Source of the DNA: Pseudobutyrivibrio sp. YE44 | GTDB taxonomy: Bacteria > Bacillota > Clostridia > Lachnospirales > Lachnospiraceae | Assembly: GCF_900104335.1 (NCBI RefSeq) | Contig: NZ_FMXT01000002.1 | Coordinates: 496,001 to 560,000 of the forward strand | DNA length: 64,000 nt | Reading direction: 5' to 3' | In this document: positions 1-64,000 of the stretch, piece after piece | Position numbering within the stretch: the stretch's first letter is position 1 | Layout: every line of letters begins with the position of its first letter | Notes under the pieces: generated by a model | What the model was told of the DNA's origin: nothing | Database searches by the model: none | What the model saw: the letters and a program-made list of their open reading frames with translations, nothing else | Position numbers and translations under genes: made by a program

Positions 1-976
1 CAGTACCAAAGTCAACGATTATAGTGCCGTAGCAAGTCTCACTCTTTAATGGGTATTCCATCAAAAGATTGTTAAGAGTCTTAGCATAGCCATATGGATG
101 TCCAATCTTTCCATCGCCGCTAGTGCTAACAAAGTTTAAGAACAAGGTTTTCTCATCCACTTCACAATTCTCAAGACCATCAACTATTGCCTGATATTTA
201 TCCTCTACAGAATATTTATATCTATCCTGAACCCAGAATCTGAAATCATCACTGACATAAAGCTCGTATGGCAAATCTGCAGGAATAGTGTTATCCTGCT
301 CATTCCATATCATGTTGAGGCCAGTAGTACCTGAGGCCGCTGCATCCTCGAATCTGGTTGCCAAAACAATTCGTCCACGAACCTCGCCCAAGGTTGGTAG
401 CTCATTTTCTGTATACCAATAGTCCTTGTTTGACTTAACCTCCTGAAGCAAAAGCTCCTGGATATCGGCTACAGAATGATCATCATCCTCAATCTTAATA
501 TTTAGAATAATTGTTTCCTGTGGATGTTTCTGCAAGAATGTATACAAATCAGAAATAACATCATCAAAATATAGATAATCTGAAAAAACACTTCCTGTCT
601 CGTGACAGCTTGCAAACTTGTGAACTAATTTGATGGAATCTCCATCTTCCCCTTCATTTAGAGCAATTCTAAAATCTAAATAGCGATAACCATTCTTCAG
701 CTGCTCATAAACATCTGTCTTCTGGCATCTCATGGAATATCCAAGCACCACATTTCTAGCACAAGTATTATGTGTGCCTGGAATAGTAATCTCCGAAATA
801 TATTTATCATCGCCGATACTAGCCATCCAATTCTCCGTATCGGAATATGGCTTATCCAAATCTACCGAAACTTCTGCTGATGCATCATCATCGCTTACAA
901 ACAATACAACCAAAATGCCAACTATAAAAGCCATCATGAAGCCACATACAATTCTGAATAGTCGTCCTTTGTTCAT
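1..976 (-). CDS. PI-PLC X-domain-like phosphodiesterase, partial
   Basis: The gene runs off the left edge, so only the N-terminal 325 residues are present. It starts at ATG 976 behind a strong GGAGG site. Residues 8-27 form one hydrophobic segment, so the enzyme is probably a membrane-anchored or secreted protein. The catalytic domain follows. The PGTHNT motif places the first catalytic-type histidine at residue 69, YLDFR follows at about 99-103, and a second histidine lies in LVHK at 119. This spacing is that of the phosphatidylinositol-specific phospholipase C X domain, which cleaves phosphoinositides or GPI-type head groups. The true substrate cannot be told. The C-terminus is not visible. 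Confidence 0.8.
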   Translation of the reverse strand, partial: MNKGRLFRIVCGFMMAFIVGILVVLFVSDDDASAEVSVDLDKPYSDTENWMASIGDDKYISEITIPGTHNTCARNVVLGYSMRCQKTDVYEQLKNGYRYLDFRIALNEGEDGDSIKLVHKFASCHETGSVFSDYLYFDDVISDLYTFLQKHPQETIILNIKIEDDDHSVADIQELLLQEVKSNKDYWYTENELPTLGEVRGRIVLATRFEDAAASGTTGLNMIWNEQDNTIPADLPYELYVSDDFRFWVQDRYKYSVEDKYQAIVDGLENCEVDEKTLFLNFVSTSGDGKIGHPYGYAKTLNNLLMEYPLKSETCYGTIIVDFGT

Positions 977-1112
977 ATGATACATCCTCCCCCCATTTGT
1001 TGTATAATGATTAGGTCACTATATATTTAATATTATATATTAACTGGCCGTGGCTTGCTAGACCACAGTTGTTAATAACCAATATAAATTCAAACACAAA
1101 GGAGAACCATCT

Positions 1113-1373
1113 ATGATTGACAGAGGAAGACTTTTATCCCTCGGCTATTATAAAAAAGCTGCCTCCTTCACAGGCAGTGACGGGCCAAAATGCTACAAAA
1201 TCGAACGCTTTCGCGAGGAAGATTCCGAAGAAGACCAGTTCAAAGCCACCATCTGGCCTGGCCCTTACAGTTCCGACAACACTCCCGACGACCAAAAGCA
1301 GTCACGCCTGGCCCCATTCACCGAAGAAGGCCTAGCCGAACTCGTCGACTGGATGAACCAACTCAGTTTCTAA
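1113..1373 (+). CDS. Small hypothetical protein (86 aa)
   Basis: I do not recognise this family. The start at ATG 1113 is preceded by AAAGGAG at 8-10 bases, and the frame is clean to TAA. The product is a soluble, charged protein of 86 residues with no signal peptide or membrane segment. It is rich in Glu, Asp and Pro, with a Trp-Pro-Gly-Pro stretch near residue 48 and an acidic C-terminal helix ending in WMNQLSF. It is transcribed on its own and runs directly into the palindromic element at 1372, whose left end contains a terminator-like hairpin. The good ribosome site is the main reason for calling it real. Confidence 0.6.
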   Translation: MIDRGRLLSLGYYKKAASFTGSDGPKCYKIERFREEDSEEDQFKATIWPGPYSSDNTPDDQKQSRLAPFTEEGLAELVDWMNQLSF

Positions 1374-1384
1374 CACAACCTACA

Positions 1385-1417
1385 AAGGAGCCATGGCCCA
1401 GCACCAGGCTTCTTTTT
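1385..1417 (+). terminator. Intrinsic terminator at the left end of palindrome A
   Basis: The stem GGAGCC/GGCTTC with an inner GGCCCAGC-rich loop is followed by TTTTT, directly after the 86-aa gene. The mirror-image copy sits at the other end of the palindrome. Confidence 0.6.
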
Positions 1418-2049
1418 CATTCCTCTTCACCAACTGCCCCCCTCTCACCTGCTCCGCCACGGCCGCCCACTGGGGGTTCTTGGTACAGCCTAAGAATTTG
1501 TATTTTCTAAATGCTACACTGCGCTTTTTTTATTGTACGTGTCTTTTAAATTCATTGCACTTTTATCGCTACAGTATGTATAGCACAGACACACACTATT
1601 TTATGTAATGCTCCCCATCAGGAGGTATAACTATCAGTTGCTGGAATTTGTAATGCGCTTAGTAGAATAAAAAGCAGGTTTTGTATGTATAGGCAGCAGC
1701 CGCTAGGATGGCGGCTGCAGTGGTCACTTGAAACACGATGTTGAATGTGCCACGGTGACTATACATTCAAAACCTGCTTTTTTAATTCTACTTAGCAAAT
1801 GGAGTATGGAAGCAGCTGATAGTTATACCTCCTGGTGGGGAGCATTGTTTTAAGCTACAAGTGTCTGTGCTATACATACAGTAGCTTCAAAAGTGCAACA
1901 CCAATTAAAAGACACGTACTAAAAGCTCGTTTGTAGCATTAAGAAAATGCAAAATTCATAGTCAATCATACCAAAACCCCCAGCGGGCGGCCGTGGCGGG
2001 CGGGTAGCTGGCGGAGCAGGTGAGAGGGGGGCAGTTTGGGATATACAGT

Positions 2050-2086
2050 AAAAAAAGGAGCCTGGCGCTGGGCCATGGCTCCTTTG
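2050..2086 (-). terminator. Intrinsic terminator after the GGDEF gene, right end of palindrome A
   Basis: On the minus strand AGGAGCC pairs with GGCTCCT around a GCC/GGC inner stem, followed by seven T. It lies 20-50 bases past the stop of the diguanylate cyclase gene and forms the right end of palindrome A. Confidence 0.75.
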
Positions 2087-2104
2087 TGGGTTGTGTTTAC
2101 TCTT

Positions 2105-3715
2105 TTAGGTCATCCGAGTTTCTTGCTTTTTTTTTTTATTTTCGTACATGCTAGCGTCGGCACGCTTAACGATTGCACGGAAGTCCTCGTCGAGGGTGGC
2201 ATCATAAACTGCGTATCCGATTGCTACTCCGATATCGTATTTGTGATTACCCTCAAGATTTGCTGTGTAAATTTTTGTGAGGAAAATCTTTTTAAGTCTT
2301 TCCATATCAGCATGGTGTGATGGTGGAATAATACAGCAGAACTCGTCTCCACCTGTACGATAGCAGTTGCCATATTTTCCAAATACCTTGCCGAAGGTGT
2401 CAGCTACGATAGTGATATATTCATCACCTGCTTCGTGACCGTAGGTGTCGTTGCAAGCCTTTAGCCCGTTGGCATCAGCCACAACAACTGTTACACCCTC
2501 GAGACTCTTTTCAGCCTGGGCCTGGCTTTCAAAAGCATTTCTGTTGAATAAGCCAGTCATGGTATCGGTGAGGGCAAATATCTCAAGCTGCTTAGCACGT
2601 CTGCCCTTCTCAATCATTTCGTAAGCACTCTTAATCAAATCTGAGGCCAGCATGATAATGAATACAAGGAACAGATAGCGACCCAATCTATCGGAATCTC
2701 CAACCCCTTTATAATAATTGAAGATATCTCCAATAATTGAAATCATAAAAAGTAAAAGTCCTATTCCACATATTCTAAGCCTTCTGGAGAAACGTCTCCT
2801 AAAGACAAGAAGGAATACGCCACCTACCATATAAAAGGCTGCCACTAATAGCATAAGCTGTATACAAGGTAAGGTCTGTCTGAACTCTGCTATTTTTGCA
2901 AGATGAAGAACACAGCAACCTATAGTTTCAACCATCGAAATAGACAAAACTATCGGTTTAAGTATTTTGCTGTTAATTTCCAAGTAAGAATCAAAGAATA
3001 GGATAAATGGTGGTACCACCAACATTAAGCATACATAAGGTATTACCGCATCAAAAACTCTATTGTTAAAAATAAGAACTGCAGCGTCAGTCTCGCTGGC
3101 TGTCCATATACCGATACATAATGCGAAATACGCTAGGTATAACAAATCTTTATTTAGTCCTTGTTTTTTATGCATAGCTGCATAGTAAACAAACAAGATA
3201 CCACTAAAGATAATAATCAATAAACTAGATATGAATCTTGGCATAGAATCAGCTAAAACCTCATCATACATCTGATATGCTGATCCTACATAAAACTTTA
3301 TTTCTTGGTCCTTTACCTCGTCATAAATAGGGGTAAGCTTTACAGCAACCTTCAGCATCTTTTCGTTTACTTCCACGATATTGATGTTGGAACCTGGTGT
3401 TGAACCCCAAATACCACCATCCTTATCGTAACTGTAAATTAATCTGCCGGAATTGTATACCTGAACATCCTGATGGGAGGTATAGAACATTATAGCCGTA
3501 TATCTATAGTCTAAATCTGTAAGGTCAAAATAATATTCCCTAACACCATTAGACAACACAGCTGTTGAGTATGGTTGAATCTGCTGGGTATAGGAAGCAT
3601 CCTTTCTATCTACCTTGGTGTTGAAATAGCACAAAAGCAATATAAGACTGCATGCTATAACCATTAGACGGTTTAGCCAAATTTGAAGTTTTTCAAATGT
3701 ATTTGTTGCTTTCAT
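2105..3715 (-). CDS. Membrane sensor diguanylate cyclase (7TMR-DISM/GGDEF type)
   Basis: The predicted role is to make cyclic di-GMP from GTP in response to an external signal. The 536-residue protein has an N-terminal membrane helix (about 6-26), an extracytoplasmic region to about 160, seven further membrane helices (about 165-370), and a C-terminal GGDEF domain (about 380-536). The GGDEF motif is intact at about residue 454. The RxxD inhibitory site normally just upstream is not present, so product inhibition is unlikely. The start is set at ATG 3715, which has a purine-rich AAAGAG site. A TTG ten codons upstream is in frame but less likely. The gene stands alone and ends in the terminator of palindrome A. 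Confidence 0.85.
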   Translation of the reverse strand: MKATNTFEKLQIWLNRLMVIACSLILLLCYFNTKVDRKDASYTQQIQPYSTAVLSNGVREYYFDLTDLDYRYTAIMFYTSHQDVQVYNSGRLIYSYDKDGGIWGSTPGSNINIVEVNEKMLKVAVKLTPIYDEVKDQEIKFYVGSAYQMYDEVLADSMPRFISSLLIIIFSGILFVYYAAMHKKQGLNKDLLYLAYFALCIGIWTASETDAAVLIFNNRVFDAVIPYVCLMLVVPPFILFFDSYLEINSKILKPIVLSISMVETIGCCVLHLAKIAEFRQTLPCIQLMLLVAAFYMVGGVFLLVFRRRFSRRLRICGIGLLLFMISIIGDIFNYYKGVGDSDRLGRYLFLVFIIMLASDLIKSAYEMIEKGRRAKQLEIFALTDTMTGLFNRNAFESQAQAEKSLEGVTVVVADANGLKACNDTYGHEAGDEYITIVADTFGKVFGKYGNCYRTGGDEFCCIIPPSHHADMERLKKIFLTKIYTANLEGNHKYDIGVAIGYAVYDATLDEDFRAIVKRADASMYENKKKKQETRMT

Positions 3716-3849
3716 AGCTCTTTCTTTTCCAATGAAACCAAACAATTAATAGTTGCGTTATATTTTATTGCCGCTTTTAAATCCAAAGCCGCATTTGTAA
3801 CTATTCTACATCCTGTTCACAATTTGGTCAAGAATATTTATTACGAAAA

Positions 3850-4506
3850 CTAGTCAATAAACATTTTAATTCTGTCATATAACTGAGCATTGTGCACAAC
3901 ATAATCAGAGTGTGTAGCATTAGCCACAATTTCTAATTTTGCGTCCGCTATGCTCTCTACAATCCTTTTTGTTTCCCTTTCTTTAATACAATCATTAGAC
4001 CCTGCCATTATTAGGGCAGGTACTGATATTGCAGAAAGGTCTCTTTCTTTTATATCGGGTTCTAATAGCATTAACTTAACTCTTGGATCATTATTTTTTT
4101 TGAAGGATTTTTTTATTTCATGTATTGCTCTAAGATGAAAACCTGAAGGCGAAAGGTTTGCCCCGCAGCATACTATTCCAGAAAGTAGCTTAGATTCCCT
4201 CATAGCAACCATAAGCGCAATTATTCCACCATCTGAATAACCTACGAGATATGGCTTTTCTATCTCCAGAGCGTTAATCAAATTAATAACATCTGATGCC
4301 ATGTCCTCATAATGGTATTCCTTTGGTGTGGCACTTTCTCCGTGGCCTCTTGTGTCCATAGCGTACACAGTATGAGTCTCACTCATAACCTCCACCAGTT
4401 CATCAAAAATGTGATGATCCTCACAATTTCCATGTATAAGAATAACCGGCGATCCCTCGCCGGTCTTTTCATAACATATTACCTGAGAATTAAGCTGAAT
4501 ATACAT
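3850..4506 (-). CDS. Alpha/beta hydrolase
   Basis: This is a 218-residue cytoplasmic hydrolase. An oxyanion-loop HGN follows the strand VILIHG near residue 24. A DTRGHGES segment comes next, and the nucleophile elbow GYSDGG places the catalytic Ser near residue 91. An Asp in AGSNDC and a His in ATHSDY complete the triad near the C-terminus. It is a minimal fold without a large lid domain. The substrate cannot be predicted; small esters or lactones are possible. It is separated from its neighbours by about 100 bp on each side, so it probably has its own promoter. Confidence 0.8.
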   Translation of the reverse strand: MYIQLNSQVICYEKTGEGSPVILIHGNCEDHHIFDELVEVMSETHTVYAMDTRGHGESATPKEYHYEDMASDVINLINALEIEKPYLVGYSDGGIIALMVAMRESKLLSGIVCCGANLSPSGFHLRAIHEIKKSFKKNNDPRVKLMLLEPDIKERDLSAISVPALIMAGSNDCIKERETKRIVESIADAKLEIVANATHSDYVVHNAQLYDRIKMFID

Positions 4507-4608
4507 ATATACCTCATCCCCCGCATATAGCGGATCCTTCTCCCTTGAAAAGATATTTTATATACTTCTAATGGGCCTAGCCTTAATAAGACCACAAGAA
4601 GTCATTAT

Positions 4609-5370
4609 TTATTTTTCTGCTATTACCTGCTTCATATCGTAGATTCCAGCTGGCTTTCCAGCAAGGAATTTTGCAGCCTCGACTGCACCCTTAGCAAAAA
4701 CGCTCTTTGAGTATGCAGTGTGCTTAATTGTAATAACCTCATCAAGACCAGCAAATATAACCTCATGCTCACCAACGATATTGCCACCTCTTACTGCAGA
4801 GATTCCAATTTCGTTCTTTGGTCTCTTCTCTCGTCTCTCAGCTCTACCATAACAATAATCATACTTTTCATCAAGAGCTTCATTACATGCATCTGCAAGA
4901 GCAAGGGCTGTTCCGCTTGGTGCATCCAACTTCTGATTGTGATGCTTCTCTACGATTTCGATGTCATAGCCAGCCTCAGCAAAAATCTGAGTAGCCTTCT
5001 TGCATAAATCAAATAAAGTGTTGATACCAAGAGACATGTTTGCAGAACGAAGGATAGCAACCTTCTTGCTAGCCTCATCAACATGCTTTAACATATCCTG
5101 ATCAAGACCAGTAGTGCAAAGAACCACTGGATGATTGCTTGAAACACATTCATCAAGCATGCCATCAACTGCTGCTGCATTTGAAAAATCAATTACAACA
5201 TCATAAGGAACATTTACCTCTGCAAGACTATCGAATACTGGATAATCATTTGTGATTCCCTTGTACTTATCTACACCAGCAACAATAGAAACCTCGCTGT
5301 CGCTTTTGCAAATATCAGTGATTACCTGTCCCATGTGTCCGTTACATCCGTGCATTACTACTCTTGTCAT
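4609..5370 (-). CDS. dapB: 4-hydroxy-tetrahydrodipicolinate reductase
   Basis: The enzyme reduces hydroxy-tetrahydrodipicolinate with NAD(P)H in the lysine and diaminopimelate pathway. The 253 residues match the family length. The N-terminal GCNGHMGQ is the nucleotide-binding loop. The CTTGL stretch lies mid-protein, and EKHHNQKLDAPSGT at about 141-154 carries the catalytic His and Lys. The start at ATG 5370 has AAGGAGAT at the right distance. dapL and lysA are elsewhere in this window, so the pathway genes are scattered rather than in one operon. Confidence 0.95.
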   Translation of the reverse strand: MTRVVMHGCNGHMGQVITDICKSDSEVSIVAGVDKYKGITNDYPVFDSLAEVNVPYDVVIDFSNAAAVDGMLDECVSSNHPVVLCTTGLDQDMLKHVDEASKKVAILRSANMSLGINTLFDLCKKATQIFAEAGYDIEIVEKHHNQKLDAPSGTALALADACNEALDEKYDYCYGRAERREKRPKNEIGISAVRGGNIVGEHEVIFAGLDEVITIKHTAYSKSVFAKGAVEAAKFLAGKPAGIYDMKQVIAEK

Positions 5371-5410
5371 AATAATATCTCCTTGTGTTTATTTTGTAGA
5401 AAAAGTAAAT

Positions 5411-6565
5411 CTAGTTTTTGAATTTTATATCATTGTTAAAGCTTTGAGACTTTTCATCATATTGTTCTGTTCTGGCATGAGAACGTTTTGTACGGCTTTG
5501 CTTGTATAGACTCTTGTCATCGTACATGGCCTTGTCAGCCTGAACTACCACCTCGTCAAAATCATCTCCAGGCTTGTACATATGTAAACCAAAAGAGCAT
5601 GAGTAAGGTGTTTCTGAAAGTTTCTGCTTGGTGTCAGAAATAAGCTGCTCTGCTTCTTCCTTTGATGCTTTGATACCAAGCATCATAAACTCGTCACCAC
5701 CAGTACGATATAAAATGAATCTGTTATCTTTAACACTTCGGCATACCTCAGCAAGGGTGAGCAAAGCAATGTCTCCAGCCTTGTGACCGAAATTGTCGTT
5801 AATAAGCTTCAAGTCATTTAAATCCATGGAAATAACAGCCATATTTGTTTTGGCATATTTGGCTGCATCTGAATAAAAGCATCGTCGCTTGTAACAGCCT
5901 GACACGGAATCCACATTGTAACGCTCTGCGTACATATATACATACACAAACAGTACTCCGATACTGCTAGAAGTAAGTGTACAATTGTCGTATATTAATG
6001 CCTCTTCCAAGAATACACCCATGCTAACTACCGCCAGCATAAACAAAATAATAAGGGCATCTCTTTGATAACCATTAAACCATTTCTTAGCGCATACTGC
6101 TAAGGCCATCAATGTATATATTCCAGCCTGTACAAAAACTATATATCCAACAGGGCCTCTGATAAATTCACCCTTTGGTCCAAAGGAGAAAACAGCTGGA
6201 CTAAATGGCGCACTTGCTATAACAATGGAAATAAGAATAAATGGCGTCCATAATATCTTCAATCTGCTCTTTCTATAATCGTGACCAACAATTTGAACTA
6301 CTGTCAATTCCATATAGCCTTCGCAGATGTATTTTACAATTTTAAATAAATATCTAATGTTGGTGCAACATCCTACATAACCAAAGTGGGTATCCAGGGC
6401 ACCAGCGGTAAGAGCAATTAACATTGCCACTGCAACAGCAGTAAACTTGTTACGCAATCTCCTGTTAAAGGATCGCATTATAACAATAAACATCAACAAC
6501 GTGATTGTAGTAATGAAACCTAAATATGTTTCACCGTCAATAACATGATTAAACAAACCTTCCAT
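5411..6565 (-). CDS. Membrane GGDEF diguanylate cyclase
   Basis: This is a second predicted cyclic-di-GMP synthase, 384 residues long. Six to seven hydrophobic helices span about 15-215 and form a membrane sensor unlike that of the gene at 2105. The catalytic GGDEF domain occupies about 225-355, with GGDEF at about 288. I see no RxxD inhibitory site at the usual distance. A charged tail of about 30 residues ends the protein. It starts at ATG 6565 behind GAGGGTAAG. It lies between dapB and typA but is separated from typA by a hairpin, so it is probably its own unit or co-transcribed with dapB downstream (40 bp gap). Confidence 0.85.
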   Translation of the reverse strand: MEGLFNHVIDGETYLGFITTITLLMFIVIMRSFNRRLRNKFTAVAVAMLIALTAGALDTHFGYVGCCTNIRYLFKIVKYICEGYMELTVVQIVGHDYRKSRLKILWTPFILISIVIASAPFSPAVFSFGPKGEFIRGPVGYIVFVQAGIYTLMALAVCAKKWFNGYQRDALIILFMLAVVSMGVFLEEALIYDNCTLTSSSIGVLFVYVYMYAERYNVDSVSGCYKRRCFYSDAAKYAKTNMAVISMDLNDLKLINDNFGHKAGDIALLTLAEVCRSVKDNRFILYRTGGDEFMMLGIKASKEEAEQLISDTKQKLSETPYSCSFGLHMYKPGDDFDEVVVQADKAMYDDKSLYKQSRTKRSHARTEQYDEKSQSFNNDIKFKN

Positions 6566-6589
6566 AACTTACCCTCATACTGCAGAAAT

Positions 6590-6615
6590 GGCCAGAGAAG
6601 CTACTTCTCTGGCAT
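6590..6615 (-). terminator. Hairpin downstream of typA
   Basis: CCAGAGAAG and CTTCTCTGG form a 9-bp stem, followed on the minus strand by a short T-rich run. It lies between typA and the GGDEF gene. Confidence 0.5.
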
Positions 6616-6637
6616 ATTTCTTAAACATCATCTGCAA

Positions 6638-8470
6638 TTATTTCTTAAAACTTGCTCTCTTACGAAGAGTTGGGTCAAGAATTCTCTTTCTGATACGAAG
6701 AGACTCTGGTGTAACCTCTAACAACTCATCAACATCTATGAAATCTAATGCCTGCTCAAGGCTGAGAACTCTAGGTGGAACAAGAGTAAGTGCCTCATCA
6801 GCTGAAGATGAACGAGTATTTGTAAGATGCTTCTTCTTACATACGTTAAGCTCGATATCCTCTGCACGTGAGCTCTGTCCGATAACCATTCCTGAGTATA
6901 CCTTCTCGCCTGGTCCAATGAAAAGTGTACCACGGTCCTGAGCTGAGAAGAGTCCGTAAGTAACAGACTCACCTGTCTCGAAGGCAATAAGACTACCAAG
7001 CTTACGATATGCAATATCGCCCTTGTAGATTTCGTATCCGTCAAAAATTGTATTAATTATACCATTTCCCTTTGTATCTGTCATAAACTCGCCACGGTAA
7101 CCAATGAGACCACGTGAAGGAATCTTGAACTCGATACGTGTATACCCACCTGTAATAGGTGTCATATTCTGAAGCTCGCCCTTTCTCTGAGAAAGCTTCT
7201 CTATAACTGCTCCTGTAAATTCGTCTGGAACATCAACATAAGCACGCTCCATTGGCTCAAGCTTATGACCCTTTTCATCCTCTTTGTAGAGAACCTCTGC
7301 CTTTGATACAGCAAATTCAAAGCCTTCACGACGCATGTTCTCAATAAGAACTGAAAGGTGAAGCTCACCACGACCTGAAACCTTAAGGGAATCTGGTGAA
7401 TCTGTATCCTCTACACGAAGAGAAACGTCTGTGTTAAGCTCCTTCATAAGACGCTCACGGATGTGGCGTGATGTAACATACTTACCTTCCTGACCAGCAA
7501 GTGGGCTATCATTTACAATGAAGTTCATTGAAATAGTAGGCTCAGAAATCTTCTGGAAAGGAATTGGATTTGGTGCGTCAACTGCACAAATTGTATCTCC
7601 AATGTGGATATCTGAAATACCAGAAATCGCTACGATTGAACCGATATTTGCTTCATCAACATCTACCTTGTTAAGGCCATCGTACTCAAAAAGCTTTGAA
7701 ATACGAACCTTGTTGTTCTTTGACTCATCGTGAGCATTAACAACGATGGCATCCTGGTTAACTTTGATAGAACCATTCTCTACCTTACCAATACCGATAC
7801 GTCCAACGTACTCGTTGTAATCGATTGTAGAGATAAGTACCTGTGTAGGTGCCTCTGGGTCACCCTTTGGTGCTGGAATATAATCTACGATTGTCTCGAA
7901 GAGTGCTGTCATATCCTTGTGCTCTTCATCAAGGCTTCTGATAGCGAAACCTTCCTTAGCTGAAGCATAAATAAATGGACAATCAAGCTGCTCATCTGAA
8001 GCATCAAGGTCCATGAAAAGTTCAAGAACCTCGTCGATAACTTCGTCTGGACGAGCCTCTGGTCTATCAATCTTGTTGATACAAACGATAACTGGTAAAT
8101 CAAGATCAAGAGCCTTCATAAGAACGAACTTTGTCTGTGGCATAGCGCCTTCGAAAGCATCTACAACAAGAACTACACCATTTACCATCTTAAGTACACG
8201 CTCAACCTCGCCACCGAAATCAGCATGACCTGGTGTGTCGATGATGTTAATCTTTGTATCCTTATAGTATACAGCTGTGTTCTTTGAAAGGATTGTGATA
8301 CCACGCTCACGCTCGATATCATTTGAATCCATAACACGCTCTGCTACTTCCTGGTTCTCACGGAATACACCTGACTGCTTTAAAAGCTCGTCAACAAGTG
8401 TTGTTTTACCATGATCTACGTGTGCGATAATTGCGATATTTCTAATATCTTCTCTACTTTGAATTGACAT
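6638..8470 (-). CDS. typA: Translational GTPase TypA/BipA
   Basis: This is a ribosome-associated GTPase of the elongation-factor family involved in 50S assembly and stress growth. The 610 residues match the family. The P-loop is in AHVDHGKTTL (about 15-24), followed by RGITI in switch I, DTPGHADFGGEV (G3) and NKIDRP (G4). Domain II, the EF-G-like domains III and V, and the BipA-specific C-terminal domain follow in order. It starts at ATG 8470 with AAAGAGA upstream. A 250-bp spacer with a palindrome separates it from serS. Confidence 0.95.
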   Translation of the reverse strand: MSIQSREDIRNIAIIAHVDHGKTTLVDELLKQSGVFRENQEVAERVMDSNDIERERGITILSKNTAVYYKDTKINIIDTPGHADFGGEVERVLKMVNGVVLVVDAFEGAMPQTKFVLMKALDLDLPVIVCINKIDRPEARPDEVIDEVLELFMDLDASDEQLDCPFIYASAKEGFAIRSLDEEHKDMTALFETIVDYIPAPKGDPEAPTQVLISTIDYNEYVGRIGIGKVENGSIKVNQDAIVVNAHDESKNNKVRISKLFEYDGLNKVDVDEANIGSIVAISGISDIHIGDTICAVDAPNPIPFQKISEPTISMNFIVNDSPLAGQEGKYVTSRHIRERLMKELNTDVSLRVEDTDSPDSLKVSGRGELHLSVLIENMRREGFEFAVSKAEVLYKEDEKGHKLEPMERAYVDVPDEFTGAVIEKLSQRKGELQNMTPITGGYTRIEFKIPSRGLIGYRGEFMTDTKGNGIINTIFDGYEIYKGDIAYRKLGSLIAFETGESVTYGLFSAQDRGTLFIGPGEKVYSGMVIGQSSRAEDIELNVCKKKHLTNTRSSSADEALTLVPPRVLSLEQALDFIDVDELLEVTPESLRIRKRILDPTLRKRASFKK

Positions 8471-8550
8471 AAAATTCTCTTTTCTAAATTCTTACAATAA
8501 ACTACCTTGTAAAAACCAAACCCCAAATCCGCTAATCCGCTGGTTACGAT

Positions 8551-8612
8551 TACAAGCCTTAGGGCTCTCCGCTCATCTAACACGATTCGCTTGAGAGCCC
8601 TAAGAGCTTGTT
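8551..8612. repeat. Near-perfect 60-bp hairpin between typA and serS
   Basis: ACAAGC plus TTAGGGCTCTC on the left pairs with GAGAGCCCTAAG plus GCTTGT on the right, with a loop of about 23 bases. No T tract follows on either strand. The rest of the 249-bp spacer shows nothing else. Confidence 0.6.
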
Positions 8613-8719
8613 ATCTACCAGCTCATCTATGAATTACTTCTCACGAGTAAACATGGTTTTGTACTACTCTTTCGAAAAGCAATTTTAAGCCGACGGATTA
8701 TATTTTGTCAATTAAAATT

Positions 8720-10009
8720 TTATTTTACGGGAACGAGGACGTCCTTTCCACCCATGTATGGACGAAGTGCTTCTGGGATAGCTACGCTTCCGTCTGCACG
8801 TAAGTTGTTCTCAAGGAATGCAATAAGCATACGTGGTGGAGCAACAACTGTGTTGTTAAGTGTGTGAGCGAAATACTTGCTTCCATCCTCAGCCTTAACA
8901 CGAATCTTAAGACGACGTGCCTGTGCATCACCAAGGTTTGAACAGCTACCAACCTCGAAGTATTTCTTCTGACGTGGTGACCATGCCTCAACGTCGCATG
9001 ACTTAACCTTAAGATCTGCAAGATCTCCTGAACAGCACTCAAGTGTACGAACAGGAATATCAAGGCTTCTGAATAAATCAACTGTGTTGTTCCAAAGAAC
9101 ATCGTAGTACTTCTTTGATTCCTCTGGCTTACAAACAACAATCATTTCCTGCTTCTCGAACTGGTGAATACGGTAAACACCACGTTCCTCGATGCCGTGA
9201 GCACCCTTTTCCTTACGGAAGCAAGGGCTGTAGCTTGTAAGTGTGTATGGAAGATTAGCTTCGTCGTTGAGTGTATCAATGAATTTACCAATCATAGAGT
9301 GCTCTGATGTACCGATAAGGTAAAGGTCTTCACCCTCAATTTTGTACATCATGGCATCCATTTCTTCGAATGACATAACACCAGTAACTACGTTTGAACG
9401 AATCATGAAAGGAGGAATGCAATATGTAAAGCCTCTATCAATCATGAAATCACGAGCATATGAGATAACTGCTGAGTGAAGACGTGCAATATCTCCCATA
9501 AGATAATAGAAACCATTACCTGCAACCTTACCAGCTGCATCTAAGTCGATACCGTTGAATCTTTCCATGATATCTGTGTGATATGGAATCTCGAAATCAG
9601 GAACCACTGGCTCACCGAACTTTTCGATTTCAACGTTGCAAGAATCATCTGGACCAATTGGTACTGAAGGGTCGATAATGTTTGGAATCTTCATCATGAT
9701 TTCCTCAACCTTATCAGCAAGTTCCTTCTCAACTGGCTCTAAATCCTTGATGCGCTGCTTAAGCTCAGCAACCTCAGCCTTAGCCTTCTCAGCCTCCTCC
9801 TTCTTGCCCTGACCCATAAGAGCACCAATTTCCTTTGATGCCTTATTCATCTGAGCACGAAGATCGTCAGCTTCCTGCTGTGCTGCACGTCTCTTGTCAT
9901 CAAGCTCAATAACCTCGTCTACAAGACCAAGCTTGTGCTCCTGAAATTTTTTCTTAATGTTTTCTTTTACTGCTTCTGGATTCTCACGTAAAAACTTAAT
10001 GTCTATCAT
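8720..10009 (-). CDS. serS: Serine--tRNA ligase
   Basis: The enzyme charges tRNA-Ser. The 429-residue class II synthetase begins with the long coiled-coil tRNA-binding arm (about 27-105, rich in Glu, Lys and Ala). Motif 2 lies in FRKEKGAHG near residue 270, and motif 3 lies in the APPRML segment near 390. It starts at ATG 10009 with TAGGAGAAA. It is 19 bp downstream of secDF, so the two are probably co-transcribed. There is no T-box leader. Confidence 0.95.
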   Translation of the reverse strand: MIDIKFLRENPEAVKENIKKKFQEHKLGLVDEVIELDDKRRAAQQEADDLRAQMNKASKEIGALMGQGKKEEAEKAKAEVAELKQRIKDLEPVEKELADKVEEIMMKIPNIIDPSVPIGPDDSCNVEIEKFGEPVVPDFEIPYHTDIMERFNGIDLDAAGKVAGNGFYYLMGDIARLHSAVISYARDFMIDRGFTYCIPPFMIRSNVVTGVMSFEEMDAMMYKIEGEDLYLIGTSEHSMIGKFIDTLNDEANLPYTLTSYSPCFRKEKGAHGIEERGVYRIHQFEKQEMIVVCKPEESKKYYDVLWNNTVDLFRSLDIPVRTLECCSGDLADLKVKSCDVEAWSPRQKKYFEVGSCSNLGDAQARRLKIRVKAEDGSKYFAHTLNNTVVAPPRMLIAFLENNLRADGSVAIPEALRPYMGGKDVLVPVK

Positions 10010-10028
10010 GTTTTTTCTCCTAATCTAA

Positions 10029-12296
10029 TTACTTATTAGCAAACTTAACCTTCATAATGTACCAAAGCTGTGTAGCAATGAAGATTGATGAATATGTACC
10101 AGCAACAACACCAGCAAGAAGTGGTAATGCGAACTCTCTAATTGCAGAAACGCCTAAGATGAGAAGCATAAGTACTGTGATTGCTGTTGTAATTGATGTA
10201 GAAATAGAACGTGAAAGAGTCTGTGAAAGTGACTCGTTACAAAGCTCCTTAAGAGACTCTGGTGTCTCAGTTCTGAGAGCCTTGTGGTTTTCACGGATAC
10301 GGTCAAATACAACGATTGTATCGTTGACTGAGTAACCGATAACTGTAAGCATACATGCGATAAATGCTGAACCAACAGAGATTCTAGCAAATGCATAAAG
10401 TGCAAGTACGATAAGAACGTCGTGTACAAGAGCAATGATTGCTGATGAAGCAAATCTGATGTCCTTGAATCTGAACCAAATATAAACGAGCATGCAAAGT
10501 ACTGCAACTAAAACTGCGATTGTAGACTGGCTACGCATCTCTCCTGAGATTGTAGAACCGATACTCTGTGATGTAATTGATTCTTCCTTTACCTTGAAGG
10601 TGTTCTCAAGCATCTCGTTAAGAGTTGTTCTCTCTTCAAGTGTAAGTGTACGTGTCTTGAAGATTGCCTGATTGCTTCCATCAACTGTTGTTGTTTGGAC
10701 GCTACCTTTACTAATATCAAGAGCCTTTGCGATTTCAGGAACAACCTTTGCATCTAAATCTGAAAGTGAATATGATTCGTTGAAATCAACTGTTGTAGAT
10801 GTACCACCGAGGAACTCAAGTGAGAAGTTGAGGCCCTTGCCTGTCTTTGCAGTGAATACACCCATTGTAATAAAGCCTGCTGCAATAATTGCAACTGAAA
10901 CAGCCATGAAGATTGCCTTCTTGCCAACGAAATCGAAGTTTGTTGGCTCCTTTGCCTTGCCGTATGCCTTTGCATTTCTAACACCAAGTGCATAGAAGGA
11001 ATTCATAAGGATACGTGTAATAACAAGTGCTGTAAACATTGATAAAACAACACCAAGTGCAAGTGTGATAGCAAAGCCCTTTACTGTACCTGAACCAAGT
11101 AAACCAAGAACTGCTGCTGCAATAAGTGTTGTGATATTTCCATCAAGGATAGCTGAAAGCGCCTTAGAGAAACCTGTCTCAATAGCAGAAATAACTGGAC
11201 GACCGTTCTTGATTTCCTCACGAATACGAGCAAATACAATAACGTTAGCATCTACAGCCATACCAATTGAAAGAATCATACCTGCGATACCAGGAAGTGT
11301 AAGTGTGATATCGAAAGCCTTAAGGATTCCAATAAGCATTGTTGTGTAAAGTGCAAGTGCAAGTGAAGCAACAACACCTGGCACATAGTACATTGCAATA
11401 AGGAATACCATTACAAGTGCAAGACCAACGCCTGCTGCAATAAGTGATGTACGAAGAGCATCAGAACCGAGCTGAGCACCAACAACCTGTGACTCTAACT
11501 CCTGAAGCTCGATATCAAGTCCACCGATACGGATATAAGAAGCAAGCTTCTCAGCTGCATCAAAGTCTTCCATTCCTTCGATTACACAGTTACCAGTTGT
11601 GATAGCCTGGTTAACTCGTGGAACAGAAACGAACTTGCCATCATAATAAATACCAATTGTCTCGCCTGAAGCAACTGCCTTTGTTGTTGCATCTGCGAAA
11701 GCCTTTGTACCTTCGTCATCAAATGTAAGCTGAACTACATATTCTGTAGCGTTTGTAGTCTTGTTTGACTGGCTACCAGCCTGTGAGCTCTTTACATTTG
11801 TACCAGTAGCAATAACTGAACCATTGTCGATAAGTGTCTGGATATCATAGTTAAGTGCATATCCGTTATTACCGTAGCTGTAGTTTTCATTGCCATCTGC
11901 ATCACGCTGGGCGATGAAGTAAAGTGTACCAGGAGTACCTAACTCCTCCAATAATGCATTTGCATCAGAAACGCCAGGAATCTCAACTGTAATTCGCTTA
12001 TCACCTACACGATAAACGTTTGCTTCTGTAGTTGAGCTCTCCTCACCGAGGTCGTTTTCAATACGCTGCTGGAGCTTTAAGATTGTATCAGCCATCTGCT
12101 CATCAGTAGGGTTCTTTCCAACCGCCTCGTATGTAATGCTGACACCACCATCAAGATCAAGACCAAGCTTGAGGCTGTCATCATTTTTCTTAATTGTGCC
12201 TGTAAGTACCATTGCTGCATAATAACCAAGTAATCCGAGGATTAAAACAAATGCAACGAGCCAGGCAATCCCCTGTCCTTTTTTTAAACGTTTCAT
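10029..12296 (-). CDS. secDF: Protein translocase SecDF fusion
   Basis: SecD and SecF, fused here into one 755-residue chain, use the proton gradient to pull secreted proteins through SecYEG. The SecD half has one N-terminal helix (about 9-31), a large extracytoplasmic P1 domain and five more helices, with the conserved DANVIVFARIREE near residue 355. The SecF half starts near residue 455 and carries NDTIVVFDRIREN near 680. It sits downstream of the SCIFF maturase and upstream of serS with short gaps. A secDF/SCIFF neighbourhood is common in Clostridia. Confidence 0.95.
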   Translation of the reverse strand: MKRLKKGQGIAWLVAFVLILGLLGYYAAMVLTGTIKKNDDSLKLGLDLDGGVSITYEAVGKNPTDEQMADTILKLQQRIENDLGEESSTTEANVYRVGDKRITVEIPGVSDANALLEELGTPGTLYFIAQRDADGNENYSYGNNGYALNYDIQTLIDNGSVIATGTNVKSSQAGSQSNKTTNATEYVVQLTFDDEGTKAFADATTKAVASGETIGIYYDGKFVSVPRVNQAITTGNCVIEGMEDFDAAEKLASYIRIGGLDIELQELESQVVGAQLGSDALRTSLIAAGVGLALVMVFLIAMYYVPGVVASLALALYTTMLIGILKAFDITLTLPGIAGMILSIGMAVDANVIVFARIREEIKNGRPVISAIETGFSKALSAILDGNITTLIAAAVLGLLGSGTVKGFAITLALGVVLSMFTALVITRILMNSFYALGVRNAKAYGKAKEPTNFDFVGKKAIFMAVSVAIIAAGFITMGVFTAKTGKGLNFSLEFLGGTSTTVDFNESYSLSDLDAKVVPEIAKALDISKGSVQTTTVDGSNQAIFKTRTLTLEERTTLNEMLENTFKVKEESITSQSIGSTISGEMRSQSTIAVLVAVLCMLVYIWFRFKDIRFASSAIIALVHDVLIVLALYAFARISVGSAFIACMLTVIGYSVNDTIVVFDRIRENHKALRTETPESLKELCNESLSQTLSRSISTSITTAITVLMLLILGVSAIREFALPLLAGVVAGTYSSIFIATQLWYIMKVKFANK

Positions 12297-12346
12297 TATT
12301 TATTCTCCTATCGTTTATTTATAACTGCATATGCAGTTCAAAGAAG

Positions 12347-13729
12347 CTAAGCCTCTTTTGATTCAATTTCTGATTTGTGAACCTTAAGTGCAATTGCACA
12401 TTCGATTCTCTTCTTCTGAAGCTCGCAGCCTACATGATAATTTCCAAGGATGCTTCCTGTGAAATTAAAGGCATTAGCTGCGCAACCACCGCTGCAGTAG
12501 AATCTTGCAAAACAGTTCTTACACTCTTCTTTAGCGTATACGTTGCAATGCTTGAACTCATTGACAACTTCCTTCTTCTGAACGCCATTAAACACATCAC
12601 CAAGACAGAAGTCTGTATTTCCAACAAACTGGTGACATGGATAAAGCTCTCCAGTAGGAGTAACAGCCATATACTCTGTACCAGAGCCACAGCCTGAAAG
12701 ACGCTTGTAAACACATGGGCCACCTTCCAAATCAATCATAAAGTGGAAGAAGTTGAAGTCCTCATCTGTGCCCTGACGACGCATCATCTCTGCTGCCAAG
12801 TCGTCATATTCCTTAAAGAGCTTTGGTAAATCCTCTTCGCGGATAGCGTAATCATCTGTCTCCTGAGCAACTACAGGCTCAACAGAAATCTGCTTGAAGC
12901 CCTCGTTTGCAAGGTGGATAACATCCTTTGAGAAATCAAGGTTGTTTCTTGTGAAGGTGCCACGGATGTAGTACTTATCCTGATTTCTAGAATCTGCAAG
13001 CTTTTTGAACTTTGGCATAACGATTTCGTAGCTGCCAGCACCCTTCTTAAATGGACGCATGAGATTATGAATCTCTGGACGGCCATCACAGCTAAGCACT
13101 ACATTTGCCATTTCTTTATTGGCAAACTCCTGAATCTCGTCATTCAACAATACACCGTTTGTAGTGAGAGTAAATCTGAAGTTCTTGTTGTGTTCCTTTT
13201 CGATGGAGCGGCCATAGGCAACTAAATCCTTAACTACCTGCCAGTTCATAAGTGGCTCACCGCCGAAGAAATCCACCTCAAGGTTTCTTCTGCTACCAGA
13301 ATTTGCAACCAAGAAGTCAAGTGCTTGCTTACCAACCTCGTAGGTCATAAGCTCGCGCTTTCCTGTGTGATATTCTCCCTCTTCTGCGAAGCAATACTTG
13401 CAAGCAAGATTGCAATCGTGTGTGATATGTAAACACAAAGCCTTTACAACTGTAGGACGTGCAGTAAAATCTACAATCCTTGGCTCGTAGTTATCCTCTG
13501 TAAACAATGCTCCATCTGTGATGAGCTGATCAATCTCAGACTGAATCTCTGTAAGCTCAGACTCTGAAACCTGTGGGTGGCTCTCCTTCATCTGTGTGAA
13601 GGCCTCTTCTCTACCCTTCTCCTGCCAGAGAGAAAGGAAATCGTAAGTAACGTCATCCACTACGTGAATAGCGCCGCTATTAATATCAATAACAATGTTG
13701 TAACCATTGTTTTTAAACTGATGTATCAC
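12347..13729 (-). CDS. scfB: SCIFF peptide maturase, radical SAM/SPASM
   Basis: The enzyme forms thioether bridges in the small SCIFF peptide encoded just upstream. A PqqD-like recognition region covers residues about 1-80. The radical-SAM CxxxCxxC motif is at Cys106, Cys110 and Cys113. The C-terminal SPASM/twitch region (about 340-430) has many cysteines for auxiliary Fe-S clusters. I place the start at GTG 13729 because AAAGGAC lies nine bases upstream and the resulting N-terminus, MIHQFKNNGYN, matches the family. An ATG 17 codons upstream is in frame but lies in front of that site. Confidence 0.93.
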   Translation of the reverse strand: MIHQFKNNGYNIVIDINSGAIHVVDDVTYDFLSLWQEKGREEAFTQMKESHPQVSESELTEIQSEIDQLITDGALFTEDNYEPRIVDFTARPTVVKALCLHITHDCNLACKYCFAEEGEYHTGKRELMTYEVGKQALDFLVANSGSRRNLEVDFFGGEPLMNWQVVKDLVAYGRSIEKEHNKNFRFTLTTNGVLLNDEIQEFANKEMANVVLSCDGRPEIHNLMRPFKKGAGSYEIVMPKFKKLADSRNQDKYYIRGTFTRNNLDFSKDVIHLANEGFKQISVEPVVAQETDDYAIREEDLPKLFKEYDDLAAEMMRRQGTDEDFNFFHFMIDLEGGPCVYKRLSGCGSGTEYMAVTPTGELYPCHQFVGNTDFCLGDVFNGVQKKEVVNEFKHCNVYAKEECKNCFARFYCSGGCAANAFNFTGSILGNYHVGCELQKKRIECAIALKVHKSEIESKEA

Positions 13730-13827
13730 TAAAAAATGTCCTTTCATAAACGCACAATAGACCGTTCCCCACTTAACCAAGCGAGGACCGGTCTCACGTT
13801 AAATATTACTTAATTGTTCGTAAGCAA

Positions 13828-13971
13828 TTACTTAGAGTGCTCACAGCTCTGGTTACCAACTGTGCAAGAAGTCTTGCAAGCTGACTGGCATGATGTCTGG
13901 CACTCGCCACATCCGCCTTCTTTTACAGTATTCTGTAATCTAGCAGTATTTAATGTTTTGATGTGTTCCAT
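13828..13971 (-). CDS. scfA: Six-cysteine SCIFF precursor peptide
   Basis: This is a 47-residue ribosomal peptide too short for most gene finders. The N-terminal leader begins MEHIKTLNT. The C-terminal half has six cysteines at 21, 24, 28, 32, 36 and 43, in the SCIFF (six Cys in forty-five) arrangement with CxxCQTSC-type spacing. It is the substrate of the maturase that starts about 100 bp downstream. It starts at ATG 13971 with an AAGGAG-like site (AAAGGAGAT). The final biological role of SCIFF peptides is not known. Confidence 0.93.
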   Translation of the reverse strand: MEHIKTLNTARLQNTVKEGGCGECQTSCQSACKTSCTVGNQSCEHSK

Positions 13972-14107
13972 AATGAAAATCTCCTTTTCTTTAAATAGCT
14001 ACTAACACATAGTAACTCTAGGTTAGTTGATTATACTACAATCCGACCAAAATATAAACCCTTTGCGTACGTTTAATGTTACTATTCGCTTATTTCCTTC
14101 ATCCACC

Positions 14108-14151
14108 TTTTTCTATGGAGCCTGTCAGATTGTGACAGACTCCATAGAAAA
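14108..14151. repeat. Hairpin between SCIFF and lipoprotein genes
   Basis: TTTTTCTATGGAG and CTCCATAGAAAA pair, with an inner CTGTCA/TGACAG stem, giving about 18 bp in total. The T run is 5' and the A run is 3', so it is not a classic intrinsic terminator, although it lies right after the lipoprotein gene. A further 135 bp on the SCIFF side shows nothing clear. Confidence 0.6.
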
Positions 14152-14182
14152 GTTGAATATTAAATTTGAGCGAATAATAACA

Positions 14183-15376
14183 TTATTCGGCGTCAGTTTT
14201 TTCGTCGTTTTCGGTGGTTGCAGGTGCTCCGTTGACCTTAGCGGATTCCTTGCAAAGGTCGAGGGCTTTCTGGGTGAGGTACGCTTGCTTGAAGTAACGT
14301 TCGCCTGTGTAGCCTGCAACAGTGTATACCTGGTAGAAGGTGTTTTCATCTGTGGCGCCTGATGAGGACATTACGTTTCCGATGAAGGCTTTGTAGCCAT
14401 CCTCATCAATTTCAAGGCCTTCCTTCTTTGCGATGGCCTCAAGGATAAGCTCAGTTTCTGTTGACTCTGAGATGCTTTTCTTAAGGTTCTTAACGTATTC
14501 ATCGTAATCCTGACCCATAGCCTCAAGGTATTCTTTGGCTGTTGTACCGTATGATTCGTACTGCTTGTCATATACCTGAAGGTACATGTCGACACGAGCC
14601 TGTAAGAGCTTCTCAGGAACCTTAGATACCTTGCTGTTGTTTAATACTGCGTTAAGGATTGCAGTCTGTGTATCGCTCTCGAGATTGCTCTGAAGGGATG
14701 CTTCGAACTGAGTCTTCATAGCTGAAACATAATCGTCTACAGTATCATAGCCAAGCTTTTCCTTAACAATATCATCTGTTAATTCTGACTTGCTAGAGAG
14801 TGCCTTTGCGATGTAGTTAATCTGGAAAGTGAAGGTAACTGTCTGACCTGCTAAATCTGCATTACCGTACTCCTTTGGGAAGGTTACCTCGTAGGCAACT
14901 TCCTCACCTACAGAATGTCCTGCAAGACCTGCAGTGAAGCCTTCGATATATCCGCCTGAACCGCCAGCAGCACAGTTGCCAGCCACATCAATCATCTGGT
15001 CCTCTGCTGAGCCGCCATCAAAGGCTACTCCATCCCGTGAACCAACGTAGTCAACATTAACAATTGAATCTTCTTTAACTTCTTTCTGGCTGTTGTCTTC
15101 AACGTAGATTGCAGCATTCTCTAAATTCTTTTGAATGTATTCTTTAAATCCTTCCTCGGTGTACTCATAAGTTCCGTCTAAAGTTACTTCAAGGTCTTTG
15201 TACTGACCAAGGGTTACATACTCGTCCACATCGTATTCAATTGGTGTAGTCTGAGCAAGTAAGTCTGCTTTTGCCTGGTCACTAGTTTTGTCTGAGTCAT
15301 CCTCTTTGCTGCCACAGGCTACCATTGAAAGAGCCATGGCGCCAACCAAGGCAAGTGCTAATAATCTATTTTTCAT
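14183..15376 (-). CDS. Trigger-factor/FKBP-type foldase lipoprotein
   Basis: A lipoprotein signal ends in SMVAC at Cys21, so the protein is anchored on the outer face of the membrane. An FKBP-type peptidyl-prolyl isomerase domain covers about 105-195, with VDYVGSRDGVAFDGG at its start. A trigger-factor C-terminal, helix-rich chaperone domain covers about 205-375. The 397-residue protein is therefore an extracellular version of trigger factor without the ribosome-binding domain, and probably helps secreted proteins fold. It stands alone between hairpins, with a strong GGAGGAT start. Confidence 0.85.
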   Translation of the reverse strand: MKNRLLALALVGAMALSMVACGSKEDDSDKTSDQAKADLLAQTTPIEYDVDEYVTLGQYKDLEVTLDGTYEYTEEGFKEYIQKNLENAAIYVEDNSQKEVKEDSIVNVDYVGSRDGVAFDGGSAEDQMIDVAGNCAAGGSGGYIEGFTAGLAGHSVGEEVAYEVTFPKEYGNADLAGQTVTFTFQINYIAKALSSKSELTDDIVKEKLGYDTVDDYVSAMKTQFEASLQSNLESDTQTAILNAVLNNSKVSKVPEKLLQARVDMYLQVYDKQYESYGTTAKEYLEAMGQDYDEYVKNLKKSISESTETELILEAIAKKEGLEIDEDGYKAFIGNVMSSSGATDENTFYQVYTVAGYTGERYFKQAYLTQKALDLCKESAKVNGAPATTENDEKTDAE

Positions 15377-15468
15377 TTGAAAATATCCTCCAATTCTATT
15401 CCCCCATTTAAAGGAAAATCCTGAATAAGTTTACCACACTTGAAAGCCTATGGCAAAAATTAGACGCT

Positions 15469-15499
15469 AAAAAAGAGCCCGTATTTCACAGGCTCTTTT
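15469..15499 (-). terminator. Intrinsic terminator of malQ
   Basis: On the minus strand AAAAGAGCC and GGGCTCTTTT form the stem, ending in a run of six T, 25 bp past the malQ stop. Confidence 0.8.
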
Positions 15500-15523
15500 G
15501 AAGGAGAAAATCCGATAAAGATA

Positions 15524-17107
15524 CTACTTTTTGCCCTTTTTCGCTGTCTTTGTATTTGACTTTTTAGGGTCAGTCTTTTTCTTTTCAGGCTTTTCAGCCT
15601 TTGCTGGTTTAACAGGCTTTGGTGGCTTCTTTGTTCTGTCAAACATAACAGACATATCAAAGATCTTCTTAGCAAGTTCTGGAGTTTGTTCTTTCGCAAG
15701 AAGACGCCACTGCCAATTGCCACTGTCAGTACCAGGTACGTTTATACGATTGTATTTTCCAAGTCCGAGGAAATCCTGCATCTGAGCCACAAACAACACA
15801 GAAACTGAGCTCATACCGCCACGAATCATACCCCAATTGAAGCCCTCAGACTTTGAAATACCAAGATATTTGCTAGCGTATTCTTTATCTTTTTTATCAG
15901 CATCCTCATACCATTCCATGATAGTCGCGTTGTCATGTGTGCCAGTATAGCAAACACAATTTTTATCATAGGTATGTGGCTGATAATTGTTTGGTTCACC
16001 AGAATCGAAGGCAAATTCAAGCACCTTCATGCCTGGCCATCCGCTATCATTTAAAAGCTTTACTACTGTAGGAGAAGGCTCGCCTAAATCCTCAGCAATA
16101 AATTCGATATTTGGGAAGGTTTTGCCAAGAAGTCCAACCAAGTCCATTCCTGGGCCCTTTCTCCACTTACCATTCTTTGCAGTTGTATCCTTAGCAGGAA
16201 CTGCCCAATACTCATCAAAGCCTCTGAAGTGATCAATTCTGAGCACATCATAGAGTTTAGCAGCACCTTCGATACGACGAATCCACCAACGGTAATTGTC
16301 TTTTTTGAGAGCTGTCCAATCGTAGCATGGATTACCCCAAAGCTGTCCATCCTCACTGAAATAATCTGGTGGAACACCTGCTACCACTACAGGATAGTTT
16401 TCTTCATCCAAGCTGAAGAACTCAGGCTCTGCCCAAACATCGCAAGAATCAAGTGCTACATAAATTGGAAGATCTCCAATAACGTCTATACCTAGGCTGT
16501 TAATATACTTTTTAAGCTTTGCCCACTGCTTGAAGAAAAGATACTGAATATAAACGAAGAACTCAATATCCTCGGCAAGGTCCTTTGTATATTTTTCAAC
16601 TGCCTTAGGCTGATGAAGACGAATATCCTCATCAGGCCATTCCTGCCAGCTAAGCTGACCGAAATGCTTCTTGATAGACATGAATAAAGCATAGTTTTCT
16701 ACCCAAGGGTTCTGCTTTCTAAATAGCGAGATTTCACCGAGAGAATCCTTGTAGCCTCTTTCCTTTGCCTTCTCAAGAATCTTGAAACGGCTTTCATAAA
16801 TCTGACCATAATCCACATAGCGAGGATTAGTTCCCCAATTTTCTGCCTCAACTTCTTTCTTTGTAAGTAACCCTTCCTCGATAAGCATATCAAGGTCTAT
16901 AAAATATGGGTTTCCTGCAAAGGTAGAGAAGCTTTGATATGGGCTATCTCCATAGCTTGTAGGACCAAGTGGAAGAACCTGCCAATATTTTTGTCCTGCT
17001 GCCTTCAGAAAGTCAGCAAAGTCGTATGCAGCTTTTCCAAAGGTACCAATTCCATAAGGTGATGGTAACGAAGATATAGGGAGTAAAATTCCACTACTTC
17101 TTTTCAT
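15524..17107 (-). CDS. malQ: 4-alpha-glucanotransferase (amylomaltase)
   Basis: This GH77 enzyme transfers alpha-1,4-glucan chains between maltodextrins in the cytoplasm. The 527 residues contain the nucleophile Asp in RIDHFRG (about 294), the acid/base Glu in AEDLG (about 341) and the THDN motif (about 393). The catalytic part ends near 492. The last 35 residues are a Lys/Pro/Ala-rich tail not needed for the fold. The gene follows the sugar permeases by about 60 bp, matching a maltodextrin uptake and use cluster. It starts at ATG 17107 with TAGGAGAAA. Confidence 0.93.
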   Translation of the reverse strand: MKRSSGILLPISSLPSPYGIGTFGKAAYDFADFLKAAGQKYWQVLPLGPTSYGDSPYQSFSTFAGNPYFIDLDMLIEEGLLTKKEVEAENWGTNPRYVDYGQIYESRFKILEKAKERGYKDSLGEISLFRKQNPWVENYALFMSIKKHFGQLSWQEWPDEDIRLHQPKAVEKYTKDLAEDIEFFVYIQYLFFKQWAKLKKYINSLGIDVIGDLPIYVALDSCDVWAEPEFFSLDEENYPVVVAGVPPDYFSEDGQLWGNPCYDWTALKKDNYRWWIRRIEGAAKLYDVLRIDHFRGFDEYWAVPAKDTTAKNGKWRKGPGMDLVGLLGKTFPNIEFIAEDLGEPSPTVVKLLNDSGWPGMKVLEFAFDSGEPNNYQPHTYDKNCVCYTGTHDNATIMEWYEDADKKDKEYASKYLGISKSEGFNWGMIRGGMSSVSVLFVAQMQDFLGLGKYNRINVPGTDSGNWQWRLLAKEQTPELAKKIFDMSVMFDRTKKPPKPVKPAKAEKPEKKKTDPKKSNTKTAKKGKK

Positions 17108-17167
17108 AATTTTTTTCTCCTACTTATAAATAGTTTACTAAGTTCAGCGGGAAGGAACTGCCATAGC

Positions 17168-18010
17168 TTAGCCTTTAACAGCTCCCGCAATAACACCCTT
17201 AATAATGTATTTCTGTAAACATATATACATAATTATGATTGGTAATACTGTCATCATAATACATGCCATCATTGGACCCATTTCTACGTGTCCGTAGCTT
17301 CCACGGAAGTACTGGATCAAGATTGGAACTGTCATATACTTCTTTCTATCAAGTACAAGATATGGAAGAAGGTAATCGTTCCAGAGCCACATTGTTTCCA
17401 AAATAGCTACTGAGATAAGTGTTGGCTTCAATATTGGAAGCACAATCTGGAAGAAGGTCTGAAGTGGATTACATCCATCAATCATTGCTGCCTCTTCGAT
17501 TTCAAGTGGAATAGACTTCATAAATCCTGTGAACATGAATACTGCAAGACCAGCACCAAATCCAAGGTAAATAACACAAATGTTAAATGGTGTATCTAAG
17601 TCTAATCTATCAGCTGTTGATGCCAATGTGAACATAAGCATCTGAAATGGTACTACCATCGAGAATACAAACAAAGCATAGCATACTTTTGAGAGAATTC
17701 CGTGAACTCTTGTAATGTACCAAGCACACATTGATGTACAAAGTAAAATAAGTACTGCAGATGATACTGTAATAAATAAACTGTATCCAAAAGCTCCTGC
17801 AAATCCCTTAGATGAAAGTGCATCAACGTAATTTGTTAAGCCTATAAAGCTTGCTGCGTTAGGAAGTTGGAAAACTGAATCTGTGCTGATATAGGTATCA
17901 CCCTTTAAGGAGTTTATCAAAATCATAAATACTGGATAAACCCAAAATACAGCAAGTACACACAACACTAAAAATACAACAAGTCGTGCAATTCTTTCTT
18001 TTGATTTCAT
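17168..18010 (-). CDS. Sugar ABC transporter permease, MalG type
   Basis: This is a membrane subunit of a CUT1-family sugar importer. It has 280 residues and six predicted helices. The cytoplasmic EAA loop with EEAAMIDG near residue 175 docks the ATPase. The start ATG shares its A with the stop of the preceding permease (TAATG), showing tight translational coupling. By neighbourhood (malQ downstream, binding protein upstream), the substrate is probably maltose or maltodextrin. No ATPase gene is nearby, so a shared MsmK/UgpC-type ATPase elsewhere is likely. Confidence 0.9.
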   Translation of the reverse strand: MKSKERIARLVVFLVLCVLAVFWVYPVFMILINSLKGDTYISTDSVFQLPNAASFIGLTNYVDALSSKGFAGAFGYSLFITVSSAVLILLCTSMCAWYITRVHGILSKVCYALFVFSMVVPFQMLMFTLASTADRLDLDTPFNICVIYLGFGAGLAVFMFTGFMKSIPLEIEEAAMIDGCNPLQTFFQIVLPILKPTLISVAILETMWLWNDYLLPYLVLDRKKYMTVPILIQYFRGSYGHVEMGPMMACIMMTVLPIIIMYICLQKYIIKGVIAGAVKG

Positions 18011-18861
18011 TACTGCTGAACCTCCTTAGATTTAGTAATCTTCAACTGAATCATGGAGATTATAATTACCATAATACAGAAAATAACCGCTTTAGCCTGT
18101 CCATAACCCTTCCACTGTGGGCCTGTACGGCTGTAGAAGGTATTGTAAATATTCAAAGCTAACATTTCAGAAGCATGAGCTGGCTCACCGCCTGTTAATG
18201 CCAAGTTCTGATCAAAGAGCTTAAAGCCATTTGTGATAGTCAAGAATGAACAAATTGTAATAGATGGCATTACATTTGGAATCTTAATCTTGAAAAGAAT
18301 CTGTGATGTTGTAGCACCATCAATCTTTGCTGCCTCAAGATAATCATCAGGGATTGACTGAAGACCAGCGATATAAATAATCATCATGTAACCAATCTGC
18401 TGCCAGCACATGAGGATTGTAAGACCAATAAATCCGTAAGTAGCATTAAGTGCTAAAAGTGGCTTTTCCATAAGTGAAAGCACACAGTTTAAAAGAATCT
18501 GCCAAATATATCCAAGAACAATACCGCCAATAAGGTTTGGCATGAAGAATACTGTTCTGAAGAAGTTTGAACCTTTAATCTTGTTTGTAAGTGCAAGGGC
18601 AATAGCAAATGCTATTACATTTATTAGCACTGTAGAAACTACAGTGAAAAGCGCTGTGAACCAGAAGGAATGCCAAAATGCCTCGTCCTGAACTGCATAC
18701 GCATAATTTCCGAATCCAACGAAGGTTGCCTTTTTAATTGTTGTAAATTTACAAAATGATAAATACAAGCCCTGAATGAATGGATATAAGAATCCAACAC
18801 AAAACGCTGCAAGCGTTGGCAACACAAAAATTGGCCAGTATTTTCTTATTGCTTTTTCCAT
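18010..18861 (-). CDS. Sugar ABC transporter permease, MalF type
   Basis: This is the partner membrane subunit of the importer. It has 283 residues and six helices, with a first helix at about 12-34. The EAA loop YLEAAKIDGA lies near residue 180. Unlike enteric MalF it lacks a large periplasmic insert, as in other Gram-positive CUT1 permeases. It overlaps the next permease by one base. A hairpin lies in the 188-bp gap behind the binding-protein gene. Confidence 0.9.
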   Translation of the reverse strand: MEKAIRKYWPIFVLPTLAAFCVGFLYPFIQGLYLSFCKFTTIKKATFVGFGNYAYAVQDEAFWHSFWFTALFTVVSTVLINVIAFAIALALTNKIKGSNFFRTVFFMPNLIGGIVLGYIWQILLNCVLSLMEKPLLALNATYGFIGLTILMCWQQIGYMMIIYIAGLQSIPDDYLEAAKIDGATTSQILFKIKIPNVMPSITICSFLTITNGFKLFDQNLALTGGEPAHASEMLALNIYNTFYSRTGPQWKGYGQAKAVIFCIMVIIISMIQLKITKSKEVQQ

Positions 18862-18920
18862 AATATATCCTTTATTGAGTATTAATCTACAGTTTTATAG
18901 CCTAATTTTTTCAGAGAATA

Positions 18921-18944
18921 GGAGGGCGTTAGGCCTCGCCCTCC
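18921..18944 (-). terminator. Hairpin between binding protein and permease genes
   Basis: GGAGGGCG and CGCCCTCC form a perfect 8-bp GC-rich stem without a following T tract. In this position it more likely stabilises the binding-protein mRNA or weakens read-through than fully stops transcription. Confidence 0.55.
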
Positions 18945-19049
18945 AACTTTGTTCATGATTGCTCATGATTTTGGGAAGAAAAACTCTCCATTTATGTGAA
19001 CCGAACCTCCTAAAAAGCCCGATTAACACCTATATTTACAAAAGAATGA

Positions 19050-20345
19050 TTAGTTATTTGCTGCTGCGTACTCTGAAGCCCAGCCATCAACGAATGCTGT
19101 TACAACATCATCCCATGATCCTGTGCCTGCTGCATAAGCTGTAAGAGCTGAACCTACACCGTTCTTCCACTCCTCAGATGGCATTGTTGTAAAGTTCCAT
19201 GAAACAGGAGTCTTTCCAGCCTCTGTGTATGCTCTATCGTTAAGAACAAAGAGGTTGTTTGTATCTGCTGCATTCTTGAAAGGAATTACACCAATGTTCT
19301 CAGAAAGCATCTTTGTACCTGCGTCAGATGTAACCATCCATGTAAGGAAATCAATTGTAGCCTGGATATCTTCCTCAGAAGCCTCTGAGTTTACACACCA
19401 GTAGTTCTCTGTACCTGTGCAAAGACCCTGGTTAGCTTCATCGCCTGCGCCAATGTAAATTGGAATCATTGCAAGCTCATCATCTGTCATACCCTTATCT
19501 GTAAGGTTCTTGTACTCCCATGAACCATTCTGGAAGAATACAGCCTTACCTTCAGCGAACTCGTTCTCAGCATCATCGCCTGTCTTACCTGCTAAATCAG
19601 CTGGCTTGCATGTAGCGTTGTTGATGTAGAGATCCCAAATGTTCTTGTAGTTATCAAGGTACTTGCCCTCGATAGCGTCTGTTGTATCAATCTTCTTATC
19701 CTGATACTCGAAGTAGATTGGAAGGTTTGCAAGGTGTGTCTTGAATCTCCAGTCAGAAGAACCATCCATACCTGCTGATGTGAATGCTGAGAAGCCAAGC
19801 TCTGAGCTTCTTGCTGTAATATCTTCAGCAACCTTCTTTAAATCATCAAAGCTCTGAATATCGTCTGTTGTGTAACCAGCCTGCTCAAGAAGCTTTGTGT
19901 TTGTGATGATACCGTATGACTCGATAACGTATGCGATACCAGCAACCTGATCCTCATTGTAAAGTGCAAATGAATCACTTGTTAATTCCTTGTAAAGTGA
20001 TGAATCCTTAAGGTCATAGCAGTAATCTGCCCAGTTAGCAAGACCTACAGGACCGTTAACCTGGAATAATGTAGGAGCTTCATCCTTTACGATTTCAGAT
20101 GAAAGTGTCTCCTCGTATGTACCAGAAGCTGCTGTAATAACTGTTACAGGTACACCTGTCTCCTCTGTGTACTGCTTAGCAATATCCTGCCAAGCCTGAT
20201 CTGCCTCTGGCTTGAAGTTAAGGTAATAAACCTTTCCGCCCTCTGCCGAATCCGAATCACCGGAAGCTGATGAACCACAACCTGCAAAAGTAGCTGCTGC
20301 CATCATGGCAATTAACCCTAATGCCAATACTTTTTTTCTCTTCAT
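19050..20345 (-). CDS. Sugar ABC transporter substrate-binding lipoprotein
   Basis: This is the extracytoplasmic receptor of the importer. The signal peptide ends in the lipobox FAGC with the lipid-modified Cys at 23. A Ser/Asp/Glu linker and a two-lobed type I extracellular solute-binding fold to residue 431 follow. Its place between the LacI regulator and the permeases and its family resemblance point to a maltodextrin-type oligosaccharide, but ligand specificity cannot be read from sequence. It starts at ATG 20345 with a strong AAAGGAGAG. Confidence 0.9.
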   Translation of the reverse strand: MKRKKVLALGLIAMMAAATFAGCGSSASGDSDSAEGGKVYYLNFKPEADQAWQDIAKQYTEETGVPVTVITAASGTYEETLSSEIVKDEAPTLFQVNGPVGLANWADYCYDLKDSSLYKELTSDSFALYNEDQVAGIAYVIESYGIITNTKLLEQAGYTTDDIQSFDDLKKVAEDITARSSELGFSAFTSAGMDGSSDWRFKTHLANLPIYFEYQDKKIDTTDAIEGKYLDNYKNIWDLYINNATCKPADLAGKTGDDAENEFAEGKAVFFQNGSWEYKNLTDKGMTDDELAMIPIYIGAGDEANQGLCTGTENYWCVNSEASEEDIQATIDFLTWMVTSDAGTKMLSENIGVIPFKNAADTNNLFVLNDRAYTEAGKTPVSWNFTTMPSEEWKNGVGSALTAYAAGTGSWDDVVTAFVDGWASEYAAANN

Positions 20346-20463
20346 TTTCTTACACTCTCCTTTTTAAAGTGAAAATATTTATGTTTCTCATTCAGGCGAG
20401 TTAATCACCAGAATGTAAAAACCATTTTGCTTAAATCCAACTAACTTTTGCATTCAGCTTATG

Positions 20464-21468
20464 TTATCGAAGTGTTTCTCCTGCTCGAAGGGTGGTTGGC
20501 AATACAATATGTTTATGATTAATCTTCCCTTTGATTAGGCCCACCACTTGCTTCACAGCTTCACTTCCCATATCATCCATAGGCTGACACAAGGTTGAAA
20601 GAACTGGATTCATATATTCGGAAGCTTCAATTCCATCAATTGCAATAAGTGCAACATCCTTTGGAATATCCTTTCCTTTTTCCCTAAGGGCTTTCATAGC
20701 TCCCATTGCCATGTTGTCTGAAATTGCAAAAACGGAATCGAAATCATAGCCATTTCTCAACCATTCGTTCATTCCCTCGTAAGCATCTGCAATGTTAAAG
20801 CTATTAATTGAAATGATTAGGTTTTCATCTAAATCCAAACCAAAATCATTAAGAGCTCTCTCATAACCAGCAAATCTAACCTGGCTAACTGAGCCATCAT
20901 CCGGACCAGAAAGAAGCACCGCTATCCTTCTGTGACCTTCTTTATATAGATACTCAACTGCGTCGTAAGCTGCCTGATTATCATCAATGCAAACGCTTGA
21001 GTAATCTGCCTTATCGAGATTTCCATACTGATTATTGAAGGTACAGCACACAAACGGAACATTTATAGTTGATACCTGCTCCTTGGTATAGTTAAGCTTT
21101 CCTCCAAGGAAGATAATACCCAAAAGCTTTTTATCTCTCTCCATTCTTGCCGCTGTAAGAATCTCATCATCTGATGTGCCAATCTGCTGAAGCACCATAG
21201 TGTATCCAGCGTTTTCGATTCTAGCACCCACCTCAGTAATAATCTTTGTATAGAATGGGTTTGACATACCTCGTACAACCACACCAATATTATCTGACGA
21301 ACTCTTTCCAAGCTCTCTAGCGCTAGTGTTTGGTATGTAATTGTATTCGTTAACAATAGCGAGAACCTTTTCCTTAGCCGCCTTGCTAACATCAGGATGA
21401 TCATTCAAAACACGCGATACCGTGCTTACGCTGACTCCTGCCAATCTAGCAATATCTTTAATCGTCAT
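20464..21468 (-). CDS. LacI-family transcriptional regulator
   Basis: This is a 334-residue repressor. The helix-turn-helix IKDIARLAGVS and SVSTVSRVLN occupies residues 3-25, with a hinge helix to about 60. A periplasmic-binding-protein-like sugar-sensing domain follows. It is the first gene of the sugar cluster and probably controls it. Three ACGTT-centred sites lie 80-140 bp upstream of its own start and suggest self-regulation. No equally clear site is seen in front of the binding-protein gene, so the cluster may be read from the regulator promoter. Confidence 0.9.
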   Translation of the reverse strand: MTIKDIARLAGVSVSTVSRVLNDHPDVSKAAKEKVLAIVNEYNYIPNTSARELGKSSSDNIGVVVRGMSNPFYTKIITEVGARIENAGYTMVLQQIGTSDDEILTAARMERDKKLLGIIFLGGKLNYTKEQVSTINVPFVCCTFNNQYGNLDKADYSSVCIDDNQAAYDAVEYLYKEGHRRIAVLLSGPDDGSVSQVRFAGYERALNDFGLDLDENLIISINSFNIADAYEGMNEWLRNGYDFDSVFAISDNMAMGAMKALREKGKDIPKDVALIAIDGIEASEYMNPVLSTLCQPMDDMGSEAVKQVVGLIKGKINHKHIVLPTTLRAGETLR

Positions 21469-21548
21469 TTGGTTTTCCTTCCTTCTCCCTAGCCTTCATT
21501 CATGGGGCCTAATCCATTTTGTGAATATCCAGCTTTATTACGATTTTC

Positions 21549-21609
21549 TGGTAACGTTTCTGGTAACGTTTCCAAAGCACGTTATTATGTTACTACTGAA
21601 AACGTTTCC
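21549..21609. promoter_or_regulatory. Three LacI-type operator-like sites
   Basis: TGGTAACGTTTC (21549), TGGTAACGTTTCCA (21561) and GAAAACGTTTCC (21598) are related palindromes centred on ACGT. They lie upstream of the LacI gene and just left of palindrome B. This is the form expected of LacI-family operators. The assignment to this regulator is inference. Confidence 0.65.
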
Positions 21610-21725
21610 AGTCAACCTGCTTTCAACATTTCGCCTATTATCACAAAATTAATACACGGCTGTCGTGCAATTTATACAACAGGCCACCATCACACTTTCT
21701 TCCCCACAGCCCTCTTACTCCTCAA

Positions 21726-22367
21726 GGCCCTGTGCTGGCACTTCTCAACCACTGCTCACGTCTCCCCTCCCCCGCCTGCCGGCTCTCTCCATACCTTTGT
21801 GGCAAAGCCAAATAATTTGTATTTTCTAAATGCTACACTGCGCTTTCTTTATTGAAGGCGTCTTTTCAATTCGTTGCACTTTGTGCACTACAGTATGTAT
21901 CACGCAGACACACATTACTTTTAGAAATGCTTCCCATCGGGGTATATAACTATCAGTTGCTGGAATTTGTAGTGCGCTTAGTGGAATAAAAAATGTGTTT
22001 TGATATATATAGGCATGTGCCGCCATGGACGGCGGCACAAGTGCGATTTGCAACAGGACGTTGACATTGAGCACGGTGACTATATATACAAAACACATTT
22101 TTGAAATTCCACTTAGCAAACGGAGTATGGAAGCAACTGATAGTTATATACCCTGATAGGAAGCATTGTTTAGGCTACTAGTGTCTGCGTGATACATACA
22201 GTAGCTTCAAAGTGCAACACCAGTGAAAAGACACCTTCGGAAAGCTCGTTTGAAGCATTAAGAAAATGCAAAATTCTTCGTCAATTATGCTCACAAAGGT
22301 ATGGAGAGGGCCGGCAGGCGGGGGAGGGGGAGGGGTGAAATTAAAATAGAAGTGCCAGCACAGGGCC
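21726..22367. repeat. Long imperfect palindrome, copy B (about 642 bp)
   Basis: This is a second member of the family, in the same orientation as copy A. The outer stem 21726-21745 pairs perfectly with 22348-22367, and a second GC-rich stem (about 21770-21805) pairs with 22295-22336. Neither matches copy A in sequence. The inner core is nearly the same as copy A: TTTTCTAAATGCTACACTGC on the left, CTATCAGTTGCTGGAATTTG and GCATTAAGAAAATGC further on. The central stem (about 21985-22105) has a different sequence from A but the same fold. It sits between a LacI gene and the end of dapL. Confidence 0.8.
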
Positions 22368-22396
22368 AATAGAATTTGGTGGGCTGTGGGCCAGAA

Positions 22397-22432
22397 ATAG
22401 AAAACGGCCTAAGCATAAATTGCCTAGGCCGT
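22397..22432 (-). terminator. Intrinsic terminator of dapL
   Basis: On the minus strand ACGGCCTAGGCA pairs with TGCTTAGGCCGT, followed by TTTTCTATTT. It lies about 30 bp past the dapL stop and outside palindrome B. Confidence 0.8.
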
Positions 22433-22459
22433 GTATTAATTTTGTTTGGTATACGATGA

Positions 22460-23674
22460 TTAGAGGTTCTTGATACGCTCGATGGCTCTTGCAGTGTTTT
22501 CAGCTGATCCGAAGGCTGTGAGTCTGAAGTAGCCTTCGCCTGATGGTCCGAAGCCTGCACCAGGAGTACCAACTACCTGAACCTTTTCCAGAAGGTGATC
22601 GAAGAAATCCCATGAAGTCATTCCGTCTGGAGTCTTGAGCCAGATGTATGGTGCATTAACGCCACCATATACTTCAAAGCCAGCATCCTTAAGACCAGTG
22701 TAGATAGTCTTTGCGTTGTTCATGTAATAGCCAACCTGCTCTTTAATCTGCGCCTGTCCCTCTGCGGAGTAAACAGCCTCACCAGCGCGCTGGATGATAT
22801 AAGGAGCCCCGTTGAACTTTGTGCCGTGACGACGAGCCCACATACCGTGAAGACTAACACCATCGAATACAAGATCCTTTGGAACTACTGTGTAGCCAAG
22901 ACGTACGCCTGTGAAGCCTGCATTCTTTGAGAATGAATGAATCTCGATTGCACAAGTCTTAGCGCCTGTGCACTCATAGATTGAATGAGGAACATCTACC
23001 TCTGAAATATATGCCTCGTAAGCTGCATCAAAGATGATGAGACAGCCATTTTTGTTGGCGTAATCAACCCAAAGCTGAAGCTGGCTCTTTGTAAGTGTAG
23101 TACCTGTAGGGTTGTTTGGAAGGCAAAGATAGATAACGTCTGGAGTCTCCTTTGGGAACTCTGGTACAAATTTGTTCTCCGCTGTAGTTGGCATGTAAAT
23201 GATGTCTGACCACTTGCCAGCAACCTCATCATAAGTGCCACAACGTCCAGCCATAACGTTTGAATCAACGTATACTGGATAGACTGGATCGCATACTGCA
23301 ATCTTTGCATCTGCTGAGAAAAGCTCCTGAATATCTGCTGAGTCAGACTTTGCACCATCTGATACGAAGATTTCATCTGCACTGATATCACAGCCTCTAG
23401 CCTGATAATCATTCTTTGCAATTGTCTCACGAAGGAATGGATATCCTAAGTCTGGTGCATAACCGTGAAATGATGAAGCATTGCCCATTTCATCAACTGC
23501 TGAATGAAGTGCATTAATCATAGCTGGGGCGATTGGCTGAGTAACATCACCAATACCAAGTCTGATGATATCTGCCTCTGGGTGCGCCTCATTGTATGCT
23601 GCTACCTTCTTTGCGATTGTAGAAAAAAGATAACTTCCTGGTAGCTTCTGAAAATTTGTATTAACCTTAAACAT
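22460..23674 (-). CDS. dapL: LL-diaminopimelate aminotransferase
   Basis: The enzyme converts tetrahydrodipicolinate directly to LL-diaminopimelate with glutamate, bypassing the succinylase and acetylase routes. The 404-residue PLP fold type I protein has YLCLPNNPTGTTL in the cofactor region and the PLP lysine in HSFSKNAGFTG near residue 250. The Arg in VRLGYTV follows. It starts at ATG 23674 with GGGAGGA. Together with dapB and lysA in this window it indicates the one-step DAP pathway. Confidence 0.95.
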   Translation of the reverse strand: MFKVNTNFQKLPGSYLFSTIAKKVAAYNEAHPEADIIRLGIGDVTQPIAPAMINALHSAVDEMGNASSFHGYAPDLGYPFLRETIAKNDYQARGCDISADEIFVSDGAKSDSADIQELFSADAKIAVCDPVYPVYVDSNVMAGRCGTYDEVAGKWSDIIYMPTTAENKFVPEFPKETPDVIYLCLPNNPTGTTLTKSQLQLWVDYANKNGCLIIFDAAYEAYISEVDVPHSIYECTGAKTCAIEIHSFSKNAGFTGVRLGYTVVPKDLVFDGVSLHGMWARRHGTKFNGAPYIIQRAGEAVYSAEGQAQIKEQVGYYMNNAKTIYTGLKDAGFEVYGGVNAPYIWLKTPDGMTSWDFFDHLLEKVQVVGTPGAGFGPSGEGYFRLTAFGSAENTARAIERIKNL

Positions 23675-23713
23675 GTATTCCTCCCTTTAGAGCAATTAAC
23701 AAAGTTCTATGTA

Positions 23714-24502
23714 TTAGCGATTAACTATTCGCTTAACAATTCGATCATATGAAAGTTCTCCACCAAATAAATCTAGGCAAGAACCTACAGTAAAGTCCAT
23801 GTTGTTGTCTGAAAGATAGCTGATGAGCTCAATGTCCCCATAGTCATGAACACCACCTGCGTAGGTGATTGGAACTCTCTTGTAGCGAGAAAGAAAACCA
23901 ACTAAATCTCTATCGATTCCGCTTCCTCTTCCTTCCACATCTGCTGCATGAATTAAAAACTCATCGCAGTAGAAGGCAAGTCTATCAAGGAAATTGTAGG
24001 TGATAACTTCCTTTGAGATGTTCTGCCATCTGTCAGTAACGATAACAAATTTATCATCCACTCTTGTGCATGATAAATCTAAAACAAGATGCTCTCTTCC
24101 AACTGTTTCTGAAAGACGTTTCAATGCATCATAATCAACTCGGCCATTGTTGAAAACAAATGAAGTGACTATTACGTGGCTGGCACCAGCCGAGATAAAG
24201 TCCCTGGCATTCTTATCGTCCACGCCGCCACCATACTGCATTCCTCCTGGATATGCGCTAAGTGCCTTGAGTGCCATCTCTTTCGATGTCTCGTATTCGT
24301 CTGTGCCCTTCATGTTGAGATTGATAATATGGCCTCCCCTGAGACCATCACGCTTGTAAATTTTAGCGTAGTAAGTAGCATCCTTGTCGGCAACAAAATT
24401 TTCCTTTGGATGACCATTTGTCTTTCCAAGATCTGAAAGTGTAGAACCAACAATCTGCTTGACCTTTCCATTGTGAATGTCGATGCATGGCCTAAACTGC
24501 AT
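23714..24502 (-). CDS. hisA: HisA-type ProFAR isomerase, eukaryote-like form
   Basis: The enzyme isomerises the aminoimidazole carboxamide ribotide intermediate of histidine synthesis (BBM II step). The 262-residue TIM barrel begins with FRPCIDIHNGKVKQIVG, carrying the catalytic Asp near residue 8. It contains GGGVDD and ends with a second phosphate loop, AGGVHDYGD. The long N-terminal insert (GSTLSD and the following 20 residues) and overall pattern resemble the fungal HIS6 type more than ordinary bacterial HisA. It stands alone, away from other his genes, between dapL and a peptidase. Confidence 0.85.
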   Translation of the reverse strand: MQFRPCIDIHNGKVKQIVGSTLSDLGKTNGHPKENFVADKDATYYAKIYKRDGLRGGHIINLNMKGTDEYETSKEMALKALSAYPGGMQYGGGVDDKNARDFISAGASHVIVTSFVFNNGRVDYDALKRLSETVGREHLVLDLSCTRVDDKFVIVTDRWQNISKEVITYNFLDRLAFYCDEFLIHAADVEGRGSGIDRDLVGFLSRYKRVPITYAGGVHDYGDIELISYLSDNNMDFTVGSCLDLFGGELSYDRIVKRIVNR

Positions 24503-24533
24503 GTGTAAAATCCTCCTGGCCCATTATGTAATT

Positions 24534-24566
24534 TTATTTTGCCTCTTTAACGTGCTAAAGCAAAAT
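24534..24566 (-). terminator. Terminator-like hairpin of the M18 peptidase gene
   Basis: ATTTTGC and GCAAAAT with an inner TTTA/TAAA form a stem directly after the peptidase stop, and a T-rich run follows on the minus strand. Confidence 0.6.
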
Positions 24567-25874
24567 TTACTTCAAATTATAACTGTCTGCCGACGTACTT
24601 TCAATAACAGTTTCGTAAAATTTCGTAGCTATTTTAAGTAAATATTCGGTATCTTTCACACCGGCAGTTTCGTAAGGTGAATGCATTGCTAGCTGAGCCA
24701 AGCCTATGTCTACGCCATTAATTGATACATGTGCATTTGAAATATTTCCAAGAGTAGAACCACCTGCAACATCAGAACGATTCACAAAAGTCTGGTATGG
24801 AACCTTTGCCTTCTTACATATTTCAGTGAAGATTCCAAAGGCCAAACCATCCGTCATATATTTCTGGTTTGCATTAAATTTGATTACCACACCTTCGTTC
24901 ATATATACCTTGTTGGTTGGGTCACTCTTTTCCGAATAATTAGGATGGAGGGCGTGGGCGTTGTCAGCAGAAACCATAAAGGAATTTGCAATTGCTTCAA
25001 GAAGCTTTGAATTGTTTCCTTCCATTGCTTCGTTTATACGAACTAAAGCATCGTAAAGGAAAGTAGAATCAGCGCCCTGTTTTGTGCCACTGCCTACCTC
25101 TTCATTGTCGAAGGTAACATGAATCTGAACTGCTGAATCAGTATTCTTTGCATTAATAAGTCCCATCATTGAGCTATATGAACACTGCAAATCATCAAGG
25201 CGTCCAATTGAAATGAACTCATCCTTTGCACCCCAGATGCGACCACCGTCTCGATTATAAAGGAATAAATCCGATCCAATAATATCTTCAACCTTAAGTC
25301 CAAGTTCTTCTGCCAAAAGTTCCTTCAAATTAAACTTTTCATCCATGGAAATAAGAGGAAGTAAATCCTTTTGAGCGTTGTATTTATAGCCGTCGTTTGC
25401 TTCACGATTCATGTGAATTGCAAGGGATGGAAGCATACATAAATCCCTGTCAAAATTAACAAGCTTGGTTTCTATTGTGCCCTTTCCTGTTCTAACAATA
25501 GCTCGACCTGCAATGGAAAGAGGTCTGTCAAACCAAGGCGCCATAAGCATACCGCCGTAACGTTCTGTGTTAAGCTTCACATAGTGGCCTTCCTTCATCT
25601 CAGGCATTTCTTTGATTCTGAAGGTTGGAGAATCTGTGTGACTGGCCATAATCATAAAGCTTTTGTAAGCTTTCTTTGGCATTCTAAATGCAAGAATCGA
25701 AGAACCATTTCTGGTTACAAAATAATTGCCGCCAAGCTTGAGCTTCCAGGCATTTGCCTCTGTAAGCTCTTCAAAACCGGCAGCTAAAAATTCCTTTTTT
25801 TGATTTTCCACCACATGAAACTGTGATGGACTTTTCTCGATAAAATCAAATAAACCTCTTACTGTCTTATTCAT
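24567..25874 (-). CDS. M18 family aminopeptidase
   Basis: This is a cytoplasmic dinuclear-metal aminopeptidase of the aspartyl aminopeptidase family, 435 residues long. Metal and catalytic motifs are seen in order: SHTDSPTFR near residue 78, FDNEEVGSGTKQGADS near 255 with the catalytic Glu pair, SADNAHALHPN near 315, and a C-terminal His in LAMHSPYET near 405. It starts at 25874 and overlaps the flavin reductase gene by 8 bp, so the two are co-transcribed. Confidence 0.92.
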   Translation of the reverse strand: MNKTVRGLFDFIEKSPSQFHVVENQKKEFLAAGFEELTEANAWKLKLGGNYFVTRNGSSILAFRMPKKAYKSFMIMASHTDSPTFRIKEMPEMKEGHYVKLNTERYGGMLMAPWFDRPLSIAGRAIVRTGKGTIETKLVNFDRDLCMLPSLAIHMNREANDGYKYNAQKDLLPLISMDEKFNLKELLAEELGLKVEDIIGSDLFLYNRDGGRIWGAKDEFISIGRLDDLQCSYSSMMGLINAKNTDSAVQIHVTFDNEEVGSGTKQGADSTFLYDALVRINEAMEGNNSKLLEAIANSFMVSADNAHALHPNYSEKSDPTNKVYMNEGVVIKFNANQKYMTDGLAFGIFTEICKKAKVPYQTFVNRSDVAGGSTLGNISNAHVSINGVDIGLAQLAMHSPYETAGVKDTEYLLKIATKFYETVIESTSADSYNLK

Positions 25875-26487
25875 TTTTTGCCTTTCCCTCTTTCTTTGCC
25901 TTATTTGATTTAGACTTCTTTTTTGTATCCTTTTTTATAGAATATCCAAAGGTTCCCTGTGGTCGTGTAAGACCAAAATAGGTGCCATGACTGTAAGCTA
26001 AAAGTCCAGATTTTTCCAAATCGAACTTTCCCTTTTCATCCATGTATTTTTCGTCTGCATGAACACATAAAACATCTGCCACAAACATTGTGTGACTTCC
26101 ATATTCATGAACCTCACGAACCTTACACTCTATATTAACAGGTGACTCCTCTATTAATGGAACGTTTATCTCATCAGCTTCCACCTTATGAAGCCCACAC
26201 TTTTCAAACTTATCTACATCCTTTCCTGATGTAACTCCACAGTAATCTGTGGCAAAGGAAATCTCTTCTGTGGTGAGATTGATTGCAAACTCACCTGTTT
26301 CCATAATCATTGGATAAGAATGTCTGCTAGGTCTAACAGATATATATGCCATTGGAGGATTGGTACAAACTGTACCAGTCCAGGCAACGGTAAGAACATT
26401 ATCTTTACCATCCTTTCCTCTGCAGGTAACAAGCACTGCAGGAAGAGGATAAATCATATTTCCTGGTTTCCATTTTTGTTTACTCAT
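25867..26487 (-). CDS. Flavin reductase family (flavoredoxin-like) protein
   Basis: This is an FMN-binding split-barrel protein of about 206 residues. The N-terminal part has TVAWTGTVCTNPPM and ISVRPSRHS, typical of the flavin reductase/flavoredoxin family. The last 25 residues are a Lys-rich tail. It probably transfers electrons between flavin and an unknown partner. The start is set at ATG 26487, with AGGAT eight bases upstream. An ATG three codons earlier overlaps that site. It overlaps the peptidase gene. Confidence 0.88.
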   Translation of the reverse strand: MSKQKWKPGNMIYPLPAVLVTCRGKDGKDNVLTVAWTGTVCTNPPMAYISVRPSRHSYPMIMETGEFAINLTTEEISFATDYCGVTSGKDVDKFEKCGLHKVEADEINVPLIEESPVNIECKVREVHEYGSHTMFVADVLCVHADEKYMDEKGKFDLEKSGLLAYSHGTYFGLTRPQGTFGYSIKKDTKKKSKSNKAKKEGKAKNE

Positions 26488-26567
26488 AATAATCATCCTA
26501 GGTTTTCAAAAATTCAGTCGTCGGCCAAAGGCCTCCTAATACTAACAAGTCTTCGCTAAGCTCGACT

Positions 26568-27458
26568 TTAAGTATCACAGTCATTCATCATTTCTGAGAA
26601 AGTTCCCATGTATACATTTCCTTTTCCGAGAAGGAATTCCAAGTCGTCCATAAAAGCCTTTGTCTTTGGGTCATCTGCAAAGCCTTTGCTTTTGATTTCT
26701 TCAAGGAACTGTTCTCCAAGCTTTGAATCGATAATATAATCTTCATCCATTTCAGGGTCATCAAAGCTACGATTTTTAACATATTCCCCTCTAAACTTTT
26801 TATACTCAGCAGCCTTCACGCCATCGTATTTCATGCTATCTGTTTCGATGATACGTATGCACTCAAGCATATCCTCTGCATCGTTTAAAGCATTATGCGC
26901 AACGTAGCCTCCAAGACCACAGATAGTCTTCATATCTGCAAGAGATAAGTTTGCATCCAAGCCTCCCGTAATATCAAGGCTCACTTCCTTTTGGATGTTT
27001 TCGAAGGTGCTTATGAATTTTGCCACGCTTCGCTTTAATGGCTTTTCCAAGTTTCTGGATTCAAAATCTCGTTGGAAGTTATTTTTATCTCCACCCCATA
27101 CGCAGATTTTTCCAACCTGCCACTTCTTGATTCTGTCTATAAGCTCGGTCATTACTTCTTCATAGGATGGAGCATCCTCCAATTCCTCATTTGTAAGACC
27201 AGTCAACTCTGTAATCAGCGGCGGTAACTTATGTCCTCTGGTAAGCTGCACTGTTGAATAAAATCTATCAAGCTCCTCGTGAGCTGGGTTTGTAATTACC
27301 ACACCAATAGATATTACATCTTCTATAGAGCTTTTCTTAAAGCGCATGCTCAAGTATTCTGCATCTAAAAAGGCTTGGTTCTTTCCTTTAAAACCAGCAG
27401 GTGCAGTTTGACTTGGTCCCTTTATTTTATTTGTCTGTTTGGTAGTTTTTGTTGCCAA
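26568..27458 (-). CDS. DEDDh 3'-5' exonuclease (DnaQ-like)
   Basis: This is a single-domain exonuclease with added C-terminal region, 296 residues. Exo I is in FLDAEY (Asp and Glu near 31-33), Exo II has the Asp in the NNFQRDF region near 130, and Exo III HNALNDAED near 188-196 carries the catalytic His and Asp. It resembles the sporulation inhibitor KapD and the eukaryotic ERI-1 type more than the polymerase subunit. I prefer the TTG start at 27458 because GGAG lies six bases upstream. The target, DNA or RNA, is unknown. Confidence 0.8.
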   Translation of the reverse strand: MATKTTKQTNKIKGPSQTAPAGFKGKNQAFLDAEYLSMRFKKSSIEDVISIGVVITNPAHEELDRFYSTVQLTRGHKLPPLITELTGLTNEELEDAPSYEEVMTELIDRIKKWQVGKICVWGGDKNNFQRDFESRNLEKPLKRSVAKFISTFENIQKEVSLDITGGLDANLSLADMKTICGLGGYVAHNALNDAEDMLECIRIIETDSMKYDGVKAAEYKKFRGEYVKNRSFDDPEMDEDYIIDSKLGEQFLEEIKSKGFADDPKTKAFMDDLEFLLGKGNVYMGTFSEMMNDCDT

Positions 27459-27598
27459 TATTATCTCCAAATCTTTCTATTTCTTCTTGCCGTCAAAATA
27501 AAGTAATTGTAAGCAAGTATCTTTTCCTTATATGGTCCCTAAATTTTCCAATTCTTCGACCCATGATATTCTATCATATAATTGTGTCCAAAATAATA

Positions 27599-27620
27599 GG
27601 GATGGCTAAAAAGCCATCCC
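27599..27620 (-). terminator. Terminator-like hairpin after the zinc-ribbon gene
   Basis: GGGATGGCT and AGCCATCCC pair around AAAA, followed on the minus strand by TATTATTTT. Confidence 0.65.
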
Positions 27621-27676
27621 ATATAATCATTTAGCTTCTGACAATTACTTGTTCTGTCAGTAAAAAGTCATGACCG

Positions 27677-29266
27677 TTATTCCTCAGATTCTTCTGAAGC
27701 CTCTGTATCCTCAGCCTCTTCTCCTTCTGAAGCTGGTGCTAAGCTTGAATCAATATCATATGCAACGTCATAGTTTTCTGATATGAATGTATTAGCATCT
27801 TCTACGCTTTCAAATCCAAAGAATTTAATGCTCCACTTTAATCTACCTGAATACTTGAAGTTTGTTCTATACTCAAATGCAGAGTGATCGTCTAGATCAT
27901 AGTTATTTAAGTCGTAAGAACATTCGCCATCCTTGTTAACAGCCACATCATAGAAGGAAGCTGCACGATAGTATGTAATCTTCTCTTCTCCAGACTGCTT
28001 AGCAGATGTGATTGTAACATCAAGCTTTACAACAAAGTCAATCTTGTTACCACTGCCATCTCTGTTAAGGATAACAAAAGCAGCTGCAGTTTCTGTATTG
28101 TCAACTTTTACGCTAAGGTCACCAAGATCTGTCTTCTCTATATCATCCTTGCAAACCTCAGCTGCCTTATCGCCCATTTCCTTGATAGCCTCCTCAGATA
28201 ACTGAGAAACCTTAGATACATATTCACCAAGACCTTCAACTGTAAATTCCTTTTCTGTCTCAGTTGGAATTGTGCCATAATGCTCTGCAGCGTATTCGTT
28301 AAGGTCATCTTCATGTCCTTTACCAAATGTTACCGTTACTGTATCTCCTTCTGAAAGGTCAGAAGACTTATCCAAACTGAAGGTTAAGTCGTCATACATT
28401 GTATCCTCATTTGTAACCTTAACAGAACACTGTCCCTTACCGTTAACGCCTGAGAACTCAAGAGTCATATCATCAAATGGATTGAAGGTATCAACCTGCT
28501 CAAGGCCACCTACTGTATAATTTGTATCTGTAAACTTCAGCTTAACGCCATAGGTCTTCTTAATGTAATCTGCATCAATATCCCATGTAAGTTCAACACT
28601 TTCACCGTTTGAAAGGTCTGTTTCCTTATCAAGTTCATAGTCAATGCCATCTTCCAAATCACTCATGTTATGAGGCTTATTCTTCTTGTTCGCTTTCTTG
28701 CCAAAATCCTCCATGAACTTGTCTTCGTCTATAACAACTTCTGCCTTACCCATTGTGTCGTAGCCTGAGAACTCAACACTTGTATAGTCGTTAATGTTCA
28801 TAGTCTTTGAAATACTAATTCCAAAGAAGATTCCAACTACTGCTAATATAACAAAAATAACAAGTAGAATTATTGCAACTACTGGGAACTTCTTCTTTTT
28901 CTTAGCAGGTGCAGGTGGTGCCTGATTGTATACAGGCTCAGTATATACCGGCTGAGTATATACAGGTCCATTGTTAACTGGAGCTGAGTATACAGGCTCC
29001 TGTGCTGGGGCTACTGGTGTCGGCTCCTGCACTGGGGCTACTGGTGTTGCCTCCTGCACTGGCGCTACTGGTGTTGCCTCCTGCACTGGCGCTGCTGGTG
29101 TTGCCTCTTGTACTGGCGCTACTGGTGTTGCCTCAGCTACTTGAACATTTTCTTCAACTTGATTGTTTTCTGGAACTGGTCCCGCCCCCCTTACAGGCGT
29201 ACCGCACTGAGCACAGAATAGATTTCCAGCCTGCAATTCTGCTCCGCACTGCTCACAAAATGCCAT
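27677..29266 (-). CDS. Zinc-ribbon membrane protein with Pro/Val/Gln repeats
   Basis: The function is unknown. The first 25 residues form a CxxC...CxxC zinc ribbon. Residues about 45-95 are five to six copies of a nonapeptide (ATPVAPVQE type), followed by a Tyr/Pro-rich linker. A Lys cluster precedes one membrane helix at about 130-152. The outer part (about 155-510) has three repeated beta-rich domains beginning VEFSGYDTMG or LEFSGVNGKG, and ends in an acidic Glu tail. The zinc ribbon would be cytoplasmic and the large domain outside. It has its own promoter at 29331-29359. Confidence 0.75.
   Translation of the reverse strand: MAFCEQCGAELQAGNLFCAQCGTPVRGAGPVPENNQVEENVQVAEATPVAPVQEATPAAPVQEATPVAPVQEATPVAPVQEPTPVAPAQEPVYSAPVNNGPVYTQPVYTEPVYNQAPPAPAKKKKKFPVVAIILLVIFVILAVVGIFFGISISKTMNINDYTSVEFSGYDTMGKAEVVIDEDKFMEDFGKKANKKNKPHNMSDLEDGIDYELDKETDLSNGESVELTWDIDADYIKKTYGVKLKFTDTNYTVGGLEQVDTFNPFDDMTLEFSGVNGKGQCSVKVTNEDTMYDDLTFSLDKSSDLSEGDTVTVTFGKGHEDDLNEYAAEHYGTIPTETEKEFTVEGLGEYVSKVSQLSEEAIKEMGDKAAEVCKDDIEKTDLGDLSVKVDNTETAAAFVILNRDGSGNKIDFVVKLDVTITSAKQSGEEKITYYRAASFYDVAVNKDGECSYDLNNYDLDDHSAFEYRTNFKYSGRLKWSIKFFGFESVEDANTFISENYDVAYDIDSSLAPASEGEEAEDTEASEESEE
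28991..29137. repeat. 27-bp tandem repeat in the zinc-ribbon gene
   Basis: About five and a half units of 27 bp encode the nonapeptide ATPVAPVQE with small variations. In-frame repeats of this kind can change copy number by slippage without breaking the gene. Confidence 0.8.
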
Positions 29267-29291
29267 ATATTTATCCTCCGTTTTCTATATA

Positions 29292-29321
29292 GTGTAAGGC
29301 CCTACAATCCGCCTTTACACA
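29292..29321 (-). promoter_or_regulatory. 5' hairpin in the zinc-ribbon mRNA leader
   Basis: GTGTAAAGGC and GCCTTACAC pair at the start of the predicted transcript, 26 bp before the start codon. It may protect the mRNA 5' end. It is not a known riboswitch. Confidence 0.5.
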
Positions 29322-29330
29322 CGTAAAATG

Positions 29331-29359
29331 AGTATAATTATTTTTAAATATAATGTCAA
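29331..29359 (-). promoter_or_regulatory. Sigma-A promoter of the zinc-ribbon gene
   Basis: On the minus strand the -35 box TTGACA (29359-29354) and the -10 box TATACT (29336-29331) are separated by 17 bp. Confidence 0.75.
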
Positions 29360-29514
29360 TTTTGAGCTAGCTTCGATAGGCTCAAATAAATAATTCTTGA
29401 CGCCAAGCAATTTGCATGCTAAATTTACTAAGTCTTTTAAAAAATCACATTCTTATTTTCGAAAAAAATCCCAGATTTACATCAAAAATAAAAAAGTAAT
29501 AACACAAGGATTAT

Positions 29515-29572
29515 TTTATCAATTAGCTTCCTGCAAACGTACATAGTTCGTTTTCAAATTGATAAACGCACC
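29515..29572. repeat. 58-bp nested inverted repeat, left copy
   Basis: The unit begins TTTATCAATT and ends AATTGATAAA, with an inner AAACG/CGTTT pair, so it folds on itself. A second copy in opposite orientation, with about five differences, follows the metal transporter gene at 31274. Confidence 0.75.
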
Positions 29573-29576
29573 AATT

Positions 29577-29606
29577 TTGACACTCAGCATACTGTAGTGG
29601 TAATAT
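29577..29606 (+). promoter_or_regulatory. Promoter of the NiCo riboswitch transcript
   Basis: TTGACA (29577) and TAATAT (29601) are spaced by 18 bp. TACTGTAG in the spacer has an inverted partner CTACAGTA at 29648, a possible extra operator. Confidence 0.6.
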
Positions 29607-29653
29607 GAGAAAAAGCTCTTTGCACTGCAATAACACATATGTGCCATCTACAG

Positions 29654-29751
29654 TACAAACTGAACAGGCAATACTAGATACATCACATAGTATGTGGCCG
29701 GGTCAAATTAATGACAGCAGAAGATATTTCGCATCTGCGGGACAGTAGTAT
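29654..29751 (+). ncRNA. NiCo riboswitch aptamer (Ni/Co sensing)
   Basis: The conserved pieces appear in order: CTGAACAGGCAAT, then GCCGGG, then a CAGCAGA...TCTGC hairpin arm, then GGGACAG. They are arranged as the four-helix NiCo (czcD-motif) aptamer. P1 is TAC..ACTG paired with CAGT.GTA. The gene downstream is a CDF metal exporter, the usual partner. Binding of nickel or cobalt should stabilise the aptamer and turn the gene on. The identification is from memory of the published consensus. Confidence 0.88.
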
Positions 29752-29777
29752 AGCTACATCCTGGGGTGCGTTTTTTT
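29731..29777 (+). terminator. Riboswitch-controlled intrinsic terminator
   Basis: CGCA, GGGA and GTAG from the 3' half of the aptamer pair with CTAC, TCCT and TGCG just downstream, ending in seven T. This hairpin and the metal-bound aptamer cannot form together, which fits an ON switch. Confidence 0.75.
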
Positions 29778-29898
29778 ATTTATAAAAAAATATTATTACT
29801 TTATAAATGGTGCGATTTTTACTATGTAGGAAAAACTCCTATAAATTAAAAAAGCCCAGACAGCTGAGCACAATCTTTTAAAATTAAGGGGATTTACT

Positions 29899-31272
29899 AT
29901 GGATGAAAACACAATTGTAAAGAAATTGTCTCGCATAGGAATTTTAGGAAATGTGGCACTTTCTGCTTTTAAGTTGGTCGCAGGAATCATAGGAAACTCT
30001 ACAGCCATGGTTTCTGATGCTATTCATTCTTTGTCTGATGTTTTTGCTACATTAATCGCATACGTAGGTGTACTCATGTCACGACAGCCAGAAGACAATG
30101 AGCATCCCTATGGTCACGAACGCCTAGAGTGTGTTGCATCCTTGTTGCTTGGCACAATACTTGCTGTAACTGGACTTGGAATTGGCTATTCTGGTGTTCA
30201 TAAAATCATTTTTCCAAGAGAATTAGAAATTCCTACAATACTTCCTTTGATAGCTGCTGTTGTATCTATCTTGGTGAAGGAGGGTATGTTTTGGTACACA
30301 ATGTACTATGCTAAAAAGTTAGATTCGTCAGCCTTCAAAGCTGATGCCTGGCATCATCGCTCTGACGCTATTTCTTCAGTAGGTTCGTTTATTGGTATTG
30401 GAATGGCAAAGCTTGGATTTCCTATAATGGACCCTGTAGCCAGTTTATTAATATGCTTGTGTATTTTGAAGGTGGCTTATGACATATCCAAGGACGCCTT
30501 CATAAAAATGCTAGATACCTCCTGTGGTGAGGATTTTGAACAGGAGCTTAGCAACTTTATCTTGGAGCAACCAGGCGTTGTAGGAATAGATTTATTGCAT
30601 ACTAGACAATTTGGTAATAGAAACTATGTGGAACTAGAAATTGCAGTTAATAGAGATATTTCCCTGGTAGAAGCTCACGATATTGCAGAAAATGTTCATG
30701 CAAGTCTTGAGAAGAATTACCCCAATATCAAACATGTAATGATTCATGTGAATCCTGCAGAAGAAAAAAATGAAGCATGTTCAGATATTGTATCGGATGC
30801 AGAACCGAATTCAGAGCCTGATACAGCATTGGCTATTGCATCAGATACAGAATTAGAAGCAACATCAGATATAGATTCTGGCATCCAAGCAGAACATATA
30901 ATTAACCCTGAAAAAATGACTGAAAAGGATTCTGCAAATAATATTATCTATGAGGATAATCATTTTAAGCTATATAGTCACTCTAAGAGACTTTATCTAG
31001 AAATAGATAAAGTACATTATGAATTAGGATGTAAGCATCCTTATGATCCCATTAGCTATATTTCAGATAATCATGGCATGACAAAACTTTTTAGACCAGG
31101 ATGGTATTTTTCCGATTATGATATTAATGCTCTTTTGGCAGGAAAGCCTATTAGGTCTATAACTGGCCGTGATCTTAATGCATATGATTTATGTAGACTT
31201 ATGGAAACTACGATAAATAGTGAATCAGATATGAATGAAATTGGAGATTTGGAAAGAAAAACTTTCTGTTAA
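29899..31272 (+). CDS. CDF-family metal cation exporter with a C-terminal extension
   Basis: This proton-coupled exporter probably removes nickel, cobalt or zinc. Residues about 12-205 form six membrane helices. Metal-site motifs are SDAIHSLSD (Asp40, His43, Asp47) and HHRSD near 154-158. The usual cytoplasmic dimer domain follows to about 290. A low-complexity acidic linker (about 291-345, many Asp, Glu and Ser) then joins an extra domain of about 100 residues that I do not recognise, with aromatic and His residues. Most CDF proteins end near 300. It is the only gene under the NiCo riboswitch. Confidence 0.9.
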   Translation: MDENTIVKKLSRIGILGNVALSAFKLVAGIIGNSTAMVSDAIHSLSDVFATLIAYVGVLMSRQPEDNEHPYGHERLECVASLLLGTILAVTGLGIGYSGVHKIIFPRELEIPTILPLIAAVVSILVKEGMFWYTMYYAKKLDSSAFKADAWHHRSDAISSVGSFIGIGMAKLGFPIMDPVASLLICLCILKVAYDISKDAFIKMLDTSCGEDFEQELSNFILEQPGVVGIDLLHTRQFGNRNYVELEIAVNRDISLVEAHDIAENVHASLEKNYPNIKHVMIHVNPAEEKNEACSDIVSDAEPNSEPDTALAIASDTELEATSDIDSGIQAEHIINPEKMTEKDSANNIIYEDNHFKLYSHSKRLYLEIDKVHYELGCKHPYDPISYISDNHGMTKLFRPGWYFSDYDINALLAGKPIRSITGRDLNAYDLCRLMETTINSESDMNEIGDLERKTFC

Positions 31273-31273
31273 T

Positions 31274-31333
31274 GTGCGTTTATCAATTTGAAAACGAATT
31301 ATGTACGTTTGTAGGGAGCTAATTGATAAACGC
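31274..31333. repeat. 58-bp nested inverted repeat, right copy
   Basis: This is the reverse complement of the unit at 29515-29572 with about five changes, starting two bases after the exporter stop codon. Together the pair brackets the promoter, riboswitch and gene. Confidence 0.75.
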
Positions 31334-31339
31334 GCAAAA

Positions 31340-31371
31340 ATGGCCTATGCCCCCGGGGCTTAGGCCATTTT
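31340..31371 (+). terminator. Terminator of the CDF gene
   Basis: AATGGCCTA and TAGGCCATT pair around a GC-rich loop with TTTTC following. It may also serve transcription arriving from the right. Confidence 0.7.
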
Positions 31372-31403
31372 CATGATGAAAGAAGCTTAAAATCTTAGCA
31401 TCT

Positions 31404-31442
31404 TTAGCTTTTAAATTTATCTTATTGCAAGAAGTGTTGCTA
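31404..31442 (-). pseudogene. 3' scar of a third DUF5722 gene
   Basis: This stretch repeats 31451-31489, the end of the intact DUF5722 gene, with about five changes in 35 bp. Read in the same frame it encodes ATLLAIR and a stop, where the intact gene ends TTLLAPR. It is best explained as the last codons left after loss of a tandem copy. Confidence 0.55.
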
Positions 31443-31463
31443 GTGAATTTTTAGCTTTTAAAT

Positions 31464-33068
31464 CTATCTTGGAGCAAGAAGTGTTGTTAAATCAACTCCT
31501 GCGAAGCCACTAGCCTGAGCAGTGTACTCTGGATTTCCGGCATTCTTGTAGAAGTTGTAAGAAGCCTTTGCGGTGTTATCACTTCTAAGGATTCCGTTTG
31601 CAAGGCCCTGTGGTATCTCGATGATTGGGTCATCCTTTTCACGAGAAAGAATCAATCCGTCAATGTGACTGTTATTCTCAGCTACCAGGAATGCGTATGT
31701 AATAGCTGCTGCCTGAAGCTGTTCACCTTGTGATGAGGTGTAGCCCTGCTCCGCGAGCTTAACGGTACGAACTGCTCCACTTGGTGAAAGAAGGTCTGGC
31801 TGTGACAAGAAATCAGTTACCACATCAATATTGTAAACAGAGATAAACTGTGTGTTCTGACTTCTCTGTACCTTTGCTGATGGAGCCCATGCTGTAACTG
31901 AGTTAAGTGGATAGTTGTATGCATGTAAAGCAAGTCTCCAATCGATGTTGCCCTGTGCACGGATGTAATTGTTGAAGGATGTAATGAAAGATCTTGCTCC
32001 GTGTACAGTCTTCTGATTTAATGCCCACTGATGGTCAGTACAAATATAAACATTTGCATTACCATTTTCAGATTTAATTGCATTGTAAAGAATGCGGAAG
32101 GCATTTGCATATTCCTGAGTGTAAACCGCAAGATTGCCACCACAGTTCATGTAATTCCACTCATTCCAAGCATTAACCTCATTACCAATAATGAAGTTAT
32201 CAACCTTAGCGTTCATACCAAAGTATGAATATCCACTCCAACGGCTGGCTACAAAAGAACCCATAGCCTCAAGGATTTCAATTCCCTCCGTAGTAGTTGC
32301 GTTTAATCCATAATAATTATGTCTACCAATTCCATCATATGCATAAGGGCTTATAAATGGCTGCTCTGCGCCCTGGTCAACCAGGAGAATCATTGTAACC
32401 TGTACACCCTGAGCATTAAGACGTCCAAGATAGTTGTCGAAAGCGGCAATATATCTTGAATTAAAGTTATATGTTTTTCCATTATAAACGTAAGGTGTTC
32501 CCTGTCCGTAGGAAATCTTTGAAAGAGGAAGAGAAACTGTTGCCTGCTTAACACCAAGGTCTGCTAGTGAACGCATACCCATGTTTACTGAGCTGGCATC
32601 ACAAAGTAATCCCTTCTTTCCATTATCCATACGATATGCAGAACGTCCTGCACATGCCTCTGGATTTGAGATATACATACTGTTTGATACAGGAGTAATT
32701 GTTCCACCCTTGTTAACACAAACAGTAAACTTCTTGAACAATACAGAGTTAGCCTGTCCCTTGTTTAAAGGCACAGAGAAAGTGACATTTGCAGCCACAG
32801 GAACCTGTGCAACCTCAAGACCAGTGTTTCCTGCCTGATTTACATCTGATGCAATAAGGTGATACACACCATCATCAGATGCTGCCTGACCGGTTGTTGG
32901 AATGGTAACATTAGCGCCATCAATCAAAGCACCACCAACTGTCACAGCCACTGATGAACCAGATGACTTTTTTGCAGCCTCTGCCTTAAGCTCAGGAGCA
33001 AATGTAAAGCAAGTCGCTATTAACATCAATGATAGAGCTAAACTCGCAAGCCTCTTTGTAAATTTCAT
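31464..33068 (-). CDS. DUF5722-type secreted protein, probable glycoside hydrolase fold
   Basis: This is a secreted protein of 534 residues. A signal peptide covers about 1-32 (KRLASLALSLMLIA and Ala-rich cleavage region). An N-terminal beta domain to about 150 is followed by a larger alpha/beta region. FIIGNEVNAW puts a Glu at about 297, and AEQGYTS puts another at about 440. In clan GH-A enzymes, an NE motif and a late strand-end Glu are the acid/base and nucleophile. This comparison is inference, because DUF5722 has no proven activity that I know. The start is ATG 33068 with AAAGGAA. A paralogue lies 38 bp upstream. Confidence 0.75.
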   Translation of the reverse strand: MKFTKRLASLALSLMLIATCFTFAPELKAEAAKKSSGSSVAVTVGGALIDGANVTIPTTGQAASDDGVYHLIASDVNQAGNTGLEVAQVPVAANVTFSVPLNKGQANSVLFKKFTVCVNKGGTITPVSNSMYISNPEACAGRSAYRMDNGKKGLLCDASSVNMGMRSLADLGVKQATVSLPLSKISYGQGTPYVYNGKTYNFNSRYIAAFDNYLGRLNAQGVQVTMILLVDQGAEQPFISPYAYDGIGRHNYYGLNATTTEGIEILEAMGSFVASRWSGYSYFGMNAKVDNFIIGNEVNAWNEWNYMNCGGNLAVYTQEYANAFRILYNAIKSENGNANVYICTDHQWALNQKTVHGARSFITSFNNYIRAQGNIDWRLALHAYNYPLNSVTAWAPSAKVQRSQNTQFISVYNIDVVTDFLSQPDLLSPSGAVRTVKLAEQGYTSSQGEQLQAAAITYAFLVAENNSHIDGLILSREKDDPIIEIPQGLANGILRSDNTAKASYNFYKNAGNPEYTAQASGFAGVDLTTLLAPR

Positions 33069-33105
33069 AATCCCATAATTCCTTTCATATATCATTATCG
33101 TCTAA

Positions 33106-34617
33106 TTAACGAGGTGTGATTAGCTTTGTTAAATCTGTACCAGCAATTGCATTTGCCTGTGCGATAATATCAGGACTGTCTGCATTCTGATAGAAATCAA
33201 ATCCCATCTTGTGAGAACCATCTAAGTTACATAAACCTGAATGCATTCCCTGTGCAATATCAATTGCATCATCGGATTCTCTTGAAACAACAAGACCATC
33301 AATAAGACTATTATTGTTTGCCACAAGATTTGCATATACTAATGATGCGGCCTGGAGCTGTTCACCACCAGCACTGGTGTATCCAACCTCAGAACACTTT
33401 ACGGTACGAGGTGCTCCTGTTGGCGAAAGCATATCTGCCGAACACATAAAGTCTGTTAAAACATCTATATTTGCCATAGTCACATATGGAGTGCTCTGGC
33501 TATGAGAAACATTCTTGCCTGTCTCCCATGCAATTGGTGCATAAAGAGGAGCATTATATGGATGAACTGCAAGTCTCCAATCAACGTTTCCTTCACTCTT
33601 AATAATATTGTTAAGCTTAGTTACAAATTCCTTACCTGAAATATAGTAAGAAGCTTCTGATCTAGCCCACTGATGATCTATACAGGTGTAAACATTAGCG
33701 TTTGCATTTTCAGACTTGATACCGTTATACATAAGTCTGAAGGCCTTAGCATATTCCTGCATAAACACATCGTTAGAGCCACAATTCATGTAATTCCAAA
33801 GCCACCATGCATTAACCTCATTACCAATAATAAAGTTATCTACCTGACCATAACCGATTCCTGAATAATGCTTTGCAACAAAGGATGCTGCTTCCTGTAT
33901 TGACTTAACACCTTCTGCTGTATTTGCATTCAAGCCATAATAATTGTGAGCGCCTAAACCGTCATAAGAATATGGATTAATGTAATTAATTGGAGTTGAA
34001 TCATTAACTAAAAGAATTACATTAACCTGCATTCCCTGAGCATTATACTTGCGTACAGAGAAATCATATCCTGCTAAAGAACCAAGCTTTGCAAGATTAA
34101 TATTCAAATTAACCTGTTTTGCGCCAAGCTGCTGAGGCTGATTTTTGCTTGCAACTGACTGTAACAAATCAGGTAGGATACCCTTCTTGCCATAATCCAT
34201 TCTCTTAGGAGCTGCTGTAGCGCATGCCTCTGGATTTGTGATGTACATGCTATTAGAAACTGCCTTTAAAGCTCCACCACTCATAACACATACTGTAAAT
34301 TTCTTAAATAGCATTGAGTTGGCAGTGCCCTTTGCAAGTGGTACTGTAAATGAAGTTGCAGCACCTACTGCAGCCTGAGCAACATCGGTTCCCTGAGGAG
34401 CTGCTTCGTTTACATCAGAAGCAACAAGATGATACATACCATCCTCAGAAGCTACTGTACCCTGAGAAGCTATAACTACATCTGCTCCCTGGATAACTGC
34501 TCCACCAATTGTAACGTTATCTTTTGCATAAGCTGTCTGTGTTGGAACAAACGCAAATGCTGTAACTACAAGGATTAGTGATAAAACAAAACTAGTGATT
34601 TTCTTTGGAAATTTCAT
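33106..34617 (-). CDS. DUF5722-type secreted protein, tandem paralogue
   Basis: This 503-residue protein is a clear paralogue of the downstream gene. It has a signal peptide (about 1-30, ending near AYAKD), then the same beta domain and large domain. The two candidate catalytic Glu residues lie in GNEVNAWW (about 267) and SEVGYTS (about 410). About 30 residues are missing against its neighbour, mainly in the middle. The start at ATG 34617 is supported by GAAAGGAGT. A long upstream in-frame extension lacks a ribosome site and is rejected. The pair is probably one transcript. Confidence 0.75.
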   Translation of the reverse strand: MKFPKKITSFVLSLILVVTAFAFVPTQTAYAKDNVTIGGAVIQGADVVIASQGTVASEDGMYHLVASDVNEAAPQGTDVAQAAVGAATSFTVPLAKGTANSMLFKKFTVCVMSGGALKAVSNSMYITNPEACATAAPKRMDYGKKGILPDLLQSVASKNQPQQLGAKQVNLNINLAKLGSLAGYDFSVRKYNAQGMQVNVILLVNDSTPINYINPYSYDGLGAHNYYGLNANTAEGVKSIQEAASFVAKHYSGIGYGQVDNFIIGNEVNAWWLWNYMNCGSNDVFMQEYAKAFRLMYNGIKSENANANVYTCIDHQWARSEASYYISGKEFVTKLNNIIKSEGNVDWRLAVHPYNAPLYAPIAWETGKNVSHSQSTPYVTMANIDVLTDFMCSADMLSPTGAPRTVKCSEVGYTSAGGEQLQAASLVYANLVANNNSLIDGLVVSRESDDAIDIAQGMHSGLCNLDGSHKMGFDFYQNADSPDIIAQANAIAGTDLTKLITPR

Positions 34618-34811
34618 AAACTCAAAAACTCCTTTCGAATAATCAATATCATTCTCAGCCCGTGTGACGGGACAATACTCACTATAATATAGAGTTATTA
34701 AAAAAGTGTGAAAATAATAATTAAAAGAATAATATAACACAAAGAGTTCACTGATACTCTAGAGTTAAAGAAATGTTGTTAAAGCCATATACTTCACAAT
34801 ACATAAAAAGA

Positions 34812-34840
34812 ACCCCCTAAGTACCTTGTACCTAGGGGAT
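34812..34840 (-). terminator. Terminator of the hydrogenase operon
   Basis: CCCCTAGGTAC and GTACTTAGGGG pair and are followed by TTCTTTTTA on the minus strand, about 35 bp past the hydrogenase-like gene. Confidence 0.8.
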
Positions 34841-34873
34841 TCCTAATTATCTATATCTTATTAGAATAAGTGA

Positions 34874-36352
34874 TTACTCCATATGTCCATCACGATACAT
34901 GGAGAACTTATCCATTGGGTAATTCTCAAGGTTCTCAAGAATCTTACGTCCATCAGCCTTGCCGATAAGACCAGTTCTAGCCTTAAGGATTTCTCTCTCA
35001 GCCTTGTGCTTAGAAGGTCCGCCTACGCAACCACCTTCACAAATCATACCCTCGATGAAGTCTGCATCAAGCTTACCGCTCTTAAGAAGCATAAGTGCCT
35101 TCTTACACTCAGCACCACCTGCACACTGCATAAGCTTAAGGTCGTCTGTATTCTGTCCACGCTCCTGCATGCACTCGATAACAGCCTTTGCAACACCGCC
35201 TGAAGATGCGAAGTGCTTACCAAATGTAGATGACTCCTGGTAGTTCTCATCTACTGGCTCGAACTCAACACCCTTAGAACGCATCATAGCACGAAGCTCA
35301 CCGAATGTGATAACGTAATCTGCATTTCCTGGTACTGTCTCATCAGCAGCCTCAGACTTCTTAGCGATACATGGTCCAACGAATACTGTTACAACGTCCT
35401 CACCCTCTGTTGCCTTAAGGAAACGAGAGATAGCGCACATTGGAGATACAGTTGAAGACATGTTGTTCTCGAACTGCTCTGGGAAGTGCTTTCTAAGCAT
35501 GTTGATGAAAGCTGGGCAGCAAGATGTTGTCATCTTACGTCCTTCTTCCTTAGCCTCGTACCACTCAGCTGACTCATAAGCAGCTGTCATATCTCCACCG
35601 AGACCAACTTCGATCATATCTGTGAAACCAAGCTTCTTGCATGCAGCCTTAACAGCAGCCATTGAGATATCCTCACCGAACTGTCCCTCTGTAGCAGGTG
35701 CGCACATAGCGTAAACCTTCTTGCCCTCAAGGATAGCCTTGATGATATGTACAAGATATGTCTTAGATCCGATAGCACCGAATGGACAGCTGTGGATACA
35801 GTGACCACATGAGATACACTTCTCATCATCGATTACGCAGTGACCGTACTCGTCGTAAGAAATAGCGCCAACTGGGCAAGCCTTCTTACATGGTCTCTCA
35901 AGGTGAACGATTGCCTGATAAGGACATTCCTTAGCACACATACCGCACTCCTTACACTTTGTAGGATCGATGTGCATTCTTCTCTCACCTGGAGAGATAG
36001 CACCGAACTTACAAGAGTTGAGACATGCTTTTCCAAGACAGAAACGGCAGTTATCTGTAACTGAATAAGATGCGATAGAACAGTCATCACAAGCTGGCTG
36101 GATAACCTGAACTACGTTCTTTGAATCTGGGTTTGTTGGAAGATTCTCAGCGCAAGAAAGAATAACTCTCTGTCTAACGATTTCTCTTTCCTTATAAACG
36201 CAACAACGATATGTTGGTCTTGGTCCAGGAATGATTTCGTAGCAAACAGCCTCTTTGTGCTCAGCGTCAAGCTCACCATTCCAAGCAAGCTTACAAACCT
36301 CTTCCATAATGTTGTGCTTCAAACGTACAATACTTTGATCTGAAGTAACCAT
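34874..36352 (-). CDS. [FeFe]-hydrogenase-like protein with 4Fe-4S domains
   Basis: This is an Fe-S protein of 492 residues. An N-terminal region of about 100 residues is followed by a run of cysteine clusters (CRFCLGKACLNSC, CKECGMCAKECP, CISCGHCIHSCP) at about 100-195. The H-cluster domain has TSCCPAF near 273, GPCIAKK near 327 and EGMICEGGC near 436, equivalent to the L1, L2 and L3 motifs with all four cluster cysteines. The sequence style fits the group B monomeric type rather than the group A bifurcating type. It could make or use hydrogen with ferredoxin. The three maturases precede it in the same operon. Confidence 0.88.
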   Translation of the reverse strand: MVTSDQSIVRLKHNIMEEVCKLAWNGELDAEHKEAVCYEIIPGPRPTYRCCVYKEREIVRQRVILSCAENLPTNPDSKNVVQVIQPACDDCSIASYSVTDNCRFCLGKACLNSCKFGAISPGERRMHIDPTKCKECGMCAKECPYQAIVHLERPCKKACPVGAISYDEYGHCVIDDEKCISCGHCIHSCPFGAIGSKTYLVHIIKAILEGKKVYAMCAPATEGQFGEDISMAAVKAACKKLGFTDMIEVGLGGDMTAAYESAEWYEAKEEGRKMTTSCCPAFINMLRKHFPEQFENNMSSTVSPMCAISRFLKATEGEDVVTVFVGPCIAKKSEAADETVPGNADYVITFGELRAMMRSKGVEFEPVDENYQESSTFGKHFASSGGVAKAVIECMQERGQNTDDLKLMQCAGGAECKKALMLLKSGKLDADFIEGMICEGGCVGGPSKHKAEREILKARTGLIGKADGRKILENLENYPMDKFSMYRDGHME

Positions 36353-36378
36353 ATTTTTCTCCTTTTACAAAAATACTT

Positions 36379-37581
36379 TTAATTGCCAGTTTTTATTATT
36401 CTTAGACTTCTGTCTAAAATACCATTGAATTTTGCAATGGCCATTCCATAATTCACAATAGGAACGCCCTGCTGCTTGCAGCGCTTCGTTCTGCTTTGCA
36501 TCTCGGCTTCATTAACCATACATCCGCCGCAGTGAACTACAAGCTTATACTTTGTTAAATCCTCAGGAAAATCATTTCCAGAGGTAAACTCAAATCTCAC
36601 ATCCTTGCCAGTGAAGTTTTTAATCCAACCTGGAAGCTTTACCGTACCTATGTCGTTACATTGACGATGATGGGTACAAGCCTCAGAAATGAGAACTGTA
36701 TCATTATCTTCAAGCTTTTCTAGAGCTGCTACACCTTCCAGCTGTGTGGCAAGGCTTCCTCTGTAGCGCGCCATCAAAATACTAAAGGATGTAAGTTCTA
36801 TTTCCTCAGGTACGATTTTTGATACCTGCTGAAAAGCCTGTGAATCAGTGATTACCAGTGAAACCTTGCTATTTTCCTCAAGAGCTTCACGAAGCTCTTC
36901 TGGCTGACAACAAATAATCTTGCAATTGTTGTCAAGCAGGTCTCTGAGAACCATCTGTTGAGGAAGAATTACTCTTCCCTTTGGAGCAGATTCGTCGATT
37001 GGAATTACCAGGACAACTGTACTTTTCTCCTGCACCAAATCTGCAACTAAAACCTGTTCCTTTTCTTTTATCTGTGGAAGCAACTTAATCAAGGCTTCCT
37101 TTACTGAGCTCATATCATCGCTAGTGGCATCTAAATAGATAAGCTGCTCATCAGATGATATCTCATTAAAGCTGTGCCCCTCTGCCTCATCCACATGATT
37201 TTCAATTATTATATGAGGAAGCTTTCTTTCTTCAACTATCTTGATGAAATCAGCCTCTTCTTCTGTAAGAGTTTGGTTTCTGGCATCTAACACCAGTACC
37301 ACAATATCTATCTCATCAAGGATGCGATAGGTTCTGTGTTTGCGAAGTTCTCCAAGCTCTCCCTCATCATCAAAACCAGCTGTATCGATGATTACCACTG
37401 GGCCAATTGGAAGAATCTCCATGGCCTTTTTAACCGGATCAGTGGTGGTACCTTTGTGGTCTGACACAAGTGATACTGGCTGATTGGTGAGCTTATTAAC
37501 TATGCTTGACTTGCCAGCGTTCCTAATTCCGAAAAAACCTATGTGAGTACGCTGACCGCTTGACACATCATTCAAAGTCAT
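36379..37581 (-). CDS. hydF: [FeFe]-hydrogenase maturation GTPase HydF
   Basis: HydF is the scaffold GTPase that carries the 2Fe precursor to the hydrogenase. The 400-residue protein has an N-terminal Era-like GTPase with the P-loop in RNAGKSS near residue 20 and DTAGFDD at G3. A dimerisation domain follows. The C-terminal cluster domain has CTHHRQC and HCGGC supplying the Fe-S ligands. The start is placed at ATG 37581 behind GAGGTG. It lies 26 bp upstream of the hydrogenase-like gene. Confidence 0.95.
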   Translation of the reverse strand: MTLNDVSSGQRTHIGFFGIRNAGKSSIVNKLTNQPVSLVSDHKGTTTDPVKKAMEILPIGPVVIIDTAGFDDEGELGELRKHRTYRILDEIDIVVLVLDARNQTLTEEEADFIKIVEERKLPHIIIENHVDEAEGHSFNEISSDEQLIYLDATSDDMSSVKEALIKLLPQIKEKEQVLVADLVQEKSTVVLVIPIDESAPKGRVILPQQMVLRDLLDNNCKIICCQPEELREALEENSKVSLVITDSQAFQQVSKIVPEEIELTSFSILMARYRGSLATQLEGVAALEKLEDNDTVLISEACTHHRQCNDIGTVKLPGWIKNFTGKDVRFEFTSGNDFPEDLTKYKLVVHCGGCMVNEAEMQSRTKRCKQQGVPIVNYGMAIAKFNGILDRSLRIIKTGN

Positions 37582-37669
37582 TTTACACCTCATAAGTCAC
37601 CTGCGGTGACAGCTTCTCCTCAAGAAGAAGCCTATTGTATTATAGTAAAAATATTTGTATATTTAATGA

Positions 37670-39112
37670 CTAAAATCTGAAATCTCTACGATTAGAATTC
37701 TTAATAGCCTCGATATTTTCCTCAGCCGTCTTTCTGACATTTTCCTTTGGAATCTTCTTAAGCTCTTCCTCAATCATCTTGTAACCAACCTTCTTTGTTT
37801 CCTCAGAAGCGTAATCAACAAGATACTCTGTAAGAGTCATCAAAGCGTTTGGATGACAACAGTTGATAATCTGACCCGTCTTGCAAAGAGACATGAAACG
37901 ATCTCCAGTACGTCCTGCACGATAGCATGCTGTACAGAATGAAGGAATATGACCTGTCTCCATAAGCCACTTAACAACCTCATCAAGAGTACGCTGATCA
38001 GAAACATCGAACTGCTCTGTGTCGTGAGGTCTTTCTTCCTCTGTGTAGCCACCAACTGATGTACGGCTGGCACCAGAAACCTGTGAAATACCAACCTGAA
38101 GCATCTTGCGACGAACCTCCTCAGACTCACGAGTAGAAATAATCATACCTGTGTAAGGAACAGCGATTCTGATACAAGCTGCAATCTTTGTGAACATCTC
38201 GTCTGGAATAGAGTTGTCAAATACATCTGGATCAATATCATCAGCATGCTTTACACGTGGAACTGAGATAGTGTGTGGGCCAACCCCATGAACTGCCTCA
38301 AGATGCTCTGCATGCATAAGAAGACCAGCGAATTCGTACTTGTAGCTCTCAAGTCCAAAAAGAACACCAAGACCTACATCGTCGATTCCACCTTCCATAG
38401 CACGGTCCATTGCCTCTGTATGATATGCATAATCATGCTTTGGACCTGTAGGATGAAGCTCCTCATAGCTCTTTTTATTGTAAGTCTCCTGGAAGAGGAT
38501 GTATGTTCCAATACCTGCATCCTTGAGCTTGCGATAGTTTTCAACTGTTGTAGCAGCAATATTGACATTGACACGTCTGATATCGCCATTTTTATGATGA
38601 ATGCTATAAATTGTGTTGATGCACTCTAAGATGTACTCGATAGGATTGTTTACTGGATCCTCACCTGCCTCAATAGCAAGTCTCTTGTGACCCATGTCCT
38701 GAAGTGCAATAACCTCAGCCTTAACTTCTTCCTGAGTAAGCTTCTTACGGCCGATATGCTTATTCTTTAAGTGATATGGACAATATACACAGCCATTTAC
38801 ACAATAATTTGAAAGATAAAGTGGTGCAAAAAGCACGATACGGTTGCCATAGAAAGCATCCTTGATTTCCTGTGCAACCTGATACATCTTCTCAATGTAC
38901 TTTGGTTCTTCGCAGGCAAGAAGTACTGATGCCTCACGGTGAGTAAGACCGCTACATACACATCCCTCTGCTGTCTTTACTGGACGAGCCTTTTCCAAAA
39001 GCTGTTCAATAAGTTCAAAATTGTTTTTGTTGGCCTCAGCATAGGCAATTGTATCAAGGATTTCCTGATTGTCTATGAACTCCTCAGCCTTTAGAGAATT
39101 TACATTGTACAT
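37670..39112 (-). CDS. hydG: [FeFe]-hydrogenase maturase HydG
   Basis: HydG is a radical-SAM tyrosine lyase that makes the CO and CN ligands of the H-cluster. The 480-residue protein has the CVNGCVYC motif (CxxxCxxC) near residue 96 and a C-terminal auxiliary cluster region with CTACYRAGRTGD and later cysteines, which separates it from the related ThiH. It starts at ATG 39112 with AGAGGTAG, 19 bp after hydE, and is followed by hydF. Confidence 0.95.
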   Translation of the reverse strand: MYNVNSLKAEEFIDNQEILDTIAYAEANKNNFELIEQLLEKARPVKTAEGCVCSGLTHREASVLLACEEPKYIEKMYQVAQEIKDAFYGNRIVLFAPLYLSNYCVNGCVYCPYHLKNKHIGRKKLTQEEVKAEVIALQDMGHKRLAIEAGEDPVNNPIEYILECINTIYSIHHKNGDIRRVNVNIAATTVENYRKLKDAGIGTYILFQETYNKKSYEELHPTGPKHDYAYHTEAMDRAMEGGIDDVGLGVLFGLESYKYEFAGLLMHAEHLEAVHGVGPHTISVPRVKHADDIDPDVFDNSIPDEMFTKIAACIRIAVPYTGMIISTRESEEVRRKMLQVGISQVSGASRTSVGGYTEEERPHDTEQFDVSDQRTLDEVVKWLMETGHIPSFCTACYRAGRTGDRFMSLCKTGQIINCCHPNALMTLTEYLVDYASEETKKVGYKMIEEELKKIPKENVRKTAEENIEAIKNSNRRDFRF

Positions 39113-39131
39113 TTATACTACCTCTTTTCTA

Positions 39132-40184
39132 TTAAAAACCTGCCCTGTTACCAACATCTTCAACGATTTCATATCCGATAGAGGATATACGATTTTTAAG
39201 ACAGTTAACGCACTCTGCTGCTTCTTCGCCGGTACAAATTTTGTTGTCGTACAAGGTGTATTTCTTACGAACATTTACCGGAGAAAGATTAGGCATTACA
39301 ACATTGGCACCAGCCAGGATGCCCTTTTCGCGCCCCTGTGGGTGTATAGTGCCAAGTGCTGTAGTTGCAGGTAATAACACCTGCGGATAAATGATTCTAA
39401 TAAGGGATAAGCACAACAATGTGGTTTCTAAGGTGCCACTCTTTTCTTTTGAAAAAGGTGTATCCTTATGGCTGATAAACGGCCCGATACCACACATATC
39501 TGGCTTAAATTCCTCAACAAACTTTAAATCCATAGCTAGGTCATAAGGTGTCTGACCTGGGGATTCCACCATAAATCCTGCTCCCACTTGATAGCCTATC
39601 TCTTTTAATGTCTTGAGACAAGTCATTCTGTTCTCCCAAGAGAGATTCTCTGGGTGAAGCTTTGCATAAAGCAGTGGATTGGCGGTTTCATGTCTAAGTA
39701 AATATCTATCTGCCCCAGCGTCAAAATAAGCCTGATAGCTTTCTCTTGAACGCTCACCTATTGAAAGTGTAACCGCAACATCTGGATGCGCCTTTTTAAT
39801 TGAGCGGACAATATCACAAACGTCCTGATCAGAAAAAGCGAAATCCTCGCCTCCCTGCAGGACTACTGTCCTATAGCCCAATTTATAACCCGTATCTGCA
39901 CATTCCATAATGTCCGATTTGGACAAACGATATCTCTCACATTGATTATTATCTCGCCTGATTCCACAGTAATAACAATTATTTCTGCAGAAATTCGTAA
40001 ACTCCACTAAGCCACGAGTAAACACCTTGTTTCCATAATACTGTTTCTGATATGCACGTGCATACTCAGCCGCAAGCTCCATAAGCTCACCGTCAGCATT
40101 CTTCAACAAGTACTCGTATTCCTCAACTGAAAGCGAATGATTAATATTTAGTTCATCAAGTAATTTCTTTGAATCTAAATCCAT
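39132..40184 (-). CDS. hydE: [FeFe]-hydrogenase maturase HydE
   Basis: HydE is a radical-SAM enzyme of H-cluster assembly, acting after HydG. The 350 residues form a full TIM barrel. The cluster motif CRNNCYYC is near residue 67, and GGED near 115 follows the family pattern. It is the first gene of the operon hydE, hydG, hydF and hydrogenase-like protein, all on the minus strand with gaps of 19-76 bp. It starts at ATG 40184 with AATAGGAT. Confidence 0.93.
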   Translation of the reverse strand: MDLDSKKLLDELNINHSLSVEEYEYLLKNADGELMELAAEYARAYQKQYYGNKVFTRGLVEFTNFCRNNCYYCGIRRDNNQCERYRLSKSDIMECADTGYKLGYRTVVLQGGEDFAFSDQDVCDIVRSIKKAHPDVAVTLSIGERSRESYQAYFDAGADRYLLRHETANPLLYAKLHPENLSWENRMTCLKTLKEIGYQVGAGFMVESPGQTPYDLAMDLKFVEEFKPDMCGIGPFISHKDTPFSKEKSGTLETTLLCLSLIRIIYPQVLLPATTALGTIHPQGREKGILAGANVVMPNLSPVNVRKKYTLYDNKICTGEEAAECVNCLKNRISSIGYEIVEDVGNRAGF

Positions 40185-40270
40185 ATCCTATTAATGAGAA
40201 AATATATCGTTTATTTTTTCACAAAGTATACTATATCATAATTTAACTAGGGTTAAAGTTTTATTTTCAA

Positions 40271-40882
40271 TACAAAAAGCTACTATATTCTAGGATACTT
40301 TCCGCCTCCACCTTCCCCTATTCTCTTGCCACCCTCTGGCAGCCTCTTTTTCTATTATAACTCCATCTCTCCTCCTCTGCACACCCCGCAGCCACACAGT
40401 CAGGGCCTCAGTACTTTTGTGGGCATGATTGCCGGAGAATTTTGCATTTTCTTAATGCTACAAACGGGCTTTCAGTAGGTGTCTTTTCGTTGGTGTTGCA
40501 CTTTGAAGCTACTGTATGTATTGCACAGACACTAGAAGTATTCATTAATTCTCCTATCAGCTATATACATATTAAGTGTCTTCATACTCCATTCACCAAG
40601 TGGAATTAACTAAAAAATAGTGTGTGTCTGTGCAATACATACTGTAGCGACAAAAGTGCAATGAATCGAAAAGACGCCTACAATAAAGAAAGCGCAGTGT
40701 AGCATTTAGAAAATGCAAATTCTTTGGCTTTGCCACAAAAGTACTGAGGCCCCGACCGTGTGGCTGCGGGGGCGTGCCTAGAGCTGGGATGAAGTTTTAG
40801 TGAATATAGGGAGGCTGCCAGAGGGTGGCCTGGGGATATGGGAAGGTGGAGGCGGATGTAGGTACTGGGGTAGCTTTTTGTA
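40271..40882. repeat. Long imperfect palindrome, copy C (about 612 bp, inverted)
   Basis: This is the third family member, in opposite orientation to A and B. The ends 40271-40315 and 40841-40882 pair closely, as do two more GC-rich stems (about 40327-40350 with 40804-40830, and about 40380-40430 with 40735-40772). None of these stems matches A or B. The core pieces GCATTTTCTTAATGC and CGCAGTGTAGCATTTAGAAA are shared. The middle is short: one inner arm and the central double hairpin found in A and B are gone, so C is a deletion form. It separates hydE from the genes to the right. Confidence 0.78.
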
Positions 40883-40886
40883 CAAA

Positions 40887-40923
40887 AAAGACGTAACAAC
40901 TCTCCCAAATTGTTACGTCTTTA
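40887..40923 (-). terminator. Intrinsic terminator beside palindrome C
   Basis: AAAGACGTAACAA and TTGTTACGTCTTT form a 13-bp stem with T runs on the minus side. It lies 15 bp after the 30-aa frame at 40938. Confidence 0.75.
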
Positions 40924-40937
40924 GTGGCATTTGAATA

Positions 40938-41030
40938 TTACTTTTTAAGATTGGCTTTAACTTGCCTTCTTGTGTGGTAATTCTCTACCATTGTTCTGAA
41001 AATTCTCATTTTCAAAATCAACACCTTCAT
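40938..41030 (-). CDS. Possible 30-aa basic peptide or gene remnant
   Basis: A frame starting ATG 41030, with GAGGT about 11 bases upstream, encodes MKVLILKMRIF and a basic tail rich in Arg and Lys, then stops just before a strong terminator. In a neighbouring frame the same stretch reads as an acidic peptide (AEKDDEVACYEG) continuous with upstream coding-like codons broken by two stops near 41070-41085. So it may instead be the decayed end of an older gene. The remaining 110 bp to 41178 also show only this broken frame. I do not recognise either product. Confidence 0.3.
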   Translation of the reverse strand: MKVLILKMRIFRTMVENYHTRRQVKANLKK

Positions 41031-41178
41031 AACATGCTACCTCATCATCTTTTTCCGCAGTTTATTTGAACTAAATAAATTGTGTCTTTATTGTGAACAT
41101 GCCCTTCACGATTATCACTTTACCATTACTTACAGTAACAAACAAGGCCTTGGCAAGATTATCTTCTTTTTGGCAAAA

Positions 41179-41210
41179 AGGAAGCAACCTGAAACCTCCA
41201 AGTTGCTTCC
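41179..41210 (-). terminator. Intrinsic terminator of the surface-protein gene
   Basis: GGAAGCAAC and GTTGCTTCC with CTTGG/TCAGG inside, followed by TTTTT on the minus strand, 12 bp past the stop. Confidence 0.85.
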
Positions 41211-41221
41211 TAATAATTGTT

Positions 41222-43426
41222 TTATTGATTTAATTTATCGATAATTTTTGCTGCACGATGACGCTTTATCTCAAGGATGGCAACACCTCCACCTGCTACA
41301 AAAACACCTGCCAATCCAACGAACCATCTGCTTCTTTCCATTAATCCAGAAAGTGTAATTCCAAGAGGTGTGTCCTCATCTGGAATCTCGATGACAATCT
41401 TTGGAACGGAAGATGGCTTCTTCTTTGTTTCAGAAGAATCCTTACCTGAGGAGATAGCAGAATTATCAGCCTCATTGGAAGCGTCAAACTGGGCTACCAT
41501 ATTGCTTCTTGCATATCGGCCAACAGTTGTTACCTCTGTAACTTCAGGAGCCTCTGTGACTTCTTCGGTAAGCTCTTTTTCTATATCCTGCTCAAGAGTG
41601 TTTATCTGAGCAAGACTATAGGTTCCAGAAACCATCGATGTAGATTCCTCTTCAGTCTGAAGTTGACTGCCTGGATTAAGCTTTGCAGCGAATCTTGAAG
41701 TAAAGATATCCTTGGCTTCTGTAAGGGAATTCTTTGCTTTTTCAAGATTGTCCTTGGCCAATCCGTAGGTTTCCTTGGCTGAATTCAACTGCATTTCCAA
41801 ACGGATAATATTTGTCATGGAAATAACTGTGCCAGTGTTATCAAGAGTGTCTAAGCGCTGTTGGATTTCTGCCACCTTTTCGCTAGCTGCCTGGTACTGA
41901 TTCTTGGCATCCACAACGGATTTGATAAGGTTATCATAAGCTGTAACCTTTGCTCTTGCACCTGAAACATAGGAGGTGTAGTCTGTGGAGTCGTCCATCC
42001 ATAATGGGCTGCCGGTGTCAGTAAACTTTTTATCAAGCCTTGAATAAACCTTGGCAGAATATGTGCCCACTGTTTCATATTGGCGCTCTGCTGATTTGTA
42101 GCTTGTATTCCAATCGTCGTTAAAGGTAAGGTCTACCTTGTATTCTTCTCGGTCTGGAGTGAAGCTTTTCTGTACGAGCCTTTGTGCCGCAGCAACAGAT
42201 GAACTGCGTGTAGCAGTCTTCATGGTTCGAACACTATCATACACCCCATCATACTCAAACAGTGGAAGGTAAGTTGTGTTGTCAATCTCGACTTTGCCAT
42301 TTAGCTTTTCTGCTTCTTCCTTATTTAGAACTACAGGCTGGCCTGTAACATCGTTGTATTGATATGTAAGTTCCTTGGTGTATAACTGAATCTGGCCAGT
42401 TGCTTCATCAACCACATATCCATAATTGGCATTTACTGTTCTAAGGACGTTGCCACTTTCGTCAGTAATATCGTAGCTTACCTGAAGGAGGCCTTCCTCA
42501 TCAGTGGTCACAGATGAGAAGTTTGAAATCTTCTGACCTTCCTTGAGCTCCTCCGTAGTTGGTATGTAGTAATTCTCCAAAACAGCTGTAACATACTTTA
42601 CTGTGTCAGCAGATTTATTATCCTCTGCTGCAAGTAAAGCATCAACACCTGCATCTGTCAGCTCTGTTCTGGCTTCGCTAAGCTGCTTTTCAAGCTCCTG
42701 AAGCTTTGTCTGAATTGCCTCTAAGGATTCGTTTGCAGAAACCATCTCCTCTTTGGCTGTGGCAACATTGCTGTTGTAGGCTGCAAGTGCAGTATCGTAA
42801 TCGTCCTTGGCAGCAGTATAATCTGCCATTGCCTGGTCGTATTTTTCTGTAGCAGAATCAAAGGCTGTGGTTGCTTCCTCAACAGTCTTTGTTGTATCGG
42901 CAATAAGAACCTCAGCATCTGTCTTTGTTGTGGAATCTTGAGCTACAACAATGACTGCATTTTCTGCATCAACGGCTGCCTGACTTGTGGTCTCCTGTAC
43001 TGCGGATGAAACCTCACCAGCATCAGTGGTAGCTTGATCAACCTGCCCAACTGCATTCTCCATAGCTTCTGCAGCCTTGGCTACATTATCTGTAGACACA
43101 CAAGTAGAATCCACCGCATCTTTCGCCAAAGTCTCTTCCTTAGATATATCATCAACCTGCTGTTCATACTGTCCATCAAGGGCTTCTTCACCAGCAGAGT
43201 CCTTAAGATTCTCGCTTACGCCGGAATTATTCAATTGTTCTGATAAATTGGAAACATCATCCGCCACGTCTGTTTCACTGGAACTTGCGATTTCCTGCTC
43301 CTGGACCTCTTCCTTTACGTCCACCTCATCCTCAGCTTCCATGGCATATGCGGTTAAACTGACAGGTGAGGATAATAATAGAGCAGATAAACCCATGGAC
43401 ATGGCTTGAATTTTACGATTTCTCAT
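41222..43426 (-). CDS. Large coiled-coil cell-surface protein
   Basis: The function is unknown. The 734-residue protein has a signal peptide (about 1-28). An acidic Ser/Glu/Asp-rich segment runs to about 120, then Ala-rich coiled coil (about 130-260). A globular middle (about 270-480) and a second coiled coil (about 500-590) follow. An outer stalk precedes the motif EDTPLG and a single membrane helix near 700-720, with a basic tail. This is the layout of a wall-spanning, membrane-anchored protein; no LPXTG sortase motif is seen. The start is ATG 43426 with AAGGAC at nine bases. It sits downstream of a LytTR regulator. Confidence 0.7.
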   Translation of the reverse strand: MRNRKIQAMSMGLSALLLSSPVSLTAYAMEAEDEVDVKEEVQEQEIASSSETDVADDVSNLSEQLNNSGVSENLKDSAGEEALDGQYEQQVDDISKEETLAKDAVDSTCVSTDNVAKAAEAMENAVGQVDQATTDAGEVSSAVQETTSQAAVDAENAVIVVAQDSTTKTDAEVLIADTTKTVEEATTAFDSATEKYDQAMADYTAAKDDYDTALAAYNSNVATAKEEMVSANESLEAIQTKLQELEKQLSEARTELTDAGVDALLAAEDNKSADTVKYVTAVLENYYIPTTEELKEGQKISNFSSVTTDEEGLLQVSYDITDESGNVLRTVNANYGYVVDEATGQIQLYTKELTYQYNDVTGQPVVLNKEEAEKLNGKVEIDNTTYLPLFEYDGVYDSVRTMKTATRSSSVAAAQRLVQKSFTPDREEYKVDLTFNDDWNTSYKSAERQYETVGTYSAKVYSRLDKKFTDTGSPLWMDDSTDYTSYVSGARAKVTAYDNLIKSVVDAKNQYQAASEKVAEIQQRLDTLDNTGTVISMTNIIRLEMQLNSAKETYGLAKDNLEKAKNSLTEAKDIFTSRFAAKLNPGSQLQTEEESTSMVSGTYSLAQINTLEQDIEKELTEEVTEAPEVTEVTTVGRYARSNMVAQFDASNEADNSAISSGKDSSETKKKPSSVPKIVIEIPDEDTPLGITLSGLMERSRWFVGLAGVFVAGGGVAILEIKRHRAAKIIDKLNQ

Positions 43427-43515
43427 AAACAATTTGTCCTTCTTAGTTTAGCGTCTCCCTATAGTTACCCTAATTTTTATAGTGTATTTCGTTATATACT
43501 TTAACAAAACCAGAA

Positions 43516-43573
43516 GAAGACGCAATACGTTTGGCAAAAACTGACGTTTTTTGACAAAAAGTATTGCGTCTTC
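43516..43573. repeat. 13-bp-stem inverted repeat between regulator and surface protein
   Basis: GAAGACGCAATAC and GTATTGCGTCTTC pair perfectly with a 32-base spacer containing TTGGCAAAAA and TTTTTTGACAAAAA, themselves partly complementary. It could terminate the regulator transcript or be a binding site in front of the surface-protein gene. Confidence 0.6.
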
Positions 43574-43655
43574 CAATATTTTACTAGACTCTATTAAATT
43601 TTTGAGGATTTTAAAAATCTTCTAAATCTTAATTCTCACTATGGATTATAAATCT

Positions 43656-44369
43656 CTATTGAGCATTGAAAAGATAGTCCTGAATCTTCTGTTTTATATC
43701 TGCAACCTTCTTTGCTGATATAGGATAAACAGTTCTGTCATCCAAGTACACATCCGCTCCATCAACTCTATCTATGAAATCCATGTTCACGATAATACCT
43801 CTGTTGATCATTATGAAGCGTCTATCTGAACCTGCCATACTTAGGAACTCTCCGGAGGTTAGTCGCACTCTAGAGGTTGTTCCGTCATCCTTGTGAATCT
43901 CAAGATAATGGCCGTCTGTGGTTACAGAAATAATATTCTTCAGATAAATTCTCTCATCCACAGCACCCACAGAAATCTTTATGAAAATTGCATCTATAGG
44001 TGTGTGTTCCACAATTTCAGAAATCAACAAATCAATTCTTTCAATTGTAAATGGCTTTGTAATGTAATCAAAAGCATGGAGCGAGAATGCATCTGGATAA
44101 TGTCCATCAGATGCAGTCATAAAAATTAGAAATGTTCGTTCAGAAAGTTCACGAAGCTTTTTTGCTGTTTCGATGCCATCCATATCTGGCATAAAGATGT
44201 CCATAAAAACGATGTCGAATCGACGGTCCTTTAAGGCCTCTATAAAAGCTGGGCCTGATTCAAACTCTTCCACATCAAACTGAAGAGTTCTTGCACTAGC
44301 GACCTTTTCTACCATCATTTTCAGCTGCATTCTAAATAAGCCTTCATCATCAATAACTGCTACTCTCAT
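43656..44369 (-). CDS. LytTR-family response regulator
   Basis: This is a transcription regulator of 237 residues. A receiver domain with the phosphate-accepting Asp in VFMDIFMP near residue 52 occupies 1-120. A LytTR DNA-binding domain covers about 135-235, with TTDGHYLEIH and FIMINRGIIVNMDFI. It starts at ATG 44369 with GGGGAGGCAAG. It is divergent from a hybrid histidine kinase 166 bp away and upstream of a surface-protein gene. The kinase that feeds it is not certain, since LytTR regulators often pair with HPK10 kinases, which this one is not. Confidence 0.9.
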   Translation of the reverse strand: MRVAVIDDEGLFRMQLKMMVEKVASARTLQFDVEEFESGPAFIEALKDRRFDIVFMDIFMPDMDGIETAKKLRELSERTFLIFMTASDGHYPDAFSLHAFDYITKPFTIERIDLLISEIVEHTPIDAIFIKISVGAVDERIYLKNIISVTTDGHYLEIHKDDGTTSRVRLTSGEFLSMAGSDRRFIMINRGIIVNMDFIDRVDGADVYLDDRTVYPISAKKVADIKQKIQDYLFNAQ

Positions 44370-44535
44370 CTTGCCTCCCCGTATGCAAAGTCGCATATTT
44401 CTTCTTATTTGCTATAATACCACAAATTTATCTGTATGATAATGAAAATTGTATAAACATTATATATAATATTAATGAATATTATTTGTAACTGTTAAAA
44501 TATATAACGATACATACACAATTAAGGTGAACATA

Positions 44536-47169
44536 ATGGCTTTTATCAAAGACTTCATGATATATATTAATATTATACTTTTAATCGGCGGAACCACCTC
44601 TATACATCTCGGTTGCAGTTTCCTGACTCGTGAGAAAAATACAAAGGGATTCTTTAAATATGCGGTCTTCCTTCTTGCTTTAGGAAATGGACTATGCTCA
44701 ATCGGTTATGCCACAATGTCACTAAGTTCCAATATAACCTACGCCTATCTATTTAGAGTTCTGGGATTAGCCGGCATTGATATCTATATTCTTGCAGAAG
44801 TCATTCTAATCACCAGCTGTTTAGGTATTAGTCGCGCTGCAGAAATATTTATTATTGTGGTGACGATTCTTGCGGACTTGCTGGATATCTTTATCTATGG
44901 ACATCCTGACACCCTGACCTTCGTCAGATATGACAACTACACAATCTATGTCAGCAACGACCCTTATCGATACCTTTTCCATATTTGCTATATGGTTGTC
45001 ATCGCAATTTGCCTTTTATCAATTGGTGTCATTTGGGCTTTAAAGGTAAAGTACCGTCGTGATAAACGACTTGTATTCTTTGCCTTTTTATCTAATTTCA
45101 TTTTTGCGGCTTCATCAATTCCGGACTTTTTTATAGCCATGCATGATGTACCGTTTATTCATGCCTTTTATTGCGTTGGTGTGTTCCTGGCATTCTCTGT
45201 TTTCTATCTTTCTGCCAATAATTACATGGTATTTTATATTACCGTCAACAGTATAAGTAGAGATATTTTTTCCACCTTAGGAACAGGACTTCTTGTATTT
45301 GACACTAACTACCATTTGAATCTTTCAAACGACTACGCAAACAAGCTTTTAGGCTTGGATAAAGAACCTCACCGCATTCGTCTTAAGGAAATTTTTGACC
45401 TGCAAAGTGGCGAGCCAATGAAGATGTTTAATGAATCCAAGGAAGGTATCGCCATCGATTATCGTCTTACTGCCAACGTAACAAAGAAAGTTGTACTGGT
45501 AAACTTCTCCTGCAAAATGGATAAAAACAACCAGCCAATGTGTTACATCCTTATTGCCACAGATCTTACAGAGGAAAACAGACTGATTGAAGAAGCTCAG
45601 GCAGCCAACAATGCCAAGAGTAATTTCCTAAGCAACATCTCCCATGAGATTCGTACACCTATTAATGTTATTTCAGGTATGAATGAGCTGATTCTTAGAG
45701 AGTGCTCAGACCCAACCATTCTAAAATATGCTGATAACATAAATGTTGCCTCTAGAAATCTTACTTCGCTTATAAATGACGTTTTGGATTTCTCGAAAAT
45801 TGAATCTGGTAAGCTGGAGCTGGTTACCGACGACTTTAACATAGGGGAAGTTTTAAATGACAGCTACAACATGTTCTTAAATCTTACCCAAAACAAGAAG
45901 CAGAACTTTTATCTGGATTGCAACCAGGCCACCCCAAGCATTTTAAGAGGTGACGAGGTTCGTCTGAAACAGATTCTCACGAACCTTATTTCAAATGCTG
46001 TTAAGTACACTCCTGAATATGGAACCATTAACATTTTGGTAAACTTCGAGGCAATTGGAAGAGATAAGATTAATCTCATTATGGCGGTAAAAGACAGTGG
46101 AATAGGTATCAAACCAGAGGATATACCAAAGTTGTTTTTGAATTTCCAACGCTTTGAGCTTTCTAGAAATAATACAATTCAAGGAACGGGACTTGGTCTT
46201 GCCATTGTAAAAAATCTTACTGAACTTATGCATGGAACCATCGATGTAGATAGTACCTACGGCAAAGGCTCGACCTTCACCTTAAAAATACCATTTGAGG
46301 TTTATGATTACGCTCCGGTAGGTGAAACCAAAGAGCGCTTCAGCGCTGGTTCTGGTGAGAAATACCAAGAAAGCTTTACTGCCAAGGATGCTCGTCTTCT
46401 TACCGTGGATGATGTTCAGATGAACCTGGATGTCTTTACCGGTCTTTTGAAAAAGACTGGCGTGAAAATTGACTGCGCTTTAAATGGCAAAGATGCTTTG
46501 GAATTAATGAAGCATAATAAATACGATATTATTTTCTTGGATCATATGATGCCAGAGATGGATGGCATAGAAGTTTTAAAGAAGCTTAAGGATGATGTTA
46601 ACGGACCAAACCTTCATACTCCTGTCATCATGCTTACAGCCAATGCAACCATGGGTGCCGACAGAAAATATTTAGCGGATGGCTTCGACGATTATTTATC
46701 AAAACCAATTCGTCCGCTATCGCTTGAAAATATGGTAGTCAAATATTTACCTAGCGATAAGTATCAACTTAGTTCAGATACAAATATCGTAAATACGAAT
46801 TCAGATACATCGACACCAAAGAACAAAGAGCTGTTTGACAAACTAGACTTTCTCGATACAAAGGCCGGACTAGAATTTGCTGCCGGTGATGAAGATTTTT
46901 ATATTCAAATTCTTCAGCGCTTTGTGACTGACAACAAGTGCAAGGCCCTTCAGGAATACTTTGAAAATGAGGATTGGCCAAACTATAAAATTGCTATCCA
47001 CTCTATTAAGGGAACCTCTCTTACCATCGGCGCCACCGAGCTTTCGGTGATTGCCAAGGCTATTGATGCAGCGGTGAAGGAAGAAAACTACGATTATGTG
47101 AAGGAGCATCATGCTGAGGTACTGGAGAAGTATGGGGAGTTGATTGAGAAGATGAAGGGGGTTGTGTGA
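44536..47169 (+). CDS. Hybrid sensor histidine kinase with receiver and HPt domains
   Basis: This is an 877-residue phosphorelay kinase. Seven membrane helices (about 8-235) form the sensor, followed by a PAS-like region (about 245-345). The HisKA domain has the phospho-His in SHEIRTPIN near 371, and the ATPase has N, G1 (DSGIGI) and G2 (GTGLGLAI) boxes at about 480-590. The receiver domain has Asp in FLDHMMP near 667 and Lys in SKPI. A C-terminal HPt domain has His in IHSIKGT near 821. All phosphorelay residues are present. ATG 44536 is preferred over GTG 44527, which lies on the ribosome site. Confidence 0.93.
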   Translation: MAFIKDFMIYINIILLIGGTTSIHLGCSFLTREKNTKGFFKYAVFLLALGNGLCSIGYATMSLSSNITYAYLFRVLGLAGIDIYILAEVILITSCLGISRAAEIFIIVVTILADLLDIFIYGHPDTLTFVRYDNYTIYVSNDPYRYLFHICYMVVIAICLLSIGVIWALKVKYRRDKRLVFFAFLSNFIFAASSIPDFFIAMHDVPFIHAFYCVGVFLAFSVFYLSANNYMVFYITVNSISRDIFSTLGTGLLVFDTNYHLNLSNDYANKLLGLDKEPHRIRLKEIFDLQSGEPMKMFNESKEGIAIDYRLTANVTKKVVLVNFSCKMDKNNQPMCYILIATDLTEENRLIEEAQAANNAKSNFLSNISHEIRTPINVISGMNELILRECSDPTILKYADNINVASRNLTSLINDVLDFSKIESGKLELVTDDFNIGEVLNDSYNMFLNLTQNKKQNFYLDCNQATPSILRGDEVRLKQILTNLISNAVKYTPEYGTINILVNFEAIGRDKINLIMAVKDSGIGIKPEDIPKLFLNFQRFELSRNNTIQGTGLGLAIVKNLTELMHGTIDVDSTYGKGSTFTLKIPFEVYDYAPVGETKERFSAGSGEKYQESFTAKDARLLTVDDVQMNLDVFTGLLKKTGVKIDCALNGKDALELMKHNKYDIIFLDHMMPEMDGIEVLKKLKDDVNGPNLHTPVIMLTANATMGADRKYLADGFDDYLSKPIRPLSLENMVVKYLPSDKYQLSSDTNIVNTNSDTSTPKNKELFDKLDFLDTKAGLEFAAGDEDFYIQILQRFVTDNKCKALQEYFENEDWPNYKIAIHSIKGTSLTIGATELSVIAKAIDAAVKEENYDYVKEHHAEVLEKYGELIEKMKGVV

Positions 47170-47185
47170 CAGGAACGGGAAGAAC

Positions 47186-47273
47186 GGGAAGAACAGCCCA
47201 TTTGAAAATCGCCTTCGGCGATGGGCTGTTCGTGGCAAATAAAAAGCAGCTAGCATAAATGCTAACTGCTTTT
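47186..47273 (+). terminator. Two hairpins after the kinase gene
   Basis: GAACAGCCCAT/ATGGGCTGTTC (47186-47231) is followed by AAAAGCAG/CTGCTTTT with an inner TAGCAT/ATGCTA (47242-47273). The second has A and T runs on both sides and can stop transcription in either direction. Confidence 0.75.
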
Positions 47274-47282
47274 ATATTTGCT

Positions 47283-47304
47283 GATGCCGGCAGTGGGACT
47301 TGAA
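47283..47304. repeat. 22-bp direct repeat of the tRNA-Leu 3' end (att-like, left)
   Basis: The 22 bases are identical to 55795-55816, the 3' end of the tRNA-Leu gene and two flanking bases. No working tRNA surrounds it. This is the geometry left when an element inserts into a tRNA 3' end. Confidence 0.7.
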
Positions 47305-47398
47305 GCTGCAGGATGTTTAAACATCCCACTAAAATCAATACTTTAGAAAGGTAAAAGTGGCATCGACGACTCAAGTCCACGACTAGTCCATGACTCAT

Positions 47399-48346
47399 TT
47401 AACTAACAATAGTGTCTTCAAATAACCTACGGTCATCTTTGGGATATACAATACCTAAGATAGTTGCTTTGTTATCAACGCTATTTCCCTTTAACTGTTT
47501 AGAATGTGCCATATAATATAAGTGTTCATCACCACAATATACCTTATATAGCCAAGCTTCATCACCCATAGTCCTAATATCACTTGAAACTAAGGCAATT
47601 TCTTTTAACTGAGATTTTTCCAATGCTATTTCGTGCAAAAAATCTTTTTCACTTATTTCATGAATCCTGCCATAAAACCCAAAGAAAATACCTTGATTAA
47701 TCGCCTCTCTAACTAAAAACATTTTTTCATAGAGCATCTTTTCTTCATCCGAAAGCTCTGTAAAATTATTCATTATGGCAATTGATTCCTTTGAAAATGG
47801 GAGAACTCTATTTTTTTCTCTAAAATCAAAGTATTCCTTTGCTTTTTCTTTATATAAGAACCCACGATTTGTATTATTATATAGAGAAAAACTTTTCTTC
47901 ATTAACGTTCTATCAACTGCTAGTTTTACATTTGAGATTGAATTTGTAATACGAAACTTCCAGTTCTTTGGTATCTTATCACTTATATCTTCACCAACAA
48001 GACAACCGTGTGCAACTATATCAAATAGCCGTGATACTTCATCAGAAGCATTTACCAACTCGGTAAAAAGGTCATCTTCCCTAACCATATTTGCTATATT
48101 TACCAAAAAATCTTTTTCAGGATTGTCGTCCTCATTCAGCACATTCAATAAAGTTTGGTATATAACTCTATACGATGAAAAATAAAATCTGTTAACCTTA
48201 GATTCAACATACTGCTTATAAACCCCATATTGAAAATCACCGCGATACTTTTCTTCAACGTGATTGACTATATCTAAAAGTTTTCTCCCCTCATCTGTCT
48301 TTCTGAACTCTTTTCCAACTTTAATTGAATACTCCAAAACATTCAT
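47399..48346 (-). CDS. Hypothetical protein, partner of the HEPN gene
   Basis: I do not recognise this 315-residue soluble protein. It has no signal or membrane helix and is rich in Lys, Glu and Phe. The N-terminal part is helical (EFRKTDEGRKLLDIV), and the C-terminal part has a small beta region with GDEAWLYKVYCGDE. Its start ATG 48346 directly abuts the stop of the upstream HEPN-type gene, with GGAGGGACAA inside that gene's end, so both are made together. This tight pairing suggests a shared job. In the island context a role in defence, such as regulator or antidote of the HEPN protein, is inference. Confidence 0.6.
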   Translation of the reverse strand: MNVLEYSIKVGKEFRKTDEGRKLLDIVNHVEEKYRGDFQYGVYKQYVESKVNRFYFSSYRVIYQTLLNVLNEDDNPEKDFLVNIANMVREDDLFTELVNASDEVSRLFDIVAHGCLVGEDISDKIPKNWKFRITNSISNVKLAVDRTLMKKSFSLYNNTNRGFLYKEKAKEYFDFREKNRVLPFSKESIAIMNNFTELSDEEKMLYEKMFLVREAINQGIFFGFYGRIHEISEKDFLHEIALEKSQLKEIALVSSDIRTMGDEAWLYKVYCGDEHLYYMAHSKQLKGNSVDNKATILGIVYPKDDRRLFEDTIVS

Positions 48347-50125
48347 TTATTGTCCCTCCAATGTAGCTCTGATTTTATAGATTAGTATTCTAGAAGTAAT
48401 ACCACATATTTTTTTTGCATCTATTGTAGTAATATAGCGCATAGTTATACCATGTATTAATTTATTTCTTGTACTTCGTAAATCCACAAGCAATTTCTTT
48501 TCATCTTCAGTAATAGGAATATTTAACCTATTAATTAAGTTCCCTAGCTTTGTATTGAAGTTGGTCTCAGTTAACTTGTTTCTAATCATGTTTCCTATAC
48601 TTGCATTCAACGAATTCAAATCTTCTTCAGAAAAGCCTACAATATCATTAATTACAGCCTTTTCAATAATACTGTCAATTAAAGCTTTACGTTCCTCATC
48701 CGTAAATTTCTTATCACGAACAGCTAATGAACGCTCGTCAAAAATATTCAATCCTGTTTCGCCATTTATAATAAATTCTAAAGCCGTAGAGCAATATATT
48801 AATTTGTCATACTTATCATCCGTCTTCCAAGCCTGAACAATCCATTTGATTGCATACTCTAATCTCAAATTTTTCTTATCACATTCTTGTATCTTTGTAA
48901 AAAAGGCATCTATCCAATCCTTCTCAAATAGTGATTCGGATTCTTCATTAATTATTATTGAAGTAGGAGATAGTTTTTTCTTGTCATCAAAGGTTATCGA
49001 TTCACCTGTTAAACAGTTTTCCAAATAAAACAATGTATCTAATTCTATGTTTGGAGTATGGGCGCAAACATCCCAAACACAATTCTTTTGTCCATCCGTT
49101 CCATACCAATCAGTGAACATATCATTTTTTATAGCTAGAGAGATAAAATCACAAGCATAGCTAAGAAGATTCTTACCTTTCTCATAGGCCTTATAAAATG
49201 AAGTTTCCTTAACATTAACCCAAACAACAGTCTTTTCACCTTCAATTTTAGAGAATTCTTCTTCAAAATTCTTTGACGTCGTTACATTGCCTATCCGTAC
49301 TGAACCTATTACTAAATCCTGTATATCTACTTGAAGATTATTTATAACACCCACAATTATATAATCCTCATCTTTCGCAGCATATGATTCAGGAAATGCA
49401 ACCTCAGTCACTCCACTATCAGCCGTATTCACAAGAAACTCCACAAATTTAAACGGATGAATACCATTTTCGCATGTCATATTTCCGCATCTAGACGATT
49501 GAATAATTTCCATCGGATAGGGATGAATATAGAAGACAAAAGCACTATCTACCACTTGTATTCTAACGATATTACCTGAATATCTAACAATCTCTTTTTC
49601 AAGCTTTAGTTCAAAACTACAATCTGTATATAACCCAAGATTTAATAGTTCTTTATTATTATCATCTATGGAAAGCCCTACAATCATTCCGCCATCTGAT
49701 ACTGACGTAAAAGCAGTGTAAAAAGAAAGTGGATACTCGATATCATTAACGATTAAACAAGAATCTTCTATAGTTGTACCAACAGTATTCAAGCTCTCAT
49801 AGGCATGAACCAATCCCTTTGTATCCAATGCATTTTTGTAACGGTAAATATCTGGCGTGCTTGTTGCACCTATCCTTGAATAAAGTGCACGCTCTATATT
49901 AGTAACCGCTTTCATTTGTTCACTAGAAACCGAAACTCCTTTGCCAGAGTTAATTTCAGCAAAAAAATTCATTCTACTATTGTCATAGGTATAAGTTAGC
50001 ATCCTGAAACAATTACTTGCCGTTCCAATAATCATCCCAGAGTCAATTGTACAGTCTAAATGATTAATTGTTATTGTGTCCCCAACAAATAATTTGTCGT
50101 GAACAGATTTGACTATTTTTCCCAT
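48347..50125 (-). CDS. HEPN-type protein, ApeA-like (probable defence RNase)
   Basis: This is a 592-residue protein. The N-terminal two thirds (about 1-320) are beta-rich, and the C-terminal third is helical. The C-terminal end has RSTRNKLIHG, giving R553-x4-H558, the catalytic signature of HEPN ribonucleases. The general plan of a beta-rich N-terminal region and C-terminal HEPN resembles ApeA and other abortive-infection proteins, in which the HEPN RNase is set off by infection. The family match is from memory and not proven. It starts at ATG 50125 with AAAGGGAG. It is the first gene of a two-gene operon. Confidence 0.6.
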   Translation of the reverse strand: MGKIVKSVHDKLFVGDTITINHLDCTIDSGMIIGTASNCFRMLTYTYDNSRMNFFAEINSGKGVSVSSEQMKAVTNIERALYSRIGATSTPDIYRYKNALDTKGLVHAYESLNTVGTTIEDSCLIVNDIEYPLSFYTAFTSVSDGGMIVGLSIDDNNKELLNLGLYTDCSFELKLEKEIVRYSGNIVRIQVVDSAFVFYIHPYPMEIIQSSRCGNMTCENGIHPFKFVEFLVNTADSGVTEVAFPESYAAKDEDYIIVGVINNLQVDIQDLVIGSVRIGNVTTSKNFEEEFSKIEGEKTVVWVNVKETSFYKAYEKGKNLLSYACDFISLAIKNDMFTDWYGTDGQKNCVWDVCAHTPNIELDTLFYLENCLTGESITFDDKKKLSPTSIIINEESESLFEKDWIDAFFTKIQECDKKNLRLEYAIKWIVQAWKTDDKYDKLIYCSTALEFIINGETGLNIFDERSLAVRDKKFTDEERKALIDSIIEKAVINDIVGFSEEDLNSLNASIGNMIRNKLTETNFNTKLGNLINRLNIPITEDEKKLLVDLRSTRNKLIHGITMRYITTIDAKKICGITSRILIYKIRATLEGQ

Positions 50126-50212
50126 GTTAATACTCCCTTTGTATTTTGTATGACTCTCAAATTATTATATCGCATATACGAATCAATTGAAGAATAATTC
50201 TAAATATAAAAA

Positions 50213-50233
50213 CAGTGCGCAAAAAGCGCACTG
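50213..50233 (-). terminator. Terminator of the larger zinc-ribbon nuclease gene
   Basis: CAGTGCGC and GCGCACTG pair around five bases, with TTTTTATATT following on the minus strand. Confidence 0.85.
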
Positions 50234-50242
50234 CATACATAA

Positions 50243-53005
50243 TTAAATATAACTCCAATAGTATCCACCACATTTCGTGTTGTTTTTTAATGCATATCTT
50301 AAAGATGGAATGGTAACTCCCATAGCTTCAGATGCTTCTTTAAGAGAAAAATATTCTTTTCCTGTATCAATACATCGTACTGGCTTTCCACGTTTCTTTT
50401 CTCGACATGAAGGACATCCGCGACCTGCATTTCTGTTTAAAATAGTAGCATACCATGAGTATCCACAGTCTTTGCATATCCACCAAGCTTTTTTTGCACT
50501 ACCAGCCACGACCATATCTGGTTTCAAATCGCTGTTCTTCTCATAGTCCCACTCACTAGCAAGGTCAGGATTTGTTGTTGCCAAGTCATTAAAATCCTTC
50601 AATACCTTTTTATTCGTGCATATTGGACACTTACTGTTAAATCGCTCAGACGCTCGTGTTGAAATGAATGATTCAAAAGAATGTCCCTTAGCGCATTTCC
50701 ACCAGACTTTTTTATTATCGTTTTTTCCATATTCTTCGGGACCTTTTTTGTTTTTCTCATAATCCCATTCTTTGCACAAATCAGGATGAGTCTGCGTCAA
50801 ATTATGTAGTTTCCTTTTCCCCGAACAATAAGGACAACCTGTTTTCCGCTTACCAGTTCTACTATCAACCAGAGCGTAATAACTATGCCCATTGGAGCAT
50901 TTCCACCATACTCTAGCATTGCTGTGAGGAGCAATATCATTTGGTGTCAAATCTCCATTTTTCTCGTAATCCCAATCTTTAGCTATTTCTGGAAATTTCA
51001 ATGCCAAAGTATTTCCCAAACTCTGATTTCGCTGTTTTACGGTTTCTTTTAGCTTTATGGCGTAACCACAGAGAGGACAACCTGTATTAGCTGAAACTCT
51101 AACCACTATTTTTGCCTTCCATGAATTACCACATGTTTTGCATTTCCACCATACAGCTTCAGATGATGTTGGCTTATAGTTATCTGGACTTTTATCATTA
51201 TTCATCGAATAATCCCATTCATCAGCAATTTCGGGGTACTTAGTTTTTAAATCATTTTCGCCTTTTACAAATGTTTTACCTAGACAAATAGGACAGCACC
51301 TACTATTAACCATCAGTCTAATCGATTTTTTAAATGAATGTCCTTTATCGCATTTCCACCAAGCACACTTATTGCTACCATAATATACATTGTCTGGGGA
51401 TGTTGATTTATTTTGATTGTAATCCCACCATTCCACTACACTAGGATATTGTGAAAGCAAGTCATTATATCCCTTCAATACTCGTAATCCAATGCATATT
51501 GGGCACTTTCCTTGTCCGAATACTCTATTATTGGGAGACATTAAATAGGAATGTCCTTTGTCACACTTCCACCAATACTTTTTCTGAGACCCCGGCATTA
51601 TTTCGTTAGGTTTTACATCATTTTTCTCAAAATCCCATTCATTCTCTAAATATGGATAACGCGTAATCATATCATTATATCCGCTTAACACCTTATGATT
51701 TGTGCAATAAGGGCAAGAATTAGCCGTACTGCTAAATTTGTTTGAAGGTGACGCTTTGAAAGAATGACCTAATGAACAAATCCACCAATAATTTTTATTC
51801 GAAGTAAAGTTAACCATATCTGGAGTGATGTTCTTATTTTTCTCAAAATCCCACTCTTTAATTGCTTCAGGATGGTTAACAGAAATAGACTTATCATGCA
51901 AAACTTCTATGAATTGTTGCATGATATTTCCTCTATCTTCAACTACATCAATAGTATCTTTAGAATAGTCTACTTGAAGAATATCTAATAATCTTTTAAT
52001 CACTTCGTTCAAAGATTCTTCATCAATTTGCTCTCGATGTATCAAGCAGTCACAATAATTATCTATGTTTATATCAAACTCTGATACTCTGATAAGTTTA
52101 ATATTTCGTTCCTTACATAAAGAATACTTCAAACGTCCTTTTTCAATTTGGTTAGCAGATTTATGCCATGCTACGCCGTCATATTCTATACCTACTTTTA
52201 ATGATGGGATGTAAATATCAAGTTCTAATAAACCACGCCCTTTTTTATAGTCTGAAAATACCGACCTACAACTATTTTCCACATCTTCAAAATACTTTTG
52301 TAAATAATAGTATATCGCCTGTTCAGGGAATGACGTTCTGACATGTTTCCTACATTTGGGACAACCACTTCCATTTATAGCTCTATTTTTAATCGAAGCT
52401 ATCCAATTATTGCCGCATGTCGAACAAACCCACCAAACTTTTAGCCCGCTATTAGAAGAATATTCTTCCGGCTTTAAATCTTGATTTTTCTCATAGTCCC
52501 ATTCTTCTAACAGTTCTTTATATTGAACAGCGAAACGATTATTCTCGTTAAGTAATCTAGTAGCTCTATATGATTTAACTCGCTTGATATCCGCACACTG
52601 CGGACAACCTCGTTCTCCTGATTTTCTATCATTCATTTTTGTTTGCCATTCAAATCCACATAAATGGCATTTCCACCAAACCTTCTTATTACTGCCCCTT
52701 GTTAGCTGAGATGGAGTGTATTGTGTGTTCTTATCATAATTCCAGTCAACTAATAACTCAGGACAAACTGTGGCTATATCATTAAAACCAGACAAAACTT
52801 TTTTTCCAGAGCAATATGGACACCCTTGACCTCGACCAACTCTTTTATCAGGAGTCGCCTCGTATGAATGACCTTTATCACAAACCCACCAAACCTTCTT
52901 ATTCGAATGAGGCGCAACTTTGTCGGGTGTTATCCCCACATTCAATTTATAATCCCATTCTTTCGCTATTTCCGGATATTTATCAATCAAAGAATTAGCA
53001 CCCAT
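50243..53005 (-). CDS. Zinc-ribbon-repeat (DUF4379-type) nuclease, 920 aa
   Basis: Ten repeats of about 65-70 residues carry a WW-x-C, G-H-S or C-G, and C-P-x-C pattern, each able to bind one zinc ion; each also begins with an EWDYEKN-type segment. After repeat three comes an inserted nuclease-like domain (about 265-350) with FPEQAI, ELDIYIP and GIEYDG, the pattern of PD-(D/E)XK enzymes near Vsr and DUF559. The last 45 residues (FSLKEASEAMG and GGYYWSYI) resemble a NUMOD/IENR1 DNA-binding module of homing endonucleases. ATG 53005 has GGAAGGG upstream. Such proteins are probably DNA-acting; a role in defence or mobility is inference. Confidence 0.8.
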   Translation of the reverse strand: MGANSLIDKYPEIAKEWDYKLNVGITPDKVAPHSNKKVWWVCDKGHSYEATPDKRVGRGQGCPYCSGKKVLSGFNDIATVCPELLVDWNYDKNTQYTPSQLTRGSNKKVWWKCHLCGFEWQTKMNDRKSGERGCPQCADIKRVKSYRATRLLNENNRFAVQYKELLEEWDYEKNQDLKPEEYSSNSGLKVWWVCSTCGNNWIASIKNRAINGSGCPKCRKHVRTSFPEQAIYYYLQKYFEDVENSCRSVFSDYKKGRGLLELDIYIPSLKVGIEYDGVAWHKSANQIEKGRLKYSLCKERNIKLIRVSEFDINIDNYCDCLIHREQIDEESLNEVIKRLLDILQVDYSKDTIDVVEDRGNIMQQFIEVLHDKSISVNHPEAIKEWDFEKNKNITPDMVNFTSNKNYWWICSLGHSFKASPSNKFSSTANSCPYCTNHKVLSGYNDMITRYPYLENEWDFEKNDVKPNEIMPGSQKKYWWKCDKGHSYLMSPNNRVFGQGKCPICIGLRVLKGYNDLLSQYPSVVEWWDYNQNKSTSPDNVYYGSNKCAWWKCDKGHSFKKSIRLMVNSRCCPICLGKTFVKGENDLKTKYPEIADEWDYSMNNDKSPDNYKPTSSEAVWWKCKTCGNSWKAKIVVRVSANTGCPLCGYAIKLKETVKQRNQSLGNTLALKFPEIAKDWDYEKNGDLTPNDIAPHSNARVWWKCSNGHSYYALVDSRTGKRKTGCPYCSGKRKLHNLTQTHPDLCKEWDYEKNKKGPEEYGKNDNKKVWWKCAKGHSFESFISTRASERFNSKCPICTNKKVLKDFNDLATTNPDLASEWDYEKNSDLKPDMVVAGSAKKAWWICKDCGYSWYATILNRNAGRGCPSCREKKRGKPVRCIDTGKEYFSLKEASEAMGVTIPSLRYALKNNTKCGGYYWSYI

Positions 53006-53077
53006 GCACAATACATCCCTTCCAATGTATATATATATATATATAAATGATATCACAAAAGAATGAATCAAATGTAA

Positions 53078-53111
53078 CTCATTCGCTTCTCGTAAGAGAT
53101 CAGCGAATGAG
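53078..53111. repeat. Hairpin in the leader of the 920-aa nuclease gene
   Basis: CTCATTCGC and GCGAATGAG pair with a 16-base loop, just upstream of a 16-base AT dinucleotide run (about 53029-53044). Confidence 0.5.
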
Positions 53112-53132
53112 AGATAATAACAACTTAACAAA

Positions 53133-53155
53133 TAGGAGCCCCCGAGGAGCTCCTA
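53133..53155 (-). terminator. Hairpin after the smaller zinc-ribbon nuclease gene
   Basis: TAGGAGC and GCTCCTA pair; only a short T-rich run (ATTTGTT) follows on the minus strand. Together with the next hairpin it suggests the two nuclease genes are read separately. Confidence 0.55.
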
Positions 53156-53158
53156 TAA

Positions 53159-55312
53159 TCATTTCTTTCTTTTATAATAACCACTGGCACGTCTTAGTTC
53201 GTAGCACTTTCTACAACCTGAGCCACCACATCTATTCGCAATCGCTGCTTGCCACAAGTGACCACTAGCACACTTCCACCAAACTTTTACTCTCGAACCT
53301 TTTGTAAAATACTCAGGAAGAAGAGGATAATTCTTTTCGTAATCCCAGTCCTGAAGAAGATTTGGGTATAGTTTTGCTATAGAGTTTTCTTTAATCAAAG
53401 ATACTTTTGATTCAAGAATTTCATGATAGTCTCTTTGTATATCTATTTCAAAAGCTCTTTCTACTTGTAAATAATTAAATAAATCAGTACAAGTTTCTTT
53501 TAACAATTCCCAAGTTGTGCAATCACATGATAAATTCATAGCATTCAACGTGTGCTCTAATGGCTTCTCACGAAGTCTTATTAACTGAATACCATTATTT
53601 TTACAATAATTATCTTTTTTAATTTCTCGTTCAATGGCGCCAGACACGGAATGAAAATACGAGCCATCATATTCAATAGCCAACTTCTTTGACGGTACAA
53701 ATATATCTAATTCATATCCATCCACAATAAATCTATTTTCAGCATCTGGAAATACTTTCTTCATATAATAAAAAATAGCTTGTTCAACAAAAGATGTCCC
53801 GTTGTTATTACAAGAAGGGCAGCCTCTACCATGTGCCCTGTTATTAATCTTTGCCTTCCAAGAATTTCCACATATAGGACATCTCCACCATACATGTTTC
53901 GCAGCATGAGATAAAACCTTATCAGGAGTTAAAGGGGCATTCTTTTCATAATCCCATTCTTCAGCAAGTTTTGGATTGAGTGTCTGCAAATCATTTTCGC
54001 CTGAAATAACTCTTTGCCCAGCGCAATAAGGACAGTTTGCTTTTTTTGATGTCCTCTGGTTTACCTGCTGTTTAAAAGAATGACCTTTTTTACATTTCCA
54101 CCATACTTTTTTATTAGACGAAGCAGGAATGATTGAAATATCAATTTTAGCATTCTTTTCATAATCCCATTCATCACGTAAATGAGGATACTGTTCAAAT
54201 AACGGATTATTTTCTGCCATTGTTCTCAATCGAAGTATTTTCCCTCGTTCCAAAGAACACTCTGGACAGCCCGTTCCATTACCACCATGGGTTCTTGAAT
54301 AAACTATAGCATTCCAAGAATTACCACATTCTGTGCACTTCCAAAATGCACGGGCGTTTGAACCAGCTGTGATAGTATCAGGGTCAATTGTATTTTTTTC
54401 ATAATCCCATTCTTTCTTCAGCTCAGGATTTGTAAAGAACAAATTATTATATCCAACTAACACTTGTTTATTCGAACAAATAGGACATGAATTCCCTCTT
54501 ACTCTTGTATTAATCTGCGCCTTCCAGCTATGCCCCTTATTACATTTCCACCAGACCTTCTTTTCAGAACCTTTCCCCACTTTCAACGGGTCGCATTTCT
54601 GATTCTTCTCATAATCCCATTCATCCATTAATTCTGGGCAAACTGTCGCTAAGTCATTATAACCAACTTTAATTCTAAGATTTTGACAGTATGGGCATCC
54701 TGTCTTTGTTCTGTTGTTTGGTGAAATGTGCCAAGAATTTCCACAGTCCTTGCATTTCCACCAGACTTTTTTTGCAGAAGCGTAGACTATTTCGTCGGGT
54801 AATAATTCTCCATTCTTTTCATAATCCCACTCGCCAGCGATTTCAGGTCGCTGACTCAACAAATCATTAAATCCTTTTTTTACCCTCAGGTTTGCACAAT
54901 AAGGGCATCCACTACCTTTTCTTGCTCTATTAACAATAGAAGCTTGCCAAGTACTTCCACAAGTTTTGCACTTCCACCAAGCCACTGTTGCAGACCCTGA
55001 AGTAATCGCCTCTGGATTAATATCAGCTTTATCATTTTCTTCCCATAGCCACTCATCCATTAAATCAGGATTCAAAGACGCAAAATCGTTAAATCCTGCA
55101 AGTACTTGATGATTAGAACAAAACGGACAACCATTATTTCTAGAGGTGCGCTTTGTGACCGCACATTGATATGCGTGCCCCTTATTACATTTCCACCAGT
55201 ACTTCTTATTTGATTGAGGCGCAACATCCTCAGGTCGCACATCTTCATTCAAATCATAAGCCCATTCTTTAGCAACTTCTGGATATTCACTTAGTAATGA
55301 TTTCTTTTCCAT
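53159..55312 (-). CDS. Zinc-ribbon-repeat (DUF4379-type) nuclease, 717 aa
   Basis: This is a close paralogue of the next gene. Eight zinc-ribbon repeats are present, seven before and one after the nuclease-like domain. The domain (about 490-570) has SFVEQAIFYY, ELDIFVP and IEYDGSYFH, with the same Asp and Glu residues. Repeats alternate between CxxGHS and CxxCGxSW first halves, each closing with CPxC. There is no NUMOD-like tail here. I choose ATG 55312 because the product then begins MEKKSLLSEYPEV, parallel to the paralogue's N-terminus; ATGs at 55321 and 55336 are possible. About 145 bp separate it from the paralogue. Confidence 0.8.
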   Translation of the reverse strand: MEKKSLLSEYPEVAKEWAYDLNEDVRPEDVAPQSNKKYWWKCNKGHAYQCAVTKRTSRNNGCPFCSNHQVLAGFNDFASLNPDLMDEWLWEENDKADINPEAITSGSATVAWWKCKTCGSTWQASIVNRARKGSGCPYCANLRVKKGFNDLLSQRPEIAGEWDYEKNGELLPDEIVYASAKKVWWKCKDCGNSWHISPNNRTKTGCPYCQNLRIKVGYNDLATVCPELMDEWDYEKNQKCDPLKVGKGSEKKVWWKCNKGHSWKAQINTRVRGNSCPICSNKQVLVGYNNLFFTNPELKKEWDYEKNTIDPDTITAGSNARAFWKCTECGNSWNAIVYSRTHGGNGTGCPECSLERGKILRLRTMAENNPLFEQYPHLRDEWDYEKNAKIDISIIPASSNKKVWWKCKKGHSFKQQVNQRTSKKANCPYCAGQRVISGENDLQTLNPKLAEEWDYEKNAPLTPDKVLSHAAKHVWWRCPICGNSWKAKINNRAHGRGCPSCNNNGTSFVEQAIFYYMKKVFPDAENRFIVDGYELDIFVPSKKLAIEYDGSYFHSVSGAIEREIKKDNYCKNNGIQLIRLREKPLEHTLNAMNLSCDCTTWELLKETCTDLFNYLQVERAFEIDIQRDYHEILESKVSLIKENSIAKLYPNLLQDWDYEKNYPLLPEYFTKGSRVKVWWKCASGHLWQAAIANRCGGSGCRKCYELRRASGYYKRKK

Positions 55313-55518
55313 ATACTCCATACCAATTATAAACATGTATAAATATTAGGAATCACCACGATATGTAGCTAACATTAATTTCTCAACATCTAATAAACAT
55401 CATAATAATTCCTGAAAATGAAATAATCAATTTTTATCATGGTGTATTCTCATTATAGCTGTTATAATATCATACGTTGTCGCAACTCCATTCTGACAGC
55501 AGAAAGGAGGTGTACGAC

Positions 55519-55614
55519 TTGGAACTAATAATCACTTTTTTGATCTCCGTCGCAGCATCTGTAGTCGGCTACTACATTTGCAAATGGCTAGATGGAGATG
55601 ACAGCGACAATTAG
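55519..55614 (+). CDS. 31-aa membrane peptide, type I toxin-like
   Basis: A TTG start at 55519 stands eight bases after a perfect AGAAAGGAGG site. The product begins MELIITFLISVAASVVGYY, one hydrophobic helix, then a short charged tail ending DGDDSDN. Size and shape match small Fst/holin-like toxic peptides common in Firmicutes. It is followed by a strong two-way hairpin. If it belongs to a type I system, an antisense RNA should overlap it; none can be seen from sequence alone. It is the only plus-strand gene between the two att-like repeats. Confidence 0.65.
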   Translation: MELIITFLISVAASVVGYYICKWLDGDDSDN

Positions 55615-55646
55615 CCTAGCGGATGCTCAACCGTATAAAATGAGAA

Positions 55647-55686
55647 AAAACCCTAGAGAGCGGCCACTCTCTAGGGTTTTGTTTTT
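55647..55686 (+). terminator. Strong terminator after the small peptide
   Basis: AAAACCCTAGAGAG and CTCTCTAGGGTTTT form a 14-bp stem around a GC loop, then GTTTTTG. It would work in both directions. Confidence 0.88.
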
Positions 55687-55761
55687 GTACAACTTGAAAA
55701 TAATCACTTTTCTAGCTGCTTATACATTAACATGTTTCTGCTAAAAAGTCAAAAAAAAAGA

Positions 55762-55790
55762 AAATACCTCTAGTTCTACTAGAGGTATTT
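55762..55790 (-). terminator. Terminator of tRNA-Leu
   Basis: AATACCTCTAG and CTAGAGGTATT pair around a short loop. The minus strand continues with a T-rich run. Confidence 0.85.
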
Positions 55791-55794
55791 TTTC

Positions 55795-55816
55795 GATGCC
55801 GGCAGTGGGACTTGAA
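55795..55816. repeat. 22-bp direct repeat (att-like, right, inside tRNA-Leu)
   Basis: These bases form the 3' end of the intact tRNA-Leu gene plus two flanking bases, and match 47283-47304 exactly. Confidence 0.7.
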
Positions 55817-55880
55817 CCCACACGATGTTGCCATCAACAGATTTTGAGTCTGCCTCGTCTGCCAATTCCGACATGCCGGC
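55797..55880 (-). tRNA. tRNA-Leu (CAA anticodon)
   Basis: This is an 84-base tRNA. The acceptor stem GCCGGCA/TGCCGGC has discriminator A. The anticodon loop CTCAAAA gives anticodon CAA, reading UUG. A long variable arm (GATGGCAACATC) is typical of tRNA-Leu, and the TpsiC loop is GGTTCAAGTCCC. CCA is not encoded. Confidence 0.95.
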
Positions 55881-55891
55881 GTCCGAAGATT

Positions 55892-55920
55892 AGTATACTA
55901 AAAGGGGCTTCTATTTTCAA
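55892..55920 (-). promoter_or_regulatory. Promoter of tRNA-Leu
   Basis: On the minus strand TTGAAA (55920-55915) and TATACT (55897-55892) are spaced 17 bp, just upstream of the tRNA. Confidence 0.75.
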
Positions 55921-55991
55921 CAAGAAAATTAAAAAGAAGAGGACAATTATTTGTTGTAATCCACCTAGCCAGCTATGATTGATAAAAACTA

Positions 55992-56861
55992 TTACTTGTA
56001 ATTCTTTTCATCAAAATCAGCAGGTCTTTTTTTCTTATCAATATGTTCAAATTCTATCCCTGTCCATTCAGTCTCTGTTCCAAGTGTAAATAAATAGAAG
56101 TCGAAATACACATAATCTCCTTCCTTTACATGTATATTTCTACATGTTCCAGAATAGGATATAACCTTTTTTCCATCAAAAACATTTATACTAACTTTGT
56201 CTTTTTTTATTTCTGTTATCAAGCCCTCGTACTCATAATGCTTATATTCTGAAAACGGCTCATTTGTTTTCATTATGGAATCATCAATCTTGTAGTTAGA
56301 ATCCTTATATAGTTTATAAAATTCTTCTTGTTGCTCTTCCGTTAAATTGCAAAGCATTATCCTGTCATTTGAATAATAATTTGAAACCAATTCTTGTTGC
56401 TTTAAATAAATATCTCTAATTGAACATGCATCATCAAATGATAAGTCAAAATAAGACTCCTCTTTTTCTTTCAAAGCAAGATTGTTAAATGCTTTCTCTA
56501 TATTGTCGAGGTCTTCGCTATGAATTCTATGAATCGAATCAACATAATCATCATATAACTCATTATTTTTTGAGAATCTAAACATTTCATTTTCTTGTAA
56601 ATATACATCTTCAAGTTCTTCAATAGAAACATCTTTGCCAGTAAAATAATTGTAGTAACATAAGTTTATCAATAAACCGTTTTCATGGAATTTAATATCA
56701 CTATCTTCTCTATACGCCCAGAAAATATACCAATTTTTTGGAAACTTGTCATTATCTACAGTAAATATACTTCGATGTGATATTATGCCCCACCCTATCA
56801 ACAACACAAAAATAAATATTATTAATACTGCAATTATTTTTAAATCTGTTTTTTCACTCAT
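55992..56861 (-). CDS. Hypothetical single-pass membrane protein
   Basis: I do not recognise this 289-residue protein. One N-terminal membrane helix (about 8-27) is followed by an external helical domain to about 200 with many Asp, Glu and Tyr. A small beta-barrel-like part (about 205-270) follows and has IKKDKVSINVFDGK and KEGDYVYFDFYLF, the style of an OB-fold or DUF3221-like domain. It is the last gene of a three-gene unit led by the WXG-type gene. Weak ribosome site; translation may rely on coupling to the upstream gene 17 bp away. Confidence 0.65.
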   Translation of the reverse strand: MSEKTDLKIIAVLIIFIFVLLIGWGIISHRSIFTVDNDKFPKNWYIFWAYREDSDIKFHENGLLINLCYYNYFTGKDVSIEELEDVYLQENEMFRFSKNNELYDDYVDSIHRIHSEDLDNIEKAFNNLALKEKEESYFDLSFDDACSIRDIYLKQQELVSNYYSNDRIMLCNLTEEQQEEFYKLYKDSNYKIDDSIMKTNEPFSEYKHYEYEGLITEIKKDKVSINVFDGKKVISYSGTCRNIHVKEGDYVYFDFYLFTLGTETEWTGIEFEHIDKKKRPADFDEKNYK

Positions 56862-56878
56862 TGTTTATGTAACCATTT

Positions 56879-57802
56879 CTAGTTGTCTTGATATATTATT
56901 TCTGAAGATGCAGCTTCGGTTTTTTCTTTTCGGATGGCTTCCTCCTCTTCTGTACTCTCTTGAAATTCTATATCATTGTCCTTACAGAATTGCTCAACAG
57001 GTGCTCCCTTTGGCGCTTTAATTATACTTTTTACATCGTACAAATCATCATATGATATGTCTTGATTGTTCCCATAAAAAGTAACCTCGTTCTCATATCC
57101 AAACTCCAAGCACATGTTTAATGAATCTGGAAGATACAAGGTCCTTGTTTTTTCTTCGTTGTCTTTTCCTATAACGGAAAATACGTTGATATTTTTAACG
57201 CCCTCAGGAATCACAATTTCATCTTTAGGGCCATTATAAAACAGCAAAACCCCATCTCCAACCACGTAATACTTGTCATTCTTGTGGGCTTCGCTATAAC
57301 CTGTTTCTTCAAAGTTAAATACTATTTTTTTCACAGAACTAGGTATGACAACATCTTTTAATTGCGGACACTTTGCATATTCAAATTCAATCTTTTCAAT
57401 TCCATCTGGGAAAAATATTTTTTCAAAATTTTTACAATTAATAATATCAACACAATCTTCTTTTATGCCGTTTTCATACTCCAACTCTCTTAAAACGTCA
57501 TTTTCCTTGATTTTAACTATATATTCAATATCAGGCGGAACAACTATCTTTTCTACTGTTTTGCTATTACTGAATGTTTCTTTTGAAACATATTTAATTT
57601 TGAACGGCCCAATATGTGTAGACAACACAACTTTAGTATCATTTCCTGTATATTCAGTAAGCCTAATTGTACACCTTTCATCTGTGTTAAACTCATATTT
57701 GTAATCCCCAATTATGCCGTTCATACTCAGCACAAGAATTATGACTATAAATACTATTATGCCAAGACAACAACTACCAAATATTATCATTTTGCGTTTC
57801 AA
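56879..57802 (-). CDS. Membrane-anchored BspA-like leucine-rich-repeat protein
   Basis: This is a 307-residue protein with one membrane helix (about 6-28). The external part contains BspA-type (LRR_5) repeats such as KIVVPPDIEYI, FFPDGIEKIEF, VVIPSSVKKIVF and IVIPEGVKNINVF. These usually mediate binding. The tail is acidic. The start is a TTG at 57802 with a strong AAGAAGGAG. It is the middle gene of the cassette, 21 bp after the WXG-type gene and 17 bp before the next. It may bind the product of either neighbour, which is inference. Confidence 0.72.
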   Translation of the reverse strand: MKRKMIIFGSCCLGIIVFIVIILVLSMNGIIGDYKYEFNTDERCTIRLTEYTGNDTKVVLSTHIGPFKIKYVSKETFSNSKTVEKIVVPPDIEYIVKIKENDVLRELEYENGIKEDCVDIINCKNFEKIFFPDGIEKIEFEYAKCPQLKDVVIPSSVKKIVFNFEETGYSEAHKNDKYYVVGDGVLLFYNGPKDEIVIPEGVKNINVFSVIGKDNEEKTRTLYLPDSLNMCLEFGYENEVTFYGNNQDISYDDLYDVKSIIKAPKGAPVEQFCKDNDIEFQESTEEEEAIRKEKTEAASSEIIYQDN

Positions 57803-57823
57803 TATATTTCTCCTTCTTACTCG

Positions 57824-60769
57824 TCAATTTTTCAAATAATCTTGCACATAAGGAATTTTTACTTCCATACCCTCACGATTATTCCCAATAGCATTTGAAA
57901 AAGCAGTACTTAATTTGTCTTCATTTTCAATAAATTCATCATTAAAAGCATTTACACATTGTGTCAATAGGTCCACCGGTATATCTGTAAATGATTTATA
58001 CATTGAATTATTATCACTATTAGTATTTCCATAAAAGAAAAAGTTCAACGCTGCCTTCTTTTCTTCTATCGAATAATTGCCATCACTTATAGCTCCAATT
58101 GCTTTTCCAACTCTTCTTTCAATGTTAAATTTTGCGGATATATTAGAATAATCATTTTCACTATACATAAATAATATTCCGCTTTGCTCCCACTCTCGCA
58201 TTGCTTGTATCCTATAGTAATCATTTATTTTCAGATAATAATGATCTCCATAAGTCATAACAGAGTAGAACATCATAGCCTGCTCTATATCATTTAAGGC
58301 TTCAATATAATCATTACCGGATTCATATCGATCATAAAAATCCCCAATGGCCCTAAAATATACACTTGTATATTCGTTTACATTTTTGAATCCTGGCACT
58401 GCATACCCCAGTGCAATAAGAGAGTCAATTTTAGAACCACCCTCACCATAAGTAAGAATGTCTACACCGAGTTTCATAACACTGGCTATTGCAGGATTAT
58501 AAACTTCCACTATGCCTACAGGCAAGTCAATTATCGAAGTCATATAATCACGTAACGCTTTCCTTTTAACTGCTTTTTTTTGTGATTCTACTATTTCAGT
58601 GACAGCTTCAAGTTCATTAGTTTCATCTAAATCTATCTCAGTATTTATATGACTATCAGCCACCATACCATATACGCCATACATAGTATTTTTTAGTGGT
58701 ATTACGTAGTAATCTAAAAGAATTGTATCTTTCCTATAAAAATCAAAATTTTCACCATCCTTATTATCAAACCCAACAGTACATGACCTAATATTATACT
58801 CATGGTACAACCTATATAATTTTGTCCATAATACTTCATTATGGTTAGCAATCTCCATACTTCTCACTAATCTTCCAGGTGTCCAATCGCAATCTTCGAC
58901 TTTATTAGGATCAATTTCCCAAGCCATCGCAATATAATTATTTGCAGCAAATACACTACCTAATAGTATTGCTTCTACATATCCTTTTGCATAATCCGGA
59001 TTCGTGTTAAGCGCTGCATTTACAAATGCTAGATATTCTTTATATCCACTGCCTCTATAATTATCATTAGCCAATGCAACCAGATGATTTCCTAATAGTA
59101 TTTTTGCATTATAACTAAGATTTTCAGGATTAACCGTAAATACGTTTGAATAATCACGATTTGATTTGAATATTTTCTCATATAAACACAAATCTGCAGA
59201 ATTCTGAGCAGTCAAATATAACGCTACCAATGATGCTTGTTTTTCATTTTTAGATAGCTTTGTACTATTTATTACATCAAAAATACTGTACTCATGTGCA
59301 AACCATTCAGGATGATTTTTATCAGCAGATTTAACATAACGAGTGGTTCTCTCTTCCGTGAGGTGCATCCATAAATCTTGAGCCTTATATTCCTTGCCAT
59401 TTTTATACTCAAAAACAACGGCTGGTCCAATCATTTCAACAATTATTGAACTTTTTTTAGAATCATATCCAGGACAATTCTCGACTTTAACTTTCCCTAA
59501 TTCAATCATATATTGCTTTGTCACATTATTTGAAATATATGACTTTACTTCATCTATTATATTAGAATTAAAAATTGTCTCATTTGAGCTTGGATTCGCA
59601 TTTTTAAATTGCTCTAGAATGTTAGATACTCTACGTTCCTGCATCAAACATTTTCCTTCATCAAAATGACTATCTATAAATGCGATATCAACTTCAAATA
59701 TTCGGGAAACTGCTTTCTTGGTGGTTACACTTGCATTTTCCCAATAGTCCTTAGTATTTGCTAACCCACTCAAATCTTTCCCATAAGTATCAAAAAGATT
59801 CTGAATCTCAGCATCTACCTTAGCATCCCCAGTAGCATAATTTCCAATATCAACTTTATTCTCTTTTTTCTTGCTCTTGGTATCTGCTTTACCCTTAGCC
59901 TTAGTCTTGCTCTTTCCAGTACCATCAGCTCTAAGGGTAGCGAAGCCACTTCTAGACTTCCCAACACCACCATTCCTATAGCTCCAAAATGATGGAAACA
60001 GAATATCCCCCTGGCTATGTCTAGTTCTAAATCCTCCTCTAGAGAAAATCTCAAGCCACACCTTTGGTGCATGCTTTTTGACGATACCCAAATCCTGCTT
60101 ATCTATCATTCCATCAAAGATGCTAAGAGTATCTGCCTGCGATGGTTGAATGCCTAACTCTATCATTAGTTCCTGGGCTCTTTCCATCAAGCCACTTTCA
60201 GCCAGTTCACGACACACTGCATCATCATATTCTATAAAGCGCTGCATACAGTTATAAATGTATCCAGCTTCATCATCCTCTCCACCGCATAAATCAATCA
60301 TGGCATTTCTGCAGCCTGAAAAATCTGGTGTTCTAATATTTCCATATTTGCTATATTTTTGTTGGCACCTAGAGGCTATTTCCTCTAAGGAATCAAAAAT
60401 ATCTACCGTCTCAAAATAAAGCTCCTTGAAATCATTATTTATCTTTTCTAAACTGTCATAATTTATTCTGAGGTCATAAGAATTATCCTCAAAATAAATT
60501 TCAAACATTCGAAGGCTATGCTCTGCAAACTCCATAGCATCCTTTTGAATTGCGATAATTTTATCCAAAAGAGGAACCTGCTCATTTGCCAACAAATCCT
60601 TTGCAGCATCTGCATCCTCTCCCTGCCATGCATCAGTTGTTGCCATATCCATCAAGCTTGCTCTGTGAATTTCTGCATACTTTTGATAGGTCTAGAAACT
60701 CTCAGCAATCTTATTAAAGAATTCTCTTGTAGCAACTGTGTTATAAAATTTACCATTATGTCTACCCAT
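57824..60769 (-). pseudogene. WXG-type large protein interrupted by an amber codon
   Basis: The frame starts at ATG 60769 with AGGAGA and reads 25 codons (MGRHNGKFYNT onward), then meets TAG at 60694-60692. It continues open for 942 codons after the next in-frame start. The second part begins with a helical WXG/LXG-like domain (AWQGEDADAAK, then a long helix pair to about 100), typical of substrates of type VII secretion. A Lys-rich linker near 250 and a long helical region with no known toxin domain follow. A restart at TTG 60655 or ATG 60652 has no ribosome site. The gene is broken, recoded, or carries a sequence error. Confidence 0.65.
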
Positions 60770-60882
60770 GTTGTCTGTTCTCCTAGTAAATCAACTTGTC
60801 TCAATGTAATATGTGCATACTCTCTTATTCAGATTTTAGACACAGCGCTGATATTATTGCATAAACAACATTTAAAAGCAAT

Positions 60883-60950
60883 AAAAAAACACCCTTCTTT
60901 GTAAAGTATTGTTGTTTTGTAACCCAATATCTTTTCACAAAGAAGAATGT
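60883..60950 (-). terminator. Intrinsic terminator of lysA
   Basis: ACATTCTTCTTTGT pairs with ACAAAGAAGGGTGT on the minus strand and is followed by seven T, about 20 bp past the lysA stop. The 115 bp between it and the WXG-type gene hold only that gene's upstream region. Confidence 0.85.
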
Positions 60951-60967
60951 TCTATTATTATATTACT

Positions 60968-62236
60968 TTATTTTAAGATTCCGTCTACTACCCCAAGTCC
61001 ATCGAAGGTTGCAAGATAATCCTTGATTGTTTCTGGTCGACGGATGAGCTTGAAGCTTCCATCCTCTTTTAAGAGAACCTCTGCACTCTTAAGCTTTCCA
61101 TTGTAGTTGTAGCCCATTGAATATCCGTGAGCTCCTGTGTCATGAATAAAGAGCACATCACCCATATCAATCTTTGGAAGCTGACGGTCCACTGCAAACT
61201 TATCACAATTCTCACAAAGTGAACCAGTTACATCATAAATGTGATCCTCTGGTTCATGTTCTTTTCCAAGCACTGTCACATGATGATAAGAACCATACAC
61301 TGCCGGACGCATCAAATCAACTGCACAAGCATCAACTCCAATGTATTCCTTGTAGATGTGCTTTTCATGAATGGCTGTGGTAACAAGTCCACCATAAGGG
61401 CCCATCATAAATCTTCCCATCTCAGTGAAGATTGAAACATCACCAAGTCCAGCTGGAACAAGGATTTCATCAAAGGCCTTGTGAACCCCCTCGCCAATCT
61501 TTGCAATATCATTTGGTTTCTGATCTGGACGGTATGCGATACCAACACCACCAGAAAGATTTACGAAAGAAAGAGAAATTCCTGTCTTTTCCTTAAGCTC
61601 AACAATAAGCTCAAAGAGAGTTCTGGCAAGAGTTGGATAATAATCGTTAGTAACTGTATTTGAAACAAGGAAGGCGTGAATTCCAAATTCCTCTACGCCC
61701 TTATCTTTAAGAATTTTATAAGCCTCAAAGATTTGGTCTTTAGTCATTCCATACTTGCTATCTCCAGGGTTGTCCATGATGCCATTGGCAAGCTCATAAA
61801 CTCCACCTGGATTAAATCTGCAGCACATCTTCTTTGGAAAATGGCCAACAGTCTTTTCATAAAAATCAATGTGTGTGAAATCATCAAGATTAACGATAAC
61901 GCCTAAATCATCAGCATATTTAAACTCTTCAGCAGGGGTATCGTTAGAAGAAAACATAATGTCATCTCCCTTGAAACCAATTTCATCAGAAAGAGCAAGT
62001 TCAACATAAGAAGCGCAGTCTACACCGCAGCCTTCTTCCTGTAGGATTTTCAGGATAAATGGATTTGGATTTGCCTTAACTGCAAAATACTCCTTAAAAC
62101 CTTTGTTCCAGCTAAAAGCAGCATTAACAGCTCGTGCGTTTTCACGAATTCCCTTCTCATCATAGATGTTGAATGGAGTAGGAATTTGAGAAATTATTTC
62201 TTGGATTTTTTCTTTTGTAACAAATGGGGTTTTCAT
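60968..62236 (-). CDS. lysA: Diaminopimelate decarboxylase
   Basis: The enzyme removes CO2 from meso-diaminopimelate to give lysine, using PLP. It is a 422-residue fold type III (alanine-racemase barrel) enzyme. The PLP lysine is in FAVKANPNP near residue 53, and the phosphate-binding SGGVGIAY lies near 230. The late Cys in GSLCENCDKF and the Tyr near the end complete the dimer active site. Its start overlaps the stop of the transglycosylase gene by four bases (ATGA). Confidence 0.9.
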   Translation of the reverse strand: MKTPFVTKEKIQEIISQIPTPFNIYDEKGIRENARAVNAAFSWNKGFKEYFAVKANPNPFILKILQEEGCGVDCASYVELALSDEIGFKGDDIMFSSNDTPAEEFKYADDLGVIVNLDDFTHIDFYEKTVGHFPKKMCCRFNPGGVYELANGIMDNPGDSKYGMTKDQIFEAYKILKDKGVEEFGIHAFLVSNTVTNDYYPTLARTLFELIVELKEKTGISLSFVNLSGGVGIAYRPDQKPNDIAKIGEGVHKAFDEILVPAGLGDVSIFTEMGRFMMGPYGGLVTTAIHEKHIYKEYIGVDACAVDLMRPAVYGSYHHVTVLGKEHEPEDHIYDVTGSLCENCDKFAVDRQLPKIDMGDVLFIHDTGAHGYSMGYNYNGKLKSAEVLLKEDGSFKLIRRPETIKDYLATFDGLGVVDGILK

Positions 62237-62919
62237 AAATAATTAATCTCCGCTAGTGTTTTTTTAAGTAGTGCATATTCGTCTGTTTCTGGCAGTTCGC
62301 GAAGAAGCTTTTTCAGGTCAGCTTCCAGCTGATCCTTTGATGCAGATGCGGAAATATAATTGGTATAAGGAACATCTGCACCCCGTTTCATAATGGCTTT
62401 GATGTTTTTAACGTAGCTTCTGGTTTCCCCATAAGGAGGAACACCGCCATATTCCTTCACTGCACTGCTGCCAGCGTTGTAGGCTGCCAGTGCTTTGTCT
62501 ACATTTCCGTTAAATTCTTTTAGCTTCTCTGCAATATATTTTGCTCCTGCCATGATATTCTCATAGGCATCATATGGATTTTTAAGCCCTAGATACTTTG
62601 CAGTCTCTGGCATAATCTGCATGATTCCCATGGCACCACTTCGGCTAACAGCATCAGGATTGAATCCTGATTCCTGCTGAGCCATTGCAGTCAGCAAATC
62701 ATAGCTTACTCCATACTTTTTGCTTGCTTCAATGAAAATATCCTTGTAACTTGTGGCGGTAGAAATCTTATTGGCCACAGTCTTGGTATTCAGTGCTTTT
62801 TCAAAGGCGCGACTTACATTTCCTGCTTTGTAGCTATCAGAACCTTCACTTTCTCTTAGCTTCTCTAGCACCTCTTCATAAATCGCATTTGCCCCTGGAG
62901 ACACAACTGAAATTTTCAT
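62233..62919 (-). CDS. Lytic transglycosylase
   Basis: The enzyme cleaves the glycan strand of peptidoglycan. The 228-residue protein carries an SLT (goose-lysozyme-like) domain at about 70-190: the catalytic Glu is in MAQQESGFN near 90, then AMGIMQIMPETA and LAAYNAGSSAV. There is no clear signal peptide, so export may use another route, such as the flagellar or phage-type systems. The gene overlaps lysA by 4 bp, so cell-wall breakdown and lysine supply are co-transcribed. Confidence 0.9.
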   Translation of the reverse strand: MKISVVSPGANAIYEEVLEKLRESEGSDSYKAGNVSRAFEKALNTKTVANKISTATSYKDIFIEASKKYGVSYDLLTAMAQQESGFNPDAVSRSGAMGIMQIMPETAKYLGLKNPYDAYENIMAGAKYIAEKLKEFNGNVDKALAAYNAGSSAVKEYGGVPPYGETRSYVKNIKAIMKRGADVPYTNYISASASKDQLEADLKKLLRELPETDEYALLKKTLAEINYL

Positions 62920-62962
62920 ACCTCTTAACCCCTTTTTGAATAAACCATTATTCCCAAAAAGG

Positions 62963-62991
62963 TTGACATCAACACCTATCTCTGATATGCT
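62963..62991 (+). promoter_or_regulatory. Promoter of tRNA-Thr
   Basis: TTGACA (62963) and TATGCT (62986) are spaced exactly 17 bp, with the tRNA beginning 20 bases further on. Confidence 0.75.
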
Positions 62992-63010
62992 TTTTCTTGC
63001 TGAAAAGCAA

Positions 63011-63082
63011 GCTGGTGTGGCTCAGAGGTAGAGCACTTCCTTGGTAAGGAAGGGGTCACGGGTTCAATTCCCGTCACCAGCT
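63011..63082 (+). tRNA. tRNA-Thr (GGT anticodon)
   Basis: This is a 72-base tRNA. The acceptor stem is GCTGGTG/CACCAGC, the D arm GCTC..GAGC, and the anticodon stem CTTCC/GGAAG with loop TTGGTAA gives anticodon GGT, reading ACC. The TpsiC loop is TTCAATT. CCA is not encoded. A T7 run follows and acts as terminator. Confidence 0.95.
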
Positions 63083-63286
63083 TTTTTTGTTGCCTTAAAG
63101 TTCTGCTCAAGATTAATAAATTATGAATGTTGATTTGGTTTTGAGCAGAGCTCTTCTAACTTGCTCTACACTTTACCATAATAAAGTGATGATGTAAACC
63201 TATTCCAACTATATTTATGGTATCTGATATTATTTCTCGATTCAATTTATCTCAAATAGGTTTCAAAAACTTTTCATAATTATACA

Positions 63287-63326
63287 AAAAAATGAGCTCC
63301 AGCCTTAATAACTGGAGCTCATTTTA
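63287..63326 (-). terminator. Terminator of the M42 peptidase gene
   Basis: AAAATGAGCTCCAG and CTGGAGCTCATTTT form a 14-bp stem ending in A/T runs on both sides, 16 bp past the stop. Confidence 0.85.
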
Positions 63327-63341
63327 CTATCAAAACTTAGG

Positions 63342-64000
63342 CTATCTCACATACTCCACCAAAAGTCTGAAGGTGTTCTCCACGCCTTTTCTATGAGAGC
63401 GTTCGTAGCCGTGGCTGGCATATACACCAGCGCCAATGAGGCCATGCTTTACATCATAACCAGCCTTAAGTGCTGCGTCAGCGTCAGAGCCATAATGAGG
63501 ATAGACATCGATGGCAAAATCAATATCATTCTTCTTTGCAGTGTTTACAAGAGCAGTCACAACATCATAGTTGTAAGGACCTGCTGAATCCTTTGCACAG
63601 ATGCTGACCTGTGTTTCCTTGCAATCAAGGCCTTCACCGATACAGCCCATATCAACAGAAAGAATTTCTGTAACACCTGTTGGAACTGTGCCGCAAGCAC
63701 CATGTCCAACCTCTTCATATACAGTGATATGATGATAAACCTTTCTCTCAGGAGTGATTTTGTTGTCAGCAAGATACTTTGCCTGACCAAGAAGGATTCC
63801 TACAGAAAGCTTGTCATCAAGGAAACGACTCTTAATGTAGCCAGATTCTGTAACCCTTGTACGAGGCTCGAAGGCAACAATGTCACCAATCATAATACCA
63901 AGCTTCTTGGTGTCCTCTGCACTTGCCACTTCCTCATCAATAACAACCTCCATACCCTTAAATTCACGAGTCTTTGTGCTGTAGTCGTCATTTACATGAA
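63342..64000 (-). CDS. M42 family metallopeptidase, partial
   Basis: The gene runs off the right edge; the C-terminal 219 residues are seen, starting in HVNDDYSTKT. This family contains dinuclear-metal aminopeptidases, often glutamyl aminopeptidase or endoglucanase-annotated. The active-site segment EEVGHGACGTVPTG carries the catalytic Glu pair, followed by DMGCIGEG and a late His in ASHGYERSH. An internal ATG at 63953 is not the true start, because the frame stays open and family-like upstream of it. Confidence 0.88.
   Translation of the reverse strand, partial: HVNDDYSTKTREFKGMEVVIDEEVASAEDTKKLGIMIGDIVAFEPRTRVTESGYIKSRFLDDKLSVGILLGQAKYLADNKITPERKVYHHITVYEEVGHGACGTVPTGVTEILSVDMGCIGEGLDCKETQVSICAKDSAGPYNYDVVTALVNTAKKNDIDFAIDVYPHYGSDADAALKAGYDVKHGLIGAGVYASHGYERSHRKGVENTFRLLVEYVR

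Follow-up and report, generated by a model that had tools for sequence, protein, structure and literature searches.

Palindromic repeats tipped by the TwoAYGGAY motif in Pseudobutyrivibrio: a dispersed element whose arms may be renewed by DNA copying

Three long palindromes, A, B and C, lie in the window, as we call the whole 64,000-nucleotide stretch of Pseudobutyrivibrio sp. YE44 DNA that was analysed. They are best explained as copies of one dispersed, non-autonomous palindromic element, which is tipped by the TwoAYGGAY motif, has arms copied from one another at the DNA level and carries an apex resembling a CsrA site. We put the probability of this combined reading at roughly 60%. The positions of the palindromes, their common core and their orientations, alike in A and B and inverted in C, agree with the earlier note on this DNA. 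The features are as follows (evidence in brackets).

1372..2098, plus strand: element A, whole palindrome (sequence, inverted repeats, folding)
1497..1966, plus strand: conserved core of A, common to the other copies (alignment)
1647..1807, plus strand: apex of A, RF01731 TwoAYGGAY (55.7 bits)
1696..1718, plus strand: apex hairpin 1 of A, loop AGGATG, like a CsrA site (sequence)
1732..1742, plus strand: apex hairpin 2 of A, loop ACGAT, without GGA (sequence)
21726..22367, plus strand: element B, whole palindrome (inverted repeats, folding)
21815..22285, plus strand: conserved core of B (alignment)
21965..22128, plus strand: apex of B, RF01731 TwoAYGGAY (70.5 bits)
22016..22039, plus strand: apex hairpin 1 of B, loop CATGGACG, a full CANGGANG match (sequence)
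22051..22063, plus strand: apex hairpin 2 of B, loop CAGGACG (sequence)
40271..40882, minus strand: element C, whole palindrome; its core runs opposite to those of A and B, and the apex is deleted (without RF01731 match)
40441..40719, minus strand: remaining core arms of C (inverted repeats, DNA search)

Two small hairpins with loops of GGA type form the centre of the element. Outside them come a stem whose internal loops are constant, then a motif like TTTTCTTAATNTTCNG with its partner, and finally an outer arm. The sequence TTTTCTAAATGCTACACTGC is found at 1503 (A) and 21822 (B), and GCATTAAGAAAATGC at 1936 (A) and 22255 (B); in C their reverse complements stand at 40694 and 40444, respectively. 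Element A begins within the stop codon (TAA 1371-1373) of a plus-strand gene and ends 6-7 bp short of the stop (2105-2107) of a minus-strand GGDEF gene. Inverted repeats of 13-76 nt with 75-100% complementarity occur throughout all three elements. In the shuffle-controlled folding, which covered A and B, A folded as DNA reached -270 kcal/mol against -95 kcal/mol in shuffles (z -35) and B folded as RNA -376 against -178 kcal/mol (z -38), with 0 of 20 shuffles as low in either case. The palindromes are real and far above chance. Across copies, sequence is conserved over the inner 470 bp, with 395 of 462 aligned core positions identical between A and B, and the outer arms are copy-specific: A and B agree there at 60 of 79 positions in a gap-permissive alignment, near the reversed control (58/84). 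The note's claim that the family keeps a specific folded shape holds for the core only, where the recurring mismatches between the two arms are real in all three copies; the outermost part of each arm (~125 bp in A, 89 bp in B, 165-170 bp in C) differs from copy to copy. Each copy's own arms pair well, except in L022 and L023, where no outer-arm pairing was found.

The same note had found no matching RNA family and had named an Rfam match as evidence against its reading. For the tip it was mistaken: cmscan identifies the apexes of A and B as RF01731 at the scores listed above, the curated cut-off being 43 bits. TwoAYGGAY is an already known candidate RNA of unknown function, so the apex is not new. 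The known motif is the tip only; on either side, 240-290 bp of arm extend beyond the RF01731 match. Element C has no RF01731 match, and its best Rfam match, a miRNA family at 34 bits against a cut-off of 140, was rejected; judged from its sequence, C is the same element minus the apex. The discoverers of TwoAYGGAY judged it to be probably an RNA (Weinberg 2010, PMC2864571), and Rfam 15 and CaCoFold credit it with extra covarying pairs (PMC11701678, PMC7657543). Elsewhere in the window, a NiCo riboswitch match (29650-29747, 73.5 bits) lies upstream of the reading frame 29899-31272. A further Rfam match, to SpF66_sRNA (55477-55691), covers a hydrophobic reading frame of 31 residues and a hairpin like that of a terminator; together they resemble a small type I toxin-like peptide gene.

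A DNA search with a 476-bp query from B located the element at 32 places in the window's genome, and the RF01731 covariance model alone gave 11 matches there. Seven of the 32 places are at contig ends, and other copies contain runs of N (L171, L177); thus, assemblies break at these hairpins. Within the genus, 27 of 29 genomes contain RF01731 matches, with up to 49 per genome; such counts are lower bounds, as G001 has 0 matches and yet the corresponding B. fibrisolvens 16/4 record holds a full copy. Across the Lachnospiraceae, a search with stricter filters and at most six candidates scored per genome found the element in 65 of 397 genomes. In other genera, two RF01731 copies lie near each other in opposite orientation (L287, L288, L289, L290, L291), in L288 with a reading frame between them that by eye resembles a CAAX-protease-type membrane protein. 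Occupancy of individual sites varies: the element adjoins aspC in 1 of 28 fetched loci, is present at gltD in 9 of 27 (16 without a core match, 2 uninformative) and occupies a third locus in 3 of 27. Empty sites in related genomes, which the earlier note had proposed to look for, were found and are reciprocal between G000 and G008; they were called by eye, as were the core exchanges, core flips and inverted terminator and gene-end copies described below. Neither phages nor plasmids gave a match to the B core, viral contigs gave none to a single 18-base pattern, and carriage by any of the three was rejected on these searches. We found no account of the element in the literature on palindromes and MITEs in Lachnospiraceae.

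Evidence of movement comes from copies with defined ends. In G008, some copies end in GTTACCATTCACAG. Where two exact ends lie 300-900 bp apart, perfect 8-bp direct repeats flank 3 of 11 pairs, compared with 0 of 110 control pairings; in the other 8 pairs no more than 5 of 8 target bases match. One of the 11 (L265, 381 bp) is probably made up of ends that belong to different elements. The IS110-bearing copy in G014 has one further 8-bp direct repeat, and with one end mismatch allowed the target repeats of L139 (8/8) and L157 (7/8) also fit. A, B and C are without these exact ends. The inverted ends and 8-bp target duplications of some copies in related species indicate that the element has moved. 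Together with the 32 places and the presence or absence of copies between species, they bear out the idea of a non-autonomous mobile DNA, and we have very little doubt that the element is dispersed and mobile.

The copies with defined ends would have been moved by a putative transposase acting in trans. An IS256-type mobiliser was rejected, this family being absent from G000 and G008, and no autonomous partner was found among the exact-end pairs listed: the two pairs more than 1 kb apart are an IS110-interrupted element and a toxin-antitoxin-like pair, without a transposase of the element's own. The first (L257:1808-4152) carries an IS110-family transposase (402 aa) within the loop of apex hairpin 2, which may be a target of IS110, and the 8-bp duplication outside the insert is intact. 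In the second (L264:508-1771), ends of the same type lie 1264 bp apart around two reading frames (80 and 88 aa; toxin-antitoxin-like by eye), with neither target duplication nor transposase. The same ends, GTTACTATTCACAG, also border a second repeated element of 187-194 bp (L258-L268, L272-L275; for example G000:C9:92771-92962), which has five exact-end copies in the window's genome and inner stems that by eye seem to vary in a paired fashion between copies, as well as a different 252-bp element (L269). Among these short elements, a near-perfect target repeat occurs in 1 of 15, the control giving 1 of 210.

How the arms change can be followed at single loci. At one site shared by G005 and G020, the flanks are identical at 548 of 599 positions and the core at 441 of 478, but the outer arms agree at only 44/79 and 40/74 positions, each arm pair still being self-complementary. 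At the same locus, G002 and G003 differ by multi-base replacement on both sides and by an inverted core. Another locus (G028 and G027) has kept its arms and differs in its core; G011 and G014 have retained both flanks and arms, with the core turned round between them. A core flip is seen in L046/L047. Eight sibling copies in G008 (ten were chosen and two dropped by pattern) have core identities of 0.92-0.97 and arm identities of 0.45-0.91; of 51 arm columns, 27 vary in a paired manner, and 64 cells are unpaired. Relative to the core, one outer loop is on the left in four of these siblings and on the right in three, so the core flips among them too. In other copies the palindrome stops at stop codons or holds the terminators of both neighbouring genes as inverted copies, and in L108 even the last codons of the neighbours are present in this form. 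The simplest mechanism by which the arms would be re-made within each copy is template switching by a polymerase at the hairpin: one side would be copied onto the other, spreading outward until coding sequence is reached and sometimes flipping the core. In published work, template switching homogenises arms and inverts spacers (PMC8604942), and compensatory changes spanning several bases are described (PMC8794818). Many arm mismatches are grouped in clustered internal loops, for which simple copying gives no explanation. The 5' arm contains more C than G in 79 of 84 copies, less in 2 and equal amounts in 3, which says nothing about orientation because a palindrome reads alike on both strands; a replication-strand bias of the C-rich arm was rejected, as no clear link emerged (Spearman -0.19, p 0.08). 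By eye, the 5' arm of some copies in other genera seems rich in G.

Alternatively, each insertion might draw its arms from the target DNA and keep them unchanged thereafter, the loci common to several species being independent insertions at preferred sites close behind terminators or stop codons. The common loci could indeed be hot spots that were hit repeatedly, the 9 of 27 gltD loci at which the element directly adjoins the terminator differ in arm and core types, and neighbouring terminators and gene ends lie inside arms. However, G005 and G020, with only 1 and 2 RF01731 matches, respectively, share one site and nearly the same core, and the arms of G002 and G003 are homologous and yet changed over several bases on both sides. 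We consider an origin of the arms in the target unlikely, and maintenance by arm-to-arm copying probable.

The pairing signature bears on a further alternative, the "new large RNA" of the earlier note, in which the whole hairpin would be a transcribed, structured RNA gene whose arm covariation results from selection for RNA pairing. An RNA is suggested by the identity of the apex with RF01731 and its discoverers' judgement, by the strand-specific loop motif and by changes on both sides of 17 of 18 pairs in an apex alignment of 58 sequences, 45 of them from other genera. In the core zone, wobble pairs are in excess on the plus strand (52 versus 21, p 0.0004; distinct contexts, 36 versus 18, p 0.02; a looser count, 215 versus 178, p 0.07), which points to some RNA selection there. 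The arms lack such a bias: among isolated mismatches in 84 of 90 elements (6 were dropped for N or short alignment), 35 are G-U on the plus strand, 36 are G-U on the minus strand and 33 are transversions. Covarying apex pairs contain 10 G-U and 9 A-C in 978 cells. A control alignment of SAM riboswitches from this family of bacteria, made from 30 of the 52 matches listed and with covariation in 9 of its 30 pairs, gives 24 and 5 in 265 (p 7.5e-10). The contrast is smaller over all pairs (15/1036 versus 30/895, p 0.01), and an apex realignment without the 13 Pseudobutyrivibrio rows gives 47 G-U and 41 A-C in 1332 cells. Thus, the helices covary with little or no G-U lean, as template switching predicts, and the excess of G-U over A-C on one strand that is expected for a structured RNA appears neither in the apex nor in the arms.

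Genomic context also speaks against the large RNA. Promoter-like sites in A and B are at shuffle level, and among the 82 of 86 sites that were usable, 26 are convergent, 11 divergent, 18 tandem sense and 27 tandem antisense. Core orientation ignores gene direction, which counts against a read-through RNA, and the cores flip between orthologues. With its tip already known and its arm pairing lacking an RNA signature, a large structured RNA appears quite improbable. Copy-specific, self-complementary arms fit DNA arm-to-arm copying better than RNA selection, and copying is preferred because of the missing G-U bias, the change in place, the arms that reach stop codons and the core flips. Movement or function in the form of folded single-stranded DNA, with hairpins read by a recombinase, is very unlikely for this element: the almost exclusively Watson-Crick to Watson-Crick covariation, alike on both strands, and the loop motif on one strand would suit it, but the 8-bp target duplications indicate insertion by way of double-stranded DNA, the loop motif is in keeping with a CsrA site, and no linked recombinase came to notice.

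In the preferred reading, arm copying would be accompanied by selection of the apex as a single-stranded, plus-strand CsrA-type site with two GGA loops, which most likely acts as a putative transcript that binds CsrA; the shuffle-level promoter-like sites and the indifference of core orientation to gene direction count against this. The consensus of hairpin 1 is GACANGGATGTC; PMC6692469 gives the CsrA consensus as RUACARGGAUGU, and as CANGGANG for a relative. All 90 Pseudobutyrivibrio copies, which are related to one another and were selected by the RF01731 model, itself favouring GGA loops, have GGA in the hairpin-1 loop, and 68 of them match CANGGANG; only 39 of the 90 retain GGA in hairpin 2. 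In the 58-sequence alignment, GGA occurs in the hairpin-1 loop of 53 sequences and the hairpin-2 loop of 46. A csrA gene is present in 210 of 397 Lachnospiraceae genomes (one gene in G000), divided as 62 of 65 with the element versus 148 of 332 others (Fisher p 4e-16, kinship ignored), an association of which flagellated lineages may explain part. For the SAM riboswitch, an unrelated element, the corresponding figures are 30/47 versus 5/13 (p 0.12), the same lean but weaker. CsrA binding by TwoAYGGAY has been proposed before from motif matches (PMC4333381). We rate the chance that the apex is a CsrA-binding RNA at a little under even.

A broader scenario is more tentative, and we regard it as possible but rather doubtful: the mobile palindrome would distribute hairpins that bind CsrA among the Lachnospiraceae and act as a dispersed CsrA sponge, with stems kept by arm-to-arm DNA copying and covariation that is a product of replication rather than of RNA selection. 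TwoAYGGAY has been a candidate RNA without known function since 2010, and its place at the tip of a mobile palindrome would, if true, explain its multi-copy, orientation-free distribution. The analysis also suggests caution in that DNA template switching can yield covariation, then without an excess of G-U such as the riboswitch control shows; absence of this excess would be a cheap diagnostic. Arm copying would, moreover, become measurable in natural genomes.

The element overlaps with several known systems and is fully covered by none of them. Like TwoAYGGAY, the apexes of A and B score above the family cut-off, but the Rfam model has 168 positions and here caps palindromes of 640-730 bp whose arms are copy-specific and which occur many times per genome. 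Integron attC sites are hairpins of folded single-stranded DNA that are read by a recombinase; these sites and REP elements resemble the element in their variable stems with conserved unpaired bases and in being intergenic and multi-copy, and the element differs from them in its size and target duplications. MITEs are generally multi-copy, lack a long reading frame and have inverted ends with target duplications. The element is likewise multi-copy without a long reading frame of its own, and among its copies in G008 and G014 some are bounded by inverted ends and flanked by 8-bp duplications of the target. In contrast to MITEs, it is almost wholly palindromic, its arms vary between copies, A, B and C are without defined ends, and the exact-end pairs listed include no autonomous partner. 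CsrA-sequestering RNAs such as CsrB and RsmZ also present GGA in hairpin loops, and hairpin 1 fits the CsrA consensus, but the element has two predicted sites per copy and many dispersed copies. Quasipalindrome template switching features the same arm homogenisation, multi-base paired changes and spacer or loop inversion (PMC8604942, PMC8794818, PMC6649704); what would be different here is that it acts on a repeated mobile element with long arms.
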